This document shows, in pieces, positions 1-64,000 of a DNA stretch of 64,000 nucleotides. The notes under the pieces were generated by a model. The model searched no databases. It was given only the letters and a program-made list of their open reading frames with translations, and was not told where the DNA came from. Position numbers and translations under genes: made by a program. Source of the stretch: Thraustochytrium sp. TN22 (lineage: Eukaryota > Sar > Bigyra > Thraustochytrida > Thraustochytriidae); the NCBI GenBank assembly GCA_013306675.1, contig JABLUY010000206.1:1-64000 (forward strand). The letters are read 5' to 3'. Position 1 is the first letter of the stretch; each line of letters starts with the position of its first letter.

Positions 1-72
1 TGAAGTTGAGTGGTGCCTGCGCCGCGCCGTTCAGAGGGACCTCAAGGACCAGCTTCTCGTGTCGTTTTCACC
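1..72. repeat. 72-bp direct repeat, copy 1 (copy 2 at 6393-6464)
   Basis: These 72 bases recur at 6393-6464 with one mismatch, and the similarity stops abruptly on the right in both places. Read on the minus strand both copies encode the same coding-like peptide (key part EKLVLEVPLNGAAQAPLNF), with in-frame stops just upstream and a possible AG splice acceptor before the AAG codon. Copy 1 runs off the left edge. It looks like a duplicated piece of an exon, not a regulatory element. Confidence 0.8.
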
Positions 73-151
73 TCTTGCGCAGCGGGTTCGTCTTGCGTTC
101 CGACATCTCAACCGCAGCTTGCCTTGGACTCCTGCGCCTCATTCGCCCAGG

Positions 152-705
152 TTACCCTGCAGTCCGGATATGCGCGGCGCGCAGGGACTTGTACACGAGG
201 CTCTTGCCCCACCGGCCTATTTGACGCGAGTCGCGCATGCCGAGCGGGAACAGGCGTGGCAGCACGACAGCCAACTCGCTCGGCTCAACCCAGCGGACGT
301 ACCGGTCGTCACGAAGATGAGGCATGGCAGCCTCAAACCGCTTCGCGGCCGGAGACCGTCTCGCAGCCGCCACAATTTCTTGTGCCTGTTTCTTGCGCGC
401 TGCCGTCTGCTGTCTCAACTTTGATGCAAAGTATCTTGACCTTGTCTTCGACGTTATCCTCGACCAGCCTTGGCATCGGTCATCTTCGGCTCCATGTCAG
501 TCTCAGCCGCAAGCGCAGCCGCAGCGGCAGCGTCGGCGCCCTCTTGGTCATTGTCGCCATCCCCTTCATCCACATCCTCTGGACCTTTTGGGCTGAGCAC
601 ATTCGTCGTGCACTCCAGTGACTTGATGCACGTGATTGCATGTGCCGCATTGCACGGAGGAGTCAAGCGCGAAATCAGCCGCATGCCCAAGTGAGGAAGA
701 AAACA
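152..705 (-). pseudogene. possible spliced or decayed coding region, unknown protein
   Basis: Three overlapping minus-strand stretches look coding but do not share a frame. About 690-454 encodes an acidic Ala-rich stretch with GPEDVDEGDGDNDQEG. An ATG at 476 opens a frame to 333 beginning MPRLVEDNVEDKVKILCIKV. The frame ending at 152 encodes HLRDDRYVRWVEPSELAVV and GRWGKSLVYKSLRAAHI and has no ATG. This could be one gene with short introns or a decayed gene. I recognise no family. Confidence 0.3.
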
Positions 706-725
706 TGCCCAAGTGAGGAAGAAAA
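682..725. repeat. 22-bp tandem duplication
   Basis: The unit catgcccaagtgaggaagaa plus aa occurs twice head to tail with no mismatch. It lies between the uncertain coding stretch on its left and the Cys-rich reading frame on its right. Confidence 0.85.
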
Positions 726-918
726 CGATGTTGGTCAGCTTGTGCCATCCGTCCAACACTAGCACACGTGAACACTTGCTCTGTGTGCGCGACGGTCTCT
801 GTGCACTGTGAACACAAGCTGACTTCGAAGCTGGTTTCTGACCGCAATGAAGTGCCGCACTCGCAAACTCTTGAGCAATCACGTACTCGACGCCGGCGCA
901 CCAGTCGCTCTCGTCGCA

Positions 919-1332
919 TCAGAGCCCCGAGCAGTAGTCGAAGACCTCGTCGTTCATGGAGGCCACGTCGAGAGTGAAGACGTAGTCGTCGCTGATGGCG
1001 CCCACGCAGTTGCCCGCGCGCGGGAATTTGAGCTGCGCGCGGCAGCCCGTGCCGATGAACTCGCTCACGTCCTCGGAGCTGCTCGACTCGGTTAGCCGGT
1101 ACGGCTCGACCTCGCCCGCGTCGCAGGCGCGCAGCGAGGCGGAGGCCACGCAGTCCAGCGGCTCGTCGGCCAGGTCCAGGATCCAGGCCAGGTCTTCCTC
1201 GCCCACCAGGTTCTCGTCCGTGATGAGCTCGCAGTAGCGGCCGAAGACGTCGAAGCCGACGCAGAACTCGTCGTTGTAGCGGCACATGGCGCGGCACACT
1301 TGGTGTCGGTCCACAAGTACGCCCGCGACCAT
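919..1332 (-). CDS. short Cys-rich protein behind a duplicated promoter
   Basis: This frame encodes 137 residues from ATG (1332) to TGA. The first five residues, MVAGV, are identical to those of the fatty acyl-CoA reductase ending at 2151, because the start codon lies in a duplicated block (1318-1397 and 3387-3466). After that the sequences are unrelated. The rest has nine cysteines (among them CRAMCRYNDEFC and FGRYCELITDE) and many acidic residues, and looks like part of an extracellular or lumenal protein, although no signal peptide follows this start. I recognise no family. The simplest reading is a gene fragment captured behind a copied promoter; it may be expressed or may be debris. Confidence 0.5.
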   Translation of the reverse strand: MVAGVLVDRHQVCRAMCRYNDEFCVGFDVFGRYCELITDENLVGEEDLAWILDLADEPLDCVASASLRACDAGEVEPYRLTESSSSEDVSEFIGTGCRAQLKFPRAGNCVGAISDDYVFTLDVASMNDEVFDYCSGL

Positions 1333-2005
1333 CTTTCTGCTTGCTCTTCTTGGTTCTCAAACTTCGTTCGCTACCGACCTTCCTCTCTCCGATCAGGTGC
1401 TTTCCAAAAAAGGTTCAGGGTCAGCTTGCTCTTGCCGCGCGCGCGCAGAGCGCCGATCCTCACGAGTCCTCGGCCCGCTAGCTGAGCCTGAGGCGGCCTG
1501 AGGCGGCCTGGGGCGGCCTGAGGCGGAGGAGGGCTGGGTTCCCGGTTGCGGTCACCCTGGGGAGGATCCTCGCTGTCGTACGATGCGTGCCGCTGCTAAC
1601 GTTACTACTACCTCGCACGCCGGCCCTGGCCCGCGCAGCACGGTGTTATAGAGCAGCGCTGGCGCGTCACGGTCGAGTCACGAAGTGGTGTTGCGTTGCC
1701 GGTCGTCGCGGGCCAGTTGCGGCGGATGTAATGATTCGGATGGACTCGACCGCCATCCCATCTGATCACACTCAAAAAGATCACTGACGAGTACGGATAC
1801 CGCGTTGGTAAGAGGTTACGAGCCCGAGGATGTCACCGTGACCTTCCGCTTGTGCGTGCAGTGTTGGAGCAACCGAACGTGAAGTCTGTTTCCCCCCTGA
1901 TACCCAAACTCTAGCCTCCCACCAACATGCCTGGCTCGTCGCGGGTTGGCAGAGACGCGTGCGTCAGCGGTGCTTCTACGATCGCTGCCAGTGCGCGGCC
2001 AGGAA
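1318..2005. repeat. duplicated promoter/5' block, copy 1
   Basis: The first 80 bases (1318-1397) match 3387-3466 with one visible mismatch and include the start codon region of the minus-strand gene on each left side. Weaker, gapped similarity continues for about 700 bp: a shared gcttgctcttgccgcg stretch (near 1426 and 3508), a shared gagtcacga...gtggtgttgc stretch (near 1674 and 3799), and gtgcgtcagc...gtgcgcggccagg at the far end (near 1950 and 4118). No convincing gene lies between 1333 and 2150, so this block fills the intergenic space. Confidence 0.75.
1487..1526. repeat. 10-bp tandem repeat (cctgaggcgg x4)
   Basis: There are four head-to-tail copies of cctgaggcgg with one substitution in the third. 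It lies inside the duplicated promoter block and has no counterpart in copy 2, so it arose after the duplication or was lost from the other copy. Confidence 0.85.
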
Positions 2006-2150
2006 AAGACTGGCAAAAGCCGGCAAACGCAGCATCGACAGGGAGCGCGATGACCGCACTTTGCTGAAGCCAGTCATGCAGCCTTCCCAACGCCCCGCGC
2101 CTTGGCAAGGGAGGGTGTCAGCACGCCATCAAAACTTCAACCCCATTTTT

Positions 2151-3401
2151 TTAGCAGGTGTGAAGAGACCCAGTGAGCAAGGCCTGGGGCTCACGCGAGT
2201 TGAGCGCAACGTACGCCTTGCGGTGAATGATACAAACGTCGACGGCGGCGGGCATGGCGGCGACGTGGGCGTCCTTGTCGAAACCAGGGAGGACGTCCTG
2301 GATGGAGAGCGTCTGGTCGTGCCAGTGCAGCATGCCGGTCGTGGCCATGACGGTCGGCATCATGACCTTCTTGAGGCGAAGCAGAGGCCGCGCCTTGGGC
2401 ACGAAGACGCGCTTGGGTTGGTCGATGAGCACGTCGGCGACGGCGGCAAGGCGCCTCGAGGGGGTCATCATGCAGGCGCGGACCTTGAAGTGGCGCTTGA
2501 TGTCCTCCAAAAGCTTCTCGGAGCTGGCATTGACCGAATTTGCGAGGAAGAAGTGGCGCGACGGGCCGTACGTTGGGTCCAGCACCGCGCGCAGCGTGCC
2601 GAGCGCGACGTAGTCGACCGGCACCACGTTGGTCGCGCCCTTGGTGCACACGGAGCTCCAGGCGCCCGTGCTAATGGCCAGTGTGAGGCCAACATTGCTC
2701 GCGAGACTGTCGATCCAGCCCGGCTTGGGAAACACCCAGCTTTGCGTGACGACGGACGGCCGCACGATGCGGAACTTGTCGCGCAGGCCCAGCTCCGTGG
2801 CCAGGCGCTCCTGCTGCGCCTCCGCGACCTGCTTCGTGTACATGTAAGGCACCGTGTGGAAGGATTTCTCGAAGCTGCACGGCATGCCTTCCTCGGGCGC
2901 GACGTACTTGGCCTCGTCGCCCTTGTTCGGGACCACGAAGGCGGTTGACATGTACACGTAGTTGCGCAGCGAAGGGAAACCGGCCGCTACCTGAAGCAGC
3001 GCAACCGCAGGCTCGACGTTGAGCTTGATCATTTCCTCCACCGTTTTGTTGAAGCTGATGGAGGCCGCCAGATTGATGACGTGCGTGGCGTCGCGCACCG
3101 GGCCGAGGGCCTTGTTGCTCGGGTCGAGCGACATAAGGTCTGCCTCCACGACCTTGATCCTCTGCGCGGCCAGCTCCATGTCCACGTCGAGGTCATGCAA
3201 GACCTTGTTGACGCGCTCTAGCGGGCTGACACCGCGTTTGGGCCGCACAACGACGACGATCTCATCAAAGGCCCCCTCCGTTTCATGCAGTGCCATGGCA
3301 AGCACGAGCTTGCCAATGAAGCCGGTCGCCCCGGTGAGGAGCAGACGTGTCTTGCCATCCAGCGCCTTGTCGCTCTCCAGCCAGCTTACGCCCGCGACCA
3401 T
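2151..3401 (-). CDS. fatty acyl-CoA reductase (NAD-binding_4 family)
   Basis: This 416-residue protein starts with a Rossmann fold: the nucleotide-binding motif TGATGFIG is at residues 23-30, and the short-chain-dehydrogenase-type YxxxK occurs as YMYTK. Family members reduce fatty acyl-CoA with NADPH to fatty alcohol, used for wax esters and ether lipids, usually at the ER or peroxisome. Compared with typical reductases of about 500 residues, the C-terminal FAR_C region is short, ending after RKAYVALNSREPQALL. The start is fixed by the fold beginning 20 residues after the ATG. Promoter and start codon lie in a block also found upstream of the small gene at 919-1332. The exact substrate cannot be read from sequence. 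Confidence 0.85.
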   Translation of the reverse strand: MVAGVSWLESDKALDGKTRLLLTGATGFIGKLVLAMALHETEGAFDEIVVVVRPKRGVSPLERVNKVLHDLDVDMELAAQRIKVVEADLMSLDPSNKALGPVRDATHVINLAASISFNKTVEEMIKLNVEPAVALLQVAAGFPSLRNYVYMSTAFVVPNKGDEAKYVAPEEGMPCSFEKSFHTVPYMYTKQVAEAQQERLATELGLRDKFRIVRPSVVTQSWVFPKPGWIDSLASNVGLTLAISTGAWSSVCTKGATNVVPVDYVALGTLRAVLDPTYGPSRHFFLANSVNASSEKLLEDIKRHFKVRACMMTPSRRLAAVADVLIDQPKRVFVPKARPLLRLKKVMMPTVMATTGMLHWHDQTLSIQDVLPGFDKDAHVAAMPAAVDVCIIHRKAYVALNSREPQALLTGSLHTC

Positions 3402-4190
3402 CTTTCTGCTTGCTCTTCTTGGTTCTCAAACTTCGTTCGCTACCGACCTTCCTCTCTCCGGTCAGGCTCCGATTGCTGTGTACTACTCCCAGGGCCGTTC
3501 GGGGTCTGCTTGCTCTTGCCGCGCCGCGCAAAGCGCCGATCGTCAAGCGACGGCCCGACAAGCTTACGCCGGCCGCGGCCGTGACCGTGACTGGAGGGTC
3601 CGCGTAGTCACGATGTTGTCCGGCGCCGCAGATGAGGGGTCCGCGCTGGCTGTCGGAGTTCTTGGGCTGTAGTTGCCGCTGTACGAATCAGTACGACGCC
3701 GCTGCCTTGCGTGGGCTTGCGTGGGCTTGCAGGGGGGCCGATGGCGCGTTGACAAGCGTTGCCGACACTGTCAGCGCCTGTCAGCGCTGGCTCGTCGAGT
3801 CACGAGCTGCAGTGGTGTTGCACCCCATGACCCAACCGGTGGTCAATCGCGGCGGATGTGATTACTAATTCAAGTTCGGATTAACTTGAGCGGAGCAAGC
3901 CGCCTGAGCCCTAGGTAGGCCTAGGCCTACTGCCGGTGCTGTCTCATCTCAGAAGGCGTGGTACCATGGTACTACACTGTGGCACGGGTATCATGGTTGG
4001 TCCAATTTTTGCCAGTAGCGTTGCCTGGCCTCTGCCTGGCACCCATACGATCACCCAGCACCGTGCTGTCGATACACGTGTCTGGCTCTCGCTGTTGGTT
4101 CGAGCGGCGTCGAGATTGTGCGTCAGCGACGCCTCTGATCGATCTACAATCGCTGTGCCAGCTGAGTGCGCGGCCAGGTAAAGCCAGTAG
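3387..4190. repeat. duplicated promoter/5' block, copy 2
   Basis: This is the counterpart of 1318-2005 and contains the first codons and upstream region of the fatty acyl-CoA reductase. It is longer than copy 1 because of scattered insertions. On its right, up to the peptidase gene at 4323, lies a short run of A and a patch of gatcgactcg-like repeats (4205-4300). I see no gene between 3402 and 4322. Confidence 0.75.
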
Positions 4191-4322
4191 CTGGCTCGAA
4201 AAAAAAAAGGGTCGGCTCGAAGATCGGTCGATTCGACCGATCGACTCGATCGACTCGGAAGGCAAGGGAATCAGGGCATCTAACTTTATCGATCGGTAGG
4301 CTACACAGAAAGGCACAAGATG

Positions 4323-6216
4323 CTACACGGCATGGCTAAAGGATGATTGGCCCTGCAAGCGAACGTTGCGGGCCGATCCAGCGTGATGAAAGGATGTTTG
4401 GGGATGCAAGCGCGAGGCCTGCTGCTGCTGCTGCTGCTGCTGTTGCTGCTGCGGCTGCATGGACGGCGGCGGCGGCGAGGCATGCGCAAAGGAAGTCTGC
4501 GGGTGCAGACGGGAGTTGGCATAGTGCGGATTGGACGCCGAGGTGGCGAAGAGCGGGTCGGAACCCGAGCCACCAGGCGGCCCGACAAAAGCGAGCTCCT
4601 GCACGTGAGCAGGTGGCCGCTTGGCGTGGCGATGCTTGCGACGCCTGTGCATGGTAATTGCAAAAATGGCAAGCATGAGGACACCAACACCACCGACAGA
4701 GCCGATGATGATGATGATGAGGCCGCCCATGCCATCATCGTCCTCCTCGCCCTCGTCGCTCGACGAGGAGCCGCCGGCGCCGGCAACGTCGTCGCCATAG
4801 TCATCGCCTTCACTCGCGGGGCGGCCCCAAACGTTGGTCGGGTAAGGCGTCGGGTTGGGCGTAGGCGGGTCCGTCTCAAGGCCCGGAAGGGAAGCGGAGG
4901 TGTCACCGTCATCGGTAGTAGGAGACTCGGTCTCTGCCATCACCACGGGCGCTCTGGAAGGACGCACCGTGGGCCTCTGCGTGGGAATGCGAGCGGTGGG
5001 CTCCGGGGTCGGCGAGCTGCCCGCCTCCGTGACCTTGGTCGGATACGGCGTGGGCTGCATCTCGGCGAGCGTGGTGGGCTTGGGAGTGGGCTTTGGGGTC
5101 CCGGTTGGCGTGCTGGTCTGGGCGTCACAGTCCTGCGACAGCTTGGGGTACGTAAAGTTCATGACATCGCCGCTGGTGCTGAAGCCGGAGAGCACGTGGC
5201 CGGAGCAAAGGCCCTCGTCCATGAGCGTGTAGGAGTTGAGCGAAGGCTCGGATGCGTCCGTGAGCGCCGAGCGGCCGGAGCGCCACCAGTCGCCCGAGTC
5301 GCCGTCGTTGACGTCCTTCTCGAGGTCAAAGTCGCCATCGGCCTGAATGAGGCGCACCATGTAGTGGGTGTCGGGCCAGCCGGAGAGCGGCGGGTAGGAG
5401 GTGTAGCTGTTCGACGAAGTCTTCGGGTCGACGTGATAGATGAGAATGCCGCCAGGCAAGAGCGCGTCGAAGCCCTTGGCCTGGCGGTTCTCGAGCAGCA
5501 GGTAATCCTTGGTGAGCGTGCCGTCGGGGCGCGCGAAGTTAATGCGGGTGACGGCGCCATCCGCGCCGTCCTGCACGGCGGGAAGTTTGTAGACGCCGGG
5601 CTCGGAGACGACGACAGGGTCGACGACGCCGAGGCTCTCCTTGGTCCAAGCGCACATGCTGGACGGGTAGCGCTGCGAGTTGTCAGGCCCCCAGGCGTCG
5701 GACATGAGCCCATAGACGCCGAGGCCCTTAGACTGCTCCGTGCGGTCGTAGAGGTCCGGGACGCCGAGGAAGTGAGTCATCTCGTGCGCGACGACGCCGA
5801 TGTGCGCGATCTCGGTGCCAGAGCTGCCCCAGAGGCCGGCGCTGGCGGCGTAGTAGGAGATCTTGATGTCGTTTTCGGAGTAATACGCGGGCGAGAGCCG
5901 GTACTCGTGGCTCCAGATGCGCGTGGAGCTCTCGCTGCCCGACAGCTCGGCTCCGTGGCCCGAGTGCACAATGGTGAAGACATCAACCTTGCCATCGCCG
6001 TCGAGGTCAAAGTCAGCGTAGTCGATACCCAGGTCGTTTTCCGCCGTGGCGAGCGCCTCGGAGATGGCGTCGCGGAAGAGCGCATCGGAGCAGAGCCCGT
6101 TGCATGTGCAGGTGCCGCCGCAGATGGTCTCCGGGTCGCCGGCGGCCTGCAGCTCAGTGTACGAGACGTCGACCCAACCGACAATGGTATTCTTGATGGA
6201 GGCGCGCGGGGCCGCA
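4323..6216 (-). CDS. M6-family (immune inhibitor A-like) metallopeptidase, membrane-anchored, 5' end missing
   Basis: The catalytic domain shows the zinc motif HEMTHFLGVPDLYD (HExxH plus downstream aspartate) typical of peptidase family M6, preceded by DFDLDGDGKVD and VHSGHG. A Pro/Thr-rich stalk follows, then one membrane helix (GLIIIIIGSVGGVGVLMLAI), a basic stop-transfer stretch, poly-Gln, and three copies of a (Q)xSFxHA motif at the C-terminus. It should be a type I surface or secretory-pathway protease with a cytosolic tail. The frame stays open to 6359 but has no ATG; conserved sequence begins near IKNTIVGWV. A GCGCAG acceptor just before 6216 after a pyrimidine-rich stretch suggests an upstream exon. 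Signal peptide and propeptide are therefore missing from this exon. Confidence 0.7.
4419..4453. repeat. CTG/CAG trinucleotide run encoding poly-Gln
   Basis: An almost pure run of ctg on the plus strand is read as CAG on the minus strand. It gives eleven glutamines in the cytosolic tail of the M6-like peptidase. Confidence 0.9.
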
Positions 6217-6392
6217 CTGCGCGGCGAGGGCGGGAAACTAGCCGCGGGTGAAACCTGGGAACACGGGAAACAGAGCTGGTGCTCCAGAACTTGCGTCGAT
6301 GCGTCGGGCCTCGCTGGTGCTGGTCGTGGAGGCTTGTGGTCACGGTGAGGAGTTCTCAATAGACCGGTTCAGGGATGCCTGCGCGAAGATCT

Positions 6393-6464
6393 TGAAGTTG
6401 AGTGGTGCCTGCGCCGCGCCGTTCAGAGGGACCTCAAGGACCAGCTTCTCGTGTCGTTATCACC
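6393..6464. repeat. 72-bp direct repeat, copy 2 (copy 1 at 1-72)
   Basis: This differs from copy 1 by one base. On the minus strand the coding-like reading continues to the left as KIFAQASLNRSIENSS before a stop at about 6345. It lies in the 5' region of the M6-like peptidase, between a candidate signal-peptide exon and the catalytic exon. Confidence 0.8.
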
Positions 6465-6555
6465 GTGCCCTGACCACGCTGCTCACTGCGCCGTTGCGCC
6501 GCCAGCGAGCTGAACGGTCGCGTAGCATGTGAAGCGCGTTGTTGTGAGGTGCGGG

Positions 6556-6675
6556 TCATTGCTCTTCATCGTTGGCCGTGGCCCCGTCCGGAGCAGTAGC
6601 TACTGACATTCCGGCAGCGTGGAGGCGAGAGAGAAGAATTGAAACCACCGCTTGCACCAAGAGGCTCCGATGCAT
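6556..6675 (-). CDS. candidate signal-peptide exon for the M6-like peptidase
   Basis: A 39-codon frame opens with ATG at 6675 and begins MHRSLLVQAVVSILLSRLHA, a typical n-region, hydrophobic core and small-residue cleavage site. It lies upstream of, and on the same strand as, the startless peptidase exon. A donor inside it (for example the GT in TCAGTAGCT) would let it splice onward. No propeptide sequence is visible between the two, so a rearranged 5' end remains equally possible. Confidence 0.35.
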   Translation of the reverse strand: MHRSLLVQAVVSILLSRLHAAGMSVATAPDGATANDEEQ

Positions 6676-6740
6676 GCGCGCGGCGCACAAGACTTTGAGG
6701 TTTTGTTCGTGATGGGTTTACAGGCACTGTGAGAGAAGGG

Positions 6741-8267
6741 TCAGCCAAGGGCGGAGGTGTTGTAGTGAAGCATGAGAATTTCGGCGACCTCGCGGATCTT
6801 CTCGACGGCGTCCTCGAGGTCGGCGCGCGTGTGGCCGGCGGAGATGCAGAAGCGGACGCGGCTGCCGTTGAGGCTGACGGCGGGGAAGCCGACGCAGACG
6901 ACGGCCAGGCCGCGCTCCATGCATAGCGCGTGGAAGAGGCTGAGCTTGGTGGGCACGTAGAGCATGACCGGGATGACGGGGGAGTCCTCGTCGCCGAGGA
7001 CCTGCAGGCCCATGCGCATGAGCTCGCGGCGAAAGTAGTTGGCGTTGTCGCGAATGTCCTGCAGCTTGCGGCGGCCGAGGTCGGTGCCGTCCTCGCCGTC
7101 GATGATGCGCAGGGAGGTGATGATCTGCTGGGCCACGACGGGCGACATGGACTGCGCCAGCACCGTGCCGGCGCTCTGCGTGCGGATGTGATCGATAAAC
7201 TCGCGCGAGGCCGCCACGTAGCCGCCCATGCCGCTGAAGCTCTTGGTGAAGGTACCCATGAGGATGTCAATATCGGCGGGGTCGACGCCGGCATGCTCGC
7301 AAATGCCGCGGCCCGTGGCGCCCAGGGCGCCGATGGAGTGCGCCTCGTCGACGTACATGTAGGCCTTGTACTTCTTGGCCATGGCCACGATGCCCGCCAG
7401 CTCGCAGACCTCGCCCTCCATGCTGTAGATGCCCTCCACCATGACGAGGATCTTGCGCCAGGGCCGGTTCGTGAGCGGCTGGCCCTCGATGATGGCGGTC
7501 TGCAGCACGTTCTCGAGGTGGTTGACGTTGTTGTGCTTGAAGACGCGGATCGTGGCGCCCGAGGCGCGCGAGCCGTTCACGATGGACGTGTGGTTGAGCG
7601 TGTCGCTGATGAGCAGGCAGCCCTTGCCGAAAAAGGCCGGGATGGCCGTCTGGTTGGTGCCGTAGCCCATGTTGAAGACCACGGCCGCCTCCTTGCCCAC
7701 GAACTTGGCGATGCGCTCCTCCAGCTCCTTGTGCACGGCCGTGTAGCCGCCGCTCACGGGCGAGGCGGACGCCGTGACGCCAAAGTCGTCCAGCGTCTGC
7801 ATGACGCGGTCGCGGCAGGTGTTCTGCCAGTCGTCCGCAAACCCCAGGTAGTTGTACGAGCCCAGGTTGACGCACGACTTGGTCGAGTCCAGCAGGTCCA
7901 CGCTGCCGTCCGGGTTGCGCTGGCGCATCACCACGGTGATGCGCGCGCCGGGCGAGCTGGACACCACGTTGTTGAGGCAGTTCCACAGCCGGCTCGCCAG
8001 GTGTCGGCTGTAGAACGAGTCGTACCCCTTCACCAGCGCCGGCGCGTCCTTGGGGTCCTTGCGTTTTCTCCTCTGCAGCACAACGTCCACCAGGTCATAC
8101 CACAGCCCGATCAGCACGGCGCACACGTAGATGTAGTACGTGCTAAACTGCACGATGGAGCTCTGCGCCGGCTCCGCCAGGTCCGAGATGCTCTTCGTGC
8201 GCGACCGCATGCGCGGCATCGCCTCCTCCATCGCCGCGGCCTCGCGCCGCTCCGTCGCCTTGCACAT
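6741..8267 (-). CDS. LCB2: serine palmitoyltransferase subunit 2 (LCB2)
   Basis: The enzyme condenses serine with palmitoyl-CoA to 3-ketodihydrosphingosine, the first step of sphingolipid synthesis, at the ER membrane together with LCB1. The 508-residue protein has an N-terminal membrane helix (YYIYVCAVLIGLWYDLVDVV), the alpha-oxoamine synthase fold, VDEAHS at about 306-311 contacting PLP, and the PLP lysine in GTFTKSF at about K342, which marks the catalytic subunit. The ATG at 8267 gives a normal length; the frame stays open far upstream through GC-rich sequence antisense to the neighbouring gene, which I discount. It is transcribed divergently from the gene at 8952. Confidence 0.95.
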   Translation of the reverse strand: MCKATERREAAAMEEAMPRMRSRTKSISDLAEPAQSSIVQFSTYYIYVCAVLIGLWYDLVDVVLQRRKRKDPKDAPALVKGYDSFYSRHLASRLWNCLNNVVSSSPGARITVVMRQRNPDGSVDLLDSTKSCVNLGSYNYLGFADDWQNTCRDRVMQTLDDFGVTASASPVSGGYTAVHKELEERIAKFVGKEAAVVFNMGYGTNQTAIPAFFGKGCLLISDTLNHTSIVNGSRASGATIRVFKHNNVNHLENVLQTAIIEGQPLTNRPWRKILVMVEGIYSMEGEVCELAGIVAMAKKYKAYMYVDEAHSIGALGATGRGICEHAGVDPADIDILMGTFTKSFSGMGGYVAASREFIDHIRTQSAGTVLAQSMSPVVAQQIITSLRIIDGEDGTDLGRRKLQDIRDNANYFRRELMRMGLQVLGDEDSPVIPVMLYVPTKLSLFHALCMERGLAVVCVGFPAVSLNGSRVRFCISAGHTRADLEDAVEKIREVAEILMLHYNTSALG

Positions 8268-8951
8268 GCTGCCGCCTCCTTTCGCTTGCTTTTTGCTTTG
8301 CTTGCTTTGCTCCGTGCTGCCTGCGTGGCAGGCGCTGCGCCCGCACGCCGCGCCAGACGCGCGCGCGCCGCCCCAGGGCCGCCGCCACGCTGCGCCGCGC
8401 CGCGCCGAGCCGCGCCGAGCCGCGCCGCGCCGAGCCGCGCCGAGCCGCCGCGCCGCCGCCGCCGCCGCCCGCGCCGCCGCAGCGGGAAAGGCCCGAGGAA
8501 TGGAGTTTGATTTGCTTGCATGTCGCCGACGCCGCGCGCGCGCCGCGTGCTCGAACGTTCTGAGAACAGAAATGGAGAGAACGGAAAGAACGGCGGGCAG
8601 CGCGCGGCCTGGCGCGGCCTGCGCCGGCCCCGGCGCGCTGGCGAAGCGCCCGCAGCCGGGCGACGGACCCCGCCTTGCGGCGCTCCGCGCGGCGCCTGCG
8701 CGACGCCATGCCCCATCGCATGGCGCCGACGCGCCGGGCGCGCCGGGCGCGCGGTCCTTGAGGAAGACGCCGACGGAACGGGGTACGGAGCAGTCGTGTC
8801 CCGGGTGTGCGCGGCGTGGTTCGGTTTTTACTGTCAGGCTTGGCCTGGCTTGCTCGATGGTGGCGCTCGCGGCGCTGGCAGGATGCCGCGCGGCAGTCGG
8901 GAGCGCTCGGCGCAAGGCGAGACGTGAGGCGAGGCGAGGCGAGCAGCCGGC
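8268..8951. promoter_or_regulatory. divergent intergenic region between LCB2 and the EF-hand/SAM gene
   Basis: These 684 bp separate two start codons pointing away from each other, so both promoters must lie here. Very GC-rich gccgc/gagcc simple sequence at about 8380-8480 lies next to the LCB2 side, and gaggcgaggcgag repeats at about 8920-8945 directly precede the other start. I can define no TATA box or specific factor site. Confidence 0.55.
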
Positions 8952-10679
8952 ATGGACAGCGACGACGAGGCGGAGCTGTCGCGGCCGGAGAATGGCTCCG
9001 AGCACAAGGAGGAGCAGGTGGTGCTCGACGTGCGCGAGCAGGAGGAGAAGACTGCGCTGCAGGGAGACGCGCGCGCGCCGGCGGTGAAGCTGGGCGGGGG
9101 AATCGAGCCGAGGAGGCCGGGCCCGTGCAAGGCGCGCGCCGGCGACGCGCGCGCGACCGTGTGGTGGACTGACGAGGAGGACAAGGAGGATGGCGAAGAG
9201 CTCTTCAGCAAGACGCACGTGTACGTGGTGCTCAAATACCGCATGGACGGAAACGAGTGGAAGTACAAGGGGGAGGCGGCCGAGGTGGCGTTTCCAGCGA
9301 CGTCCGCGACCATCGACCCGCTCACGAACGGGTGCAAGTACCAGTTCTCTGTGCAGGCGCGCACGAAAAAGGGCGTCAAGAGCCTGGAGAGCGTGCGGTC
9401 CGACATGGTCGAGCCCTTCGAGCCGCTCCCGGAGCCGTGGACCGAGCACATCGAGGCCGGCACGGGCCAGCGCTTCTATCACAACCCGGAGACGAACGAG
9501 CGCACCCTGGTGCGGCCCACGGAGAACCTGTACGCGGTGTCGGCGGAGAATAAGGAGCTCTTCCAACGCAAGGAGATCGCCAAGTTCCGCTTGCGGTTCA
9601 GTGAGATCGACGAGGACTCGAGCGGACGACTCGACGACGGCGAGCTGGCGCAGCTCTTCAAGGAGCTGGACGTGGCCATCACGCGGCCCCGCATCCGGCG
9701 GCTCATCCGCCTGGTCGACACGGACGGCAGCGGGTATGTGGAGTTTGACGAGTTCCTCACGCTCATGCACCTGCTGCGGTCCGGCTACGGCGAGACGCTA
9801 CAGGACCAGCTGCACAAGCTGGCCAACGGCAAGCTCATCAAGGGCGCGGCCGGCGCGGTGTACGGCAAACTCAAGGGCAAGATGGGCGAGAACGCGCGTG
9901 TGGAGCGCGTGCACGAGCAGCGCGTCATGGCGCGACGCCGAATGGGGGACTGGGTCAAGCAGTTCGACGAGGTGCGCCGCCGCGAGTTCTACGTGAACAA
10001 GAAGACGCTCGAGAAGACCTACAAGATCCCGGACGAAGTCCTGTGGTTTGTGCCGGACGAAATTGCCGAGCACTTCTCGCCCGAGGAGCTCGTCGAGTTC
10101 AGGCACCAGTTCGAGCGCTTCGACGAGGACCGATCGGGCGAGATGGATACGGACGAGCTCACGGAGGCCATGCGCGAGCTTGGCGAGGACCTCTCACACA
10201 AGGCGGCGCTCGCGCTCATTCAGGAGGTGGACGTGGACCGCTCAGGCGAGATTTGCTTCGCCGAGTTTGTTCAGATCATGCACCTGCGCCGCACGCGCAA
10301 GCGCGGCCTTGCGGAGAAGGTGGGCTACCCGGGCCAGGCGGAGCGTGCCCAGCTCAAGGCGCTCAAGCGAGAGGTCTTCGAGGTCAAGCAGGAGAACACC
10401 TACTTGCGCAAAGAGGTGCAGACTTTGCAGCGCGAGTGTCGCGACGTGCGCATGAAGAAGCTTGTCGTGGTGCCGGTCATTCCGCTTCGCGACCTTCTTG
10501 TGCGCGCCAACCTCGAGCAGTACCACGATGCCATGGCAGCCTACGGCGTGCGCGACACGACCGATATGTACCGTCTCGAGGAGCACGACTATTTGAAGGA
10601 GCTTGGTTTCAAGCTGGGCCATATGCGCAAGATCGTCAGCGTGTTGACCCAGCTTGAGGAGAAGCCTTCGGCCTCTTGA
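8952..10679 (+). CDS. FN3-WW-EF-hand-SAM scaffold protein
   Basis: This 575-residue protein has an unusual domain order. A fibronectin-III-like segment lies at about 67-155, a WW domain at 161-190 (PEPWTEHIEAGTGQRFYHNP), an EF-hand pair with loops at 220-231 (DEDSSGRLDDGE) and 256-267 (DTDGSGYVEFDE), a second WW-like element at 331-360 (GDWVKQFDE..REFYVNKKT), a second EF-hand pair at 391-402 and 427-438, a coiled coil at about 460-500 and a SAM domain at about 508-568. All four loops keep Asp at position 1 and Glu at position 12, so calcium binding is likely. There is no membrane segment. A calcium-regulated cytoplasmic or cytoskeletal scaffold is my inference. A tactg pentanucleotide run follows the stop at about 10690. 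Confidence 0.75.
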   Translation: MDSDDEAELSRPENGSEHKEEQVVLDVREQEEKTALQGDARAPAVKLGGGIEPRRPGPCKARAGDARATVWWTDEEDKEDGEELFSKTHVYVVLKYRMDGNEWKYKGEAAEVAFPATSATIDPLTNGCKYQFSVQARTKKGVKSLESVRSDMVEPFEPLPEPWTEHIEAGTGQRFYHNPETNERTLVRPTENLYAVSAENKELFQRKEIAKFRLRFSEIDEDSSGRLDDGELAQLFKELDVAITRPRIRRLIRLVDTDGSGYVEFDEFLTLMHLLRSGYGETLQDQLHKLANGKLIKGAAGAVYGKLKGKMGENARVERVHEQRVMARRRMGDWVKQFDEVRRREFYVNKKTLEKTYKIPDEVLWFVPDEIAEHFSPEELVEFRHQFERFDEDRSGEMDTDELTEAMRELGEDLSHKAALALIQEVDVDRSGEICFAEFVQIMHLRRTRKRGLAEKVGYPGQAERAQLKALKREVFEVKQENTYLRKEVQTLQRECRDVRMKKLVVVPVIPLRDLLVRANLEQYHDAMAAYGVRDTTDMYRLEEHDYLKELGFKLGHMRKIVSVLTQLEEKPSAS

Positions 10680-10918
10680 TGATGACGCCTTGTACTGTAC
10701 TGTACTGTACTGAATCGAGGTTTGCATTTTCGAGGACATTTCGCTCGTTCGAGAAGATGAAATAGGAGCATGCTGACTGAGCTTGGAGAAAGACGGCGAA
10801 ATAAAAGAGAAAGATGCGTGTTATAACGAAGGCCCCTTTTCAATGTGTTTTCTCGACCCCCTTTTCACAGCCACTTGCCCAAGACAATGTTGTGTTTCAC
10901 CACGACGAGGTCGTTTTA

Positions 10919-13501
10919 CTAGCCACGACGATTAAAGGTCGTGCAAGGTCCATCGTCGTCGCGCTGGTGTTGCTGAGGCCGCGCACGGTGAATGCCAAGC
11001 GTCTTGTCACTGTATGCACTGCAGGGCTCCCAACGCATGCCGCCGCAGGCCCTACACGGTTCGCGGCAGACCTTCTTGCCGAGAGTAAAGGTGCGCTCCT
11101 GGCAGTCCGGCTTGGCGCAGCGAAAGAAGCGCTTTGTGACCTCTACGCGCGTGGTCTCGTGGCCCTCTTCGGTGCAGCGGAGATGCTTTTCCTCGGTCGT
11201 GCGCTCGCACTCGTGGCAAAGCACGGCGGAGACCTTGAGCTCCGTGACCTGCGCCTTCTTGTTGGAGACGGTCTCGGCGCTGGCGAGGCCGCGCATGGTA
11301 GTTTGCAAGGCGTTGACCTTGAGCTGCTGGCCCTCGCTCTGAAAGGCAGACTTCTTGCCGAGCACCTCCTTGGCAGCCTTGGCGTCAAGCGTGCTGCGCA
11401 ACGAGATGACCACGTCCGGGCGCGCGCCGCCATTGCCGCCAGGAGGGCCGGCGCTGACGACCTTGGAGCCCGGCATGCTCGAGCTGTGGCGCATGGGCGG
11501 GAGGAGGGGTGGCGCCCCGGCCGCCGACGGCGCGGCCGTGCGCGCCGCGGCGCGCGCCAGAAGGGCGTTCTGGCGCTCCATGCGCGACGATTTGGGCAGC
11601 GAGAGCTCGCGCGTGCGCGCCTTGAGGTCGCTGAGGCGCGAGGAGTTGGCGTCGCCCGGGCCGGCGATGCCGCCGCGGGCCGCGAGCAGGGACTTGACGC
11701 GCGCCATCTGCTGCACATTGGCCGCCTGTTTCACCGCGGCGGCCTGCTGTTGCTTCTCGTACATGCGGCGCGAGCGCTCCTCGACGATGCGCTCCTGCTC
11801 CTTGCGGGCGCGCAGGGTCCGCTCGTTCACGCCGGTGCGGCTCTGCGGCGCGCCAGGGGGGGCGTCGGCCGCGCCGCTGGCCGGACCGCCGGCGTGCGAC
11901 GCGCGAATCGCCGCCTTGAGGCGCGGGTCGAGCGAGGACGCGAGCTGCGCGGCGTTTGCGGCGGCAGCCGTCGGCGTCGTCTTGTGGCGCAGCGCTTCGA
12001 CGCGCGAGGTCATGGCGCCGGCAGACGCGAGGCGCTTGTTGCGTGCCTGCGCGAGGTTGGCCGCCTTGAGCGGGTCCTGCATCGCGAGCTCCACCTCGCG
12101 CTGGCGGCGCGCGCCATCGGCGCGGCTGCGCGCCTGAATGTCGGTCCCGGTGATGGCCGCATAGGCGCGCTGCAGGCCCTTGGACGTTTGCTGCGAGACG
12201 GACGCGTGGCCCTTGGCCACGATGTTGCTGTTGACCGCCCTGACGATGTCGTTGGCGCGCTGGCTCACGCCGCCCGCACGGTCCTTCTTGGCGCGCTTCG
12301 CGTCGCGCTGCACGCTCACGGAGCCGTCCGCCAGGACCACGGCTGTGCCGCGGCGCTTCTTGAGCTCCGCCTTGCGCTCTGCCGCGGCGGCCTCGTTGCG
12401 CTGGCGCGCCTGCTTGAGCTGCTCGGCCGTGCTCAGCTTGCGCCGCGAGACACCCGCAGCGGGCTCCTCGCGCGCGACGCTCGAGAGGTCGCGCTCCGTG
12501 GCGGTCCCGCCGCTGCCCGCGGCGCCGGCAACCTTGACGCCGGCCGAGCTGTGCAGCATCATGCGGCTCGATTGGATGTTGGCGAGCTCCTGCGACTCGT
12601 GCAGGGCGCAGTACCGCGAGCGCGCCAGATTGACGACCTGGTCGCACATTTGGCCATCCGATAGCTTGCCGGCACATCGGCCGTAGTCCTGCGCGTGGCC
12701 CAGGACGATGATGTGGTCTGCCAGGCTGACCGAGAGGTAAAAGGCCGTCTTGGTCGTGGTGCTCTTGGACGCCTTCACGGTCGGCTCGAACAAGAGCACG
12801 ACGTCGCCCAGGCGCGTGCGTTCCGTGTGCCTGGCGTGCGCCTCGTCGTAGACGCCCACGGTGATGAAGGTGCGTTTCGCAGCCAGGTCCGAGACGGTCC
12901 ACGTCGACGGCGGCAGCCTGTTTGTGCGGACGAGCTCCTTGCGCGGGGTGGACTTGCTCACCAGCACGCCGATGAGCACCCAGTTCTGCCGCTGCCGAGT
13001 CGCCATGTTTGCCAGGACTGTCTGGTTGAGCTGCGACAGCTTGAAAAACTCGCGTCCGGACATGTTCGTGTCCAGCACATCCTCCGGGAGGGCGCGGCTG
13101 CTGAGCCGCAGGCCCGAGTACTTTTCCGTGCGCTCGTCCATCTCCGCCTTGCGCTGCTGCGCCGCAGCCTTCTCCAGCTCCATGCGCTCCAGCTTCGCCT
13201 CGCGGTCCTTGCGCTCGCGCAGAAACGCCTCGGTCGCCTGCTCCGCGGCCAGCTCCTCGAGCACGAGCGGCATGGTGCTGCTGGCATTGTTGGCGGGCTT
13301 CTTGCCGCGCTGCTCCCCGCCCGTATCCGCCTCGTCCTCGGCCTCCTCCTGCAGCTCCTCCTCGCCGCCGGCGTCCTGCTGCGTCAGGCTCGCCAGCAGG
13401 TCGCCATCGTCCTCGCTCTCCGCCTGCGCCGCCTCGAGCTCCTCCTTCTCGTCCTCCTCCGCCGCGAACAGCGAGGCGTCGTCGTCCTCGTCTGCGGCCA
13501 T
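10919..13501 (-). CDS. MCM10: MCM10 replication initiation factor
   Basis: Mcm10 binds DNA and the CMG helicase and is needed to activate replication origins. The 860-residue protein has an acidic N-terminus (MAADEDDDASLF), then the OB-fold/zinc-finger core containing NWVLIGVLVSKSTPR and the CCCH finger with spacing C-x9-C-x11-C-x2-H, followed by basic, Ala-rich linkers. The C-terminal zinc domain is also present (CHEC...CAKPDCQ...CREPCRACGG). The ATG at 13501 is chosen because the acidic start fits the family and because the open frame further upstream would enter the promoter of the divergent gene. It converges with the gene ending at 10679. Confidence 0.92.
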   Translation of the reverse strand: MAADEDDDASLFAAEEDEKEELEAAQAESEDDGDLLASLTQQDAGGEEELQEEAEDEADTGGEQRGKKPANNASSTMPLVLEELAAEQATEAFLRERKDREAKLERMELEKAAAQQRKAEMDERTEKYSGLRLSSRALPEDVLDTNMSGREFFKLSQLNQTVLANMATRQRQNWVLIGVLVSKSTPRKELVRTNRLPPSTWTVSDLAAKRTFITVGVYDEAHARHTERTRLGDVVLLFEPTVKASKSTTTKTAFYLSVSLADHIIVLGHAQDYGRCAGKLSDGQMCDQVVNLARSRYCALHESQELANIQSSRMMLHSSAGVKVAGAAGSGGTATERDLSSVAREEPAAGVSRRKLSTAEQLKQARQRNEAAAAERKAELKKRRGTAVVLADGSVSVQRDAKRAKKDRAGGVSQRANDIVRAVNSNIVAKGHASVSQQTSKGLQRAYAAITGTDIQARSRADGARRQREVELAMQDPLKAANLAQARNKRLASAGAMTSRVEALRHKTTPTAAAANAAQLASSLDPRLKAAIRASHAGGPASGAADAPPGAPQSRTGVNERTLRARKEQERIVEERSRRMYEKQQQAAAVKQAANVQQMARVKSLLAARGGIAGPGDANSSRLSDLKARTRELSLPKSSRMERQNALLARAAARTAAPSAAGAPPLLPPMRHSSSMPGSKVVSAGPPGGNGGARPDVVISLRSTLDAKAAKEVLGKKSAFQSEGQQLKVNALQTTMRGLASAETVSNKKAQVTELKVSAVLCHECERTTEEKHLRCTEEGHETTRVEVTKRFFRCAKPDCQERTFTLGKKVCREPCRACGGMRWEPCSAYSDKTLGIHRARPQQHQRDDDGPCTTFNRRG

Positions 13502-13777
13502 GGCGGCGCGCTCGCCCGCGAGCGTGTTGCTCAATTGCTTCGGGGCGCTTCGGGGCGCTTCGGGGCGATGTAGTTGATTTCGCCGCCTCAGCTCAGGCTC
13601 GTTGTTGGTGGTTGGTCGCGCGCGACTAACGGGCACGCGCCGCTCCCGCGACGCGGCGCCGCGCGGCGCCGCGCCGCGCCACCAAACAAACCATCAAAGA
13701 AACGGCATCGATCTGCAATCTACCCGCCCGCTCCGTCGGCCGAGGAGCAAGCCCAGGCAAGCGAGCCCGCGCGCAGG
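13502..13777. promoter_or_regulatory. short divergent promoter region, MCM10 / PRA-PH gene
   Basis: Only 276 bp separate two divergent ATGs, so the promoters must share it. It contains three copies of ttcggggcgc-like sequence (13538-13568) next to MCM10 and gcgccgcgc simple sequence at about 13660-13680. Confidence 0.5.
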
Positions 13778-14821
13778 ATGTCGGACGCGGAGGCGGTGCG
13801 CGAGTTCACGGCGGCGGCCGGCCAGCGCGCGCCGGCGCGGCCGGAGGCGCTGAGCGTGGAGCAGGTGCGCTTCCTGGCCAAGATGATGGTGGACGAGATG
13901 ACGGAGCTCACGGCGACCGTGGCGGCGCCGGCGGACGCCAAGGAGCGCCTGTGCGGCTTCGTGGACGACAGCAAGGACATTGCGCTGCCGGAGTACGAGG
14001 CCATGGAGCGCGGCGAGGTGCAGCGCATCGCAGACCAGGCCGACGCGCTCGTGGACGCGTACTACTACTCGCTGAACGCGGCGGCGCGCCACGGCATCAA
14101 CCTGAGCGCCCTCTTCGGTGTCGTGCACCAGGCCAACATGGCCAAGCGCGACCCTGCCTCGGGCAAGTTCCTGCGGCGCGACGACGGCAAGATCATCAAG
14201 CCGCCCGGCTGGCAGCCGCCCAACGTGGAGGCGGAGATTGCGCGCCAGGTGGAGCACGGGTCCTTCGCTGCGGCTGACGCGGTCGACGCGCCCGCCACGG
14301 ATGCCGCTCGCGTGCGCGACTTCACGCTGGCGGCCGGCCAGTCCGCGCCAGAGCGCCCCGAGCCGCTGGCGCCCGAGGCCGTCTTCTTCCTTGCCAAGAT
14401 GATGCTTGACGAGATCATGGAGTTTATGGCCACCGTGCTGCCGCCGGCCGACGCCAAGGCCGACCTCAAGCAGTTCGTGCGCGACGCCAAGGACATTGCG
14501 CAGACGCAGCAGGACGACCGCGTGCAGCTCATTGCCGATCAGGCCGACGCCCTCGTCGACTCGTACTACTACTCGCTCAACTCCGCGGCTCGTCACGGCA
14601 TCAACCTGAGCGCCCTCTTCGGCGTCGTGCACGAGGCCAACATGGCCAAGCGCGACCCTGCCTCGGGCAAGTTCCTGCGCCGCGACGACGGCAAGATCAT
14701 CAAGCCGCCTGGCTGGCAGCCGCCCAATGTCGAGGCTGAGATTGAGCGCCAGCTTGAGCACGGTGCCTTTGCCGCCGCTGCCGATGAGCCTTCCTCGGTT
14801 TCGAGCGCGGTGGTTGCCTGA
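13778..14821 (+). CDS. tandem-duplicated phosphoribosyl-ATP-pyrophosphohydrolase/MazG-like protein
   Basis: This 347-residue protein consists of two copies of one domain of about 165 residues joined head to tail. Each begins VR(E/D)FT.AAGQ.AP, carries an acidic helix (DQADALVD(A/S)YYYSLN) and the strongly conserved block ANMAKRDPASGKFLRRDDGK followed by IIKPPGWQPPN. This matches the all-alpha NTP pyrophosphohydrolase superfamily, in which acidic residues bind Mg and the enzyme cleaves nucleoside triphosphates. The last 60 residues of the halves are nearly identical, so the duplication is recent or homogenised. The ATG at 13778 (MSDAEAVREF) begins the first domain exactly. The substrate is unknown; a single-step histidine-pathway role is not supported. 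Repeats derived from its 3' end follow. Confidence 0.8.
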   Translation: MSDAEAVREFTAAAGQRAPARPEALSVEQVRFLAKMMVDEMTELTATVAAPADAKERLCGFVDDSKDIALPEYEAMERGEVQRIADQADALVDAYYYSLNAAARHGINLSALFGVVHQANMAKRDPASGKFLRRDDGKIIKPPGWQPPNVEAEIARQVEHGSFAAADAVDAPATDAARVRDFTLAAGQSAPERPEPLAPEAVFFLAKMMLDEIMEFMATVLPPADAKADLKQFVRDAKDIAQTQQDDRVQLIADQADALVDSYYYSLNSAARHGINLSALFGVVHEANMAKRDPASGKFLRRDDGKIIKPPGWQPPNVEAEIERQLEHGAFAAAADEPSSVSSAVVA

Positions 14822-14847
14822 GAAGATTTGTCATAGAGTTCTGCACC

Positions 14848-15405
14848 TTCGACGCAACGCAACGTGTGAAAAAAGAATGGTCGAGGCTGGGATTGAGCGC
14901 CAGTCTGAGCACGGTGCCTTTTTGCTGACGCTGCTGTCGAGCCATGCGAGCGCGATCGTCGCCTCCAAAATCAGATTACCACCCTGTATGCTTTCTCAGT
15001 TCGACGCAACGCAACGTGTGAAAAAAGAATGGTCGAGGCTGGGATTGAGCGCCAGTCTGAGCACGGTGCCTTTTTGCTGACGCTGCTGTCGAGCCATGCG
15101 AGCGCGATCGTCGCCTCCAAAATCAGATTACCACCCTGTGTGCTTTCTCAGTTCGACGCAACGCAACGTTTGAAAAAAAGGGTCGAGGCTGGGATTGAGC
15201 GCCAGTCTGAGCACGGTGCCTTTTTGCTGACGCTGCTGTCGAGCCATGAGAGCGCGATCGTCGCCTCCAAAATCAGATTAATTAACACCCTGTATGCTTT
15301 CTCAGTGCTTGCTCTGCACCCTTTTATGGACGTCAAGAAGTCTGTCAGCCGCCAAGGCCAGGGTCGAAGTTGAGTTGGAGCCTGAGCTCGAGCACGGTGC
15401 TCGGC
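14848..15405. repeat. 152-bp tandem repeat derived from the upstream gene's 3' end
   Basis: Three units start at 14848, 15000 and 15152, giving a period of 152 bp with few differences. Each contains gtcgaggctgggattgagcg followed by ccagtctgagcacggtgcc, a close match to the end of the preceding coding sequence (14729-14770, encoding VEAEIERQLEHGAF). A more diverged partial copy lies at about 15363-15405. The rest of 14822-15651 holds no gene that I can support. Confidence 0.9.
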
Positions 15406-15651
15406 TTCGCGCGCGGTCGCCGCTCTGACCGCGTCCCAGGTCCAACACGTGCACGTCTCCGTACCACACCATGGTACGCAACAACAAGATTTGCCACCGT
15501 GCGCTGCACGTTTGACGCGACTGACGCTGGTATCGCGAGATCGAGAGGTCTTGTTTGTGCGCCGTCCCACGTCGAACCTCGTTCTTGGCCCCAAGACTGG
15601 CGCAGCCTGAGCATGAGGCTAGAGCCCGAACGCCGTCGCTGGCGCCGCGCC

Positions 15652-16809
15652 ATGTCGACGGCCGCGCTGCTGGTGCGGCAGCCGCTGCTGCGCGGCGTGG
15701 CGGCCGCGCTGCGGCCCGGCCGGCAGTGGCGCGGGCTCATGGGCAGCGCGGGCGGCGCGGGCAGCGTGCTGACGCCCAAGGTCACGTACCTGGACCTGGA
15801 GGACGCGGCGCTGGACGAGTTCGAGCTGGCGCTGCGCGACGACGGGCCGGCCGGGGCATCTGGCAACCCGCAAGAAGGCGGCGCAAGGCCCGCGGCGCCC
15901 CGAGGCTCGACGTGGGCCTCGGCAGCCGGCGCGGCGACCTCAACCGCCTCGTCGAAGCTGGTGCTGCCGGCGTCCATCAAGGTGGAGGCAGGCGAGACCG
16001 TGGCGGACCTGGAGAAGCGCGAGCCGCGCGTCCAGGTGCTGGACCCGGAGGGCTACCCGGTGGGCAGCTTCGTGCGACTGCAGACGCTGCTGCTGCTGGC
16101 GTCGGCCGGTCCCGAGCGCTGGCGCGAGGTGGGCCACTCGAGCCGCACGAAGGAGTACCACCGCGATGAGGCGCGCGGGCCGGAGGGCAACCTCAAGGCA
16201 GCCGCTGCCGCGGCCACCGCGGCGCCTGGCGAGGACGAGGGCCCGGCCGTGGCCTTCCAGCTTGAGCTGGCGGGCACCGCCGGCGAGCCGGCGAAGCGCC
16301 TCATGTTCCGCCACCTGACGCCGGACGACCTCTTCGAGGCGGCCGCGGCCAATGCCTGGGTCGAGGAGAACCTCGCGCTGGGCGACACGGAGCAGCGCGC
16401 CGACGAGCTGGAGCGCGAGCTGGTTGCGCTCGAGGAAAGCAAGCAGCGCCTGGACGCGCAGGCGCTGCACAGCGTCAAGGTGCGGTGGTGGGCCGTCAGC
16501 GCCTTGCTGGTCGTGCAGAACGCAGGCCTGGCCTACGGCGTCTGGGGCGTCTACTCCTGGGACGTGATGGAGCCCATTTGCTACTTCCTCGGCTCCTGCG
16601 TCACCCTCTGGGGCGCGCTCTACTTTGCGCTGCTGCGCCGCGAAAACTCCTACGACACGCTCTTCCGCAACATGCTCGAGCGCCGCCGCGCCGCCCTCTA
16701 CAAGCGCCATGGCTTCAGCGAGGCTCGCCTCGAGGCGCTCCGCAAGGATTTCCGCCGCGCCCTGCAGCTCCGCCACCGCGCGCGTCTCCTCGCCGACGTC
16801 TCCGCCTAG
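15652..16809 (+). CDS. MCU: mitochondrial calcium uniporter pore subunit
   Basis: The protein forms the calcium channel of the mitochondrial inner membrane. Two C-terminal membrane helices flank the selectivity motif WDVMEP (about residues 303-308, consensus WDxMEP): the first is WWAVSALLVVQNAGLAYGVW and the second CYFLGSCVTLWGALYFALL. A coiled coil (about 235-285) precedes them, and an Arg-rich N-terminus without acidic residues (MSTAALLVRQPLLRGVAAAL) fits a mitochondrial presequence. Length from this ATG is 385 residues. An in-frame ATG at 15613 would add thirteen residues that also look like a presequence, so either start is possible. A regulatory partner such as MICU is not in the window. 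Confidence 0.93.
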   Translation: MSTAALLVRQPLLRGVAAALRPGRQWRGLMGSAGGAGSVLTPKVTYLDLEDAALDEFELALRDDGPAGASGNPQEGGARPAAPRGSTWASAAGAATSTASSKLVLPASIKVEAGETVADLEKREPRVQVLDPEGYPVGSFVRLQTLLLLASAGPERWREVGHSSRTKEYHRDEARGPEGNLKAAAAAATAAPGEDEGPAVAFQLELAGTAGEPAKRLMFRHLTPDDLFEAAAANAWVEENLALGDTEQRADELERELVALEESKQRLDAQALHSVKVRWWAVSALLVVQNAGLAYGVWGVYSWDVMEPICYFLGSCVTLWGALYFALLRRENSYDTLFRNMLERRRAALYKRHGFSEARLEALRKDFRRALQLRHRARLLADVSA

Positions 16810-17417
16810 CTAGCTAGCTGGCCTGCGCCACCGCTGAAGAGACATCATCCCTAAGCTGTTAGTGCCCTGAGCAGTGCCAGTGCTCCTCGTCGCTGCACTG
16901 CCGCTGACCTGCAGCAAGGGTCAGCGAGCGCCAGGTGGCCCGCCACCTGCGCCTCGCCCTCGCGAGCTCGCCTAGGCCCGAGGCGATGCGCCTGGCGGCC
17001 GTGACCTGGCTGCTGCGCTCTACGAAGAGAAGGCCTCGACGAGCCAAGCCTCGTTGCATTGGGCGCCATTGGGCTTTGATTGTGGCTTGCGACTTGTGCT
17101 GACGCACCGGACCGAAGGCTCCGCGACGACTCGGACCCTGGCCCTCATGACCCAGCAGGCAGACCGACCGCCGGCAGACCCGCAAGCGGCGCGGCGGCGC
17201 TGGTGCGCGGCGCGGCGGCGGCTGGCAGGCGGCGGCTGGCTCGCGCGCTCGCCCGCTCACGCGCCGGCTGGCTGGCAGGCTGGCTGGCAGGCTGGCTGGG
17301 CATCGCGGGCTCGTTCGTGCCGCCGCTGGAGGCGCCGTTCGCGCTCGTCTAGCTGGAGGACTCTGACGTACGGGCGTCGGGCGGTCGATCCAAGGCCGCC
17401 GCCGCGCGTGCTGCAGC
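16810..17417. other. intergenic region with ggctggctggca simple repeat
   Basis: These 608 bp lie between MCU and the DGAT2-like gene. They begin with tagctagctagc at the MCU stop and hold a ggctggctggca repeat at about 17262-17305. I see no gene; the promoter of the downstream gene must be here. Confidence 0.6.
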
Positions 17418-19994
17418 ATGGCGGGGGAGATGGAGGCGCTGCGGAAGGAGCACGAGGAGCTGCGCAGGGAACATGAGGCGCTCAAGGCGCGGTTCGCGGC
17501 GCTGCAGGCGGCACAAGGTGGGGGCGAGACGAAGGCGACGACGGCGAGACCGCCGAGGCCGCCGCCCACGACGCCGACGTCGCCCGGCGCAGGGCGGCCG
17601 GGGTCGAAGCGGCCGTTCTCGAGCTGGGTGCCGTACATCAAGATCACGGTGCTCTCGTCCATGACGGCGCTGCTGCTGTTCGTGTTCGCCGAGCGGCAGT
17701 ACATGTCGGGCCGCCTGGTGGGCTTTGGGGTGCTGGCGGCCATCGGCGGTGCCAGCGTGTTTCTGGCCATCCCGGCGACGCACCTGATCGGACATCTGGT
17801 GCACCAAAACTACCGGCTGTTCCAGCCGTTCCGCGGCGGCGCGCGCTTCGTGGTGCTGCAGGCGCTGTCGTGGACCTTTTACGCCATCACGGGCATCATC
17901 GTCCTGGCGAGCGTGGCGTACGCGGAGCGGCACGAAGGCATGCTGGCGAGCGCCGGCGTGATCGGGCTCCTCTCGCAGGTCTTCATGGTGTCGTCGCTGC
18001 TGACGTACAGCGACGCCTCGCAAAACACGCACAAGGCGCGGCGGCTGTGGCGGCACCACAGCGGCGTCATCAACGCGGACGACCCGCCGGACGAGGTGCA
18101 GGAGGAGGAGCGCCGCGCGCGCGAGGCGCGGTCCGACTCGGAGCAGAGCGCCGGCCTGCGCATGCGGCGGCGGTCGGTGGCCAAGTCCATCATCGACCCG
18201 GCCACCTCGGAGACCGACGCGCGCGAGGACGGCGTGCCCTTTGCGCTGACGCCCGAGTCTGACCGGAACAGCTCGCGGGTCGTGCGCGAGTTCGTGCAGA
18301 TGAACACGGGGCTGGTGGTCATCGGCGCGGCGCTGGGCCTGCTCTCGCAGGAGAGCCCGAACAAGCCGCTGCTGGGCATCCTCTCGCTGTGCTGCTGCAT
18401 CGTGGCCATCTTCCTCACGCACGGCATCGGCGGCCGCCTGCACCATTTCCGCAGCGGGTGGACCTTTGCGCAGTTCTTCAGCGGCGGCAAGGAGTTCATC
18501 TTGCTACAGATTTGCGGGTGGTCGCTCTTTGGCATTGCCGTGCTGGCGCAGGGCGCCTTCGTGCTCTCCGCCGTGTACACGGGCCGGCATGGCCTCCAGG
18601 GCAACATGTACGTGGGCGGCCTGGCCACGCTGCTCTCGCACTTTGCCATCGTGAGCTCGCTGCCCCGCTACGAGCAGGTGGAGGGCGCATCCGTGCCGTC
18701 GCCGCGCAACTACCGGCCGCTGGAGTCCTTTACGTGGCGCGAGAGCCTCGTGGTGTGGCCCGTCATGGCGCTCTTTTGCAACCTGCAGTTCATGAGCTTC
18801 CTCATCTACATGGTGCTCTTTTGCCTGCCGTACCTGGTGCCGGACAGCCTGCAGCCGGGGCTGGCGCGGCTCACCGCGGACGTCATCCCGGACCTGGAGG
18901 ACGCCTCCTCCGGCGCGGACTTTGCGCACACGTTTTACGTCTGGTGGGGGCTCTTCTGCGCCATCTGCTTCTGGACGTTTTTCTACTCGACGCTCATCAA
19001 CTGGGGCGTGGAGGGCTGGCGCCAGAGCCTGCTGCTCTCGCTGGCGGCCGTGGGCGCCTTTGGCGGTTGCATCGCGCACTTTCGCGACTCGCCGCACTAC
19101 AACATGCTGCTGCTCATCTGCTCCGGCAACCTCGTCTACATCTCCACCACCTTCACGAAGCGGCCCGAGTTCAACGCGTGCCGCGAGTGGCGCGTCTTTC
19201 GCGAGATGGACGTCCTGCCGCGCCTCATCGAAAAGTACTTTGGCTTGCGCCTCGCGCTCACCGACGAGATGCGCCGCCTGGCGCCCAAGCTCGGCGACGA
19301 GAACGGCGACGACCCGCGCCTGCAGCAGGTGCTCCTGCTCTTCCACCCGCACGGAATCTTTCCCGTCACGCACGCCGTGCTGCCCATCAGCCTGCTCTGG
19401 CGCCGCACCTTCCCCAAGCTGCACGTCAACTCGCTCACAGCCACCATCACGCACCTCGTGCCCGTCATGCGCGACTTCATCCAGTGGATGGGCATCTGCG
19501 ATGTCTCGCGTGCCACCGTGCTGCACCTCCTGCGCCTCGGCCGAAACCCGCAGATCGTCTGCGGCGGCCAGACCGAGATGTTTGAGTCGCGCTCGTGGGA
19601 CCGCCGCATCCTCGTCGTGCGCCGCCGCCGCCGCGGCGTCTTCAAGATCGCCATCCAGCACGGCATCGGGATTGTGCCCATGTACAGTTTTGGCGAGCCC
19701 CAGATTTTTGACAACGTCTACATGCCCAAGACCCAGGCCTTCTTCAAGCGTCTCTTCGGGTTCCCCTTTCCCTTTCTCATGCTCGGCAAGTTCGGCCTGC
19801 CCATCGCCTGCCGCGTCCCGGTCACCGTCGCCATGGACGCCCCGGTGTTTCCCCTCCGCCAGAGCGCCACGCCGACGCCCGAAGAGATCACCGAGTTCCA
19901 GGACCGCTACTTTGCGCGCCTTGAGGCGCTCTTTGCCAAGTTCAAGGACGAGAATGGCCATGCCAACCATTCTCTCAATTTTCTCGACCATTGA
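17418..19994 (+). CDS. DGAT2-family acyltransferase fused to a duplicated polytopic membrane module
   Basis: The C-terminal third is a DAGAT-type acyltransferase with the active-site motif HPHG at about residue 643, then GGQTEMFES and GVFKIAIQHGIGIVPMYSFG, all hallmarks of the family that transfers fatty acyl-CoA to diacylglycerol or related acceptors at the ER. Usual members are 300-400 residues; this one has 858. The extra N-terminal part begins with a short coiled coil and carries many membrane helices in two related halves: compare FRGGARFVVLQALSW...SSLLTYSD with FSGGKEFILLQICGW...SSLPRYEQ. That module is unknown to me. Whether the product is triacylglycerol, wax ester or another neutral lipid cannot be read from sequence. 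Confidence 0.8.
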   Translation: MAGEMEALRKEHEELRREHEALKARFAALQAAQGGGETKATTARPPRPPPTTPTSPGAGRPGSKRPFSSWVPYIKITVLSSMTALLLFVFAERQYMSGRLVGFGVLAAIGGASVFLAIPATHLIGHLVHQNYRLFQPFRGGARFVVLQALSWTFYAITGIIVLASVAYAERHEGMLASAGVIGLLSQVFMVSSLLTYSDASQNTHKARRLWRHHSGVINADDPPDEVQEEERRAREARSDSEQSAGLRMRRRSVAKSIIDPATSETDAREDGVPFALTPESDRNSSRVVREFVQMNTGLVVIGAALGLLSQESPNKPLLGILSLCCCIVAIFLTHGIGGRLHHFRSGWTFAQFFSGGKEFILLQICGWSLFGIAVLAQGAFVLSAVYTGRHGLQGNMYVGGLATLLSHFAIVSSLPRYEQVEGASVPSPRNYRPLESFTWRESLVVWPVMALFCNLQFMSFLIYMVLFCLPYLVPDSLQPGLARLTADVIPDLEDASSGADFAHTFYVWWGLFCAICFWTFFYSTLINWGVEGWRQSLLLSLAAVGAFGGCIAHFRDSPHYNMLLLICSGNLVYISTTFTKRPEFNACREWRVFREMDVLPRLIEKYFGLRLALTDEMRRLAPKLGDENGDDPRLQQVLLLFHPHGIFPVTHAVLPISLLWRRTFPKLHVNSLTATITHLVPVMRDFIQWMGICDVSRATVLHLLRLGRNPQIVCGGQTEMFESRSWDRRILVVRRRRRGVFKIAIQHGIGIVPMYSFGEPQIFDNVYMPKTQAFFKRLFGFPFPFLMLGKFGLPIACRVPVTVAMDAPVFPLRQSATPTPEEITEFQDRYFARLEALFAKFKDENGHANHSLNFLDH

Positions 19995-20020
19995 AACCTT
20001 TCCACGACTGCTGACGCACG

Positions 20021-20355
20021 CAAGCGCAGACTCAGAGCAAGCGCAGACTCAGAGCAAGCGCAGACTCAGAGCAAGCGCAGACTCAGAGAGCAAGCGCAGA
20101 CTCAGAGCAAGCGCAGACTTAGAGAGCAAGCGCAGACTCAGAGCAAGTGCAGACTCAGAGCAAGCGCAGACTCAGAGCAAGCGCAGACTCAGAGCAAGCG
20201 CAGACTCAGAGAGCAAGCGCAGACTCAGAGAGCAAGCGCAGACTCAGAGCAAGCGCAGACTCAGAGCAAGCGCAGACTCAGAGAGCAAGCGCAGACTCAG
20301 AGAGCAAGCGCAGACTCAGAGCAAGCGCAGACTCAGAGCAAGCGCAGACTCAGAG
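20021..20355. repeat. minisatellite of mixed 17- and 19-bp units
   Basis: Nineteen head-to-tail units are present. The short unit (S) is caagcgcagactcagag and the long unit (L) adds a final ag. The order is SSSLSLSSSSLLSSLLSSS, exactly filling 335 bp, with only two base substitutions (units 6 and 8). A truncated twentieth unit follows. It begins 27 bp after the DGAT2-like stop codon. Confidence 0.95.
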
Positions 20356-20857
20356 CAAGCGCAGACTCGCAAGAACCTCAACCCTGTAGTCTACCAACCT
20401 GAAATCTCCCCGCGTGGCCCGCTGGCGTCCCGCGCCATGGCGCGCGCATTGTCCAGCACACGTCGAAAAGGAACGCTTTTGCTCCAAAAGCAGGCGGCGC
20501 ACGTGCCCGTGGCGAGCTCTGCTTTGCTCTTGGCCGCAAGGCACCGCACCGCCGGTACGAAAAACTTCCTTTTTCTTTTCTTTTCTTTTCCTCGGCTCAC
20601 AGCAGCCAGTAGGCCGTGAGTGAGAAGGCTGCAAGTTGATCTTGCCTGGCTGCTGGCACGGGCACGGAGAACGCAAAACGGCTCTGCGGCGCCGGGTGCG
20701 CGTGCCGACGTCAAAGTCCGTGCATCAGAGTCGTCGCAGCGCAGCGCAGCGCAGCGCGGCGCGGCGCGGCGCGGCGCGGCGCGGCGCGGCGCGGTGAGGC
20801 GCGGCGAGGCGCAGCGGCAAGCAGAGCGGGGCGAGGCGCGCCGCGCCCTTCAGCGAA
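20356..20857. other. intergenic region upstream of DRC4 with GC-rich simple repeat
   Basis: After the minisatellite there is a short ttttcttttctttt tract (about 20570-20590) and then a gcgca/gcggc pentanucleotide repeat at about 20738-20800, just upstream of the DRC4 start. No gene is visible. Confidence 0.6.
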
Positions 20858-22273
20858 ATGGGCAAAAAGGCGAAGAAGGGCAAGAAGGGCGGCAAGGGCG
20901 ACGAGGCGCCGCCCGAGCCGCCGTCGGAGTTTGATGAAATGCCGGAGGAGGAGCTGCGGCGGGCGATTGGGGAGCTGGCGCAGCAGCTGGACAAGGCGCG
21001 CGCGGAGCGCAACTACGTGCAGGTGGAGCGCGATACCATCCAGACGTTCTACGATATCACTAAGCAGGAGGTGGACCAGTGCGAGCTGGAAATCAAGTCC
21101 AAGGAGAAGGAGATGGAGCAGCTGGAGGAGAATCACCGCGTGGAGGTGCGCGTGTACTCGCAAAAGGTAAAGCACCTGGAGTACGAGCACAAGAACAATA
21201 TGAAGCAGAGCTCGGCGGAGGGCGACGCGCACGAGGCCAAGGAGGGCGAGGAGCACGAGGGCCGCGTGGATGCGCTCAAGGCCGGTAAGAAGGCGCTCAA
21301 GCTGGAGCTGCTGGAGGTGCAGCTGGAGAACGAGGACAAGGTGAAGCAGATGCAGGACACGCACAAGAAGAACCTGTCCAAGTTGGACGAGACCTTTGAG
21401 GAGAATCTGGAGACGCTGCGGCAAAAGTACGAGGACAACCTGGAGGAGCTACGCCAGGACCTGGAGCTGCGGCGCAAGGTGGAGGTGCATGAGATCGAGG
21501 AGCGCAAGAACTCGCACATCAATGACCTGATGAAGAACCACGACAAGGCCTTTCACCAGATCAAGACGTACTACAACGACATCACGCACGACAACCTGAA
21601 GCTGATCCGCTCGCTCAAGGACGAGGTTTCGGAGATGCGCAAGAAGGCCACGGCGAACCAGAAGCTCATGTACGAGATTGCGCAGGAGAACAAGCGCCTC
21701 AGCGAGCCGCTGGCCGTCGCCGTCAAGGAGGTGGCGGAGCTCCGCCACAAGCTCAAGGACTTCGAGAAGGACAAGACCAGCCTCAAGTACGCCACGGCGC
21801 GTCTCAAGCGGCTGCGCGAGGATCTGGGCGCGCTGCGCGCGCAGCACAAGGACCTCGAGACGCGCTTCCGGTCCACAGAGTTTGAGCGCGACAAGATCTA
21901 CGACACCTTCGAGGAGACCATCAGCGACGTCCAGCGCAAGGCCGAGTTCAAGAACGTGCTACTCGAGCAGCGCCTCGGCCAGATGCGCCACTCGCAGGAG
22001 GAGAGGCTACAGCAGATCCGCTCGCTCTGCACCGACGTGGACCCGGTCATGCTCGAACGGGTCACCTCCGAGCTCGATCGCGTCATTGATGAGCGCAACG
22101 AGAATATCGAGGCGCTCGAGTACAAGCTCGCGCTCGTTCAGAAGACCCACAACGACACCGTGCGCACCCTCACCGAGAAGCTCAGGGACTTTGGTATTCC
22201 GGAGGAGGACGCCACGCTCGCCAAGCTCGTGCCCACGCAGACGAGCACGGTGCCAGCCGGCCTGCTCGGCTAG
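20858..22273 (+). CDS. DRC4: dynein regulatory complex subunit 4 (GAS8)
   Basis: DRC4/GAS8 is part of the nexin-dynein regulatory complex that links outer doublets and controls dynein in motile cilia. This 471-residue protein has the family's usual length, a Lys/Gly-rich start (MGKKAKKGKKGGKGDE) and coiled coil from about residue 25 almost to the end, with the family-like segment DLMKNHDKAFHQIKTYYNDI followed by THDNLKLIRSLKDE, and RNENIEALEYKL near the C-terminus. Its presence implies that the organism makes a motile flagellum, for example on zoospores. The start is unambiguous. It converges with SFT2, with 98 bp between the stops. Confidence 0.93.
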   Translation: MGKKAKKGKKGGKGDEAPPEPPSEFDEMPEEELRRAIGELAQQLDKARAERNYVQVERDTIQTFYDITKQEVDQCELEIKSKEKEMEQLEENHRVEVRVYSQKVKHLEYEHKNNMKQSSAEGDAHEAKEGEEHEGRVDALKAGKKALKLELLEVQLENEDKVKQMQDTHKKNLSKLDETFEENLETLRQKYEDNLEELRQDLELRRKVEVHEIEERKNSHINDLMKNHDKAFHQIKTYYNDITHDNLKLIRSLKDEVSEMRKKATANQKLMYEIAQENKRLSEPLAVAVKEVAELRHKLKDFEKDKTSLKYATARLKRLREDLGALRAQHKDLETRFRSTEFERDKIYDTFEETISDVQRKAEFKNVLLEQRLGQMRHSQEERLQQIRSLCTDVDPVMLERVTSELDRVIDERNENIEALEYKLALVQKTHNDTVRTLTEKLRDFGIPEEDATLAKLVPTQTSTVPAGLLG

Positions 22274-22371
22274 TGCGAGGGCTTGCCTGCCTCTGATCTT
22301 CTCCTTTCTGTCCATTTCAATTCAACCCCATTTCGTTCGTTGTTAGCTGGTAGCAGTAGCGAAAAAAAAGA

Positions 22372-23057
22372 CTACACGCCTGTGCCGCCCAGGCTCGCGG
22401 CGCCGCCGCTGCTGCCGCCCAAGCCAAAGGCGCTCTTGATGGCCTGGCGCGCGAAAGGGATGTAGCTCAGCGTGTACCAGGCCGCCGCCAGATACTGCAC
22501 GCAAATGAGCACGATGCACGGAACGCCCGGATGCTTCGCCTTAAAGGCCACCACAAGCGTCACAATCATGGTAAACAGGTAGATGCACGAGGCGATGATG
22601 CGCGACTCGTGCCACATGGCCTGGCACTGCCGCTTCGGCCCCATCATGAAGACCGAGCTGAAGATCGCCAGCACGTTGCCCGCCGTGAACACGATGGCGA
22701 ACGCCACGTAGTTGGCGCCAAACAGCAGCAGCGTCGACAGGATCGACAGCAAGAAACCGATGATGAAGCACGCCAGCACGCCATACAGCCGCGTCTGGTA
22801 GCTCAGGTCCGGGAAGCAGGACTCGTTCTGCGTAGCGACGCCCAGCCGTCAGCATCTCTCGCCATCCTCCCTCCACGCCCATCGCAACGTACCCTCTCCT
22901 GCTCCGTCTGCAAGCCCACCACCGTGCGCACCGAGTGCGTCGCATCCCGGAACGAGTTGAAGCTGTTGCTCAGCCCCGCGCGGAAACCGCTGCCAGCGCG
23001 GTCCGCGGTCGTCGGCGGCGGCGCCGCCGCCGTCGACTCGGACCCGCTCCCCAGCAT
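22372..23057 (-). CDS. SFT2: SFT2-family vesicle transport protein, two exons
   Basis: SFT2 proteins are four-helix Golgi membrane proteins acting in fusion of endosome-derived vesicles with the Golgi. Exon 1 (23057-22893) encodes MLGSGSES...GLQTEQER; exon 2 (22827-22372) begins NESCFPDLSYQTRLYG and holds four membrane helices and the family signature WYTLSYIPFAR. The intron (22892-22828, 65 bp) has GTACGT and ACGCAG ends and joins in phase 0; without it the N-terminus has no match to the family. The spliced product is 206 residues. The frame stays open about 40 codons above this ATG with coding-like sequence (LLADEHQENPEDAR), so a further upstream exon is possible. Confidence 0.85.
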
Positions 23058-24238
23058 CCTTGCGTCCTCGGGGTTCTCCTGATGCTCGTCTGCGAGCAGC
23101 TCCGAGTCCAGGCCGGCTTGCTCGCCAGTGCGTGCAAAAAGAAGGCGTGAAAGAGGGCTATCTCCTTATTAGACCTCTTCTTGTGCGGGCAATGCTGCAG
23201 TGTCGTCACGGTCAGTCAGCGCGGCGCGGTCTTGAGTTGTCTGATGAGATCAGCTGCGTCTTCAAGTTGTATCGAGAGAGAGCAGGTGCCTTTGGCAGCC
23301 TCGTGCTGCGGCTGAGAGCCAGGTCACCTTTACTCACTCTCCGTTGTGGTGCAGTGGTCCCGCCACTCGCCATGGTCGATGTGCGGTGGTTGCTCTCATC
23401 AGTCTCATGCTCGTGCCGGCGACGACGAAACTGTCTTGTGAGTCAGCAAGCAAGCGCACCGCACTCTGAATCATCACTGACATGGCATGGCACTCACTGT
23501 CACAGGCTCCTCAGCTCTGTAGGCCTGCCTGCCTATGCAGGCTCTCGTGCCGCTGCCCTGGCGTTTCGCTCGTACCCGCCGATCACGCCCTCGCTCATCC
23601 CCTGCTCGTCCACCACGTCTCTCCAGCGCATCCTCGAGCGTTTCGCCGGAAGGCCGCCGCCGATCTGCGCGCATCCAGGATTTCCGGCCGGCGCGAGCCG
23701 TGCAGCACGGCGCGCTACGCGCTCGCCCGCCCTGGAGTCCCTCGCGCGGGGGCATTGGCGGGCACGCTCCTGATTCGCAATCTGCATTTGCTCTCTCTCG
23801 AGGTCGAATTCAAAATTCAAATCCAAACCCCAAACGTCCACGTCCTCGGAGCCCGAGCGCAGACAGACCGAGCGTCCTCCCGCAATCAAATCCGCAACCC
23901 AGACCGCCAACGCGCTCGCGCTCGCGCTCGCGCTCGCGCCGCGCTCGTACGCCGGCGGCGAGGCCGCGCGCGCAACGGCCGGGGCTGGGGCTGGGGCTGG
24001 GGCGCCGAGCGCCGCGGCCAGGCGGGCGCCCGCTCGCTCGCGCGGCGCTCGCGGGCCGGGCTCGCGCGCGGCGGCAGCGGCGCCGGGCGCGGGCGCGGCG
24101 CGGCAGAGCTCGCCCGCCCGCCGCCGGCCCGCGCGCCCGCCGCCCGCCGCCCGAGCGGCGCAGCAGCCCGGCGCGCGGCCGAGGCCGAGGGACGAGAGGC
24201 GCGTGGGACGGGACGCGCGCGAGCAGCAGACCGACGAC
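23058..24238. other. intergenic region between SFT2 and the PH-domain gene
   Basis: These 1.2 kb hold the promoters of two divergent genes. The right half (from about 23930) is extremely GC-rich with gcgctcgcgctc and ggggctggggctg runs. Long open frames here are a by-product of base composition: they have no consistent start and are Arg/Ala-rich on both strands. I see no gene. Confidence 0.55.
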
Positions 24239-26974
24239 ATGCTGCAGGCCGCGCTGGGGCGCGCGCGCGGCGGCGAGGCGGCGGAGCTGGAGGTGATGGA
24301 GAGCAAGGGCGGCGAGGACGCGGACGCCGCGCTGAGCGGCAGCGGCGGCGGCAGCGGCCGCGCGGCGCTGGGCCAGCTGCTGGCCAAGACGCGCGGGCGG
24401 ACGAGGAGCGTGGAGGCCGCTGTGGCTGCCGGCGGCGCTGGTCGCGGTGCTGCTGCTGCTGCTGCTGGCGGCGGCGGCGGCGACGGCGGCAGCGCGGGCG
24501 TGGCCGGCAAGGAGAACGCGGCGGCGGGACTGAACCGAGGCGCCAAGCAGGCGCAGGACGCGGCGGCGCAGGGGGGGGCGTCGTGGCGCGCCAAGGCGGC
24601 TCGGTTGGAGCAGGCGCTGGAGCAGGCGCAGCACGAAGCGAAGCTGGCCGCGGAGATTGGGCAGGAGCTGCTCAAGCAGGAGCAAGAGCACAAGCTGGAG
24701 GCGCAGGCACTGGCGCAGACGGTGCAGGAGCAGCAGACGCAACTGAGCGCCGGCGAGCTGGCGCTGCAGCAGGCTCGCAAGGACGCGGCGCTCCAGGCCG
24801 AGGCGCTCGAGGAGGCGCGCGCCGAGTGCGAGGTGCTGCGGGAGCGGGCCAACGGGCTGGCGCAGCGCCTCGAGCACCAGAACCGCGAGGCGCTGCGCGA
24901 TGGCGCCAGCTACGCGCACCTTGAGTCGCGCATCCGGGATCTCACCGAGGAGCGCAACGCCGCGCTCGGTCGCCTGCAGACGCTCGAGGCGGAGCGCACG
25001 CGTGCAGAGCTCAACTTGCTGCAGTCGCCGCCCACGCCGCAGGTCTACCGCAAGACGCTCTCGGCGCGGCCGGGTCTGACCGTGCTCACCATGTCGCCGC
25101 ACTCGGGCAACCTGCGCGGCAACCTCGTCCCGGGCGGCGGCAGCGGCAGCGGCAGCGGCAGCGGCAGCGGCAGCGGCTCGGACCGGGATTCCGAGGCGCA
25201 GCAACGGTTGCGGCAGCAGTTGCCGCCGCGCGCGCGCAGCGCCGCCACCGCGTCGCGTCGCCGCAGCGCCAGCTACGATGACGGTGCCTTGCGGCAGCGG
25301 CAGCGCCGTCGGCAGCGACGCAAGCAGCGGCGCCGGAATCGCGCTCTGGACGGCAGCGAGGGCGACGAGGCCGGGTATGCTTCTGGGACGTCAACCGGGA
25401 GTTCCGGAGACGATGACGACGACGAGGAGGAGGAGGAGGACGCCGGCGCGCAGAGCGACGGCGAGCTGACCGGGTCGGGTCGCACGGCGTGGGGCGGCGG
25501 CCCGCGCGAGGAGAGCTTCAAGACGCCCACGAATCGCAGCGTGTCGCGGCTGCAGGCCACGCTCAGCGCCGTGCGCGAGGAGAACGCGCGCAGCAAGCAG
25601 CGCATTCGCACCCTGGAGCGGGCGCTCAAGCACCACTCGCTCGAGACCAAGATGAGCGCTCACAAGCTCACCAACCTGGAGCGAGACCTGAACGAGTTCC
25701 AGGAGATTGCCAACGCGCGGTCTGAGGTCCAGCCGCTCCGGTTCGGCGTGGACGGCGAGATCCTGGACGATGACCACTTTGCTGGCGCCGGCGAGGGCAT
25801 CTCCAGCCTCGAGGCCGCCATGCTGCGCGATGAGCTGGAGCGCATGAAGGAGGACCTGCGGCAGGCCAACGTGCTGGCCATCATCCGCGGCGAGGACCTT
25901 GACGAGACGATCGAGCGCCTGGCGCAGATCAAGGCTGAGCGCGACGCCGACGCCGCCAAGGCCGCCAAGGCCGAGGCCACCGAGCGGGAGGCGGCCGAGG
26001 CCGGCGTGCCGGCGCTCGTCGTGCGCCGGCGGCCCCGCGCCGGCACTTGCGTGACGGTCGACACGGGCGTCGGCCCCAGCGTGCCCTTCAACCTGGATGC
26101 GCTCGAGTCGCCGTCGCGCGTCGACACGAGCGAGGGCCATGAACTTTGTGCAACGCAGCCCTCGCTCAAGGAGCTCACCGGCCAGCTGCTGGTCAAGCAG
26201 TTCCGGCGGCGCAACTTTTTGGTCGGGCCCTCGCGCAGCTGGAAGGCGCGCATGGTGCAGCTCTGCGGCGCCACGCTGCTGCTCTTCCGCAACGAGTGGG
26301 ACTCGCGGCCCTGTGCGCGCATCCCCATCGACGGCACCGAGGTGCGCGTCGTGCGTCGCCCGCACCTGAGCGGGCCCGGCCTGTTCGCCTCGCCTCGACA
26401 CCAGGGCGGCCGCGCCGCGGCGCTGCGGGACGCGCGCGCCGCGGCGCTCAACCGGTCCTCCTGCATCGTGCATGAGTTCCACATTTGGCACCCGCGCCGC
26501 CCGGTCGTGCTCTTCTCTGCCGAGTCGCACCTGGAGATGTCGCGCTGGACCGAGGCCATCCAGCAGGCCGCTGGCTCGGCCGCCGTGCGCCCGCGCCGCT
26601 ACGCCGCCGGCTACCTCACGGTCGTGGGCGTCGGCGCGCACCACCTCGGCCGCTTCTACGCGGTCCTGCGCGCCGACGGCCTCTACCTGTACGCGCACCC
26701 GCGCAAGCACAAGTCCGTGCGCGTCATTGTGCTCGACGACAAGGTCACCGTCGCCAAGTGCGACGCCGACCCGGCTTCGGCCGCTCTGCGCGACGCCGAC
26801 CGCATGATCCGCATCTCCTGCCCCGAGACCGGCGACTCCTCCCTGCTCGCCGACACCGCCGTCGACTGCGAGTGGTGGGTCTCTTCCATCCGCGCGCACA
26901 TCATGGGCGTCGTCTCCATTGGCACGGTGCAGGGCATGCGCGGCGACGTCGCCTTTGGCTGCGTCGAGGTCTGA
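24239..26974 (+). CDS. coiled-coil protein with two C-terminal PH domains
   Basis: This 911-residue protein begins with a low-complexity Ala/Gly stretch, then a long coiled coil (about 115-260), a Ser/Gly run encoded by ggcagc repeats (about 300-312), a basic and then acidic linker (GDDDDDEEEEEDAG), a second coiled coil (about 430-590) and two PH domains near 650-770 and 785-905. The PH folds show in FRRRNFLVGPSRSWKARMVQ...WTEAIQQA and LGRFYAVLRADGLYLYAH...CEWWVSSIRAHI, each ending in the expected C-terminal helix with Trp. PH domains usually bind phosphoinositides, so peripheral membrane attachment is likely; the process is unknown. The first in-frame ATG is at 24239. Confidence 0.75.
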   Translation: MLQAALGRARGGEAAELEVMESKGGEDADAALSGSGGGSGRAALGQLLAKTRGRTRSVEAAVAAGGAGRGAAAAAAGGGGGDGGSAGVAGKENAAAGLNRGAKQAQDAAAQGGASWRAKAARLEQALEQAQHEAKLAAEIGQELLKQEQEHKLEAQALAQTVQEQQTQLSAGELALQQARKDAALQAEALEEARAECEVLRERANGLAQRLEHQNREALRDGASYAHLESRIRDLTEERNAALGRLQTLEAERTRAELNLLQSPPTPQVYRKTLSARPGLTVLTMSPHSGNLRGNLVPGGGSGSGSGSGSGSGSDRDSEAQQRLRQQLPPRARSAATASRRRSASYDDGALRQRQRRRQRRKQRRRNRALDGSEGDEAGYASGTSTGSSGDDDDDEEEEEDAGAQSDGELTGSGRTAWGGGPREESFKTPTNRSVSRLQATLSAVREENARSKQRIRTLERALKHHSLETKMSAHKLTNLERDLNEFQEIANARSEVQPLRFGVDGEILDDDHFAGAGEGISSLEAAMLRDELERMKEDLRQANVLAIIRGEDLDETIERLAQIKAERDADAAKAAKAEATEREAAEAGVPALVVRRRPRAGTCVTVDTGVGPSVPFNLDALESPSRVDTSEGHELCATQPSLKELTGQLLVKQFRRRNFLVGPSRSWKARMVQLCGATLLLFRNEWDSRPCARIPIDGTEVRVVRRPHLSGPGLFASPRHQGGRAAALRDARAAALNRSSCIVHEFHIWHPRRPVVLFSAESHLEMSRWTEAIQQAAGSAAVRPRRYAAGYLTVVGVGAHHLGRFYAVLRADGLYLYAHPRKHKSVRVIVLDDKVTVAKCDADPASAALRDADRMIRISCPETGDSSLLADTAVDCEWWVSSIRAHIMGVVSIGTVQGMRGDVAFGCVEV
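25137..25176. repeat. ggcagc hexanucleotide run inside the PH-domain gene
   Basis: About six copies of ggcagc encode alternating Gly-Ser between the coiled-coil and charged linker regions. Such a tract may vary in length between strains. Confidence 0.85.
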
Positions 26975-27306
26975 CCCTGATGTGTGAGCACTGCTCTGCC
27001 TTGCCTCCTGATGACTCTTTTCCTGACTGACTGTAGGCTACCTACCTACCTACCCCTCGTAGGCCTAGGCTAGTTCGTAATGATGAGCTCAAGCCCACGC
27101 GCGCCTGTACATGATGTTCTCTGCGCCTTGCCGCCTCACTGGACTTGCGCTGCACATTACTCTGGCGTACTGTGTGATCCGCAGCGAGCAGACCCCATAA
27201 CGGGTCGCTGCTGCCACCGGGACGGGCAGACTCCGCTCGAGCAAGTGCGATCGATCACGCGCGCAGACCGCCGGCGCGGGCGAGCGGCGCGGCCGCAGCC
27301 CGCGCC
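26975..27306. other. intergenic region before the tail-anchored gene
   Basis: These 332 bp follow the PH-domain stop. They include ctacctacctacctacc at about 27038 and a gcctaggc palindrome, then become GC-rich towards the start at 27307. Nothing coding is visible. Confidence 0.5.
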
Positions 27307-28131
27307 ATGGCCGCGCCGAAGAAGTCGTCGCAGCAGCATATGCAGCAGCGTGAGCAGCAGCAGCATGAGCAGCACGAGGACGACCTGGTCGCGTACGCGC
27401 TGGAGCTCGTGCAGGCGCTCGGTCTGAGCGAGCGCGCGGCGCAGGCGACGCGGCGGCAGGTGGCCGGCGTGAGTGTGCGGGAGCAGCTGCGCGTCGTGGA
27501 GGACCTGGAGGCCGAGCTGGCACAGCGAGGCATTCCGCTGCCCAGTGCCAGCGGCGGGGGCGGGTGCAGCGGCGGCGACGCGCTGGCGCTAGTCAACGCC
27601 AACGCTCATGTCAATGCCAACGCTGCCGCCGGCGTCGCTGCCAATGCCGACGCAGACGCAGACGCAGACGTCGACGCCGACGCAGAAACTGATGCCCATG
27701 CCGATGCAAATGCCGAGCGCGAGGAAACAAAGGATGACGACTGTGAAAGCGAACTGGACGATGAGCCACTAGAGACGCCGGAGGACGAAGACGGAGACGA
27801 GAAGGAGCGAAGAGACGGGCTAGACCGCGAGTGGGAGGCCATGCTGGCCTCGTCCGAGCTGTCCGAGGAAAAGGTGAGGTCGCTCTGCCTCCAGTACTAC
27901 GGTCTAGAAGACTCGGAGAAGAGGCTGCACATGTACCTCGAGTTTGCGAGCTACCTACGGCCGCTGACGCAGGCGCAAAAGGACTTTCGCGCCAAGATGG
28001 AGGCTGCGGAGAGGTCCGGCGGTCTCGGCAAGGTGCTGCGGTCCGGCAGCGGCGAGGCCTGGTACCAGTCGCCGCGGTCCGTCGCGCTGGCAGTCGTTGG
28101 CGCCGCCATGATTCGGTACTTTATGCAATAA
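27307..28131 (+). CDS. tail-anchored protein of unknown function
   Basis: I do not recognise this 274-residue protein. Its N-terminus is Gln/His-rich (HMQQREQQQHEQHEDD), followed by a short helical segment (DDLVAYALELVQALGLSERA), a low-complexity Ala/Asn/Asp region made largely of Ala-Asp dipeptides from gacgca repeats, an acidic stretch, a conserved-looking helical region (VRSLCLQYYGLEDSEKRLHM...PLTQAQKDFRAKMEAAE) and a hydrophobic C-terminal segment, RSVALAVVGAAMIRYFMQ. The last looks like a tail anchor for the ER, mitochondrial outer membrane or peroxisome. The stop is only 33 bp from the convergent NIPA-like gene. Confidence 0.65.
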   Translation: MAAPKKSSQQHMQQREQQQHEQHEDDLVAYALELVQALGLSERAAQATRRQVAGVSVREQLRVVEDLEAELAQRGIPLPSASGGGGCSGGDALALVNANAHVNANAAAGVAANADADADADVDADAETDAHADANAEREETKDDDCESELDDEPLETPEDEDGDEKERRDGLDREWEAMLASSELSEEKVRSLCLQYYGLEDSEKRLHMYLEFASYLRPLTQAQKDFRAKMEAAERSGGLGKVLRSGSGEAWYQSPRSVALAVVGAAMIRYFMQ

Positions 28132-28164
28132 CTGTTCTCAATACAGAAAATCAATAGGTCGCGG

Positions 28165-29592
28165 TCACCTTGGTGCAACGGCGTGTGGGACAACCTTGCT
28201 CGACGGAGAGGGAGAGGCTTGCCCGTGGCCGTGCGAGGCTTGCCCGTGGCCATGCTCTTGGTGGCCGTGGTGCGCGTGAGCCAGCTTCTCCACGGCCTCA
28301 TACATCTCCTCAGCTGCCGCAAGCGGCACGACGGTCTCGATAGAGTCCGTGCCGGGCGTCTTGAGCGTCATCATGATGATGCCGATCAGCGTGATGAAGA
28401 TGCCAAGCGGGAAGAGCACGAACTGGAGTGGCGTGTAGTCGTCGAACTCCCGGTAGACGACCGCGCCAACAGTGCCGGAGAGCAGAATGTACGCCGTGTT
28501 GTAGAGCGGCAGGTAGAGGACCGCGTTGTAGCGGCGCAGACCCTGGTTGATGTGGCTGATCTGCAGAAAGGCGAAGATGAGGATGAGCAGAATGTGGTAA
28601 TACGGGTGGATGGTGCTCCAGGCGCCAGCTGAGCGCCCGTCGTCGGAGATGCCCGCTTCCGCGAGCTCGCCGGTCGCCTTGAAGAACACGTTCCCAATGC
28701 CGCCAAAGGCGCCGGCGCAAAAGGCGTACAGCACGGGTTTGCTGCGCGTGAGCATCGGCGTCTCTTGCAAGAGGTGGATGCCGGCAAGCGCCGCCAGGCT
28801 GCTGGCGAGCAGCGAGCCGAGGAGCAGCAGAAAGTCGAGGTCGTCGTACCTCGCCAATAGCTCGCAAGCGTTCAGATTCACGTCTGACTTGGGTCCGCTC
28901 GCCGTCGTGAGCACCAGGCCGATCAGAATAACGCCCGTGCCGGCGATCTCGATGCGCGAGATCTTTTCCTTGAGCATGATGGGCGCAAAGACAGCGTTGA
29001 GCAGGATCGTCATGCCGGCGAAGGGCACTAGCAGCGACTGCGGCGCCAGCGAGAAGGCGACGAAGTCAAAGGGCAATGGCAGCAGGACCATAATAAAGAG
29101 CGCGAAGAGCCACCACGGCGAGATGAGCAGGCCGCCGATCTCCGGCGCCTTCTTCTCCTTGCGGTCGTTCACGATGTGCGCGTACTTTTGCAGAATCGTG
29201 CCAAAGGTCGTGCAGAAAGACGACAGGATGCTGAACATGACGCCCAGCAGCCAGGTCGACCCGCCCTCGTCCTCCGTGCCCTCGGAGGCCAGCGTCCCGT
29301 TGCATGAGCAGTTGGCGACGGCCAACCAGTCGCTCACGTTGTCTTGCCGCAGGAAGGAGTTTGTTGCGCACCAAAAGCTGTCCAGCTCCTCGTCCGTCGC
29401 CAGTAACACCGCGAAACCCGGAGGCACCACGTCCCTGTACCGCACACACGAGCTCAGCGCCAGTATTGTGCTGTTCGCCAGCTCGTACGCGGCGGAGAAA
29501 TCGCACGTCGCCGGCAGCGTCTCGCCCGTGCAGTTCCACACTGAGCTCACCGCATCCGCGGAGCCCGCGTCGCACGCCAGCGAGTTCCCCAT
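28165..29592 (-). CDS. NIPA-type magnesium/membrane transporter (DUF803)
   Basis: The 475-residue protein has the NIPA fold with about nine membrane helices: FSILSSFCTTFGTILQKYAH, GGLLISPWWLFALFIMVLLP, APQSLLVPFAGMTILLNAVF and others match the family in order. Family members move Mg2+ or other divalent cations and act at plasma membrane or endosomes. Unusual parts are a Cys-containing N-terminal domain of about 120 residues with several N-glycosylation sequons (NCT, NST, NVS, NCS, NGT) and a His-rich C-terminal tail (HAHHGHQEHGHG) that could bind metal. The ATG at 29592 is the first one in the frame; further upstream the frame is open but low in complexity. Confidence 0.82.
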   Translation of the reverse strand: MGNSLACDAGSADAVSSVWNCTGETLPATCDFSAAYELANSTILALSSCVRYRDVVPPGFAVLLATDEELDSFWCATNSFLRQDNVSDWLAVANCSCNGTLASEGTEDEGGSTWLLGVMFSILSSFCTTFGTILQKYAHIVNDRKEKKAPEIGGLLISPWWLFALFIMVLLPLPFDFVAFSLAPQSLLVPFAGMTILLNAVFAPIMLKEKISRIEIAGTGVILIGLVLTTASGPKSDVNLNACELLARYDDLDFLLLLGSLLASSLAALAGIHLLQETPMLTRSKPVLYAFCAGAFGGIGNVFFKATGELAEAGISDDGRSAGAWSTIHPYYHILLILIFAFLQISHINQGLRRYNAVLYLPLYNTAYILLSGTVGAVVYREFDDYTPLQFVLFPLGIFITLIGIIMMTLKTPGTDSIETVVPLAAAEEMYEAVEKLAHAHHGHQEHGHGQASHGHGQASPSPSSKVVPHAVAPR

Positions 29593-30676
29593 GCTCAGCT
29601 TTTTGCGCGCGTGTAAGAGCAGCCGTGCAGGCGCGGGCAGAGGGTTTGTTTGCCCGCTGCCGCAGCGCTCACACTGCACAACACGGAACTGCGCTGCTGC
29701 GTCACGCCTCCGACCTCTCTTCCTCGGCTCGCTGCCAGAGCCCGCGCCGTCGCCCCGCGGAAGCCCCGCGCCAACTCGAGCCGCGCCGAGCCGCCCTAAA
29801 TTTATTCGCGGACCCAGGTGTGCACTAAAACGGCGCGCCGTTTTGTGATGAGTGCTGTGGTGGCAGGGCCCATGCCACGCGACGATCTGGCTGCGCAAGA
29901 CCTGCGCAAGCCTGCGCAACCTGGAAAACCTTCCGCTGAGTCAGTAGGGGAGCAGCGTAGCAAGTTAGCGAGGATGGAGTCCGGGCGGCAACTTAGAGAG
30001 CAGAGGCGCATCTGAGCGTTCGCTGAGTGTCGGACTCTCTCGCAGCGACTTTGCAAGCGCTCCACTTATGCGTCCCAGAAGCGGCTTTCCGAGCCTTTCG
30101 TCCCGCACTCTGTACAGGGGAACAAAAAGGTTTTCGCCTTCGTTGCGCCTCATCTCGCTCTGCCTCGCTCTGCTCTGCCTCGCCTCGCGTTCCGCCAGGC
30201 CAGACCCACAGCTACGCATCCAAACAATCTCGCGCCAGCTCCTCACGCTCCCCCGCGCTCTTTGCCGTGGTCGGCCCGATCCTTCACGTGCTGGTCCATT
30301 CGCCCGAAGTTCACGGGCTCCACGAGCTCCACGAGCTCCACGAGCTCCATGAGCTCCACGAGCTCCACACTCTACTTGCTCGCAGCACTGCACCGCGCCG
30401 CGCCATCAGGCCGCGCACCAGTCGGCGGCGCGCACGCCCCCTCTCCACGAGTCCGCACGCAAGCCCGCGCAAGCTCGCTCGCGGCAAGCTCGCTCGCGGC
30501 AAGCTCGCTCGCGGCAACGCGCGAAGGGAGACATCCAGCACTGTGTCCCCGCCTCAAAAGGCGGTGAAGAAGGCGCGCCCGACTCGCGCGAGGCGCAGCC
30601 TGCCGAGGCCTGCCCCGAGCCTGGAGTTGGCGGCGGCGGGCTGGCGGGCAGCCACACGCGCGCTCGGCTCCGCCTC
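29593..30676. other. intergenic region with two short tandem repeats
   Basis: This region separates the NIPA-like gene from the photolyase. It holds gagctccac-type 9-bp repeats (30316-30368) and three perfect 15-bp copies of aagctcgctcgcggc (30471-30515). A plus-strand frame is open through it into the photolyase but contains no ATG and looks non-coding until about 30780. Confidence 0.6.
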
Positions 30677-32354
30677 ATGGCCCGGCCGGCCGCGCAGACC
30701 CCGATCTCGCGCCGCGCGCCCCGGACGCCGCCCGAGGCGCGCCGCAGCAGTAGCGCAGCAGGAGCGCGGCAGCGCAAGAACGGGCGGCAAGAAGCAGCAG
30801 GAGGCCAAGGAGGATGGGGCGGCGGTCAAGGCGGAGCGCGCGCAGTGGCTGAAGAGCAGCGAGGGGGACGTGGTGGAGGGCGAGGGCGAGGGGCCGGTGG
30901 TGTACTGGATGCACCGCGAGAAACGCGCGGAGGATAACTGGGCGCTGCTGCAGGCGCAGAGCCTGGCGGCGGCCAAGAAGGCGACGCTGGCGGTGGTGCT
31001 GCTGGTGCCGACGCGGTACATGCACTGGAACCTGAGGCACTACTCGTTCCTGCTGAACGGGCTCAAGGAGACGCAGCGCGAGCTGCACAAGAAAAACATC
31101 CCGATGCACGTGAAGCTGAGCGAGGACCCGGTGTCGGACCTGGTGAGCAAGTGCAAGGACCTCAAGGCGCGCGCTCTGGTGATGGACTTCTTTCCGATGC
31201 GGCCGCGGCGCGAGTGGGACGCGGACATCATCAAGAAACTGGACCTGCCCATCTGCCAGGTGGACGCGCACAACGTGGTACCGGTCTGGGAGACCTCGGA
31301 GAAGCGCGAGTATGCGGCGCGCACGATCCGGCCCAAGATCAACAAGCTCAAGGACGAGTACCTGGAGGATTTCCCGACACTGCGCAAGATGGAGAGCGCG
31401 GGCGGCGCCAAGATGGAGGAGACGGACTTTGCAGCGATGCTGGAGACGCTCAAGAAGGACTACAAGCTGGACACGAGCGTCGAGCCGGTGGACGACCGCT
31501 TCCCGCCGGGCCCGTCCGGCGCGCGCAAGGTGCTGGATAAGTTCCTCTCGCCGAGCAAGCTGGGCAAGTACGCCAAGAACCGCAACGACCCAAACGCCGG
31601 CGTTCTCTCAGACATGTCGCCGTACATGAACTATGGGTTCATTGCGCCGCAGCGCGTGCTCCTGGACGCGCAGGCGTACGCGTCCAAGGAGTCCAAGATC
31701 GCGTCGGAGAACATCAACGGCTTCATGGAAGAGGCCATGGTGCGGCGCGAGCTCTCGGACAACTACTGCCATTACGAGCCCAAGTACGACTCGCTGGAGG
31801 CCGCCTACGAGTGGGCGCGCGACACGCTGCGCGAGCACGAGTCGGACGAGCGGCCGCATCTGTACTCGTTCGAGGAGCTGGCCGAGGCGCGCACGAGCGA
31901 CGAGATCTGGAACGCCGCACAGGTCATGGCGCGCGATGAGGGCAAGATGCACGGGTGGCTGCGCATGTACTGGGCCAAGCAGATCCTCACTTGGACCGAG
32001 TCGCCCGAGCAGGCGCTTGATTGGGCGCTGCGCCTCAACGACATTTACAACCTGGACGGCGGAGACCCGAACTCGGTCGTCGGCGTCGGCTGGTCCATCA
32101 TGGGCATCCACGACCAGGGCTGGGGCCAGCGCCCGGTCTTTGGCAAGATCCGCTCCATGACATACAAGTCCTCCCGCACCAAGTTTGACGTCGATAAGCT
32201 CGCTGCCGCCTACCCGGGTCCGGGCGCCGCCAAGAAGCGCAAGAACTCGGACGACGGCGACTCCAAGGCGAAGGAGCAAAAGTCCAGCAAGAAGTCCAAG
32301 AAGCAGAGCGGTGACGATGGCGGCAAGAAGAGTGACGCCAGCAAGAAGAACTAA
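30677..32354 (+). CDS. class II CPD photolyase (5' end uncertain)
   Basis: The enzyme uses FAD and light to split cyclobutane pyrimidine dimers. Conserved class II features begin with VVYWMHREKRAEDNWALLQA and continue through VMDFFPMRPRREW, DAHNVVPVWETSEKREYAAR, FIAPQRVLLDAQAY and the C-terminal FAD-binding region with MHGWLRMYWAKQILTW and DPNSVVGVGWSIMGIHDQGW. The C-terminus is Lys/Ser-rich (AKKRKNSDDGDSKAKEQKSS), probably a nuclear signal. The start is unresolved: the frame containing the enzyme has no ATG before MHREKR. The nearest upstream ATG (30677, another frame) would need a short intron, a non-AUG start or a sequence error to join it. Coding character in the enzyme frame begins near 30780 (GGKKQQEAKEDG). 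Confidence 0.85.
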
Positions 32355-32597
32355 GTGTAAAAGATGAAGGAAGCAAAAAGAGCAGTGTTTGCGGTCCCCG
32401 GTCCGAAGCCTCGAAACGGCTTTGTTGCGCGCACCGCAACTTGGCTTGTTTTTTCTACACCCGCGAGTGACCTCTCTCTCGCGTTCTCCGACTGCGCCAA
32501 TCAAAGCTTCTCGCGCCCGGCACGGCGGAGCGGGCGTGGGCGCGGGCGTGGGCGCGCGCGCGCACGCACGCGCGCGCGCGCGCGAGGCTCTGCCGAA

Positions 32598-34955
32598 ATG
32601 GACGAGCACACGCGCGCGCTGCTGGAGGAGAGCGCGCGGCTCGTGCGCGGCGAGGACCTGGCGAGCGCGCGCAGCAGCGCGAGCAGTCGAGGCGCCGCGG
32701 CCGCGACGGGCGGCAGCAAGGGCAAGAAGAAGAAAAAGGGCAAGGCGCAGCAGAAAAGGCAGCAGCTGCAGCGGCGGGCCAGGCGCGCGACGTCCGAGAC
32801 GGCGTCGCAGCCCACGGACGCGGACTCGCTCGTGTACTCGGAGGACGAGGATGGGGACTTTTATGAGCTGGCGGACGAGGCCACCATCGCGCGCGAGCGC
32901 GAGGAGGAGCTGGTCGCGGAGCAAGCGCAAAAGGTGGAGCGGCTCAGGCAAGAGGAGCGCAACGCGGCCGTGGCGACGCTGGAGGCGGCTCAAAGCGCGG
33001 CGCAGCAGGAGCGAGCCAAACGCAAACAGCGCAAGAAGCGGGCGAGGCTGCCCAAGGCGGTCAAGGAGGCCGAGAAGAAGGCGGCTGCGGCGGCAGCGGA
33101 GGCAGAGGACGCGGGTGCGAATGCGAGCTCGCCTGTGGAAGGCAAGCTCGCAGCGCGACTGCGACGCGCGTCGGCGGCGGAGATCGCCACGGACGACAGG
33201 CAGCTGGCCGCCGCCGCCGCCGCCACACGCAAGCGTAAGGGCAGCCAAGGTAGCTGCGGTACCAAGAGCGCGGCGGCGGGGCCGCCTGCGCTGCAGCGAG
33301 CGCTGGTGCAAGGCCCGGCACCACCACGCAGCAGCGGAGGCGAGAACCGCGCGCTGGGGGACCGCGAGTGGGAGAACGAGCTGGCCAGGAGCATCCTGAC
33401 GCTCTACAACGCGAACAGCATGCACGAGCGCGAGGCGGCGCGGGAACGCAAGATGATGTACTCGTCCATGTCGTCGCGACGCAGCAATCGGTCAGGCTAC
33501 ATGACGCCCATGGGAGCGGCCTCGTCGCCGATGGCGCGCACGGGGCGCACGACGCCATCGCAGCGGTCGGCGGCGGGGCTGGGCACGCCGCAGAACCGCG
33601 CGGTGCTGGCGCAGCAGGGCGTGACGCTGCCGAGCCTGCCGACGGGGCGGACGTCGGTCAAGACGCCGGCCGGGGCGACGACGGTGACGACGTCAAACGG
33701 GGAGACGCTCAAGACGCCGAAGCAGATCTGGTTCTTTGGGTCTGGGCGCGTGCGCGCCGTGTGGTGCGCCATCACGAAGCGCAGCCTGCAGTTCGACATG
33801 CACCGGCTGAGCGAGATGGACCCGGGACGGTGCAAGCATGCGCTGTGCCGCGAGCTGCGCGAGCTGGAGCACAAGACCAAGTACGAGGACTACGTGGACC
33901 GCGCGTTGGAGGCGCTGCGTGACTTCACGCGCGAGGCGACGCACGAGCGCGCGGAGCGGCGGCACGAGGCCGCCAAGCGGCAGCAGAACCCGGAGGGCGT
34001 GCTGGCGCAGGAGCAGGCGGTGGCCGCGGCGGCCGCCGACCCGCTGGCCGCGCACACGTGCGACCTCAAGCCGACGGCAGGCGCCGCGGGCGGCGAGGCT
34101 TCCCTGCTGCTGGAGATGCAGGCCCAGCAGGACGCCTACATGGTGGACTACGCCACCCTGGACCCGAGCCTGCTGGCGGAGGACGATGCGAACGGCGGTG
34201 GCCTCGTGGAGCGCATGATGTGGCGCCAGCTCGTGGCGTGCTGCAACATCTTCGGTGCCAAGCTCGTGGACCTGGGCCGCTTTGGCGCGGCGCTCCAGCT
34301 CTTCAAGCAGGCCGAGGAGCTCCTGGAGAGCACGTCGGCGCTGGACGGCGGCGCTGCCTTCGTGGGAGCCATCCGCACGCAGCTGCGCGCCTTCACGCAC
34401 GACGGCCTCGGGTACTACTATTACAAGCGCAGAAAGACCAACGCCGCCTCGCTGTACACGCAAAAGGCCATGCGCGCGCACCACCGCCTGCGCCAGTGGG
34501 ACCATGTCGCCAAGTGCCACCTGCACAATGGCGCCGTGCTCTCGATCATGGGCAAGCACGAGGAGGCCATTCGGTGCATGGCGCAGGTGCTGGACATGGT
34601 CGACGACGAGCGCCTCCAGGTCGGCGGCACGAGCGCGCAGAAGATTTGTCTCGTCGCCGTCTGCTACCACAACATTGCCGTCGAGCAGCTCACGCTGCGC
34701 CGTCCTGCCGAGGCTTGTGTCTCCTCGCAGAATGCACGCCGTCTGGCGCGCCTCTCCCTGAGCTACGCCAACCGCTGGATCAACCTCTTCGAGCGCACGC
34801 ACCAGTACGCCCTCGGCCAGCTCACTTCGCAGCACGCCTACTTGACCAAGCCCGCGGCGCGCGTTGAAGCTGCTGAAGCCTCCGCTCAACGCACCTCTCT
34901 CAAGAACCCGAGTCTCCAATCCTTTTACGGCAACCTTGCTGCTGCCTTGGAGTGA
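32598..34955 (+). CDS. TPR-repeat protein of unknown function
   Basis: This 785-residue protein has a Lys-rich and coiled-coil N-terminal half (GSKGKKKKKGKAQQKRQQ, then EREEELVAEQAQKVERLRQE), a Ser/Thr-Pro-rich middle (SGYMTPMGAASSPM, TPAGATTVTTSNGETLKTPK) that could be phosphorylated, and a helical C-terminal half (about 530-770) with tetratricopeptide-like repeats: FGAALQLFKQAEELLEST, NAASLYTQKAMRAHHRLRQW and HEEAIRCMAQVLDMVDDERL. There is no signal peptide or membrane helix. The ATG at 32598 is the first one that leaves a sensible N-terminus; an upstream in-frame ATG at 32364 would add a low-complexity stretch directly after the photolyase stop. A role as a protein-binding scaffold is all the repeats support. 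Confidence 0.7.
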   Translation: MDEHTRALLEESARLVRGEDLASARSSASSRGAAAATGGSKGKKKKKGKAQQKRQQLQRRARRATSETASQPTDADSLVYSEDEDGDFYELADEATIAREREEELVAEQAQKVERLRQEERNAAVATLEAAQSAAQQERAKRKQRKKRARLPKAVKEAEKKAAAAAAEAEDAGANASSPVEGKLAARLRRASAAEIATDDRQLAAAAAATRKRKGSQGSCGTKSAAAGPPALQRALVQGPAPPRSSGGENRALGDREWENELARSILTLYNANSMHEREAARERKMMYSSMSSRRSNRSGYMTPMGAASSPMARTGRTTPSQRSAAGLGTPQNRAVLAQQGVTLPSLPTGRTSVKTPAGATTVTTSNGETLKTPKQIWFFGSGRVRAVWCAITKRSLQFDMHRLSEMDPGRCKHALCRELRELEHKTKYEDYVDRALEALRDFTREATHERAERRHEAAKRQQNPEGVLAQEQAVAAAAADPLAAHTCDLKPTAGAAGGEASLLLEMQAQQDAYMVDYATLDPSLLAEDDANGGGLVERMMWRQLVACCNIFGAKLVDLGRFGAALQLFKQAEELLESTSALDGGAAFVGAIRTQLRAFTHDGLGYYYYKRRKTNAASLYTQKAMRAHHRLRQWDHVAKCHLHNGAVLSIMGKHEEAIRCMAQVLDMVDDERLQVGGTSAQKICLVAVCYHNIAVEQLTLRRPAEACVSSQNARRLARLSLSYANRWINLFERTHQYALGQLTSQHAYLTKPAARVEAAEASAQRTSLKNPSLQSFYGNLAAALE

Positions 34956-36112
34956 GCTTTCAAGAGTACACGATGCCACGATGAAATGATGTCTTTTGTG
35001 TTCAAGTTGCAGCGACCCACCACGATGACGGCTGGCGAAAAAGTGAGAGTGCGACATGGCCAGGGAATCAGGTCCAGTGGCCAACGGTCATTCCCGACCT
35101 TTGTAAGCCAATTTTCGAGAAGACCCATTTCTGTCGGTCATGAGTCAAGCACTGGCCAAACGAATCGCTGGAGGCAGAAGTCTGAAATCAAGGGTGCGGC
35201 CGCTGCCGGCGCACGGCCGCTGTCCCGTGCCGCAACGCAAGCCCCGCCCGCACGTCTCCCATTTCAGCCGGCGTGCTGATGGTCCAGCTCAGCAGCCAAG
35301 CCCCGGCCAAGCAAGCTGAGCAGCCAGCGGCCAGTCAGTGCCAGTACCTTCCATTCCGAGAAGAAGCAGCCCGCCCAGTCGACGCGCCGCAATCTCGCCG
35401 CGCTGCGCGTCTCTGCGTCAGATCCGACAGACTGCGTGCGTCCTCCGCCGCGCCCGGCCTTTCTCCACGCAGCAACGCATCACCAGCGCCGCCTCCTCCT
35501 CCTCCGCCGCCCTCCTCCGCCGCCGCCTCCCTCCCCGCGCCTCCCGCGCGCGCGCCTCTCCTCCCTCTCCTCCCTCGCCCTCGCGCGTCGGCGCCCAGCG
35601 CGCAATCGCGCAGTCGCGCAGGACACCTCGCGCCCGTCCTCCTCCTCCTCGCGGCTCGAGGCTCCTGCGCCACCGCCTGCCTTCCGCGGGCCGCCGCGCT
35701 CTCGGCCCGCGACTTCGCCCTCGCGCCCGGGCCGCGCGCGCCGCCGCCGCCCGCCGCCCGCGCCGCCGCGCCGCGCCGCGCCGCGCCCTGGCCGAGCTCG
35801 CCGCCGGACCCGGGCTGGTGCCAGGTGGCTGGCGCACGGGTGCGCCGGCGGCGGCGCACGGCCGGCGCACGTGCGCTGACCTGAGAAGATTGGGAAGAGC
35901 GAATGAGGAACGAACGAAAGACGAGGAGCGGCGACGCCGAGAGAGAGAGCTCAGAGAGGTGACGAGCCGCCCGGCAGCAGCGGCAGGGCAGAGGGCGAGC
36001 GAGCAGAGCCTGAGCGAGAGCGAGCGGAGCGGCGCAGAGCCGCAGCCGCCCAGGAGCGAGGGCCCGCGGCGAGGCGCGGAGAGCGCGGCGCGTGGCGCCG
36101 GGTTCCGCGGGG
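34956..36112. other. intergenic region before the ABHD-type hydrolase
   Basis: About 1.16 kb without a supportable gene. From about 35490 it is dominated by cctcctcc and gcgccgccg simple sequence that keeps several frames open on both strands; the translations are Pro/Ala/Arg-rich and lack consistent starts. Confidence 0.55.
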
Positions 36113-37690
36113 ATGACGACGCCGCTGGCGGGCGCGCAGTGGGCGCGCGACGCGCACGAGGCGCTGCGGAATGGAGCAGCCGGCGTCGCGGAGGACGCAG
36201 GGACGGCGGCAGGGAAATTGGCGGAGGCGCTGGCAGGGGACACGGTGGTCGTGCTGGCGATGCTGGCGATGCTCGGCGTGGTGATGGCAGTGGCAGGCGC
36301 CGTGACGAGAAGAGGGCCCAAGCAGCTGGGCAAGGAGGCGCCGCTGCTGAGCGTGGGCAAGCTGGCGAAGCAGGGCGAGCGGCTGCAGTCGCTCAAACTC
36401 AAGGCCAAGGTGCTGGCGGCGGCGGCGCACCGCGCGCCGCGCGTGGCGGCGGCGGTCTCGCCGCGCGGGGGCTACCTGCGCAAGCTGCAGGGCCTCTTGG
36501 AGGAGGAGGCGGTGACGCAGCGCAAGCTGGGCACGGCCGTGGCGACGAGCGCAGCAGGGCTGGCGGCCGCCAATGCGGCGCAGGTGCGCTTCTCCGGCCT
36601 CGAGTACCTGGACGAGGCCACGGACGCCGGGAACCGCATCTCTTATTACCGTACGCCCACGAGCGAGCGCGTGGCCGAGGCCATGCGCGGGCTGGAGGCG
36701 TACGAGACGCCTGTCTTTTACAACACGCACCTCATGACCGGCGCGCCCATCTTGCGCTGCGAGGAGACGCTCGCCTTTCGCCGCGAGAACCTGCGCGCCG
36801 ACCTGGACGGCCACCCGGTCGAGGTGGCCGTCGACACACTGTCGGCGGTCGGCGCCGAGGCGGCCTCCGCGCCGTCCTTCGTGGTGGTGCCCGGCTTCGG
36901 CGGCACCTCCGACAAGCACCTGTACCGGCTCATCGCGCGGTCCGTGGCGGAGCGCTTCCGCGGCCACGTGCACATTCTGCACGAGCGCGGCGAGGGCGGC
37001 GTGCCGCTGCGCTCGCACAAGCTGCACAAGATGGACACGCGCATGTTGGACGCGCTCGTGCAACGCGTGCGCCGCGAGCGCGGGCCGGACGCGCCCATCT
37101 TCGGCCTCGGCCTGAGCCAGGGCGGCTCGCTCCTGCTCAAGTACGCACAGCGCTGGCCCGCCGGCCAATGCCCGCTTGCCGCCATCATGACCGTCGGTTG
37201 CACGCTGCAGTACCAAGTCGGCCTGCAGCTGATGGAGGTCAACGGCCTCGTGGGCCGCTGCTACTCGTACGTGCTCGCCAAGATGCACGTGGACCTGCTG
37301 CGCCGCAACGCCGGCGTGCTCGACAGTCTCGACGGCTTTGAGCTCGACCAGATCGCCTCCTGCACCAACCTCAGCGAGCTCGACCGCAAGCTCTCGCGTC
37401 ACATCTACGGCCACCACAGCGTCGTGGACTACCACGACTCCTTTAACCTCGTCGAGGGCGCTCACGCCATCTCTGTGCCCGTGCTCTGCCTGCACTCCGA
37501 GGACGACCCGCTCTTCTCCGACGACACGCACCGCATCCAGCGCGCCGCCGCACGCTGCAGCGACCGCATCGTCTTTTTCAGTGTGCCGCGCGGCGGTCAC
37601 CTCAGCTTTTGCGAGCGCGGCGCGCGCTCCACCTACGTCTCCCGCGTCGCCGCACGCTTCTTTGCCACTACTCTCGAGCGCGACGCCTGA
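36113..37690 (+). CDS. alpha/beta hydrolase, EMB8/ABHD1-3-like
   Basis: This 525-residue protein has one N-terminal membrane helix (about 44-65, VVVLAMLAMLGVVMAVAGAV) and an alpha/beta hydrolase domain. The catalytic triad is visible: Ser335 in GLGLSQGG, Asp in HSEDDPLF and His in RGGHLSFCERG. An oxyanion-type loop occurs as VVVPGFGGTSDKH. Relatives act as lipases or esterases on membranes; the exact substrate is not evident. The ATG at 36113 is chosen because the frame above it lacks ATG. The C-terminus (ERDA) overlaps a 16-bp tandem repeat containing the stop codon. Confidence 0.82.
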   Translation: MTTPLAGAQWARDAHEALRNGAAGVAEDAGTAAGKLAEALAGDTVVVLAMLAMLGVVMAVAGAVTRRGPKQLGKEAPLLSVGKLAKQGERLQSLKLKAKVLAAAAHRAPRVAAAVSPRGGYLRKLQGLLEEEAVTQRKLGTAVATSAAGLAAANAAQVRFSGLEYLDEATDAGNRISYYRTPTSERVAEAMRGLEAYETPVFYNTHLMTGAPILRCEETLAFRRENLRADLDGHPVEVAVDTLSAVGAEAASAPSFVVVPGFGGTSDKHLYRLIARSVAERFRGHVHILHERGEGGVPLRSHKLHKMDTRMLDALVQRVRRERGPDAPIFGLGLSQGGSLLLKYAQRWPAGQCPLAAIMTVGCTLQYQVGLQLMEVNGLVGRCYSYVLAKMHVDLLRRNAGVLDSLDGFELDQIASCTNLSELDRKLSRHIYGHHSVVDYHDSFNLVEGAHAISVPVLCLHSEDDPLFSDDTHRIQRAAARCSDRIVFFSVPRGGHLSFCERGARSTYVSRVAARFFATTLERDA

Positions 37691-37727
37691 CTAGCGCGAC
37701 GCCTGACTAGTAGCGCGACGCCTGACT
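37677..37727. repeat. 16-bp repeat x3 spanning the hydrolase stop codon
   Basis: The unit agcgcgacgcctgact occurs at 37677, 37693 and 37712, the last after a 3-bp insertion. Each copy contains the TGA that ends the hydrolase, so the real stop is followed by two spare copies. Confidence 0.9.
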
Positions 37728-37929
37728 CCACTTGATTCGAGTGGCGGAGACGACGACGACCGCACCCGTCTGACCTGATAATTACCACATACAAATTGTT
37801 CCGACATGTTTTCTTTTTTTCACAGAGAAACAAAGAGAGAGAGCGCGCAAGCCTGGGCGGCTCGCGAACGTGGGGATTGGGTGGGCTCGTCGCTGGCCGC
37901 TGCGTCTGCAGTGAACGAGTGCTTCGTGC

Positions 37930-38283
37930 TTAGCAGTCTGCACGGTCGAAGATGCCCGGGATCATCAAGTTACACTTCTCAGCAATGCAAAGGACAATGC
38001 CAGCACGATGACTGCTGATCTTACGGCTTTGGAGCCAGCGATACATGGCGTCAAGGTGCTCCTTCTGTGTCGTGAGCGGGCCGCGAAGCATGAGAAACTT
38101 GCCGATGAGCTGGTACGTCGTGGTCACGCTCTCCCCCTCGATCTCCACGCTCAGGAGCTTGGCCCCGGCAGCGCCTAGTCCAGGCACTGAAGTAAGGTCC
38201 ATGCTGACGGGCGCCGCCAAAAAGGCGGCAAGCGCGTCCTCGCCAACCTGCGACTTGTTGACGTCAAAGCTCCCCTCGGCCAT
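37930..38283 (-). CDS. BAF-like helix-hairpin-helix protein
   Basis: This 117-residue protein is a paralogue of the one at 39657. Both begin with an SQVGED(A/S)LA motif and share TSVPG(L/V)G, TT(Y/F)QLIG(K/R)F, (K)ISSH(R) and EKCNL(M/L)IPG. The arrangement of a helix-hairpin-helix PGxG loop, a helix ending in LIGxF, a short variable loop and then (F/M)YRxL and a final amphipathic helix matches barrier-to-autointegration factor (LAGIG...VLGQFL...FREWL), a small dimeric DNA-bridging protein of chromatin. The BAF assignment is pattern-based and unconfirmed. This copy has no membrane tail. Confidence 0.65.
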   Translation of the reverse strand: MAEGSFDVNKSQVGEDALAAFLAAPVSMDLTSVPGLGAAGAKLLSVEIEGESVTTTYQLIGKFLMLRGPLTTQKEHLDAMYRWLQSRKISSHRAGIVLCIAEKCNLMIPGIFDRADC

Positions 38284-39656
38284 CTTGACGCAGTGCTTTT
38301 CGTTGCTTGCGGGCCTGGACGCTCTTCGCTAGCAGCTCTAGATAAGCTTGGTTGTTGTTCTGATTCTGATTCTGCTGCCGCACGCGCAGCTCTGGTGCGT
38401 CCGCTCCGTGACGTTGGGCCAACAGGCTACAGGCACAGGTGATTCTCCGATCAGGCAAGCGCCAGCCAAATTGAACGCATGGCGTCGCACGCGCCCACTT
38501 TTGGTACAAGCCTGGTGATTTTCAGTGATACTCGCAGCGCCTCGGCCGGCGCATGCCGCCTGGCTGGTGGACTCGATCTCGCGAGATTAGCTCCTCCAAC
38601 CTTGACAGGCGAAACAGTGTCGAAGGAGATCTTTAGGGCAGACAGCAGCAAGTGGAGGCAGGCACAAGAGCGACCTTCTCAGTCTCTTCCCTTTTACCCA
38701 TGACGAGGTGAGTTGGTGCGGAGATGTTCTGTGTCTGTCGAATGGGACCTTTTCACTCTGTCTCCTCCGTTGCTGCAGACTGCCAACAGCGGTGACCCAT
38801 CGTGACGGACGGTGGTAGACGGCCAGCAACCGCGATTCCGATCGGAAGTGAACTGCGTTCGACAGCCTGGCTTGGACAAGGATCCGGCCCGAGCAGGCGT
38901 GATCGACAGACAGCAAGGCTGCTGCCCGCCAGACCCAATTCGTGCGGCACGAGGCCGTGAGGCACAAGGCCAGCGTGCTTCTAGGTCCGTAGCACCGGAG
39001 CATCAGGTTACCGTAGCACCAGAGCTCTAGAGCACCGGAGCACCGGAGCACCGGAGCACCGGAGGACCGGAGCACCAGAGCACCGGAGCACCAGAGCACC
39101 AGAGCACCGGAGCACCGGAGCACCGGAGCACCAGAGCACCGGAGCACCGGAGCACCGGAGCACCTGAGCACCGGAGCACCTGAGCACCTGAGCACCGGGG
39201 CACCAGCACCAGCACCAACACCAGCACCAGCACCAGCACCAGCACCAGCACCAGCACCAGCACCAGCACCAGCACCAGCACCAGCACCAGCACCAGCACC
39301 AGCACCAGCACCAGCACCAGCACCAGCACCAGCACCAGCACCAGCACCAGCACCAGCACCAGCACCAGCACCAGCACCAGCACCAGCACCAGCACCAGCA
39401 CCAGCACCAGCACCAGCACCAGCACCAGCACCAGCACCAGCACCAGCACCAGCACCAGCACCAGCACGTGCACGCGGAGCATTCGCACTCGCATTTGCAC
39501 TCGCACTCGCACTCGCACTCGCACTCGCATTTGCACTCGCACTCGCACTCGCACTCGCACTCGCACTCGCACTCGCACTCGCACTCGCAGTCGTGGAGCC
39601 AAGTGCTGCAACAGGAGGACCACCTGTACCACGACTGCGGCAAGGACTTAGCAACC
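38284..39656. other. divergent intergenic region between the two BAF-like genes
   Basis: The two paralogues face away from each other across 1.37 kb. The left 700 bp show no gene. The right part is three abutting simple-sequence blocks (39019-39592). Long frames across those blocks on either strand (alternating Val-Leu, Cys-Trp, Gly-Ala or His-Ser) are artefacts of the hexamers. Confidence 0.7.
39019..39592. repeat. three consecutive microsatellite blocks (9-bp, 6-bp, 6-bp)
   Basis: First comes a degenerate 9-bp gagcaccgg repeat (about 39019-39200), then about 44 copies of the hexamer agcacc with one variant (39201-39467), then about 18 copies of gcactc with two gcattt variants (39484-39592). 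The blocks share the core gcac, which suggests that one grew out of the next. Confidence 0.95.
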
Positions 39657-40205
39657 ATGTCGTTTGACCCCAACCGGAGCCAAGTCGGCGAAGACAGCCT
39701 GGCAAACTTCCTCGCCAGTGCAATTCAAGACGACATCACGAGTGTTCCTGGCGTTGGACCCGAAAGTGCCCGTCTTTTGCGAAGGGCTGGTACGGCTACC
39801 ACGTTCCAGCTCATTGGGCGCTTCATGAGCTTTCAGGGCAAGAACATGACGCCGAAGGAGCGCGTGGACAGTTTCTACCGCTACCTTAGCATGTGCGGCA
39901 TCAGCAGCCACCGCGACACCATCACGCTCGCTATTGGGGAGAAGTGCAACCTGCTCATCCCGGGGCTCTTTCGAATCGAGAACTTCACGAAGAATGCCCC
40001 ACGCAGGCCGCTGCAGTCGTCCTCCTCGGCCGCCTCGACGCGGTCCCCCACAACGGCCCAGTCAAACGACCTCGCCATCGACCCCAAGCTTCTCGGGGGT
40101 GGGGCCTTGGTTCTCCTTCTGGCGCTCTATATGATGCCCTTCTGGCTGTCCGTCTTCTTGGTGCTCCTAGCTCTCGCCTTTGCGGCCTCTCAGCTGCGCG
40201 AGTAG
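39657..40205 (+). CDS. BAF-like helix-hairpin-helix protein with C-terminal membrane anchor
   Basis: This 182-residue protein has the same core as the gene at 37930 (MSFDPNRSQVGEDSLANF, TSVPGVG, TTFQLIGRF, GISSHRDT, EKCNLLIPG). It adds a Ser-rich linker and a long hydrophobic C-terminus (LLGGGALVLLLALYMMPFWL and SVFLVLLALAFAASQL), enough for one long or two short membrane helices. If the core binds DNA as BAF does, this would be a membrane-tethered DNA-bridging protein, which is inference. The ATG at 39657 is preferred: the upstream in-frame reading is His-Ser repeat from the hexamer block and has no ATG. Confidence 0.65.
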   Translation: MSFDPNRSQVGEDSLANFLASAIQDDITSVPGVGPESARLLRRAGTATTFQLIGRFMSFQGKNMTPKERVDSFYRYLSMCGISSHRDTITLAIGEKCNLLIPGLFRIENFTKNAPRRPLQSSSSAASTRSPTTAQSNDLAIDPKLLGGGALVLLLALYMMPFWLSVFLVLLALAFAASQLRE

Positions 40206-40743
40206 AAAACAGAAAAGCTTTTGTCATGATGTGATGCGCGATCTCCTCGCCTCGCTTGATGCAAGTTGCCGAGGTGCACGGCGAGTTCCCTGCAGCTTCC
40301 TTTCGCCAGTTGACGTGGGCGCGACTCGGACAACCGCACTGCAGCATGGCAGCCCAGGCCCTTTAGAAGCCAGCCTGAGCCATCCCGACCGTGACTCACC
40401 GTCTGACACGATCACCCCTGATCCAGAACCGGTGCAGAACCATCCAGGAACCAATGTAGTTGTTGGCATGTACAAGTAGACCTCAACTCCGCCAATTCAG
40501 ACTCAGAAGGAGAATGCATACCAAGAGCTCAGATGTAGAATCCTTGCGCTGCGTTACACGATCGCAGGGTCGTGAGGCACGACACGGCGAGAATCTGTAT
40601 TCATTCCCGTTGGGATCGCAAGCTGAACCAGCGCCGCAGCTAGGGCGCTGCGGCGGCGGCGGCAGCAGCAGCAAACCCGCAAATCGAAGAACAAAGCCCA
40701 CATCCCAGAGACACCGGCTAGCACCACTTCAAAGACCAACGCC
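40206..40743. other. intergenic region
   Basis: These 538 bp have less extreme base composition than their surroundings and contain a short cggcggcggcagcagcagc run at about 40652. No gene is visible; the promoter of the gene at 40744 is expected here. Confidence 0.5.
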
Positions 40744-41352
40744 ATGCAAGAAATGTCAATGCAAAACCTCCTGGACATGACGTATGTGGAGACTGTGCAA
40801 GGATTGCCGAGTCGCGTCTTTTACCAGTATGCAAGCACAAGTGAGGTCGTCGCGTTGCTACGAGGCTACTCGCCGGCTCTCTACAGGGCTCTGCAGATCC
40901 AGGTCGTCGACGTGAACCATGTCCATGAGCCATTGCAGACGCTGCGATTCACGGGCCCCAACTTTGACCTTGAGGACGTGATCGAAGACGGCGGCAAGCG
41001 GGTTCTCGTGGGCTGTTCTCTCGAGCAACGACCGGAGAGACACGACCTAATGCTCTTCAGGTGCTGCGCTAACAAACACGCTCGCGTAGGATCATACGAG
41101 CTCCAGGTCCGACTTCTGGTTGGCGACGGAGTCCAGTGGCATTCTGGCGAAAGCCTTGCCATTCTGACTTTTCGTACCCTCGCCTGGAAGAAGAAGAATA
41201 GGGTGTATTTGGAGACCAACAATATAGATGTGCAAGGGACGATGGAAGCATATGCGGCTGCGGTACACGCGTTGAAGGACACCTTCTCGCGTCCCGACAG
41301 CCCTTATGTCGCATCATTCAATGCAGATATCGCGCACAACCTCGTAGCATGA
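40744..41352 (+). CDS. short member of the FxIxSK/SFxxGG-like family
   Basis: I do not recognise this 202-residue protein from known families. Strand-like segments (ALQIQVVDVNHVHEPLQTLR, RVGSYELQVRLLVGDG, RVYLETNN) are followed by a helix ending HALKDTFSRPDSPYVASF. That ending parallels RAFKDSFSTIGPTAYF in the gene at 62218 and RESIKDSFANGG or RKAIKDSFMEGG in larger members at 45782 and 59415. RVFYQYA and LQIQVV also parallel RVFVYEP and LELQVV of the gene at 63636. It has no membrane tail or basic signal. After the stop, another frame reads AYDEKIPFEA and KKTFDTKTTADDLEKTF with stops, possibly a decayed extension. Confidence 0.6.
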   Translation: MQEMSMQNLLDMTYVETVQGLPSRVFYQYASTSEVVALLRGYSPALYRALQIQVVDVNHVHEPLQTLRFTGPNFDLEDVIEDGGKRVLVGCSLEQRPERHDLMLFRCCANKHARVGSYELQVRLLVGDGVQWHSGESLAILTFRTLAWKKKNRVYLETNNIDVQGTMEAYAAAVHALKDTFSRPDSPYVASFNADIAHNLVA

Positions 41353-42581
41353 TGCCTACGACGAGAAGATCCCCTTTGAAGCTTAGAAGAAGACGTTCGA
41401 CACCAAGACGACCGCAGATGACCTCGAGAAGACTTTTTGATCAAGAGACAGCGAACAGACTCATGGTGTAGCACCACCAGCGAGTACAATCCAACTAATG
41501 TTATCATGTATCCTAAGAGCAGCTGACTTCGGTCTCCTGACCTTGGCACACGTTATTGGCACGGCTCCTGGGACTCGATTTCTTGCAGGGCACGTGACTG
41601 GCACTAGCATTGGAGGGCAAATGGCGGCAAGACGCGCAGCCTGGGCTGGTTGCCAAACCAAGGGTAGGATGATGAAATGCTCGTCCACAATTGCGACGTC
41701 GCTCTTGCTGCAAGCCAGGCCACGTGTCGGCGCGCTTCTGAAGGTAGCACCGCGTGCGCACCATCGTTTTGCAAGCGGCCTCGCACTGGAACGGGAATAT
41801 GAGGTCCGTGACTTGGCACTCGTGAAGGGCGTCAAGTGAGCCTCTGAGTTCGCGACAAGAACAAGCGTCGGCGGGCTTGAGAACGCTCGGCGAGCTTGAG
41901 AACGCTCGCGCCAAAAGAAAAGGCAGAAAAGGCAGAAAAGCAGACAGGAAAAATCATCGGGCCCAGGACGGTGCCTTTCACGTGGCCGAGGCCGCGCAAT
42001 GAGGCCAAGGCTGCAGCCGAGGACGAGGACCTCCTCGCCGGCTAAGCGCGGCTATGCGCGGCTATGCAGCGAATGCAGCGTTCTCGAGACCAGAATGGAC
42101 CACCCTTACTGTGCGCTTGGTCCCCATCTCACGGCCAAGCTGTATTTCCCGCGCGCGGCGCCAGGGGCACGTGGCCGTAGTGGCTAGTATCTAGCTAGGC
42201 TGTGTACGGCACCTATCCGAGTTCGACGCCGCTGCGCCGCTCTCCAGCTTTGTGGCAACGCTTGAGCAACGCGTTGAGCCGCGTTGAGCACCGCCTCGCG
42301 TGCTCACGCATTTCGGTGTGCGCGGCACGCGACCCTCCGTCGGCGGCTGCACGTTGGCAGCGCAGGCTGCACGCGGCTGCACGCGGGCCGCTGCGGGGGA
42401 GAGGCTTGGGCCGCGGCGCGTGCCAGACGCTAAGATCTCGCGAGACTCGCGTGCGGCGCTGCGGCGCGCCGGGCCGCTGAGCGAGCAAACCCGCAACTCG
42501 AACACGAACTCGGACTTGGCAAGAGGCGAGTTGAAGCAGGCGAGAAGGCCGGCAGGCGAGCGGTCGCTCAAGGCCGCCGCG
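41353..42581. other. intergenic region, possible decayed coding pieces
   Basis: It begins with the coding-like remnant just described (41354-41448). A 113-codon ATG frame at 41498-41839 overlaps open frames on the other strand and has no features of a real protein, so I do not call it. Short repeats (gcttgagaacgctcg x2 near 41873, aaaggcag near 41920, cgcggctatg x2 near 42046) follow. Confidence 0.45.
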
Positions 42582-43784
42582 ATGGAGGAGCGAGGCGAGG
42601 GGAATGGCCGGCAACTGCACATGAGTGACGAGGACCTCTTGCATTACGCGGATGAGCTCGGCCTCGAGGAGGGCGAGGGCGAGGAGGCAGACGATCAGTC
42701 GTTGCTGCTGGACGAGGAGGACGGCACTGGTGTCGCGGACGACGTGGACGACCTTGTGACTGATTTCAGCGACTTGGCGATTGGGGGCGACGCGCGAGAC
42801 CCGACGCCGCCGCGCCAGCCACCCCCTGGGGCGCCGCCTGCGCCCGTACCGCCTGCGGCCGTGCCGCCTGCGCCCGTGTTGCCTGCGGCGGCTCCAAGCG
42901 CGCCGACAGCCAGCGAGCCCGCTGTTCGTGTCCGGCCTTTTGTTCGCGTCCTGCGGCAGCCGCCGTGCATGGTCAACAAGGAGATCAGGTCCGCGTGCGA
43001 GGTACTCATCGAGATCGAGCTGGGCGCAGACGTCGGCATCGGGAACCTGGACGTCACCATTGTCTGCACGGAGGACCCCAGCATGGAAATGAAATATCGA
43101 GCGTCGCGATCTGGCGCGGACGAGGCACGCCTTGATCTCCATGAGCCGCCTCCGGAGGGTTCAGCCTTCCAGCAGGCGCGCCTCTTGATTCACCCGAGGC
43201 ACCAGCGGCGGCTCTTGGTCGGGCTCAAGACTGTCCGCCAGGCGGCCAAGGCGGCTTTTCGAGTTCACTTTCGACACCGCGAGCGCTTCGACTTTGAGTC
43301 AAGCACACCGCTCGCGGACCCGAGCATCGAGGTTGTTACAGAAGTCTTCGAGACCACTGCAAGCAAATCATCGCCCGCGAAATCGAGAGCCAGGGACTAC
43401 GAGGAGGCGAATGACGCCCTCTTGGAGGAGTACGCTTCGCAGCCCGCGACACGGCGGAGAGAGCCCGCGCCTCGGCAGCGAACTCCGCAACGCGTGCCTC
43501 CGCAGGCCGAGCCAAGGCAAAGCGAGCCGCGGCCTGCGCCTCAGCAAAGGCAGCGCGCAACTCAGCAGCGAGCTGCGCAGCCTGCACCTCGGCAGCGAGC
43601 TCCGCGGCCAGCAAGTCGGCAGCAGACAGCACAGCGCAGCGTCCTTGCAGCCAGCCCGAGGGCGGCGCCTCCTGCGGACGCGGCGGACGCGACGGGCCCT
43701 GGCGCGCTCTGGTTGCAAGTGCGTCCTGCTGCGATGGCGCTCATGGTCTTGGTCTGCATGCTTTCGTTTGTGTACCGCGAGTAG
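42582..43784 (+). CDS. tail-anchored member of the FxIxSK/SFxxGG-like family (divergent)
   Basis: This 400-residue protein has an acidic N-terminus (DELGLEEGEGEEADD), a Pro/Ala-rich spacer with PAPVPPAAVPPAPVLPAAAP, and a predicted beta domain (about 118-260: EVLIEIELGADVGIGNLDVT, MEMKYRAS, RRLLVGLKTV, FRVHFRHRERFDFESS). A Gln/Arg/Pro-rich linker with repeated RQR(A/T)(P/T)Q motifs follows, then the hydrophobic C-terminal segment RPAAMALMVLVCMLSFVYRE. The layout matches the members at 47904 and 59415, although sequence identity is low and the SFxxGG helix is not clear. A cytosol- or nucleus-facing protein held by its tail is the likely topology. Its stop is 57 bp from that of the convergent PARP-like gene. 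Confidence 0.6.
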   Translation: MEERGEGNGRQLHMSDEDLLHYADELGLEEGEGEEADDQSLLLDEEDGTGVADDVDDLVTDFSDLAIGGDARDPTPPRQPPPGAPPAPVPPAAVPPAPVLPAAAPSAPTASEPAVRVRPFVRVLRQPPCMVNKEIRSACEVLIEIELGADVGIGNLDVTIVCTEDPSMEMKYRASRSGADEARLDLHEPPPEGSAFQQARLLIHPRHQRRLLVGLKTVRQAAKAAFRVHFRHRERFDFESSTPLADPSIEVVTEVFETTASKSSPAKSRARDYEEANDALLEEYASQPATRRREPAPRQRTPQRVPPQAEPRQSEPRPAPQQRQRATQQRAAQPAPRQRAPRPASRQQTAQRSVLAASPRAAPPADAADATGPGALWLQVRPAAMALMVLVCMLSFVYRE

Positions 43785-43841
43785 GACTCCCACTTGAATG
43801 AGCCAAACAGAAAGATCAGTTCAAATTAACACCATCGTCCT

Positions 43842-45244
43842 TCAGGGGCGCGCCCGAGCTCTTGCACCACGCCCACTCCAAAGCTTGTAGGTGACGAGAC
43901 AGACGGGGTGCGACTGCTCCTTGTCATAGACACCAAGGATTTCGGCAGCAGGAAGCATCTTCCAGAGTTTCCTGACCGCGCGAACGCTGTCGTAGAGAGC
44001 GCCAGGTTGCTCGCCAGGAATAGGTGGCGGGCGCACCTGGTCCTTGGCACCGTTTTTGACATGAGCCATGCGGCCACAGGCAACCTGTGCCATGATGAGC
44101 TGTCTCTGGTCGCTTGTTCTGCCATTGGCGTCGAGGCATCTGTGAGCGTAGCACTTCATGATGGGACGTGGGTCGAAGGCAAAGTGCACAGCGACGCCGA
44201 GGAAATTGCTGGACCTACAGACGCGCGGGTCGAGGCCCTCGGATCCGAGACACACCTGTTGCGGGTTGAGCATGGTGGTGCCATGCCAAAGGAATCTCTG
44301 GTTCGGTTCGGGTGCGCCTGGCCTATCCGGAAGCAGGTCGCACAGGTTGGCGAAGCGGCGCTTCAGGTACGGATTCGACACGACCTGGAGGCGCGTGATG
44401 GCATTGACGAAGACGCATGGCTCGGGAGAGCTCTGCGTCGAGCGCTGGCGAACTCTCTCGTCGACCTCGCGCTCATGGAAGCGCTTGAGCATGTCGCGCC
44501 AGCGCGTGGACCCGGGCAGGAGATCCAACAAGCCCGGCTTCTTGTTGAGCTGTGCCAGGAGTGCATCGTGCATGGCGTACTCGCAGAGGTCCGTCCACAT
44601 GCGCTTGGCGTCGACGAAACCAAGCACCGCGTCGTTGCACTCCGGGCGGTCCACGCTGAAGACGTTCTCTGGCCGGGTGCCGCTCGTGTCATCGGAGATC
44701 GCCATGGCCTCGATGCGTAGGACGGTGCGCAGAAGCTGTACGCGCAGGCCAGCCATCCACGACGCATGGTCGGTGCCCTTGGGCTCGATCACAGGCTCGG
44801 CGTAATCTGTGATGTTGACCCGGCCGTCGCCCAGCGAATAGTGCAACACCAAGGCAGGCACGCTCCTCTCGCAGGTTTCCTGGTTGAGAGACGCGACGAT
44901 CTCCCGCACATTGATGCTGCGCTCCGCTAGGCTCTTGCAATACTCGTTGCACAAGAGCTGATCCAGGGACAGCTCCATGCGTTCCGCGTGCTGCGCCTTG
45001 GCCTTGGCTTCTGTGCCGCCTTGCTGCGCCATGTCCCTGATGAGTGTCCCCAGGCCAATCTCAGGCGTCACGACCGTAACCTCCGCAGACTGTGTCTCTT
45101 CCCTGCGCAGTCTCCGCCGCTTGCTTTCCACCACGCGCACTGAGCCGCCGTCCGAGTCGCTGTCGATCACGATGTCGGGCTCGCGGCGTCGCTGCGATCC
45201 CCTGCGAGCCGCATCGTCATTACCGTCGCCGCCGCTGGTGCCGT

Positions 45245-45278
<34 letters not shown>

Positions 45279-45308
45279 TCCGCCTGCAGGCGCGTCCTGG
45301 CTGTCCAT
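43842..45308 (-). CDS. PARP-type ADP-ribosyltransferase
   Basis: The C-terminal domain of this 488-residue protein is a PARP catalytic fold: FLWHGTTMLNPQQVCLGSEG carries the NAD-binding His-Gly (His near residue 340), then SSNFLGVAVHFAFDP with the conserved Gly-x-x-x-x-Phe-Ala, the Tyr in MKCYAH, GALYDSV and the final strand HPVCLVTYKL. The third triad position is not a clear glutamate, as in mono-ADP-ribosyltransferases such as PARP10-16, so mono-ADP-ribosylation is more likely than poly. The N-terminus has poly-Ser (agc run at about 45250), an acidic stretch and a basic cluster (ESKRRRLRREE), likely nuclear. No zinc finger or WGR domain is present. It lies inside the family array. Confidence 0.82.
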
Positions 45309-45781
45309 GGCCGCCCGCGCTGCCGCTGGCCACGTCGAGCGAGCTTTGGTGAGGCGAGATCGCCCTGGCCGACGTGGTGGTACCTCGGTATGGTACCTCC
45401 ACTGGTACCCACCCCTCCAGGTCGCACCAAGAACGCCGCTCAGGCCGGCCATCTGCAAAGCCACAAGCAAGGACTCCAGCCGTCCGCGCTTCTGGCTCCA
45501 TCACCATGGCCGCCATACAAATCGAACTCTGTTGTCTTTTTGTAAAAAAGGTCCCACGTAGCGCGCTACGTCACACACAGCAAGAGTATCACCAGAACTG
45601 CGAGCGTCATGGCACCACCGTGGTCGCCGCCTGGTGTCTTGGGGCGGGTCGTGGTTATAGCCTTTCGTTGGGTCGCAGCAGCCAAGCGTGTGGTGCGATG
45701 CTTGCCCGTACGAGACGATTTACCACGCGCGAGCACGAAGGAGTACTCGACGAGCACGGATGAGAACCTGACTCACTCATT
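45309..45781. other. intergenic region upstream of the PARP-like gene
   Basis: These 473 bp hold the PARP-like promoter. A palindrome-rich patch with three ggtac motifs (ggtacctcggtatggtacc and ggtacc again, about 45379-45410) lies close to the start. No gene is visible. Confidence 0.5.
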
Positions 45782-46918
45782 TCATGTCTCAGGAGAAGCG
45801 GGAAGTGTCCCGGCATCACTGATTTCACAGCTGCTGCTGGCTGGGCTCGCAGGCGTAGCAGATGGCTCAGGCGAGTCTGTCGCCTTCTCGTGCGTCTCTT
45901 GGGCATTGTCCGAGGCAATGTCGGACTCCGAGCCGAGCGTGTCGGTGCTCCCGTCCGAGCCTACGGTGCTCGCGTGCTGCTTGAGCTGCTTGCGCGCTGG
46001 CGCAGATGTCTTGGATGCCTCAAAGAAGGCGACGGTCATGCAGGGATTCAGCTTGGGGATGTCGCCACCGTTTGCGAAGCTGTCTTTGATCGACTCGCGC
46101 ATCTTGACGTAACTCTCCATGATGCTCTTGTCCACAGGCCGACTCTTGGGCGGCTTGGACCGGATGTGAAATTTGGACGTTTGCCGCCACTCGGCGAAGC
46201 CCTCGCATGTGAAGGAGAGGCGGTAGATGCCCTTGATCTTCCCGCGACCAGCCCTGGCGGTCACCAGGAGCTTTCGGTCGTCGTCAAGGTGCCGCGTGAC
46301 CTCGCACTTGATGAAGACTTCTTCTTTATCCTCATCCACGGATCTGACATCGAAGCGCTTGTCGCCGAGACATTCTGCCTCGTAGGTCTGCGCCTCTGAG
46401 CCGCCATCCGCCTCGACCACGATGGTGACCGTCTTTCCCATGGGGAGGTTCACCTCCAGCACAACCACAACCCAGGCCATGTCGGCGAGATCCGGACAGC
46501 ACATTTCCACCGGGTGTTGTACGATCTTCAGCTCCGAGCCCAGCAGCTCGGGCATGGTGCTTGCCGCGCTGGCGCACTCGTCCTCCTTCTTCTCAACATC
46601 GACGTGCGCCTCGGGCAGGAGGTCTGTCGTGCTGGCACATGTCTCTTCCTTCTTCTCTGTCTCGTCGTCGGCGTCGCGCGCGAGCAACTCAAGCACCTCC
46701 TGCCCGATCCTTTGGTCCAGCTGGCTGCTCGTTTCATCTTCGTCGTGATCATCGTGCTGCAGCTGTAGATCCTCCTTCTTCGTTTCAGGCGCCGGGCGTT
46801 CATCTTCCTCACTCGCTTGCAGCTTTTCTAGGCCTAGGATGGCCTCCTGGGGATCCGGCAGCTCGTGGGCGCCCTTCTCATCGTACACGTCGCCGCGCTC
46901 GTCATTGCAGCTCGTCAT
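45782..46918 (-). CDS. soluble member of the FxIxSK/SFxxGG family
   Basis: This 378-residue protein has a long acidic N-terminus with two related segments (ETEKKEETCASTTDLLPEAH and DVEKKEDECASAASTMPELL). The core starts CCPDLADMAWVVVVLEVNLP, continues through YEAECLGDKRFDVRSV and RGKIKGIYRLSF, and ends SKFHIRSKPPKSRPVDKSIM. The helix ends RESIKDSFANGGDIPKLNPC, followed by MTVAFF and the Ser-rich signature STDTLGSE. The closest paralogues are at 47904 and 59415, but unlike them it stops after a Ser/Pro-rich linker with no membrane segment. The ATG at 46918 (MTSCNDERGD) is preferred over upstream in-frame codons. The function is unknown. Confidence 0.7.
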   Translation of the reverse strand: MTSCNDERGDVYDEKGAHELPDPQEAILGLEKLQASEEDERPAPETKKEDLQLQHDDHDEDETSSQLDQRIGQEVLELLARDADDETEKKEETCASTTDLLPEAHVDVEKKEDECASAASTMPELLGSELKIVQHPVEMCCPDLADMAWVVVVLEVNLPMGKTVTIVVEADGGSEAQTYEAECLGDKRFDVRSVDEDKEEVFIKCEVTRHLDDDRKLLVTARAGRGKIKGIYRLSFTCEGFAEWRQTSKFHIRSKPPKSRPVDKSIMESYVKMRESIKDSFANGGDIPKLNPCMTVAFFEASKTSAPARKQLKQHASTVGSDGSTDTLGSESDIASDNAQETHEKATDSPEPSATPASPASSSCEISDAGTLPASPET

Positions 46919-47903
46919 CTTGAGTGGATACCTTTGCGATGAGCGAAGTTTCGGCTTTGCGCTGACCTGTCTGGCCAAACCGTGCTGATAGAGCCAGAGG
47001 AATGGACTCGACGGGCAAAACCAGTGCCGCGGCAATGAGATGAGTGGTGGTCTTCAAGCCCGTTGATTCTAAAAACACGCTCCGGAGCTCTGCTTCTGAC
47101 CTATGTTAGGCGCTCTTGCTGGAAGAGCCAACGAAATGGACACGGCAGGCGACTTGCGGTAGGTCTTAGGCCTAGTCAGCCGTGATCAGTGACCTGTATG
47201 AAGGTGGAAGAGCCAACGAAATGGACAGGCGACTTGCGGGCGCCTCAGGCTAGCCAGCCGTGATTAGTGACTCGCCCTGGCTGGCTTTCGTGTTTCGTGA
47301 ATGAGTCCAATTTACCTGCGGGCCGCCTCAAGCCCACCGCCTCCATCATGATTGCCTGCGCGCAGTGCGCGGGTGTCCACGCACGTCCGCGGCGCTCGCG
47401 ACGCAGTCGTCTCCAACTTGTCACCGAAGACCCCGAGTACCCACCGTCCGAGTCCAAGTCGGCTCGAGTCCGAGTCCTCTGACTCGGACGCGGAGCGACT
47501 CAGAAGTGGCGCGTGCAAGCAGGCGCGGCGGCGACGGCACGCCCTACGCTCTGGCGGCTCTTCGCAGCGGGCCGCGCGGCCGTCACGCACGGCACGGCGC
47601 AGGCGGAGAACACGCCGCGCTGGGCGTGTCTGTCGCGCTGGCTGCCAGGATCGATTGCCTGCCAAAAAGCCACCACGCACCTCTACTGGCTAGGCCCTAA
47701 TAGCTGGCTAGTAACACCAGCACACCGGGCTGCTCGGAGCGCCGCCACTGCATGGACATGTGGTGCAGCAGCAAAACAGGAACTCGAACAGCAGCGCGGC
47801 AGGGCGCGGCAGGGCGCGGCAGGCAGCCTCGCCTCGGGTGAGCAGGTCGGCAGGAGCTGACGACTCGCCTGACCGACCGCCCGCGGCCCGAGCGAAGCGC
47901 GCC
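46919..47903. other. divergent intergenic region between two family members
   Basis: About 1 kb separates the starts at 46918 (minus) and 47904 (plus). It contains the 85-bp direct repeat (47121-47271), a patch with three tccgagtc-type motifs (47448-47490) and a gcgcaggcggagaac stretch (about 47594) also found upstream of the member at 59415 (about 59194). The last 30 bp before the start match the 59415 promoter closely. Confidence 0.55.
47121..47271. repeat. direct repeat, about 85-bp period, two copies
   Basis: Copy 1 starts at 47121 and copy 2 at 47206. Both contain ggaagagccaacgaaatgga, ggcgacttgcgg and cagccgtgat(c/t)agtgac, separated by short indels. Confidence 0.85.
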
Positions 47904-49067
47904 ATGTCCGTCGCGGGCGACGAGCTCCGGCCGCTGGGCTATGGCGAGACGCTTGAGCCAGAGGACCAAGCCTATTGGCAGAATGTCAAGGCGCTCCTGC
48001 AAGACGATGGCGCCAACGCGGCGAGCGAAACGAGCATCCCGCAGGGCGATGGCGCCAGCACGGCGAGCGAACAGAGCATCCTGCAGGACGATGGCCCCAG
48101 TGTGGCGAGCGAACCCAGGATCCTGTACGGACCCGTGGAACGATGCTACCCCGACCTCGCTGATCTAGCGTGGATCGACGTCGTCTTCGAGGCAGATCTC
48201 TCGACGGAAGAGTCGGTCGTCATCATCAAGGTGCTAGCGGACAACGTCACGGTACAGACCTACAAGGTCAACAGCCAACTCGAAGTGAAGTGTGTCCAGG
48301 AGGAGAAGCAGATCTTCAAGTCCGTCAAGGTCCAAGAGCACTTAAAAGACCAGGGCAAGCTCTGGCTGATCGCCAGGGCTGGCCGTGGGGACATCAAGAA
48401 GAAGACATACAGCCTCCGCTTCGCGTACGAGGGGCTCGACGGATACCAAGAAACGAGCACGTTTCGCATGCGATCCAAGCCCAAGAATCGACCGGTGGAT
48501 CAAAGCGAGAAGAACCTCTACCTCAACATGCGCATGGCGATCCAGCGCAGCTTCAAGGAGGGAACTCCCATCCTCGAGCTACTCCCTCCTCCTACGACGC
48601 CTCCGTCGAGGCGTTTGCCGCTCAAGCACGCAAGCACGGAGCGCTCAGATGCGAGCACCGACACGCTTGGCTCAGAGGCCAGCAGCACGTCTACTCGCGC
48701 TCGACAGACGCGCAAGAAGGCCGCGAGCTCGCCCGTCCGCTTCGCAGCGCTCAAGAGTCCGATTGCCAGTGCCAACGCCAGTAACCGTGCCAGCGCAGGC
48801 GCCAGCGACACCGCGAGCACTGGCGTAAGTAGCACCAGCAAGGCTAAGGCCCTCCGAACAACTACTTCCAAGGGGTCCGGCAGCCCGGCAGCTTCCACCG
48901 ACAAGACGCGCAAGCTTGCGGCCAAGGCATCTCCGGCGCGCCTCTCCGTGGAAGCACATTGCGCAGCCAAGTCCAAGAAGCCAAGCGGCGACGAGGACGC
49001 GTCCGTCTCGTCGGTCGTGGCCGGCCTCCTGGCAATCCTCGTCTTCTTGCTCTACATGAATATGTAG
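47904..49067 (+). CDS. tail-anchored member of the FxIxSK/SFxxGG family
   Basis: This 387-residue protein starts MSVAGDELRPLG, nearly as in the gene at 59415 (MSVASDEHEPLE). Residues 33-74 are three 14-residue repeats (pattern QDDGxxxASExxIL). The core runs from CYPDLADLAWIDVVFEADLS through YSLRFAYEGLDG to STFRMRSKPKNRPVD, then the helix MRMAIQRSFKEGTPI and the signature STDTLGSE. A Ser/Ala/Lys-rich linker follows, and the last 20 residues are a single hydrophobic helix (VVAGLLAILVFLLYMNM), a tail anchor. The matching 5' sequence and N-terminus show common descent with the gene at 59415. Confidence 0.72.
   Translation: MSVAGDELRPLGYGETLEPEDQAYWQNVKALLQDDGANAASETSIPQGDGASTASEQSILQDDGPSVASEPRILYGPVERCYPDLADLAWIDVVFEADLSTEESVVIIKVLADNVTVQTYKVNSQLEVKCVQEEKQIFKSVKVQEHLKDQGKLWLIARAGRGDIKKKTYSLRFAYEGLDGYQETSTFRMRSKPKNRPVDQSEKNLYLNMRMAIQRSFKEGTPILELLPPPTTPPSRRLPLKHASTERSDASTDTLGSEASSTSTRARQTRKKAASSPVRFAALKSPIASANASNRASAGASDTASTGVSSTSKAKALRTTTSKGSGSPAASTDKTRKLAAKASPARLSVEAHCAAKSKKPSGDEDASVSSVVAGLLAILVFLLYMNM
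48000..48125. repeat. 42-bp in-frame tandem repeat x3
   Basis: Three units (48000, 48042, 48084) encode QDDGANAASETSIP, QGDGASTASEQSIL and QDDGPSVASEPRIL in the N-terminal variable region of the gene at 47904. The multiple-of-three period keeps the frame. Confidence 0.95.
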
Positions 49068-52000
49068 TGCGCTGAGTGGCCCTGCGCTGCGCATCGCCAG
49101 CGCCATTTAGCCTGCGCCGCGCCGCCAGCTCCATGGCAGCTCAAGCAAGCAGGCAATGTGCAACCGCATTCTCTGAAGTGGTCAGCACCAAAATGAGATC
49201 AAGTTCGTTGTTGTACCATGTCAAGGCCACCACGGCTCGCTCGTCGACGGCCATCCTATCTGCGAATGCGACCGAGGCGGCAGATTGGGCGAGAGGATGA
49301 CCTCGCTGGGCAAGAGCATGGCCTCGCTGGGCGAGTCGGTCTCGCCCATGATGGCCTGGAGCGTCTTGGCGCCTCTGGCGCCCCGCTTCTCCGCTTTCTC
49401 TTTAGGACGAGTCTTTCCAGGACTCGCTCTTGCGCTCCATCAGTTGCTCCTGCTCGAAAATGTGCGATGGAGATGCTCATGGAGCTCCGCCGTGCGCAGA
49501 ACCGGCTCCTCCAACTTCAAGCGGAGCGAGTCACAAGATGGTTCACGAGCTCCGCGTGGCAGGAGAATCTTCACTAGGCGAGACGTGAGAAATTCCTTTT
49601 CGAGCCGAGCTGACTCATCGTCTCACGGATGCACGAGCCTTCTCATGAAAGCGCTGGGCTAGCACAGCTGGCAGCGTGTGGCTACTCTTCTACTCTTTGA
49701 CCTGTATCGCGACAACAGCGTGGATCACCTGCTGCTTGCGACCCTTTGGAGAAGTCGGTGCAGCTGCCGAGCGAGAGTGCAACGCTGGCGACTACCGAGC
49801 TGGCGGCGCTCATCGATCTTGCCTTGCTTCCTCGCATAGTGTTGCACGTGTAGAGATTGTGGCGCGGCTTTAGCAGCGTGCTGCAACACCTTGCCCCGCG
49901 AGCGTGCTCTGCTTCATGGTATCAGTGGACAAGGACGCGGAGGCCGTGCGCTCCTTGCCGTCGGCATCCTCCTTTGCGTGCCTCGGAGCGCTGTGCAGTG
50001 TGATTGTGGGCGTCCAGCAGAGACCGCGTGCGCGGTACCCACCTTGCGCAGTACCCACCTTGCGCAACCAGGACGGCGTGTCGCTGCCGGAGATCGTGGG
50101 CGCGCCGTGCAAGGGGATAAACAGCTGCCTGGACGAGCCGACATGCCTGCGCTGGCTGCGCTCAAGGACGCGGAGGCCGCGCGCTCCTTGCTGTCGGCAT
50201 CCTCCTTTGCGTGCCTCGGCACGCTGTGCAGCGTGATTGTGGGCGTCCAGCAGAGACCGCGTATGCGGTACCCACCTTGCGCAACCAGGACGGCGTGTCG
50301 CTGCCGGAGATCGTGGGCGCGCCGTGCAAGGGATTAAACAGCTGCCTGGACGAGCCGACATGCCTGCGCTGGCTGCGCTCGAGTCTCGTGACGCTGCGCG
50401 TCGCGGCTCGCATGGACCAGGCCACGCTGCACAAGTGGTGCAGCTAGGCGCATTGCGCGGCGCCGTCAAGTTCGCGAAGGAACAAGCCCGGACGTGCTGC
50501 TCGCAATGACGGGGCTAGGGCGACGCTCGCGTCGTACCACGCGCTCGGTGTCCTGGTGCAGACGACGCATGCGGAGGTGCTGGTCCAAATTTTCCGAGGC
50601 TGGGTTCACGATGGTATTCTTTTCAAGTGCAACAGCGACAAACAAGAGGGAAAGGTAGCACAGAGGCTTCTGACGTCGACAAGACATCACGCAGATCAGC
50701 ACCCGGGTTGGCGACCTCGCTCGCCTGGGCTGCGAGGATGGAAGCTTAGGCAGGCGTGCTGACGCAACCAGAATCGGACGCGGTCTTGGAGGCTACCCCC
50801 AGTCCACTTGCTTCCATTGAGGTCCACGAACTCTCCCCGCGTAGTCTGAGTCTCCTCGGATTCGCATGTCTTGTGGCCATGACATGCTTTTTTTGGTGGA
50901 CGAATCATCCCTGCCCCCCCCCCGCACAAGCATCGCCCCGCCCCGCCCTGGGCCGCTCCGCTCCGCTTCGTTGCTCTAGCGCATTGCCCCGCTTGTGCCC
51001 GCGCGAGCGCGTGCGGCGCGAACGGCGGTCCTGCCTTGCGTCTAGCATGCTTCACGCCGAGTCTATCACGTGGTCTTTACGCGCGTTCCCCTTGTACTCC
51101 AGCGCAAAGGAAAATTTAGCGCACACCTCTCCGGCCCAGGTGTCCAGGGACAGTGGGGACAGTGGCTTCACCCCTTTGGGCGGAGTTCGTGGAGGGCCCG
51201 CACAAAGCCCACCCGCGCAGGCGGAGGCAGATTGGCGAGGCGGCGGTCGCGCAAAATCCTTCGCGCGCGGTTGGCACGGCTGGCCGCTGCGCGGGGCGAG
51301 GGCTGGCGTGGCCGCGCGCACGGGCCGCGCGGCCGCGGCGCGGCCCCGCGCGACCGCCCTGGCCCGCTTGCGCTGATGTCATGAGCACAAGGCTTCTTGC
51401 CTCCATCAATCGCCTTTCTTGGCGCGCGATTGCTTGCCTCCGTCAGTCGCGCGGCGGCTGATCCGCTCCCGCAATCCGCTCGCGCTCCTCTCTTCGTTGT
51501 GTTCTTACGGCATTGTTTTCTTTTTTTGTTCTTCAACCTGGCCTGGCAACAACCAAACGACGCAAACGCGCAGGCCGAACAGCCACCAGAGGCAAGTAAC
51601 AGTACCCTACCAGGTACGCGGTGAGTCAGTGACAGCAAACGCAGCCACAGCCGCGCGCCTCGCACCACCTCGCGCCTCGCCCGGCAGGGCTTGGCTCGAA
51701 GCGGCGTCAGGCCGGCCAAGCGGGCCTGAAGTGGCGTCGCGGCGCTTGCCAGGCGGCAGGGCGTGAGATCTGTGGGCGGCCAGCCTTCCGCCCAAGCGCG
51801 CCCAAGCGGTCTAGGTCACGTGCTAGAAGCTGTCTTGTCTCTCGCGGGAGTCTGGCGGCCGCCGCAGCCCGCAAGGCGCAGCAGGCGAGGCGCCGCGGAA
51901 GCGCGCGGGAGCGCTGCGGGAGCCGTGCGAGCCTCCCCTTGGGTCTCCGGCGCCCTACCAAAAACACGTGAGCGGGAAAGGGAGTCCCGGCCTGGGCCGT

Positions 52001-52257
52001 CGCAGGGCAGTCTTGCGGGAGTCTCGCGGGCGCCGCGGGAGCGTCCCATATAGTCTCCTAACGCCGGCACGGACGAGCAGCCAGAACAGAATCGCAACTG
52101 CAAGCTCGGGGCCTTGCCCCCGCCGCGCGCGCGGTGGCGGCGGCACGCAGCTTCGAGCGACGCCTTGTGCTGCGCTGCGCAGCCTGCGCTGCGCTGCCCG
52201 CCTAGCCAGCGAGGACTTGCGAGCTGGCGACCGTCTCAAGCACGACAGCGGCTCGCC
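49068..52257. other. 3.2-kb gene-poor stretch inside the family array
   Basis: I find no gene that I can support. 49280-49580 has short coding-like pieces in changing frames (MTSLGKSMASLGESVSPM; MEMLMELRRAQNRLLQLQAE). 49760-50450 contains a duplicated coding-like segment described separately. From about 50900 to 52250 the sequence is GC-rich without consistent frames. It is probably a graveyard of decayed gene copies. Confidence 0.5.
49931..50380 (+). pseudogene. tandemly duplicated, frame-broken coding-like segment
   Basis: Two copies lie head to tail, 49931-50163 and 50164-50380, nearly identical except that copy 1 contains gtacccaccttgcgca twice and copy 2 once. In the plus-strand frame copy 1 reads SFACLGALCSVIVGVQQRPR, then NQDGVSLPEIVGAPCKG and SCLDEPTCLRWLRS. 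The same peptide from copy 2 needs a frame change, and no complete gene includes both. The peptide spacing resembles an internal protein repeat, but I recognise no family. Confidence 0.55.
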
Positions 52258-53241
52258 ATGGCCCATGGGAGGCACCAGGGGGGCGGCGTGTACGACGAGC
52301 CCGGGGCGAGCGCGTCCGGCATGGCGGTGTCCAACCAGTGGGTCAAGCGGGATTCGAGCGTAGGACTCGTTGTGCACGATACCTTGGCCCTCGAGAGGCG
52401 GAGCACGGAGCGCATGCAGCCGCCGGAATACGACACGAAGGACATCTTGAGGGACTGCTGCATCAAAAATGTTGACTTCTGCCCGTGCTCAAGCTTTGAT
52501 GCGGACGCCATGGACGAGGACGGTGACGTGGAAGTTGCTGCGGACGATGCACACTCGCTTGCCGAGACGGAGGCGCTGGGGAGGAGCATGGACGGCATGG
52601 ATGACGCCGAGGAGAGTGGCGGCAAGCTTACCCCGCGCACGGGACCTGGCGCCTCTCCCGGTTTCTCGGTAGAGTGGACAAATGCTAGGAAGGATAGCCT
52701 CTTCAAGCGCCCCATCATCATGTCGAAGGCAGCTATGACGGCACTTGCAGAGAGCGGCACGCACGAGATTATCGACATGCAGGACGTTAGCGTCCTCGTC
52801 TCTGCAAGTGCCGAGGCCGGGGCAGTGCAACTTCCCAACTCGGTGACGCTTAAACCCAACCCCAATGAGCTGTCCAGCCTCCGTACGACCTTGCAACCCA
52901 TGGAGACTGACAATGGTAAGCAGCTGCTGCTCGGACAACTGCTGTCCTGCGTCGTTTGCATCTCACCGGACGACCCCCTCCGATTTCAAATACAATTCGG
53001 CCTCCTCAACAAGCCAAGCCCATGGAGGAACCTCCGCTTGACTGTTCAATACAAGGGCACCGCCATCACCAGCAAGGTCTTTAACATTCTCTCCGGCCTG
53101 CACCCCAAGAAGCCCTCTCCCGATAGCAACAAGGTGACTAAGAGGGCCTACGAGGCAAAGTCTGCGCAAGCCCGGATCGCTGAGATAGCCTACAAGAAGG
53201 AGTACGCCAAGGCTACTGCCTCCTTCTCCGCGAGCCAGTAA
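52258..53241 (+). CDS. divergent member of the family, unknown function
   Basis: This 327-residue protein has an acidic N-terminal half (MDEDGDVEVAADDAHSLAET) and a strand-rich C-terminal half: QLLSCVVCISPDDPLRFQIQ, WRNLRLTVQYKGTAITSK and VFNILSGLHPKKPSPDSNK. The last corresponds in position to the F-x-I-x-S-K strand and Lys-rich exit of other members. The final helix (VTKRAYEAKSAQARIAEIAY) takes the place of the SFxxGG helix but lacks that motif. No membrane tail is present. The ATG at 52258 follows an in-frame region that looks like untranslated leader. Membership in the family is suggested by position and layout more than by identity. Confidence 0.55.
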   Translation: MAHGRHQGGGVYDEPGASASGMAVSNQWVKRDSSVGLVVHDTLALERRSTERMQPPEYDTKDILRDCCIKNVDFCPCSSFDADAMDEDGDVEVAADDAHSLAETEALGRSMDGMDDAEESGGKLTPRTGPGASPGFSVEWTNARKDSLFKRPIIMSKAAMTALAESGTHEIIDMQDVSVLVSASAEAGAVQLPNSVTLKPNPNELSSLRTTLQPMETDNGKQLLLGQLLSCVVCISPDDPLRFQIQFGLLNKPSPWRNLRLTVQYKGTAITSKVFNILSGLHPKKPSPDSNKVTKRAYEAKSAQARIAEIAYKKEYAKATASFSASQ

Positions 53242-53640
53242 CTTAGTTGAGCTCTTCTTACTTACAGTCAGGCTGTGCACGCTTTCGCATGATAAACTAA
53301 AGTGGCTCAATTTTTCTTGCTTGTGCTCGGCGCACGCGCGCCTAGCTAGAGCCGCTCGCTTACTCCAGCTAGCTAGCTCGTCCACAACTGCAGTCGCAAG
53401 CGCAAAAGCGAGCGCCCCCCCATGCAAGTAAAGCTCGCGCATGGCGCAGGCACCGTGACTGAAACCATCCACTGTGCACGCTAGTACGGCGTGTGTGAAC
53501 ATGAACCGTGAACATATGTGAACGTGAACGTGAACATGTGTGTGAACGTGAACGTGAGGATTAACGTGCGGAGGACCAATGAGGTCAACGTGGAAGGGGT
53601 CGGTTGGTCCTTAGAAAAGGGCGTCGCAACGGGGGCAGAT

Positions 53641-53669
53641 TAGACCGGTTCGACGGCGAACCCGGTCTA
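53641..53669. other. 12-bp inverted repeat (hairpin) at the border of the AT-rich island
   Basis: The left arm tagaccggttcg pairs with the right arm cgaacccggtcta, with one bulged base and the 4-base loop acgg. It ends exactly where base composition switches to AT-rich. It is not a tRNA arm, because the loop is too short and the other arms are absent. Confidence 0.75.
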
Positions 53670-54130
53670 TTTTCATGGACATATAGCAAATTACCTTGAA
53701 CAATATCTGGGCTCAAAGCCATTGAAATCAATTTTCACAGCCTTTTTGTACAATACACACATTCCAATTACCGAAATACTGAATTTTGGGTGTAAAATTA
53801 CCAGGTGGAAGGCTCCTACCTCTTTAGAATTTGTATGGTCTCGACCTGGGCACTCCCACCGTCTCTTATTCAACCTTTTGCACATGCGATGGTTCTTCAT
53901 AGTTCTCAACTTTGCACATGTATTACTCATTTCGCTCAATGTGAAACTGTAATTTCTCTTCACCACATGACGGAGACTTGGCGTAGCTACCTATTAGGAG
54001 CTAAATTTCATCTCATCTCACTTAATTTTGATGGAGAAATTTCATGTCGATGTTTGTTTCATTTACCCTCTCAATACTGTGCATTGTGCAAGTCAGCGGT
54101 ACTCGCTAGTAAAGCCCGTAGTCACGCACA
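53670..54130. other. AT-rich island of foreign-looking composition
   Basis: Two 60-base lines that I counted (53701-53760 and 53881-53940) contain 22 and 23 G+C, so about 37-38 percent, against clearly higher values in neighbouring genes. No coding sequence is recognisable on either strand. An organellar insertion or a remnant of a mobile sequence are the main options. Confidence 0.65.
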
Positions 54131-54898
54131 ACTAGTACACACCCGAAGGCCCGGCCCGTCGGCAGTTGGTTGCCATGGTGGTTCTTGTCGCACAGCATGC
54201 ATGGCAGCTGTCCCAACATCCCTGTCAGTGTGCGAGCTAGCGAGGTGGTGAAGCTGCTCGGCGAGAGCGCGCACGAGGTGCTTGCGCTTAGTCGTGGCTG
54301 CTGATGCCCTGGCGCGCTCTGCCTCCTGTCCTGGCAAGGCGACGGCGAGCGTCAGATAGCGCTCACATGTCAGTCGCCACGCGGTCGTCAACGTGGTCTC
54401 AACGTGAGAGTCCAACGTGAGTTTTTTTTTCAATTTATCCAGAGGATAATGGAGACAAACTGTAGAATTTGCCGTGCAGATTTCCGCGCAGCGCAGACCT
54501 CAAAATCTGCGATGTCGTCCTGGCGGCGCCAGCGGCTATGCGTGCGGCTGCTGCCGGCGCGGCGCGGCGCGGCGCGGGCCGCTGCGGCGAGATCCTGCCC
54601 CGCCTCGCGCGGTTGCTAGCGCGCGCGCCAGGGCCTCTGCCCAAGATGTGTCGCAAGGCCCACCAGCAAGGCCGGCGGGGGCGGCGGCTCGCGCTCAAGC
54701 TCACCTTCGATGTGTAGTGGAGACGACCACATGTCTGCTTGCGCGCGCAAACCTGAATCGAGAACGCGAACGAGACATCGACGGCGTGGTGGTCGTGAGG
54801 TGGCAGCGGCAGCAGCGGCAGCACTGGCAGTAGCAGCGCTCGAGTTCCAGCTCAAGCTCGGTCCTCGTCGCATCGGCGTCTCGTCAGCAGGCAGCGAG

Positions 54899-56056
54899 AT
54901 GGAGGACAAGATCTCGCCACCGGGCATGGAGCCCCTCCCGTTTAACCTTGGTGAAGGCGAGGACGTCGCGGACGGGTGGAGTGTAGACGATCAGGCGACC
55001 CTGCGGGAGCTCTTTCCGGGGGCAGACGCGACCGAGCAGAAGACGGACCCCCTCCCGGGCGAGGGCAAGGGTGACGATGATGGTGAAGGCGGCACCCATG
55101 AGCCGACTGTGAGTAGGGATGACCGGGCGGCCATGCAGGCGACCTTCACGGAGAAGGGCGGGGAGGAGGCCAACAAAGAGGGCATGCAAGCAGCTGCGCA
55201 GCCTCCGATCAAGATTCGGCTGCAGCCGGAGACGATGTTGTGCAAAGAGCTCCGGACGTTGGCGCGCCTCAAGGTCGTGATCGAGCTGGAGGATGCGCAC
55301 TTGCTCGGCGACCTCAAGATGGAGCTTATCAAGTCTATCAAGGAGACCACGGGTACGGTGCTGCAGACGGTGCTGCAGACGGCGACGCCTGTCTTCTCTG
55401 AGGGAGCGAAAACGGGCCCCCTCCACAGCGAGGGCGAGGTTGTCTTCGAGAACCTCACCTTCGTGCAGGACCCGCACAAGCCGCGCTTCGTCCTCATTGA
55501 GGGGATGGCGAACCGCTACCGCACCATCTCCGATAAGTCGAGCGGCAAGCGCGATAAGGGCCGTGTCTTCCTCCGCTTCTCGAGCGGTGGCGCCGAGTGC
55601 AAGACGTGGCCATTTCGCATCGCTACCAAGAAGAAGACCAAGAGCCGCGACAAGGCACTGCAGGCGGAGATCAAGGCGGAGCAGGCGAGAATTATCCGTG
55701 ACCTCCGCGAGAACCATGAAAAGCTCGCCAAGAGCTTCGCGGTGGGCAGCGGCGACCCGCATATTTTCTCCCCCATGACGGTGGAGGAGCTCTTCAAGAT
55801 GAAGATGTCCCGGAAGCGCACCAAGCGCACTGCCGCCACGCAAGCGCCGAGCGAGTCCGAGTCTATGCCCAAACGCGCCAAGACGACAGAGATTGCCGAC
55901 ACGCTCCCAGCTGTCGAGACGGACGCTGCCGTGTCCGAGCAAGTCGCCCCCATCGTGCTCCTCGAAGCGCTCCAGCACCACATCTCGCGTGACGAGATCA
56001 CCGACGAGACCATAGCCCTCTGTGCCGACCTGCGCCACGCCTTGTGCGGGCCTTGA
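54899..56056 (+). CDS. nuclear-type member of the FxIxSK/SFxxGG family
   Basis: This 385-residue protein has an acidic N-terminus (to about 100). The predicted beta domain (about 103-243) starts IKIRLQPETMLCKELRTLAR, includes LKVVIELEDAHLLGDLKMEL, and ends TWPFRIATKKKTKS. A helix (250-280) leads to LAKSFAVGSGDPHIFSPMTV and EELFKM. Two basic clusters (RKRTKR at about 305 and PKRAKTTE at about 324) form a likely bipartite nuclear signal. There is no membrane segment. It is closely related to the next gene at 56765: FRI(A/K)(T/S)K, (K/E)SFxxGxGDP and PKR(A/T)KTTEIA are shared. The role could be DNA- or protein-binding in the nucleus, but that is inference. Confidence 0.72.
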   Translation: MEDKISPPGMEPLPFNLGEGEDVADGWSVDDQATLRELFPGADATEQKTDPLPGEGKGDDDGEGGTHEPTVSRDDRAAMQATFTEKGGEEANKEGMQAAAQPPIKIRLQPETMLCKELRTLARLKVVIELEDAHLLGDLKMELIKSIKETTGTVLQTVLQTATPVFSEGAKTGPLHSEGEVVFENLTFVQDPHKPRFVLIEGMANRYRTISDKSSGKRDKGRVFLRFSSGGAECKTWPFRIATKKKTKSRDKALQAEIKAEQARIIRDLRENHEKLAKSFAVGSGDPHIFSPMTVEELFKMKMSRKRTKRTAATQAPSESESMPKRAKTTEIADTLPAVETDAAVSEQVAPIVLLEALQHHISRDEITDETIALCADLRHALCGP

Positions 56057-56764
56057 CCGACACACACACGCCCGCATGTTCTGCGAGCTGAGCACCCACG
56101 GTGGCCAGTCTCCTCCTCCTTGACCCTTAGTTTGATTGTCCCGCACCAGCTCACAACCGTTCATTCGTATTGTATTCCATTCCTTTCTCATCGAAGAGGC
56201 GCGCTGCCGGCGGGCGTCTGCAAGCTCCGCGCCGAGCCTAGCGTCTCCCTCTTGGCCCTGTCGTGCCGCGGCTGCAGTGCTGCCGCCGCCGCAGCCGCCG
56301 GCGGAGCGGCGTCAACTGTGACGCGCGATGAACAGAATGAACATAAAGTACGTCCTGAAATGGAGGCCAGATTGGGGCGCTCGCAAACTGCAATAATCTG
56401 CCTTCGCGAGGGCGGCGCGCGGCGCGCGGCGGCGGCGGCGCGCGGCGGCGTGCGGCGGCGTAGGCGGGGCGGCAGCGTGCGCTCGCGAGCCTTGCCGCCC
56501 CGACGACCTTGCCCCCCCCCTTGCGCGTGGATGGGCTGATGTAGCGGTCCGACTTGGCATGGTTGGGCTGGGCCAAGGCATGGCCCATGTCAGCAGTCTG
56601 AAGGCGCAGAACCAAAGCGATAACTCGAGGCAGCGGCGAGGACGACGGCAGCGCGCGGCGGCGGCGCGGCAGCGGTAGCAGCAGCGCCCGGCTGGCTAGA
56701 GCGACCTGTCGCGCAGCAGCTCCGCGCAGGAGGGCGGACTCTTCGCAGGCAGTTCCAAGGCGCA
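56057..56764. other. intergenic region between the two nuclear-type members
   Basis: About 700 bp with gcggcggcgcgcggcggcg simple sequence near 56420-56470 and a C run at about 56512. No gene is visible. Confidence 0.5.
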
Positions 56765-58441
56765 ATGACGCATGCGCAGCAGCACCTGCTCGAGGTGGGG
56801 GACGCCGCTACGACGACGAACGGCGCCACGGCGGCCATGCTTGGCTTAGCGGATGCCGCCGCAGCAGGCAGCGCGGCGGAAGACGACTTCGACGCGCTGG
56901 CGGGAAAGGTGGCCCCGCCGGAGGACGACGAAATGAGCCTCGGCTCGACCACCGCCCTACACGAGGTGGGGGACGCCGCTACGATGGCGAACGGCACCAC
57001 GGCGGCCGTGGGCGGCATCACGGATGCTGCAGCAGGCGGCGCGCTGGAAGACGACTTTGACGCGCTGGCGGGAAAGGTAGCCCCGCCGGAGGACGACGAA
57101 ATGAGCCTCGGCTCGACCACCACCGGTCTACTCGAGGTGGGGGGCGATGCTTCGACGGCAAACGGCGCCACGGCGGTCGCGGGTGGCTTCATGGATGCCG
57201 CCGCAGCAGCCAGCGCGCCGGAAGACGTCTTCAACGCGCTGGCGGGAAAGGTAGCCCCGCCGGAGGACGACGAAATGAGCCTCGGCTCGACCACCACCGG
57301 TCTACTCGAGGTGGGGGGCGATGCTACGACGGCGAACGGCGCCACGGCGGTCGTGGGTGGCTTCACGGGTGCCGCCGCAGCAGGCAGCGCGCCGGAAGAC
57401 GACCTCGACGCGATGTCGGCAAGCGTTGCCGAGCAAGAGGGTGCGGCGCAGGGCCGCTTCGTCGACAACAACGCCGATGAGACGGGCTCGGTGTTCGACT
57501 CCACCTGCAAGAGCGTCATCGATATCGACGAGAAGACCTTTTGCATGCTTTTTGACCGGAACCTTATGCCTAGCAAGCACCACAAGACTCTTGGCCCTTC
57601 CACAGCTGCCGGCACCCCTCGCCAGAGCATCGAGGGCGTCAAGGTTCGGCAGCAACCGGAGTTGGTGCTCTGCAAAGATCGTGAGACCCTGGCCAAGTTC
57701 GTCATCGTGATTGAGCTGGCGGACGAGCACCTGCGCGAGAACCTCAAAATGGAGGTCGTGCAAGACTTCACTGGCAAGGTACTGCAGGCGGCGACGGCTG
57801 GCGCAAAGGATACGCGCTTTCACACCGAGGGCGAACATGTCTTCAGGGAGCTCAGCATCGTCCAGCACCCGCTCCAGCCCCACCTCTACCTTGTCAGGGG
57901 CAAGGCGAACAGAAACCGCAACATTGGCAAGGGCAAGGCGGGCTACGTCTTCATCCGCTTCACGAGCGGTGCCTCCGAGGCCAGGACGTGGCAGTTTCGC
58001 ATCAAAAGCAAGAAGAACCTGAAGAGCCCCGACGAGATGCTGCAGGCCGCACTCAACATGAGGCAGACGGAGATCATCGCTGCCCTCGAGAAGAACCGCG
58101 CCGAGCTCTTCGAGAGCTTCAAGGAGGGCGGCGGCGACCCGCGCTTCTTTGCGCCCACCACGGTGTCGGAGCTCTTCGACATGAGGATGCCTACCGACAG
58201 CGCCAAGCGCCGCGCCGCGCAGGCGCAGAACGATAGCTTGCCCAAACGCACCAAGACGACCGAGATTGCTATGGACGAGCTGCCGGCTGCCGTCGTCGCG
58301 GAGGCGCGTGGACCGGAGCAGACCCCGTTCAAGGCTGCGTTGGAGGCCGTGAAGAACCACATTGACGCGGACGCGGTCACCGACGAGACCATGAACCTCG
58401 TGTTTCGTCTACGCTGCACCCCGACCACGACACACACGTGA
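56765..58441 (+). CDS. nuclear-type family member with four N-terminal 57-residue repeats
   Basis: This 558-residue protein has a repeat region (residues 8-222) of three full and one shortened copy of a 57-58-residue unit with LLEVG(G)DA, a Thr/Asn/Gly/Ala stretch, and ALAGKVAPPEDDEMSLGS. Then follows a beta domain (about 287-415: VRQQPELVLCKDRETLAKFV to RTWQFRIKSKKNLKS), a helix ending LFESFKEGGGDPRFFAPTTV plus SELFDM, and the basic signal SAKRRAAQ...PKRTKTTEIA. It is the closest relative of the gene at 54899. A short segment before the domain (VIDIDEKTFCMLFDRNLM) is extra. It has no membrane tail. Confidence 0.72.
   Translation: MTHAQQHLLEVGDAATTTNGATAAMLGLADAAAAGSAAEDDFDALAGKVAPPEDDEMSLGSTTALHEVGDAATMANGTTAAVGGITDAAAGGALEDDFDALAGKVAPPEDDEMSLGSTTTGLLEVGGDASTANGATAVAGGFMDAAAAASAPEDVFNALAGKVAPPEDDEMSLGSTTTGLLEVGGDATTANGATAVVGGFTGAAAAGSAPEDDLDAMSASVAEQEGAAQGRFVDNNADETGSVFDSTCKSVIDIDEKTFCMLFDRNLMPSKHHKTLGPSTAAGTPRQSIEGVKVRQQPELVLCKDRETLAKFVIVIELADEHLRENLKMEVVQDFTGKVLQAATAGAKDTRFHTEGEHVFRELSIVQHPLQPHLYLVRGKANRNRNIGKGKAGYVFIRFTSGASEARTWQFRIKSKKNLKSPDEMLQAALNMRQTEIIAALEKNRAELFESFKEGGGDPRFFAPTTVSELFDMRMPTDSAKRRAAQAQNDSLPKRTKTTEIAMDELPAAVVAEARGPEQTPFKAALEAVKNHIDADAVTDETMNLVFRLRCTPTTTHT
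56786..57430. repeat. in-frame tandem repeat of about 171-174 bp, 3.7 copies
   Basis: Units begin at 56786, 56957, 57128 and 57302. The part encoding KVAPPEDDEMSLGST is identical in the first three copies at the protein level and nearly so in DNA. Copies 3 and 4 are most alike, so the array grew stepwise from that end. Confidence 0.93.
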
Positions 58442-59414
58442 AGAGTAGCCTGCATTCATCGTCTGGCCGGTCTTTGACCCTGACCAACTGTACACATCAC
58501 CAATTTACACAAGACTTGGTTGAAGCGCGCAAGCGCTTGACACATCGCGCCGAGTCTTGCTCAACAGCGTACCAGACCTTGGCGGCCATCATGTTACAAA
58601 AGGCAGCTCCAGCGGACTCGAGACCTTGCACCCAGGCAGGATGGTGCACTGTCGCCAAGCACCTCGACGACAGCTCGGGTACCCGCGAAAGCTCTTTCGT
58701 GGGCTGGTACAGCGAGAAGAACGAGAGCGCTCTTCTTCGTGGGCTGGTACAGCGAGAAGAACGAGAGCGCTCTTCTCGAGATGCAGTCTTTGCACGCGGC
58801 AGGCGATCTGCGCAGCTCCAGTCTCCTCCACCCCGCTGCTCCATGACATTAGAGTCGCAACGCCCGCGCCCGCGCCAAACCGTGCTCGCGGCGGTCGCGC
58901 GCACAGCGCAAGTGTCCGAGTCCGAGTCGCCGCGCCGCCGCCGCTGCTTGGTTGTCGCTGACTGCCAGTACAAAAGACCTGGTGCGATCTCGGTCCTCTT
59001 CGACTCGTCATCATCATGATCCGAGTCATGATCACGGTGGCGTCCGGGTCCGAGTCCGAGTCCGGCGAGTCCGCCAAGGACCGATCGCGGTCGTGTCCGC
59101 TGCACGCGCTCGCACGTGCCGCGCCCCGAGCAGAAGCCAACCCTCTGCGAGCGAGCGTCCGTTCATTCCGAGGCTCGAAGCGCGGCGCGGCGCAGCGCAG
59201 GCGGAGAACGGCAGCGCTGCGCTTCAGGGCCTTGAGGAGAGCGAGCGGCGTAAGAACGCGAGGCCAGCGCTCGCCGAAAAGCCACCGCGCGCAGACTCGC
59301 AGCAAGCTCGCTGCGAGCGCCCGCCGCGCTGCTGCGCTGCGCCGCCGCGCCGCTGCCGCAGACCAGCATCGCGGCAGGCCCGCCCACCCGCCCGCGGCCC
59401 GTGCGGAGCGCGCC
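58442..59414. other. intergenic region upstream of the 59415 family member
   Basis: It contains the perfect 40-bp tandem repeat, two clusters of tccgagtc motifs (58913-58935 and 59041-59075), tcatgatccgagtcatgatc (59014) and a gcgcaggcggagaac stretch (about 59194) shared with the promoter of the gene at 47904. The 30 bp before the start also match that promoter. I see no gene. Confidence 0.55.
58698..58777. repeat. perfect 40-bp tandem duplication
   Basis: cgtgggctggtacagcgaga plus agaacgagagcgctcttctt is present twice without gap. The unit contains the palindrome agagcgctct. Confidence 0.93.
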
Positions 59415-60590
59415 ATGTCCGTCGCAAGCGACGAGCACGAGCCGCTGGAGCACGGCGCCCAGGCGCTTCCGCCGCTCGAGCAGACGGCCTGGAAGGAGCT
59501 GCACGAGTGTTTGGCGGAGGATGCCGCTTATGATGGCGCCAGCGCGGCAAGCGTCGTGTCGGACCTGTTGAGCAAGGAGCTGACGATCGCGCAGCACCCG
59601 GTTGAGATGTGCTGCCCAGATCTCGCCGACATGGCCTGGATCATGGTGGTGCTGGACGCGGATCTCATGATGAACAAGACGCTCAACATTTCAGTCAAGT
59701 CGGAGGGCGGCGACGAGGCGCAGGCCTTTGAGGCGAGGTGTCTCGGCGACAAGCGCTTCCAAGTCAAGTGCGTGAAGGAGGAGAAGCCCGTCCTTTCCGA
59801 CTGGGAAGTTCGGCGGCACTTCGACGACGACAACAAGCTTCTGGCGACAGCCAGGACCGGCCGCGGCAAGATCAAGGGCAGGTACCGCCTCTGGTTCACG
59901 TATGAGGGCTATGGCAAGTGGCAGCAGACGTCCACGTTCTACATCCGTTCAAAGCCGCCCAAGGGTCGGCCCGTGGACCGAGGCATCATTGAGAGTTACT
60001 CCAAGATGCGCAAGGCGATCAAGGACAGCTTCATGGAAGGCGGCAGCACGCCAAAGCTGGATCCCTGCATGACCGTGGCGTTCTTCAGGGCGTTGTCCAT
60101 CACGCCCGAGGCGCATGGGCAGCTCAAGCACATGAACACCGAAAGCACGTACGCGAGCACGGACACGCTCGGCTCCGAGGTTGACCGCGCTTCGCGCCAC
60201 AAGAAGTCTGCGCTCTCGCCTGTCCCTTTCGTGACGCCCGCGAGCCCTGCCGCAAGCAGCAGCGGCAGTGGCAGCGACACCGCTCCCAAGCCCGCTACTC
60301 GCGCAAAGCCCACTCGTCCTTCGAGCTCCACCTCCTCGTCTGGCACGAGCAAGCGCCCCACCACAAGCTCGAAGTCCGCCTCGAACCTATCCAAGACGCC
60401 AGCTGCGAGCCAGCGCAAGACGCCAAGCGTCGGGTCTGCTGCGCCCAAGCCCAAGCCCCAAAAGACCAGCGTCAAGTCTCTCGCGGCCAAATCCAAGACG
60501 CCAAGCGGCGAGGAGGACGCGGTCATCACGCCCGCCATGGCCATCGCCGCCGTGGCCATGCTCATCCTCTATATCCTTTCGCGCATGTAG
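59415..60590 (+). CDS. tail-anchored member of the FxIxSK/SFxxGG family
   Basis: This 391-residue protein shows all family features clearly. The variable N-terminus (MSVASDEHEPLE) leads to a core starting EMCCPDLADMAWIMVVLDAD, with FEARCLGDKRFQVKCV, RGKIKGRYRLWFTYEGYG, and the ending STFYIRSKPPKGRPVDRGII. The helix ends MRKAIKDSFMEGGSTPKLDP, then CMTVAFF and STDTLGSE. A long Ser/Thr/Pro/Lys-rich linker and one C-terminal helix (PAMAIAAVAMLILYILSRM) follow. Core sequence is closest to the soluble member at 45782, while start region, promoter and tail match the gene at 47904. A tail-anchored protein exposed to cytosol or nucleoplasm is expected. Confidence 0.73.
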   Translation: MSVASDEHEPLEHGAQALPPLEQTAWKELHECLAEDAAYDGASAASVVSDLLSKELTIAQHPVEMCCPDLADMAWIMVVLDADLMMNKTLNISVKSEGGDEAQAFEARCLGDKRFQVKCVKEEKPVLSDWEVRRHFDDDNKLLATARTGRGKIKGRYRLWFTYEGYGKWQQTSTFYIRSKPPKGRPVDRGIIESYSKMRKAIKDSFMEGGSTPKLDPCMTVAFFRALSITPEAHGQLKHMNTESTYASTDTLGSEVDRASRHKKSALSPVPFVTPASPAASSSGSGSDTAPKPATRAKPTRPSSSTSSSGTSKRPTTSSKSASNLSKTPAASQRKTPSVGSAAPKPKPQKTSVKSLAAKSKTPSGEEDAVITPAMAIAAVAMLILYILSRM

Positions 60591-62217
60591 CGTGCCATCT
60601 TGCACCAAGAACTTTACCGCTCGACGACTCGGACTCGGACTCGGAGGCTCCCCAGGGAAATGCGCAGCTCGTGCACCATGCAAACCGCAGGGCGAGGCAA
60701 GGCGAGGCGAGGCGAGACGAGGCGAGTGCGGGCGAGGCTACCGCGCTTGATCGGGCAGTTGCGTACCTGTGCTGTAGCTACCAAGAGCTAGCTCTCTCTC
60801 TCTAAGTTTACAGCTCTACCCCCGTGCTGCACATGTTATCGAGGGATCGCATGCGACAAGGTCAGAGGGCGGAAGATCAGCAAGAGCGACGCCTGGATGC
60901 CCGCCCCGTCGGAAGCCTCGTGTGACGCGCCCATCTCGGGCGATCTCGGAGCGATCCCGGGCGCGTGGCGAAAGTCTCAGCGACTCCCGGCTCGAACGCT
61001 CAAAATACTTCGCACGCTGCCGTCAATGCAACCCATGCATGATCGCGCAGCGCCACGAGCTGCTCCCAGCGCGGCTCTGCGCCAACCAAGGCGCTCACCT
61101 CTTTGTATCCCGTACAAAGGCCCTAGGCAGCATTACTGCCCAGGCATCGCAATCCTCAGTCTGGCGCCAAGCCTCCCTGCGGCATCGGCAGACTCGCAAC
61201 TCCGGCTCGACCTGGCCTCCAGCTCTCGACCGTACCAACAACCCTTTTTACCCCGTTCCTCGCCCGGCCACCTTGGCCGACGCGAGGGCGGGGCTTCGTT
61301 GCGTTTCTAAGACCTGTCCATCTTTTACTAAAGCTTTCGACTGGATCAGTACTTCTTCACTTGTTACATGTTCATGTTTCATGGGCTGCGCAACGCAAAA
61401 CGAGCAGCAGCGGCGTCTGGTCAGACGCACAGCTCGCGTTTGGCCGGCGCGGCGGGCGCGTGCGCGCGCGCGTAGGCGGGCGGGCGGCGGTGGCGGGGCG
61501 CGCTGCGGGCCCGTGGAAGGTTCCCGCGGGCCGCGCGGTGGCGCGGCGGCGCTACGCAGCCTCGGCGGGCCGCGCGGGGCGTGGGACGCGCCGGGCGTGG
61601 GCGCGCAGGGCGACCTCTGCAAGGCGCACAACGAGGCAACGCTGGCGGTCGAGAACGCGCGCACGAGTGACAGACAGCGACAGGCAGGCAGAACGGCCGG
61701 GCGGCCGCGGAAGTTGCGCGGCGTGACGCCGACGAGGCGTGCGTGCACGAGGCGGGACGCCGATGCGCACCGTCGATCGCGCGCGGGGCGGGCCTCGTTA
61801 TCAGGCAGCACAAGTGACACAGCGAGCGCAAGTGCCACTTTACCGTGTCTGACGTGCTCGATCTTGTGCCAGGCAGCGAGAGGCGGCGATACGCGAGTCG
61901 GGTCGCGTTTCCGCTGGCTCGTGAATGACCTCGGATCGGCCTGGGACTGTGGGAAGAACCCGTCACGAAATCAACGCAAGATCGGCCAGAGAGACCGGCG
62001 CGGCCGGCGTGGAAGGAGACGCGCGTTCGCGAACACGCATGGCGCTGGTGCCCGTGTTCCTTCGCGCATTCTGGAACCCCGTTCTAGCATGTCGACAGGC
62101 CGCCATACACCAGATAAATGATCAGCCGCGTCTGACGGCCGCGTTGAGCCCTTTCACGAGTCGGCGAGGCCGGCCGGCAGACCCCAAACACTCCACTGGA
62201 GCAAGACCAAAGGCACC
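60591..62217. other. intergenic region, no gene seen
   Basis: It begins with gactcggactcggactcgg (60620), the reverse complement of the tccgag motif, and a gcgaggcgag repeat (about 60690-60725). A long open frame at 60922-62121 lacks an ATG, has no recognisable domain and runs through GC-rich simple sequence, so I do not call it. Confidence 0.5.
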
Positions 62218-62874
62218 ATGGACATGCAGGACCTCGAGAACGTTTTCGCCTTTGACGCGGTGCACTTTGGCCAGCTGCCGCCGCCTCGCAACTTCAAGTC
62301 GAACCCCATGACGAAGCAGGTCGGCACGAGCCTCGTCATCCTCTCTGAGAACAGGTTCAGGCGCCTCGCTGTTCGGCTTCGCAACACTCGGACAAGCTCC
62401 ATCATGGAGATTGTCGAGATTGTCATCGACAGCTTTTCCGTCTGGCAGCAGCCGTATGGCTCTCTCCCCTTTCAAGTGGTTGGCGCGCCGCTCGTTGGCA
62501 GTATCGAGGTCAAGATTAAGGCGAGCATGGCCAATGCCGCGATGGAGCAGGAGGTTCTCGTCGCCTTCACTGCTGACCGGGACGAGCGCGTGGCCGCCTA
62601 CGAGCTTTCTGCGACGCTGCAGACCAGCCAGGACGCTTTCGACTGGGGCGAGCCTGTAGTTGCGCACACCTACTTCGAGACGAACACGTCCAGGTTCCCG
62701 ATGAGCCCGGCGCGCCTGCAGGCGTTGGGCCTTTCCGATCGCGCCCAGGTGCAAGAGCGCCTCCACGCGTACGCGCGTCAACTTCGCGCCTTCAAGGACA
62801 GCTTCTCTACCATTGGCCCTACCGCGTACTTTGACCACGCGATGCTCGAGCATCTCGTGCGGCGTCTCCAGTAG
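62218..62874 (+). CDS. short member of the FxIxSK/SFxxGG-like family
   Basis: This 218-residue protein starts MDMQDLENVFAFDAVHFGQL. Strand-like segments (RRLAVRLRNTRTSSIMEIVE, LVGSIEVKIKASM, RVAAYELSATLQTS, HTYFETN) precede a helix, RLHAYARQLRAFKDSFSTIG. It resembles the gene at 40744 in length, order of strands and the ending (Y(F/L)ETN..., A(L/F)KD(T/S)FS). Neither a membrane tail nor a basic signal is present, so the two short genes may represent the bare domain. The start is the first of two nearby ATGs. Confidence 0.6.
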   Translation: MDMQDLENVFAFDAVHFGQLPPPRNFKSNPMTKQVGTSLVILSENRFRRLAVRLRNTRTSSIMEIVEIVIDSFSVWQQPYGSLPFQVVGAPLVGSIEVKIKASMANAAMEQEVLVAFTADRDERVAAYELSATLQTSQDAFDWGEPVVAHTYFETNTSRFPMSPARLQALGLSDRAQVQERLHAYARQLRAFKDSFSTIGPTAYFDHAMLEHLVRRLQ

Positions 62875-63635
62875 GCGCCGCGCTATCCGGACCGTCCTCG
62901 CAGTCGCCGTCAGATACAAATCAATGATCGAACATTGTAAGCATGTCAACCGATGCTCTTGACCACCTTGTCCCTCTTCACCATCACCACCACGTTCTCC
63001 TCCTACCCATCACTTGCGCGCGCGCGGCGCTGCCGACACGACATGTGCGCGCCATGTGCGCGCAGCGCTGCCAGCACCAAGGCGCCACCTCCACGGAGTT
63101 AGGCGCCTAGCGCGGACGTCACGGCCACACTGTCCGTCGCGCCGCTCCACGCAAGGGCGCCGCGCCACGCCACGCATGGGCGCCGCGCCACGCAACGCAA
63201 GGGCGCCGCGCCGCGCAACGCAAAGGCGCCGCGCACGCCGCGCATCCGTCTTGCGCTCCAAGCGACAGCGCCTCCTCCTCCTTCCTCGTTGTCCTCCTTT
63301 CCTCCCGCCGCCGCGCCTCCTCCACCTCGTCCTCGTCCTCGTCCTCACTTTGTCCTCGTCCTCGTCACCCTCCTCCTCCTGTCCGTCAGTGTCCGAGTCA
63401 TGTTCACCATCCGCTCCCCTAGCACTCCTCCTGGCCGGCCAGCGCCGGCCAACTGCCGGTCGTGTTCTCCTCGCTCCCAACTCTTCTGCGCCGACAAGCA
63501 GAGCACCACGCAACCCGCGGAAGCCTGTGGGTTCCGCGCATGCCGCGCTCCCGGCGCTCCCGCGCGCTCCGTCCCACAGACGACAGGGTTCGGTTGGACG
63601 CAGCAGCAAATCTGCAACTTGCCCAAACGTCGGCC
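62875..63635. other. intergenic region with ggcgccgcgc repeats
   Basis: At 63150-63240 a 22-30-bp unit built on gcaagggcgccgcgccacgc is repeated four times. Downstream is a cctcgtcctcgtcctcg run (63328-63370) and one gtccgagtcatg motif (63389). No gene is visible before 63636. Confidence 0.55.
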
Positions 63636-64000
63636 ATGGACGCGGAGACGGCGGCGCTCGTGCAAGATACTCAGCTGGACGTCTTGCAGCCCATGCCGGA
63701 GAGGGTGTTCGTGTACGAACCGCGCCTGCGCTCCGCGGTGCTGGGGCTCCACATCAGGACGCCGGCGAATCAGGTTCACTGTCAGTACGCGCTCGAGCTC
63801 CAGGTCGTCGAGGCGGAAACACAGCGTGAGCGGCAAACGTTCCTTACCGAGGGCGCAGCGAAGGATGGCATCTTCAAGCTCGACAGCCGCTTGAGCCACG
63901 GCACCCCGGTGCTGAAGGATGTCAAGCTTGTGGAGCACAGAGCGCACAAGCAGATTGTCCACTACTCCTTCCAGGTCATCAAGGGCCGTGTTGGGCGCTA
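63636..64000 (+). CDS. further short-type family member, cut by the window edge
   Basis: An ATG at 63636 opens a frame of 121 codons that is still open at the last base. It begins MDAETAALVQDTQLDVLQPM and continues RVFVYEPRLRSAVLGLHIRT, QYALELQVVEAE, TFLTEGAAKDGIFKLDSRL and HKQIVHYSFQVIKGRVGRY. The RVF(V/Y)Y and LELQVV segments parallel the gene at 40744, and the TEG...VHYSFQVIKGRVGR part parallels SEG...FVLIEGMANRYR and KGRVFLRF in the gene at 54899. The 3' half is outside the window, so tail type is unknown. Confidence 0.6.
   Translation, partial: MDAETAALVQDTQLDVLQPMPERVFVYEPRLRSAVLGLHIRTPANQVHCQYALELQVVEAETQRERQTFLTEGAAKDGIFKLDSRLSHGTPVLKDVKLVEHRAHKQIVHYSFQVIKGRVGR

Follow-up and report, generated by a model that had tools for sequence, protein, structure and literature searches.

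The window, that is, the whole stretch of 64,000 bases analysed here, starts at base 1 of contig C118 and ends at base 64000; the contig is 68,173 bases long and belongs to a genome of 37.9 Mb and 453 contigs. From position 40744 to its end, the window carries nine related genes, named here by their lower coordinate, whose products have about 150 residues in common in the alignment and which are joined by one PARP-like gene within the cluster and two BAF-like genes just before it (Table 1). The last of the nine, 63636, extends past the window to about C118:64262. A borderline further gene lies at C118:65152-66834; three profiles gave it scores of 9.4, 10.4 and 10.5 bits, where the best shuffles reached 10.3, 9.9 and 6.3 bits.

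Table 1. Features of the window. Profile E values refer to the profile built from loci outside C118 unless stated otherwise; KD, mean Kyte-Doolittle value of the hydrophobic C-terminal stretch.
Feature	Position	Strand	Evidence
BAF-like gene just before the array	37930-38283	-	47% identical to 39657
BAF-like gene just before the array	39657-40205	+	SAM_BAF E 0.0041, below cut-off
Short member, 202 aa, Ig-like domain and helix only	40744-41352	+	profile E 2.5e-9
Divergent member, 400 aa: acidic N-terminus, Ig-like domain, C-terminal hydrophobic tail	42582-43784	+	profile E 9.2e-3, 10.9 bits; tail KD 1.92
PARP-like gene inside the array	43842-45305	-	PF00644 E 4.5e-4, below cut-off
In-frame stretch past the 45782 stop	45566-45781 (to 45784 with stops)	-	ends in a hydrophobic stretch resembling the 59415 and 47904 tails
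Subfamily A member, 378 aa, stops short of the membrane tail	45782-46918	-	profile E 2.1e-15; 57% identical to 59415
Subfamily A member, 387 aa, predicted C-terminal tail anchor	47904-49067	+	profile E 1.9e-4; 45% identical to 59415; tail KD 2.34
Subfamily B member, 385 aa: acidic N-terminus, Ig-like domain, NLS-like KRTK/KRAK	54899-56056	+	profile E 1.2e-24
Subfamily B member, 558 aa: repeated acidic N-terminus, Ig-like domain, NLS-like KRTK	56765-58441	+	profile E 5.5e-28; AlphaFold model
Subfamily A member, 391 aa, predicted C-terminal tail anchor	59415-60590	+	profile E 3.7e-9; tail KD 2.47
Ig-like domain and helix of 59415, modelled stretch	59559-60110	+	mean pLDDT 78.8, pTM 0.78
Short member, 218 aa, Ig-like domain and helix	62218-62874	+	profile E 3.1e-4; 19-row profile E 3.8e-9
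Short member, truncated where the window ends	63636-64000	+	E 9.6e-6 to 40744; 19-row profile E 2.1e-11

The catalytic triad of PARP proteins consists of His, Tyr and Glu. In 43842, the H-G-T is kept, the usual Tyr is replaced (V-H-F-A) and the Glu is missing near the end, so that the protein is perhaps a mono-ADP-ribosyl transferase or inactive; relatives of this gene occur on C163 and C393. The BAF-like protein 39657 ends in a hydrophobic, hairpin-like C-terminal tail (KD 2.41), and five more BAF-like matches, two of them with internal stops, were located within about 7 kb on C438.

The gene family in the window and across the genome

The initial annotation had proposed that ten neighbouring genes form a single undescribed family in a local array. 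We examined membership using a profile built from nine of the 12 family loci that lie outside C118 (two divergent C102 genes and the C234 gene were left out), which was run against 636 C118 ORFs of at least 60 aa from all six frames and against 6360 shuffled and 636 reversed ORFs as controls. The top eight of the 636 ORFs were eight of the ten candidate genes, and the weakest of them (42582) was separated from the next real ORF, a non-member at 7.3 bits, while the control maxima were 5.4 bits among the shuffled and 3.7 bits among the reversed ORFs. A further profile of 19 rows, containing neither 63636 nor 62218, matched both of these genes among the C118 ORFs. Nine of the ten genes thus group by profile. 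The exception is 52258, which was matched by none of the family profiles among the C118 ORFs and which, as a genome-wide query, retrieved nothing but itself and a single match at E 0.19; on present evidence, its sequence would place it outside the family.

Outside C118, the 12 loci are distributed over eight contigs, namely C60, C262 (two), C398, C102 (three), C28 (two), C148, C400 and C234, with weaker matches at C102:14386 (E 0.0049 and 0.0040) and at C28:83448, where a stop lies inside the match. Together with the nine genes on C118, this gives a family of about 21 in the genome, and although nine genes are clustered here, the term local array describes only part of a family that is spread over the genome. 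The reach of single genome-wide queries differed widely among members. Using 59415, only 45782 and 47904 were found, plus one match at E 0.38, while 54899 reached nine places on other contigs and the C398 protein 15 other places at E<=0.1, including 45782 (E 2.9e-5) and 40744 (E 7e-5). The 40744 query found the C234 gene (E 8.3e-34) and 63636, and neither 42582 nor 62218 found anything convincing beyond itself (other matches of 42582 were at E 0.12 or worse; 62218 retrieved itself only). GC content by codon position was high-low-high in 13 of 13 stretches examined, the members resembling other genes.

Domain anatomy, architectures and evolution

In the alignment, the shared region opens in most members with I-x-Q-x-P and a Cys, and continues through strands, a conserved A-N-R-like turn and F-R-I-x-S-K-K into a helix that finishes in S-F-x-x-G-G. 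The two motifs on which the family had originally been proposed, F-x-I-x-S-K at the strand end and S-F-x-x-G-G at the helix end, are true alignment columns, and residues 127, 132, 157 and 158 of the 59415 domain rank within the 30 columns of highest conservation. The terminal hydrophobic motif is visible in 45782, 59415, 54899 and 56765.

Two architectures are seen when the protein sequences are compared, one with an NLS-like motif and the other with a hydrophobic C-terminal tail. The former is that of subfamily B, comprising 54899, 56765 and the eight dispersed genes examined, in which the N-terminus is variable and richer in acidic than in basic residues (10 of 10). A K-R-x-[KR] motif follows the domain in nine of these ten proteins, and in the C398 protein a basic run precedes it; by motif scan, NLS-like motifs were present in all ten B members, in one of ten other scanned proteins (40744) and in none of the tailed members. 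The hydrophobic ends of 59415, 47904 and 42582 are predicted to be tail anchors. In 45782, two TGA codons, the second three codons beyond the first, precede an in-frame stretch resembling a tail anchor, which may be a relic tail, a mis-modelled or unspliced 3' end, or a product of readthrough. Little besides the domain is found in 40744, 62218 and 63636.

Two dispersed members have further features of their own. In the C398 protein (L009:1057-2301, + strand), residues 381-409 resemble one PPR repeat (best E 0.0064, chain 4wsl_A) and may form a helical pairing element. A divergent member on C102 (L041:1465-2721, + strand) has a C-terminus rich in acidic and aromatic residues, resembling an activation domain.

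The tree groups 40744 with the C234 gene (46% identical; support 100/99), the subfamily A trio (99/99) and the subfamily B pair of the window (97/97), with weak deeper forks and three long branches. Estimates of dN/dS by YN00 were 0.20-0.37 in four of eight pairs, the four that the method could compute, and NG86 gave 0.24-0.94 across all eight, the top values of 0.77-0.94 coming from three recent C262/C28 pairs; constraint is thus likely, though not strong by both methods. On C28, a copy near 76.7-77.5 kb (L018:4745-5530, - strand) appears by eye to have its N- and C-terminal parts joined, with nearly the whole Ig-like domain gone. A large ORF adjoining the family copies on the same contig (L018:6617-10000, - strand) contains many near-identical tandem repeats of 42 residues that look TPR-like by eye.

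Predicted fold and comparison with known families

The beta domain predicted in the initial annotation was modelled by AlphaFold as an immunoglobulin-like sandwich followed by a helix in both main subfamilies (for 56765, mean pLDDT 72.3 and pTM 0.57; for the 59415 domain, see Table 1), and the Ig-like sandwich is a prediction of fair confidence. In structure searches, antibody and other Ig domains made up the best 50 matches listed for each search, and the similarity to CTLA-4, CD28 and antibody folds is read as generic to Ig domains. These best 50 matches listed per search included no Rel, STAT or velvet structure, an absence that excludes nothing.

No Pfam or NCBIfam model matched the members at its cut-off, in line with the earlier claim of an undescribed family, and weak matches below cut-off occurred in single members (DUF4647 at E 0.0072 and others). 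Pfam-A hmmscan runs (E up to 1, 1 and 10, with HMMER filters dropping most matches above 0.1) listed no STAT, CSL, p53, Runx, Ndt80/PhoG, CBP60 or MSP models for the members. The PDB gave no sequence match over the domain, the few weak matches falling in the C-terminal region. A word-based search of 5.8 billion proteins returned no match at E<=0.01, with 7997 candidates sharing most words being scored, probably in part on low-complexity N-termini, and the domain alone gave no match at E<=0.1 (767 candidates scored). Such searches need shared words and may thus miss distant relatives, and the window's own proteins were absent from the results, so that close relatives may be missing as well. A velvet query against the same database gave 1292 matches, and the 120 listed all carried PF11754 and many had fungal names, indicating that eukaryotes are present in it. 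In the portions of the literature accessible to our search, nothing was found on this Ig-fold family. With its domain unmatched in the libraries searched, we regard the family as new within an established fold class, the Ig-like one, and its predicted tethered branch as unusual.

The earlier guess of a Rel/CSL-type DNA-binding domain agrees with the broad fold class and with the basic face described below, but no sequence or profile test of it was clear of controls. Velvet regulators (VosA, VelB, VeA; PF11754) are known from fungi. They share with the members an Ig-like sandwich, DNA-binding in velvet, a basic loop directly before the C-terminal helix, an opening L-x-[IV]-x-Q-Q-P and, towards the end, F-x-[VI]-x-S-[A]-K-K. 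The members, however, are without the R-A-R...D-R-R-P loop: the velvet first loop QQPxRARxCG..DRRPxxPPP was not found in them beyond QQP and a nearby Cys. Velvet membership had been prompted by the QQP and S-A-K-K motifs, which are also seen in PDB alignments, and was rejected. PF11754 was absent from the members in Pfam scans and from the whole genome in a separate search, which likewise gave no match in 14 control genomes, and a profile comparison with velvet reached E 0.031 over 10 columns, with 1 of 150 shuffles as good and the reversed control (19.3) nearly equalling the real score (21.9).

The Rel homology domain (NF-kB, Dorsal) resembles the members in its Ig-like sandwich class, I-x-x-Q-P start and basic last-strand end. 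It differs from them in having two Ig-like domains and an R-F-R-Y-x-C-E-G loop: by profile, a single domain is seen in each member, with no match to a second, C-terminal dimerisation domain, and 40744 is 202 aa long in all. Matches to Rel sequences or the Rel profile were absent from the Pfam and PDB sequence searches, and Rel membership was likewise rejected, as 5 of 150 shuffles reached the real score and the reversed control exceeded it (22.2 versus 16.2).

Two further systems compare with the tailed members. MYRF and Ndt80 have an Ig-fold domain, which in MYRF binds DNA in a membrane-anchored protein, whereas the tailed members carry their tail at the extreme C-terminus and have no autocleavage domain by Pfam. 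VAP proteins present an Ig-like MSP domain on a C-terminal tail anchor, the same combination as in the tailed members, but no MSP match was listed for the family, and subfamily B differs in carrying NLS-like motifs and in lacking such a tail.

Candidate functions of the family

Loop ends of the sandwich were assigned by strand order, with alternate loops at opposite ends, and not from coordinates. On this assignment, the end formed by the first loop, the CC', C''D and EF loops and the last-strand end is more basic than the opposite end in 19 of 19 sequences, and 23 of 2000 column permutations reached the mean basic difference. The top three conserved of the nine loops and ends lie at this basic end, as do two poorly conserved ones (0.296 and 0.367). 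The net charge of the first loop is -2.7 in subfamily A and -0.5 in the two B genes of the window.

In VosA, the loop between strands 1 and 2 is reported to be used for DNA, and the loop before the C-terminal helix was placed at DNA by superposition, while a Lys mutant of this pre-helix loop still bound DNA (PMC3876986). MYRF exemplifies an Ig-fold factor that can be held at the ER (PMC5473870). The basic loop end, the loop use in VosA and the tethering of MYRF together lead us to favour, with an even chance of being right, the reading that the family consists of DNA-binding regulators, some soluble and nuclear and others tethered to membranes, in which a single Ig-like sandwich with its helix works in the manner of velvet or Rel. 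DNA binding, which we infer, would involve basic loops gripping DNA at one end of the domain, namely the loop after the first strand, the EF loop and the stretch rich in S-K-K where the last strand ends before the helix, the last of these being weak support for DNA contact in view of the VosA mutant. Subfamily B, with its acidic N-terminus, Ig domain and NLS-like motif, would act in the nucleus, a location suggested by motifs only, in 10 of 10 B members. Subfamily A and 42582 would be kept by their C-terminal tails on the cytosolic or nucleoplasmic side of a membrane, and could be tethered latent factors or competitors of B.

Against DNA binding stand the missing sequence match to any DNA-binding family, the velvet and Rel profile comparisons that were not clear of controls, the acidic first loop of subfamily A, the poor conservation of two basic-end loops, and the great abundance of Ig-like sandwiches, many of which bind proteins. 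Counts of activation-domain-like stretches were the same in soluble members and controls (12 of 13 each; other window genes, 5 of 7). Five B members reached counts of 16-18 against a control maximum of 15, a threshold chosen post hoc, and 42582 also reached 18.

The Ig-like domain may instead bind protein, so that the members would be adaptors or decoys, the tailed ones sitting VAP-like on the ER or nuclear membrane and the soluble ones serving as nuclear cofactors. This we regard as possible but rather unlikely. Generic fold matches, the predicted tail anchors of 59415, 47904 and 42582 and the absence of DNA-binding family matches all fit such a role, but no MSP or other adaptor domain was listed in the Pfam scans, the B members all carry NLS-like motifs, and a conserved basic loop end suits nucleic acid at least as well.

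PARP and BAF proteins have antiviral roles, and the position of the PARP-like gene within the array, with two BAF-like genes just before it and one of these membrane-tailed, would fit a fast-evolving defence cluster in which Ig-domain, PARP-like and BAF-like proteins jointly counter invading DNA at the nuclear envelope. The lack of Ig-family relatives in the protein searches made and the NG86 values of 0.77-0.94 in three C262/C28 pairs point in the same direction. We nevertheless consider a defence cluster improbable: the PARP and BAF matches in Pfam are below cut-offs, the four computable YN00 values are low (0.20-0.37), and the PARP and BAF relatives on C438, C436, C332, C163, C393, C1 and C414 lie on contigs with no other family locus, so that the co-location is seen once.

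Amplification of the family from a virus or mobile element is very improbable: the copies are dispersed, the same ORF was seen by eye beside those on C262 and on C28, one copy lacks the domain and one C28 copy has a broken frame, but two scans of viral contigs found no relatives, Ig-like matches in BFVD came from varied viruses at low TM-scores, leaving a viral origin unsupported, and most copies keep an open frame through the match and have distinct architectures.

Returning to the favoured reading of nuclear and tethered DNA-binding regulators, Ig-fold transcription factors occur as separate families in animals, fungi, amoebae and plants, with unclear links between them. A broader view, which we put forward tentatively and think doubtful, is that the family represents an independent radiation of Rel- and velvet-like single-Ig-domain factors in a eukaryote that cannot clearly be placed with either fungi or animals. 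It would include membrane-tethered sisters that keep a DNA-binding domain at the membrane, clustered with BAF-like and PARP-like genes, and would constitute the lineage's own tethered or stimulus-released signalling of Rel type. A further Ig-fold factor family from another eukaryotic lineage, with soluble as well as membrane-anchored forms, would mean either that Ig sandwiches have repeatedly become DNA binders or that the class goes back further than can be seen by sequence search, and the genes described here would be candidate regulators for a genome whose family genes match no named family.
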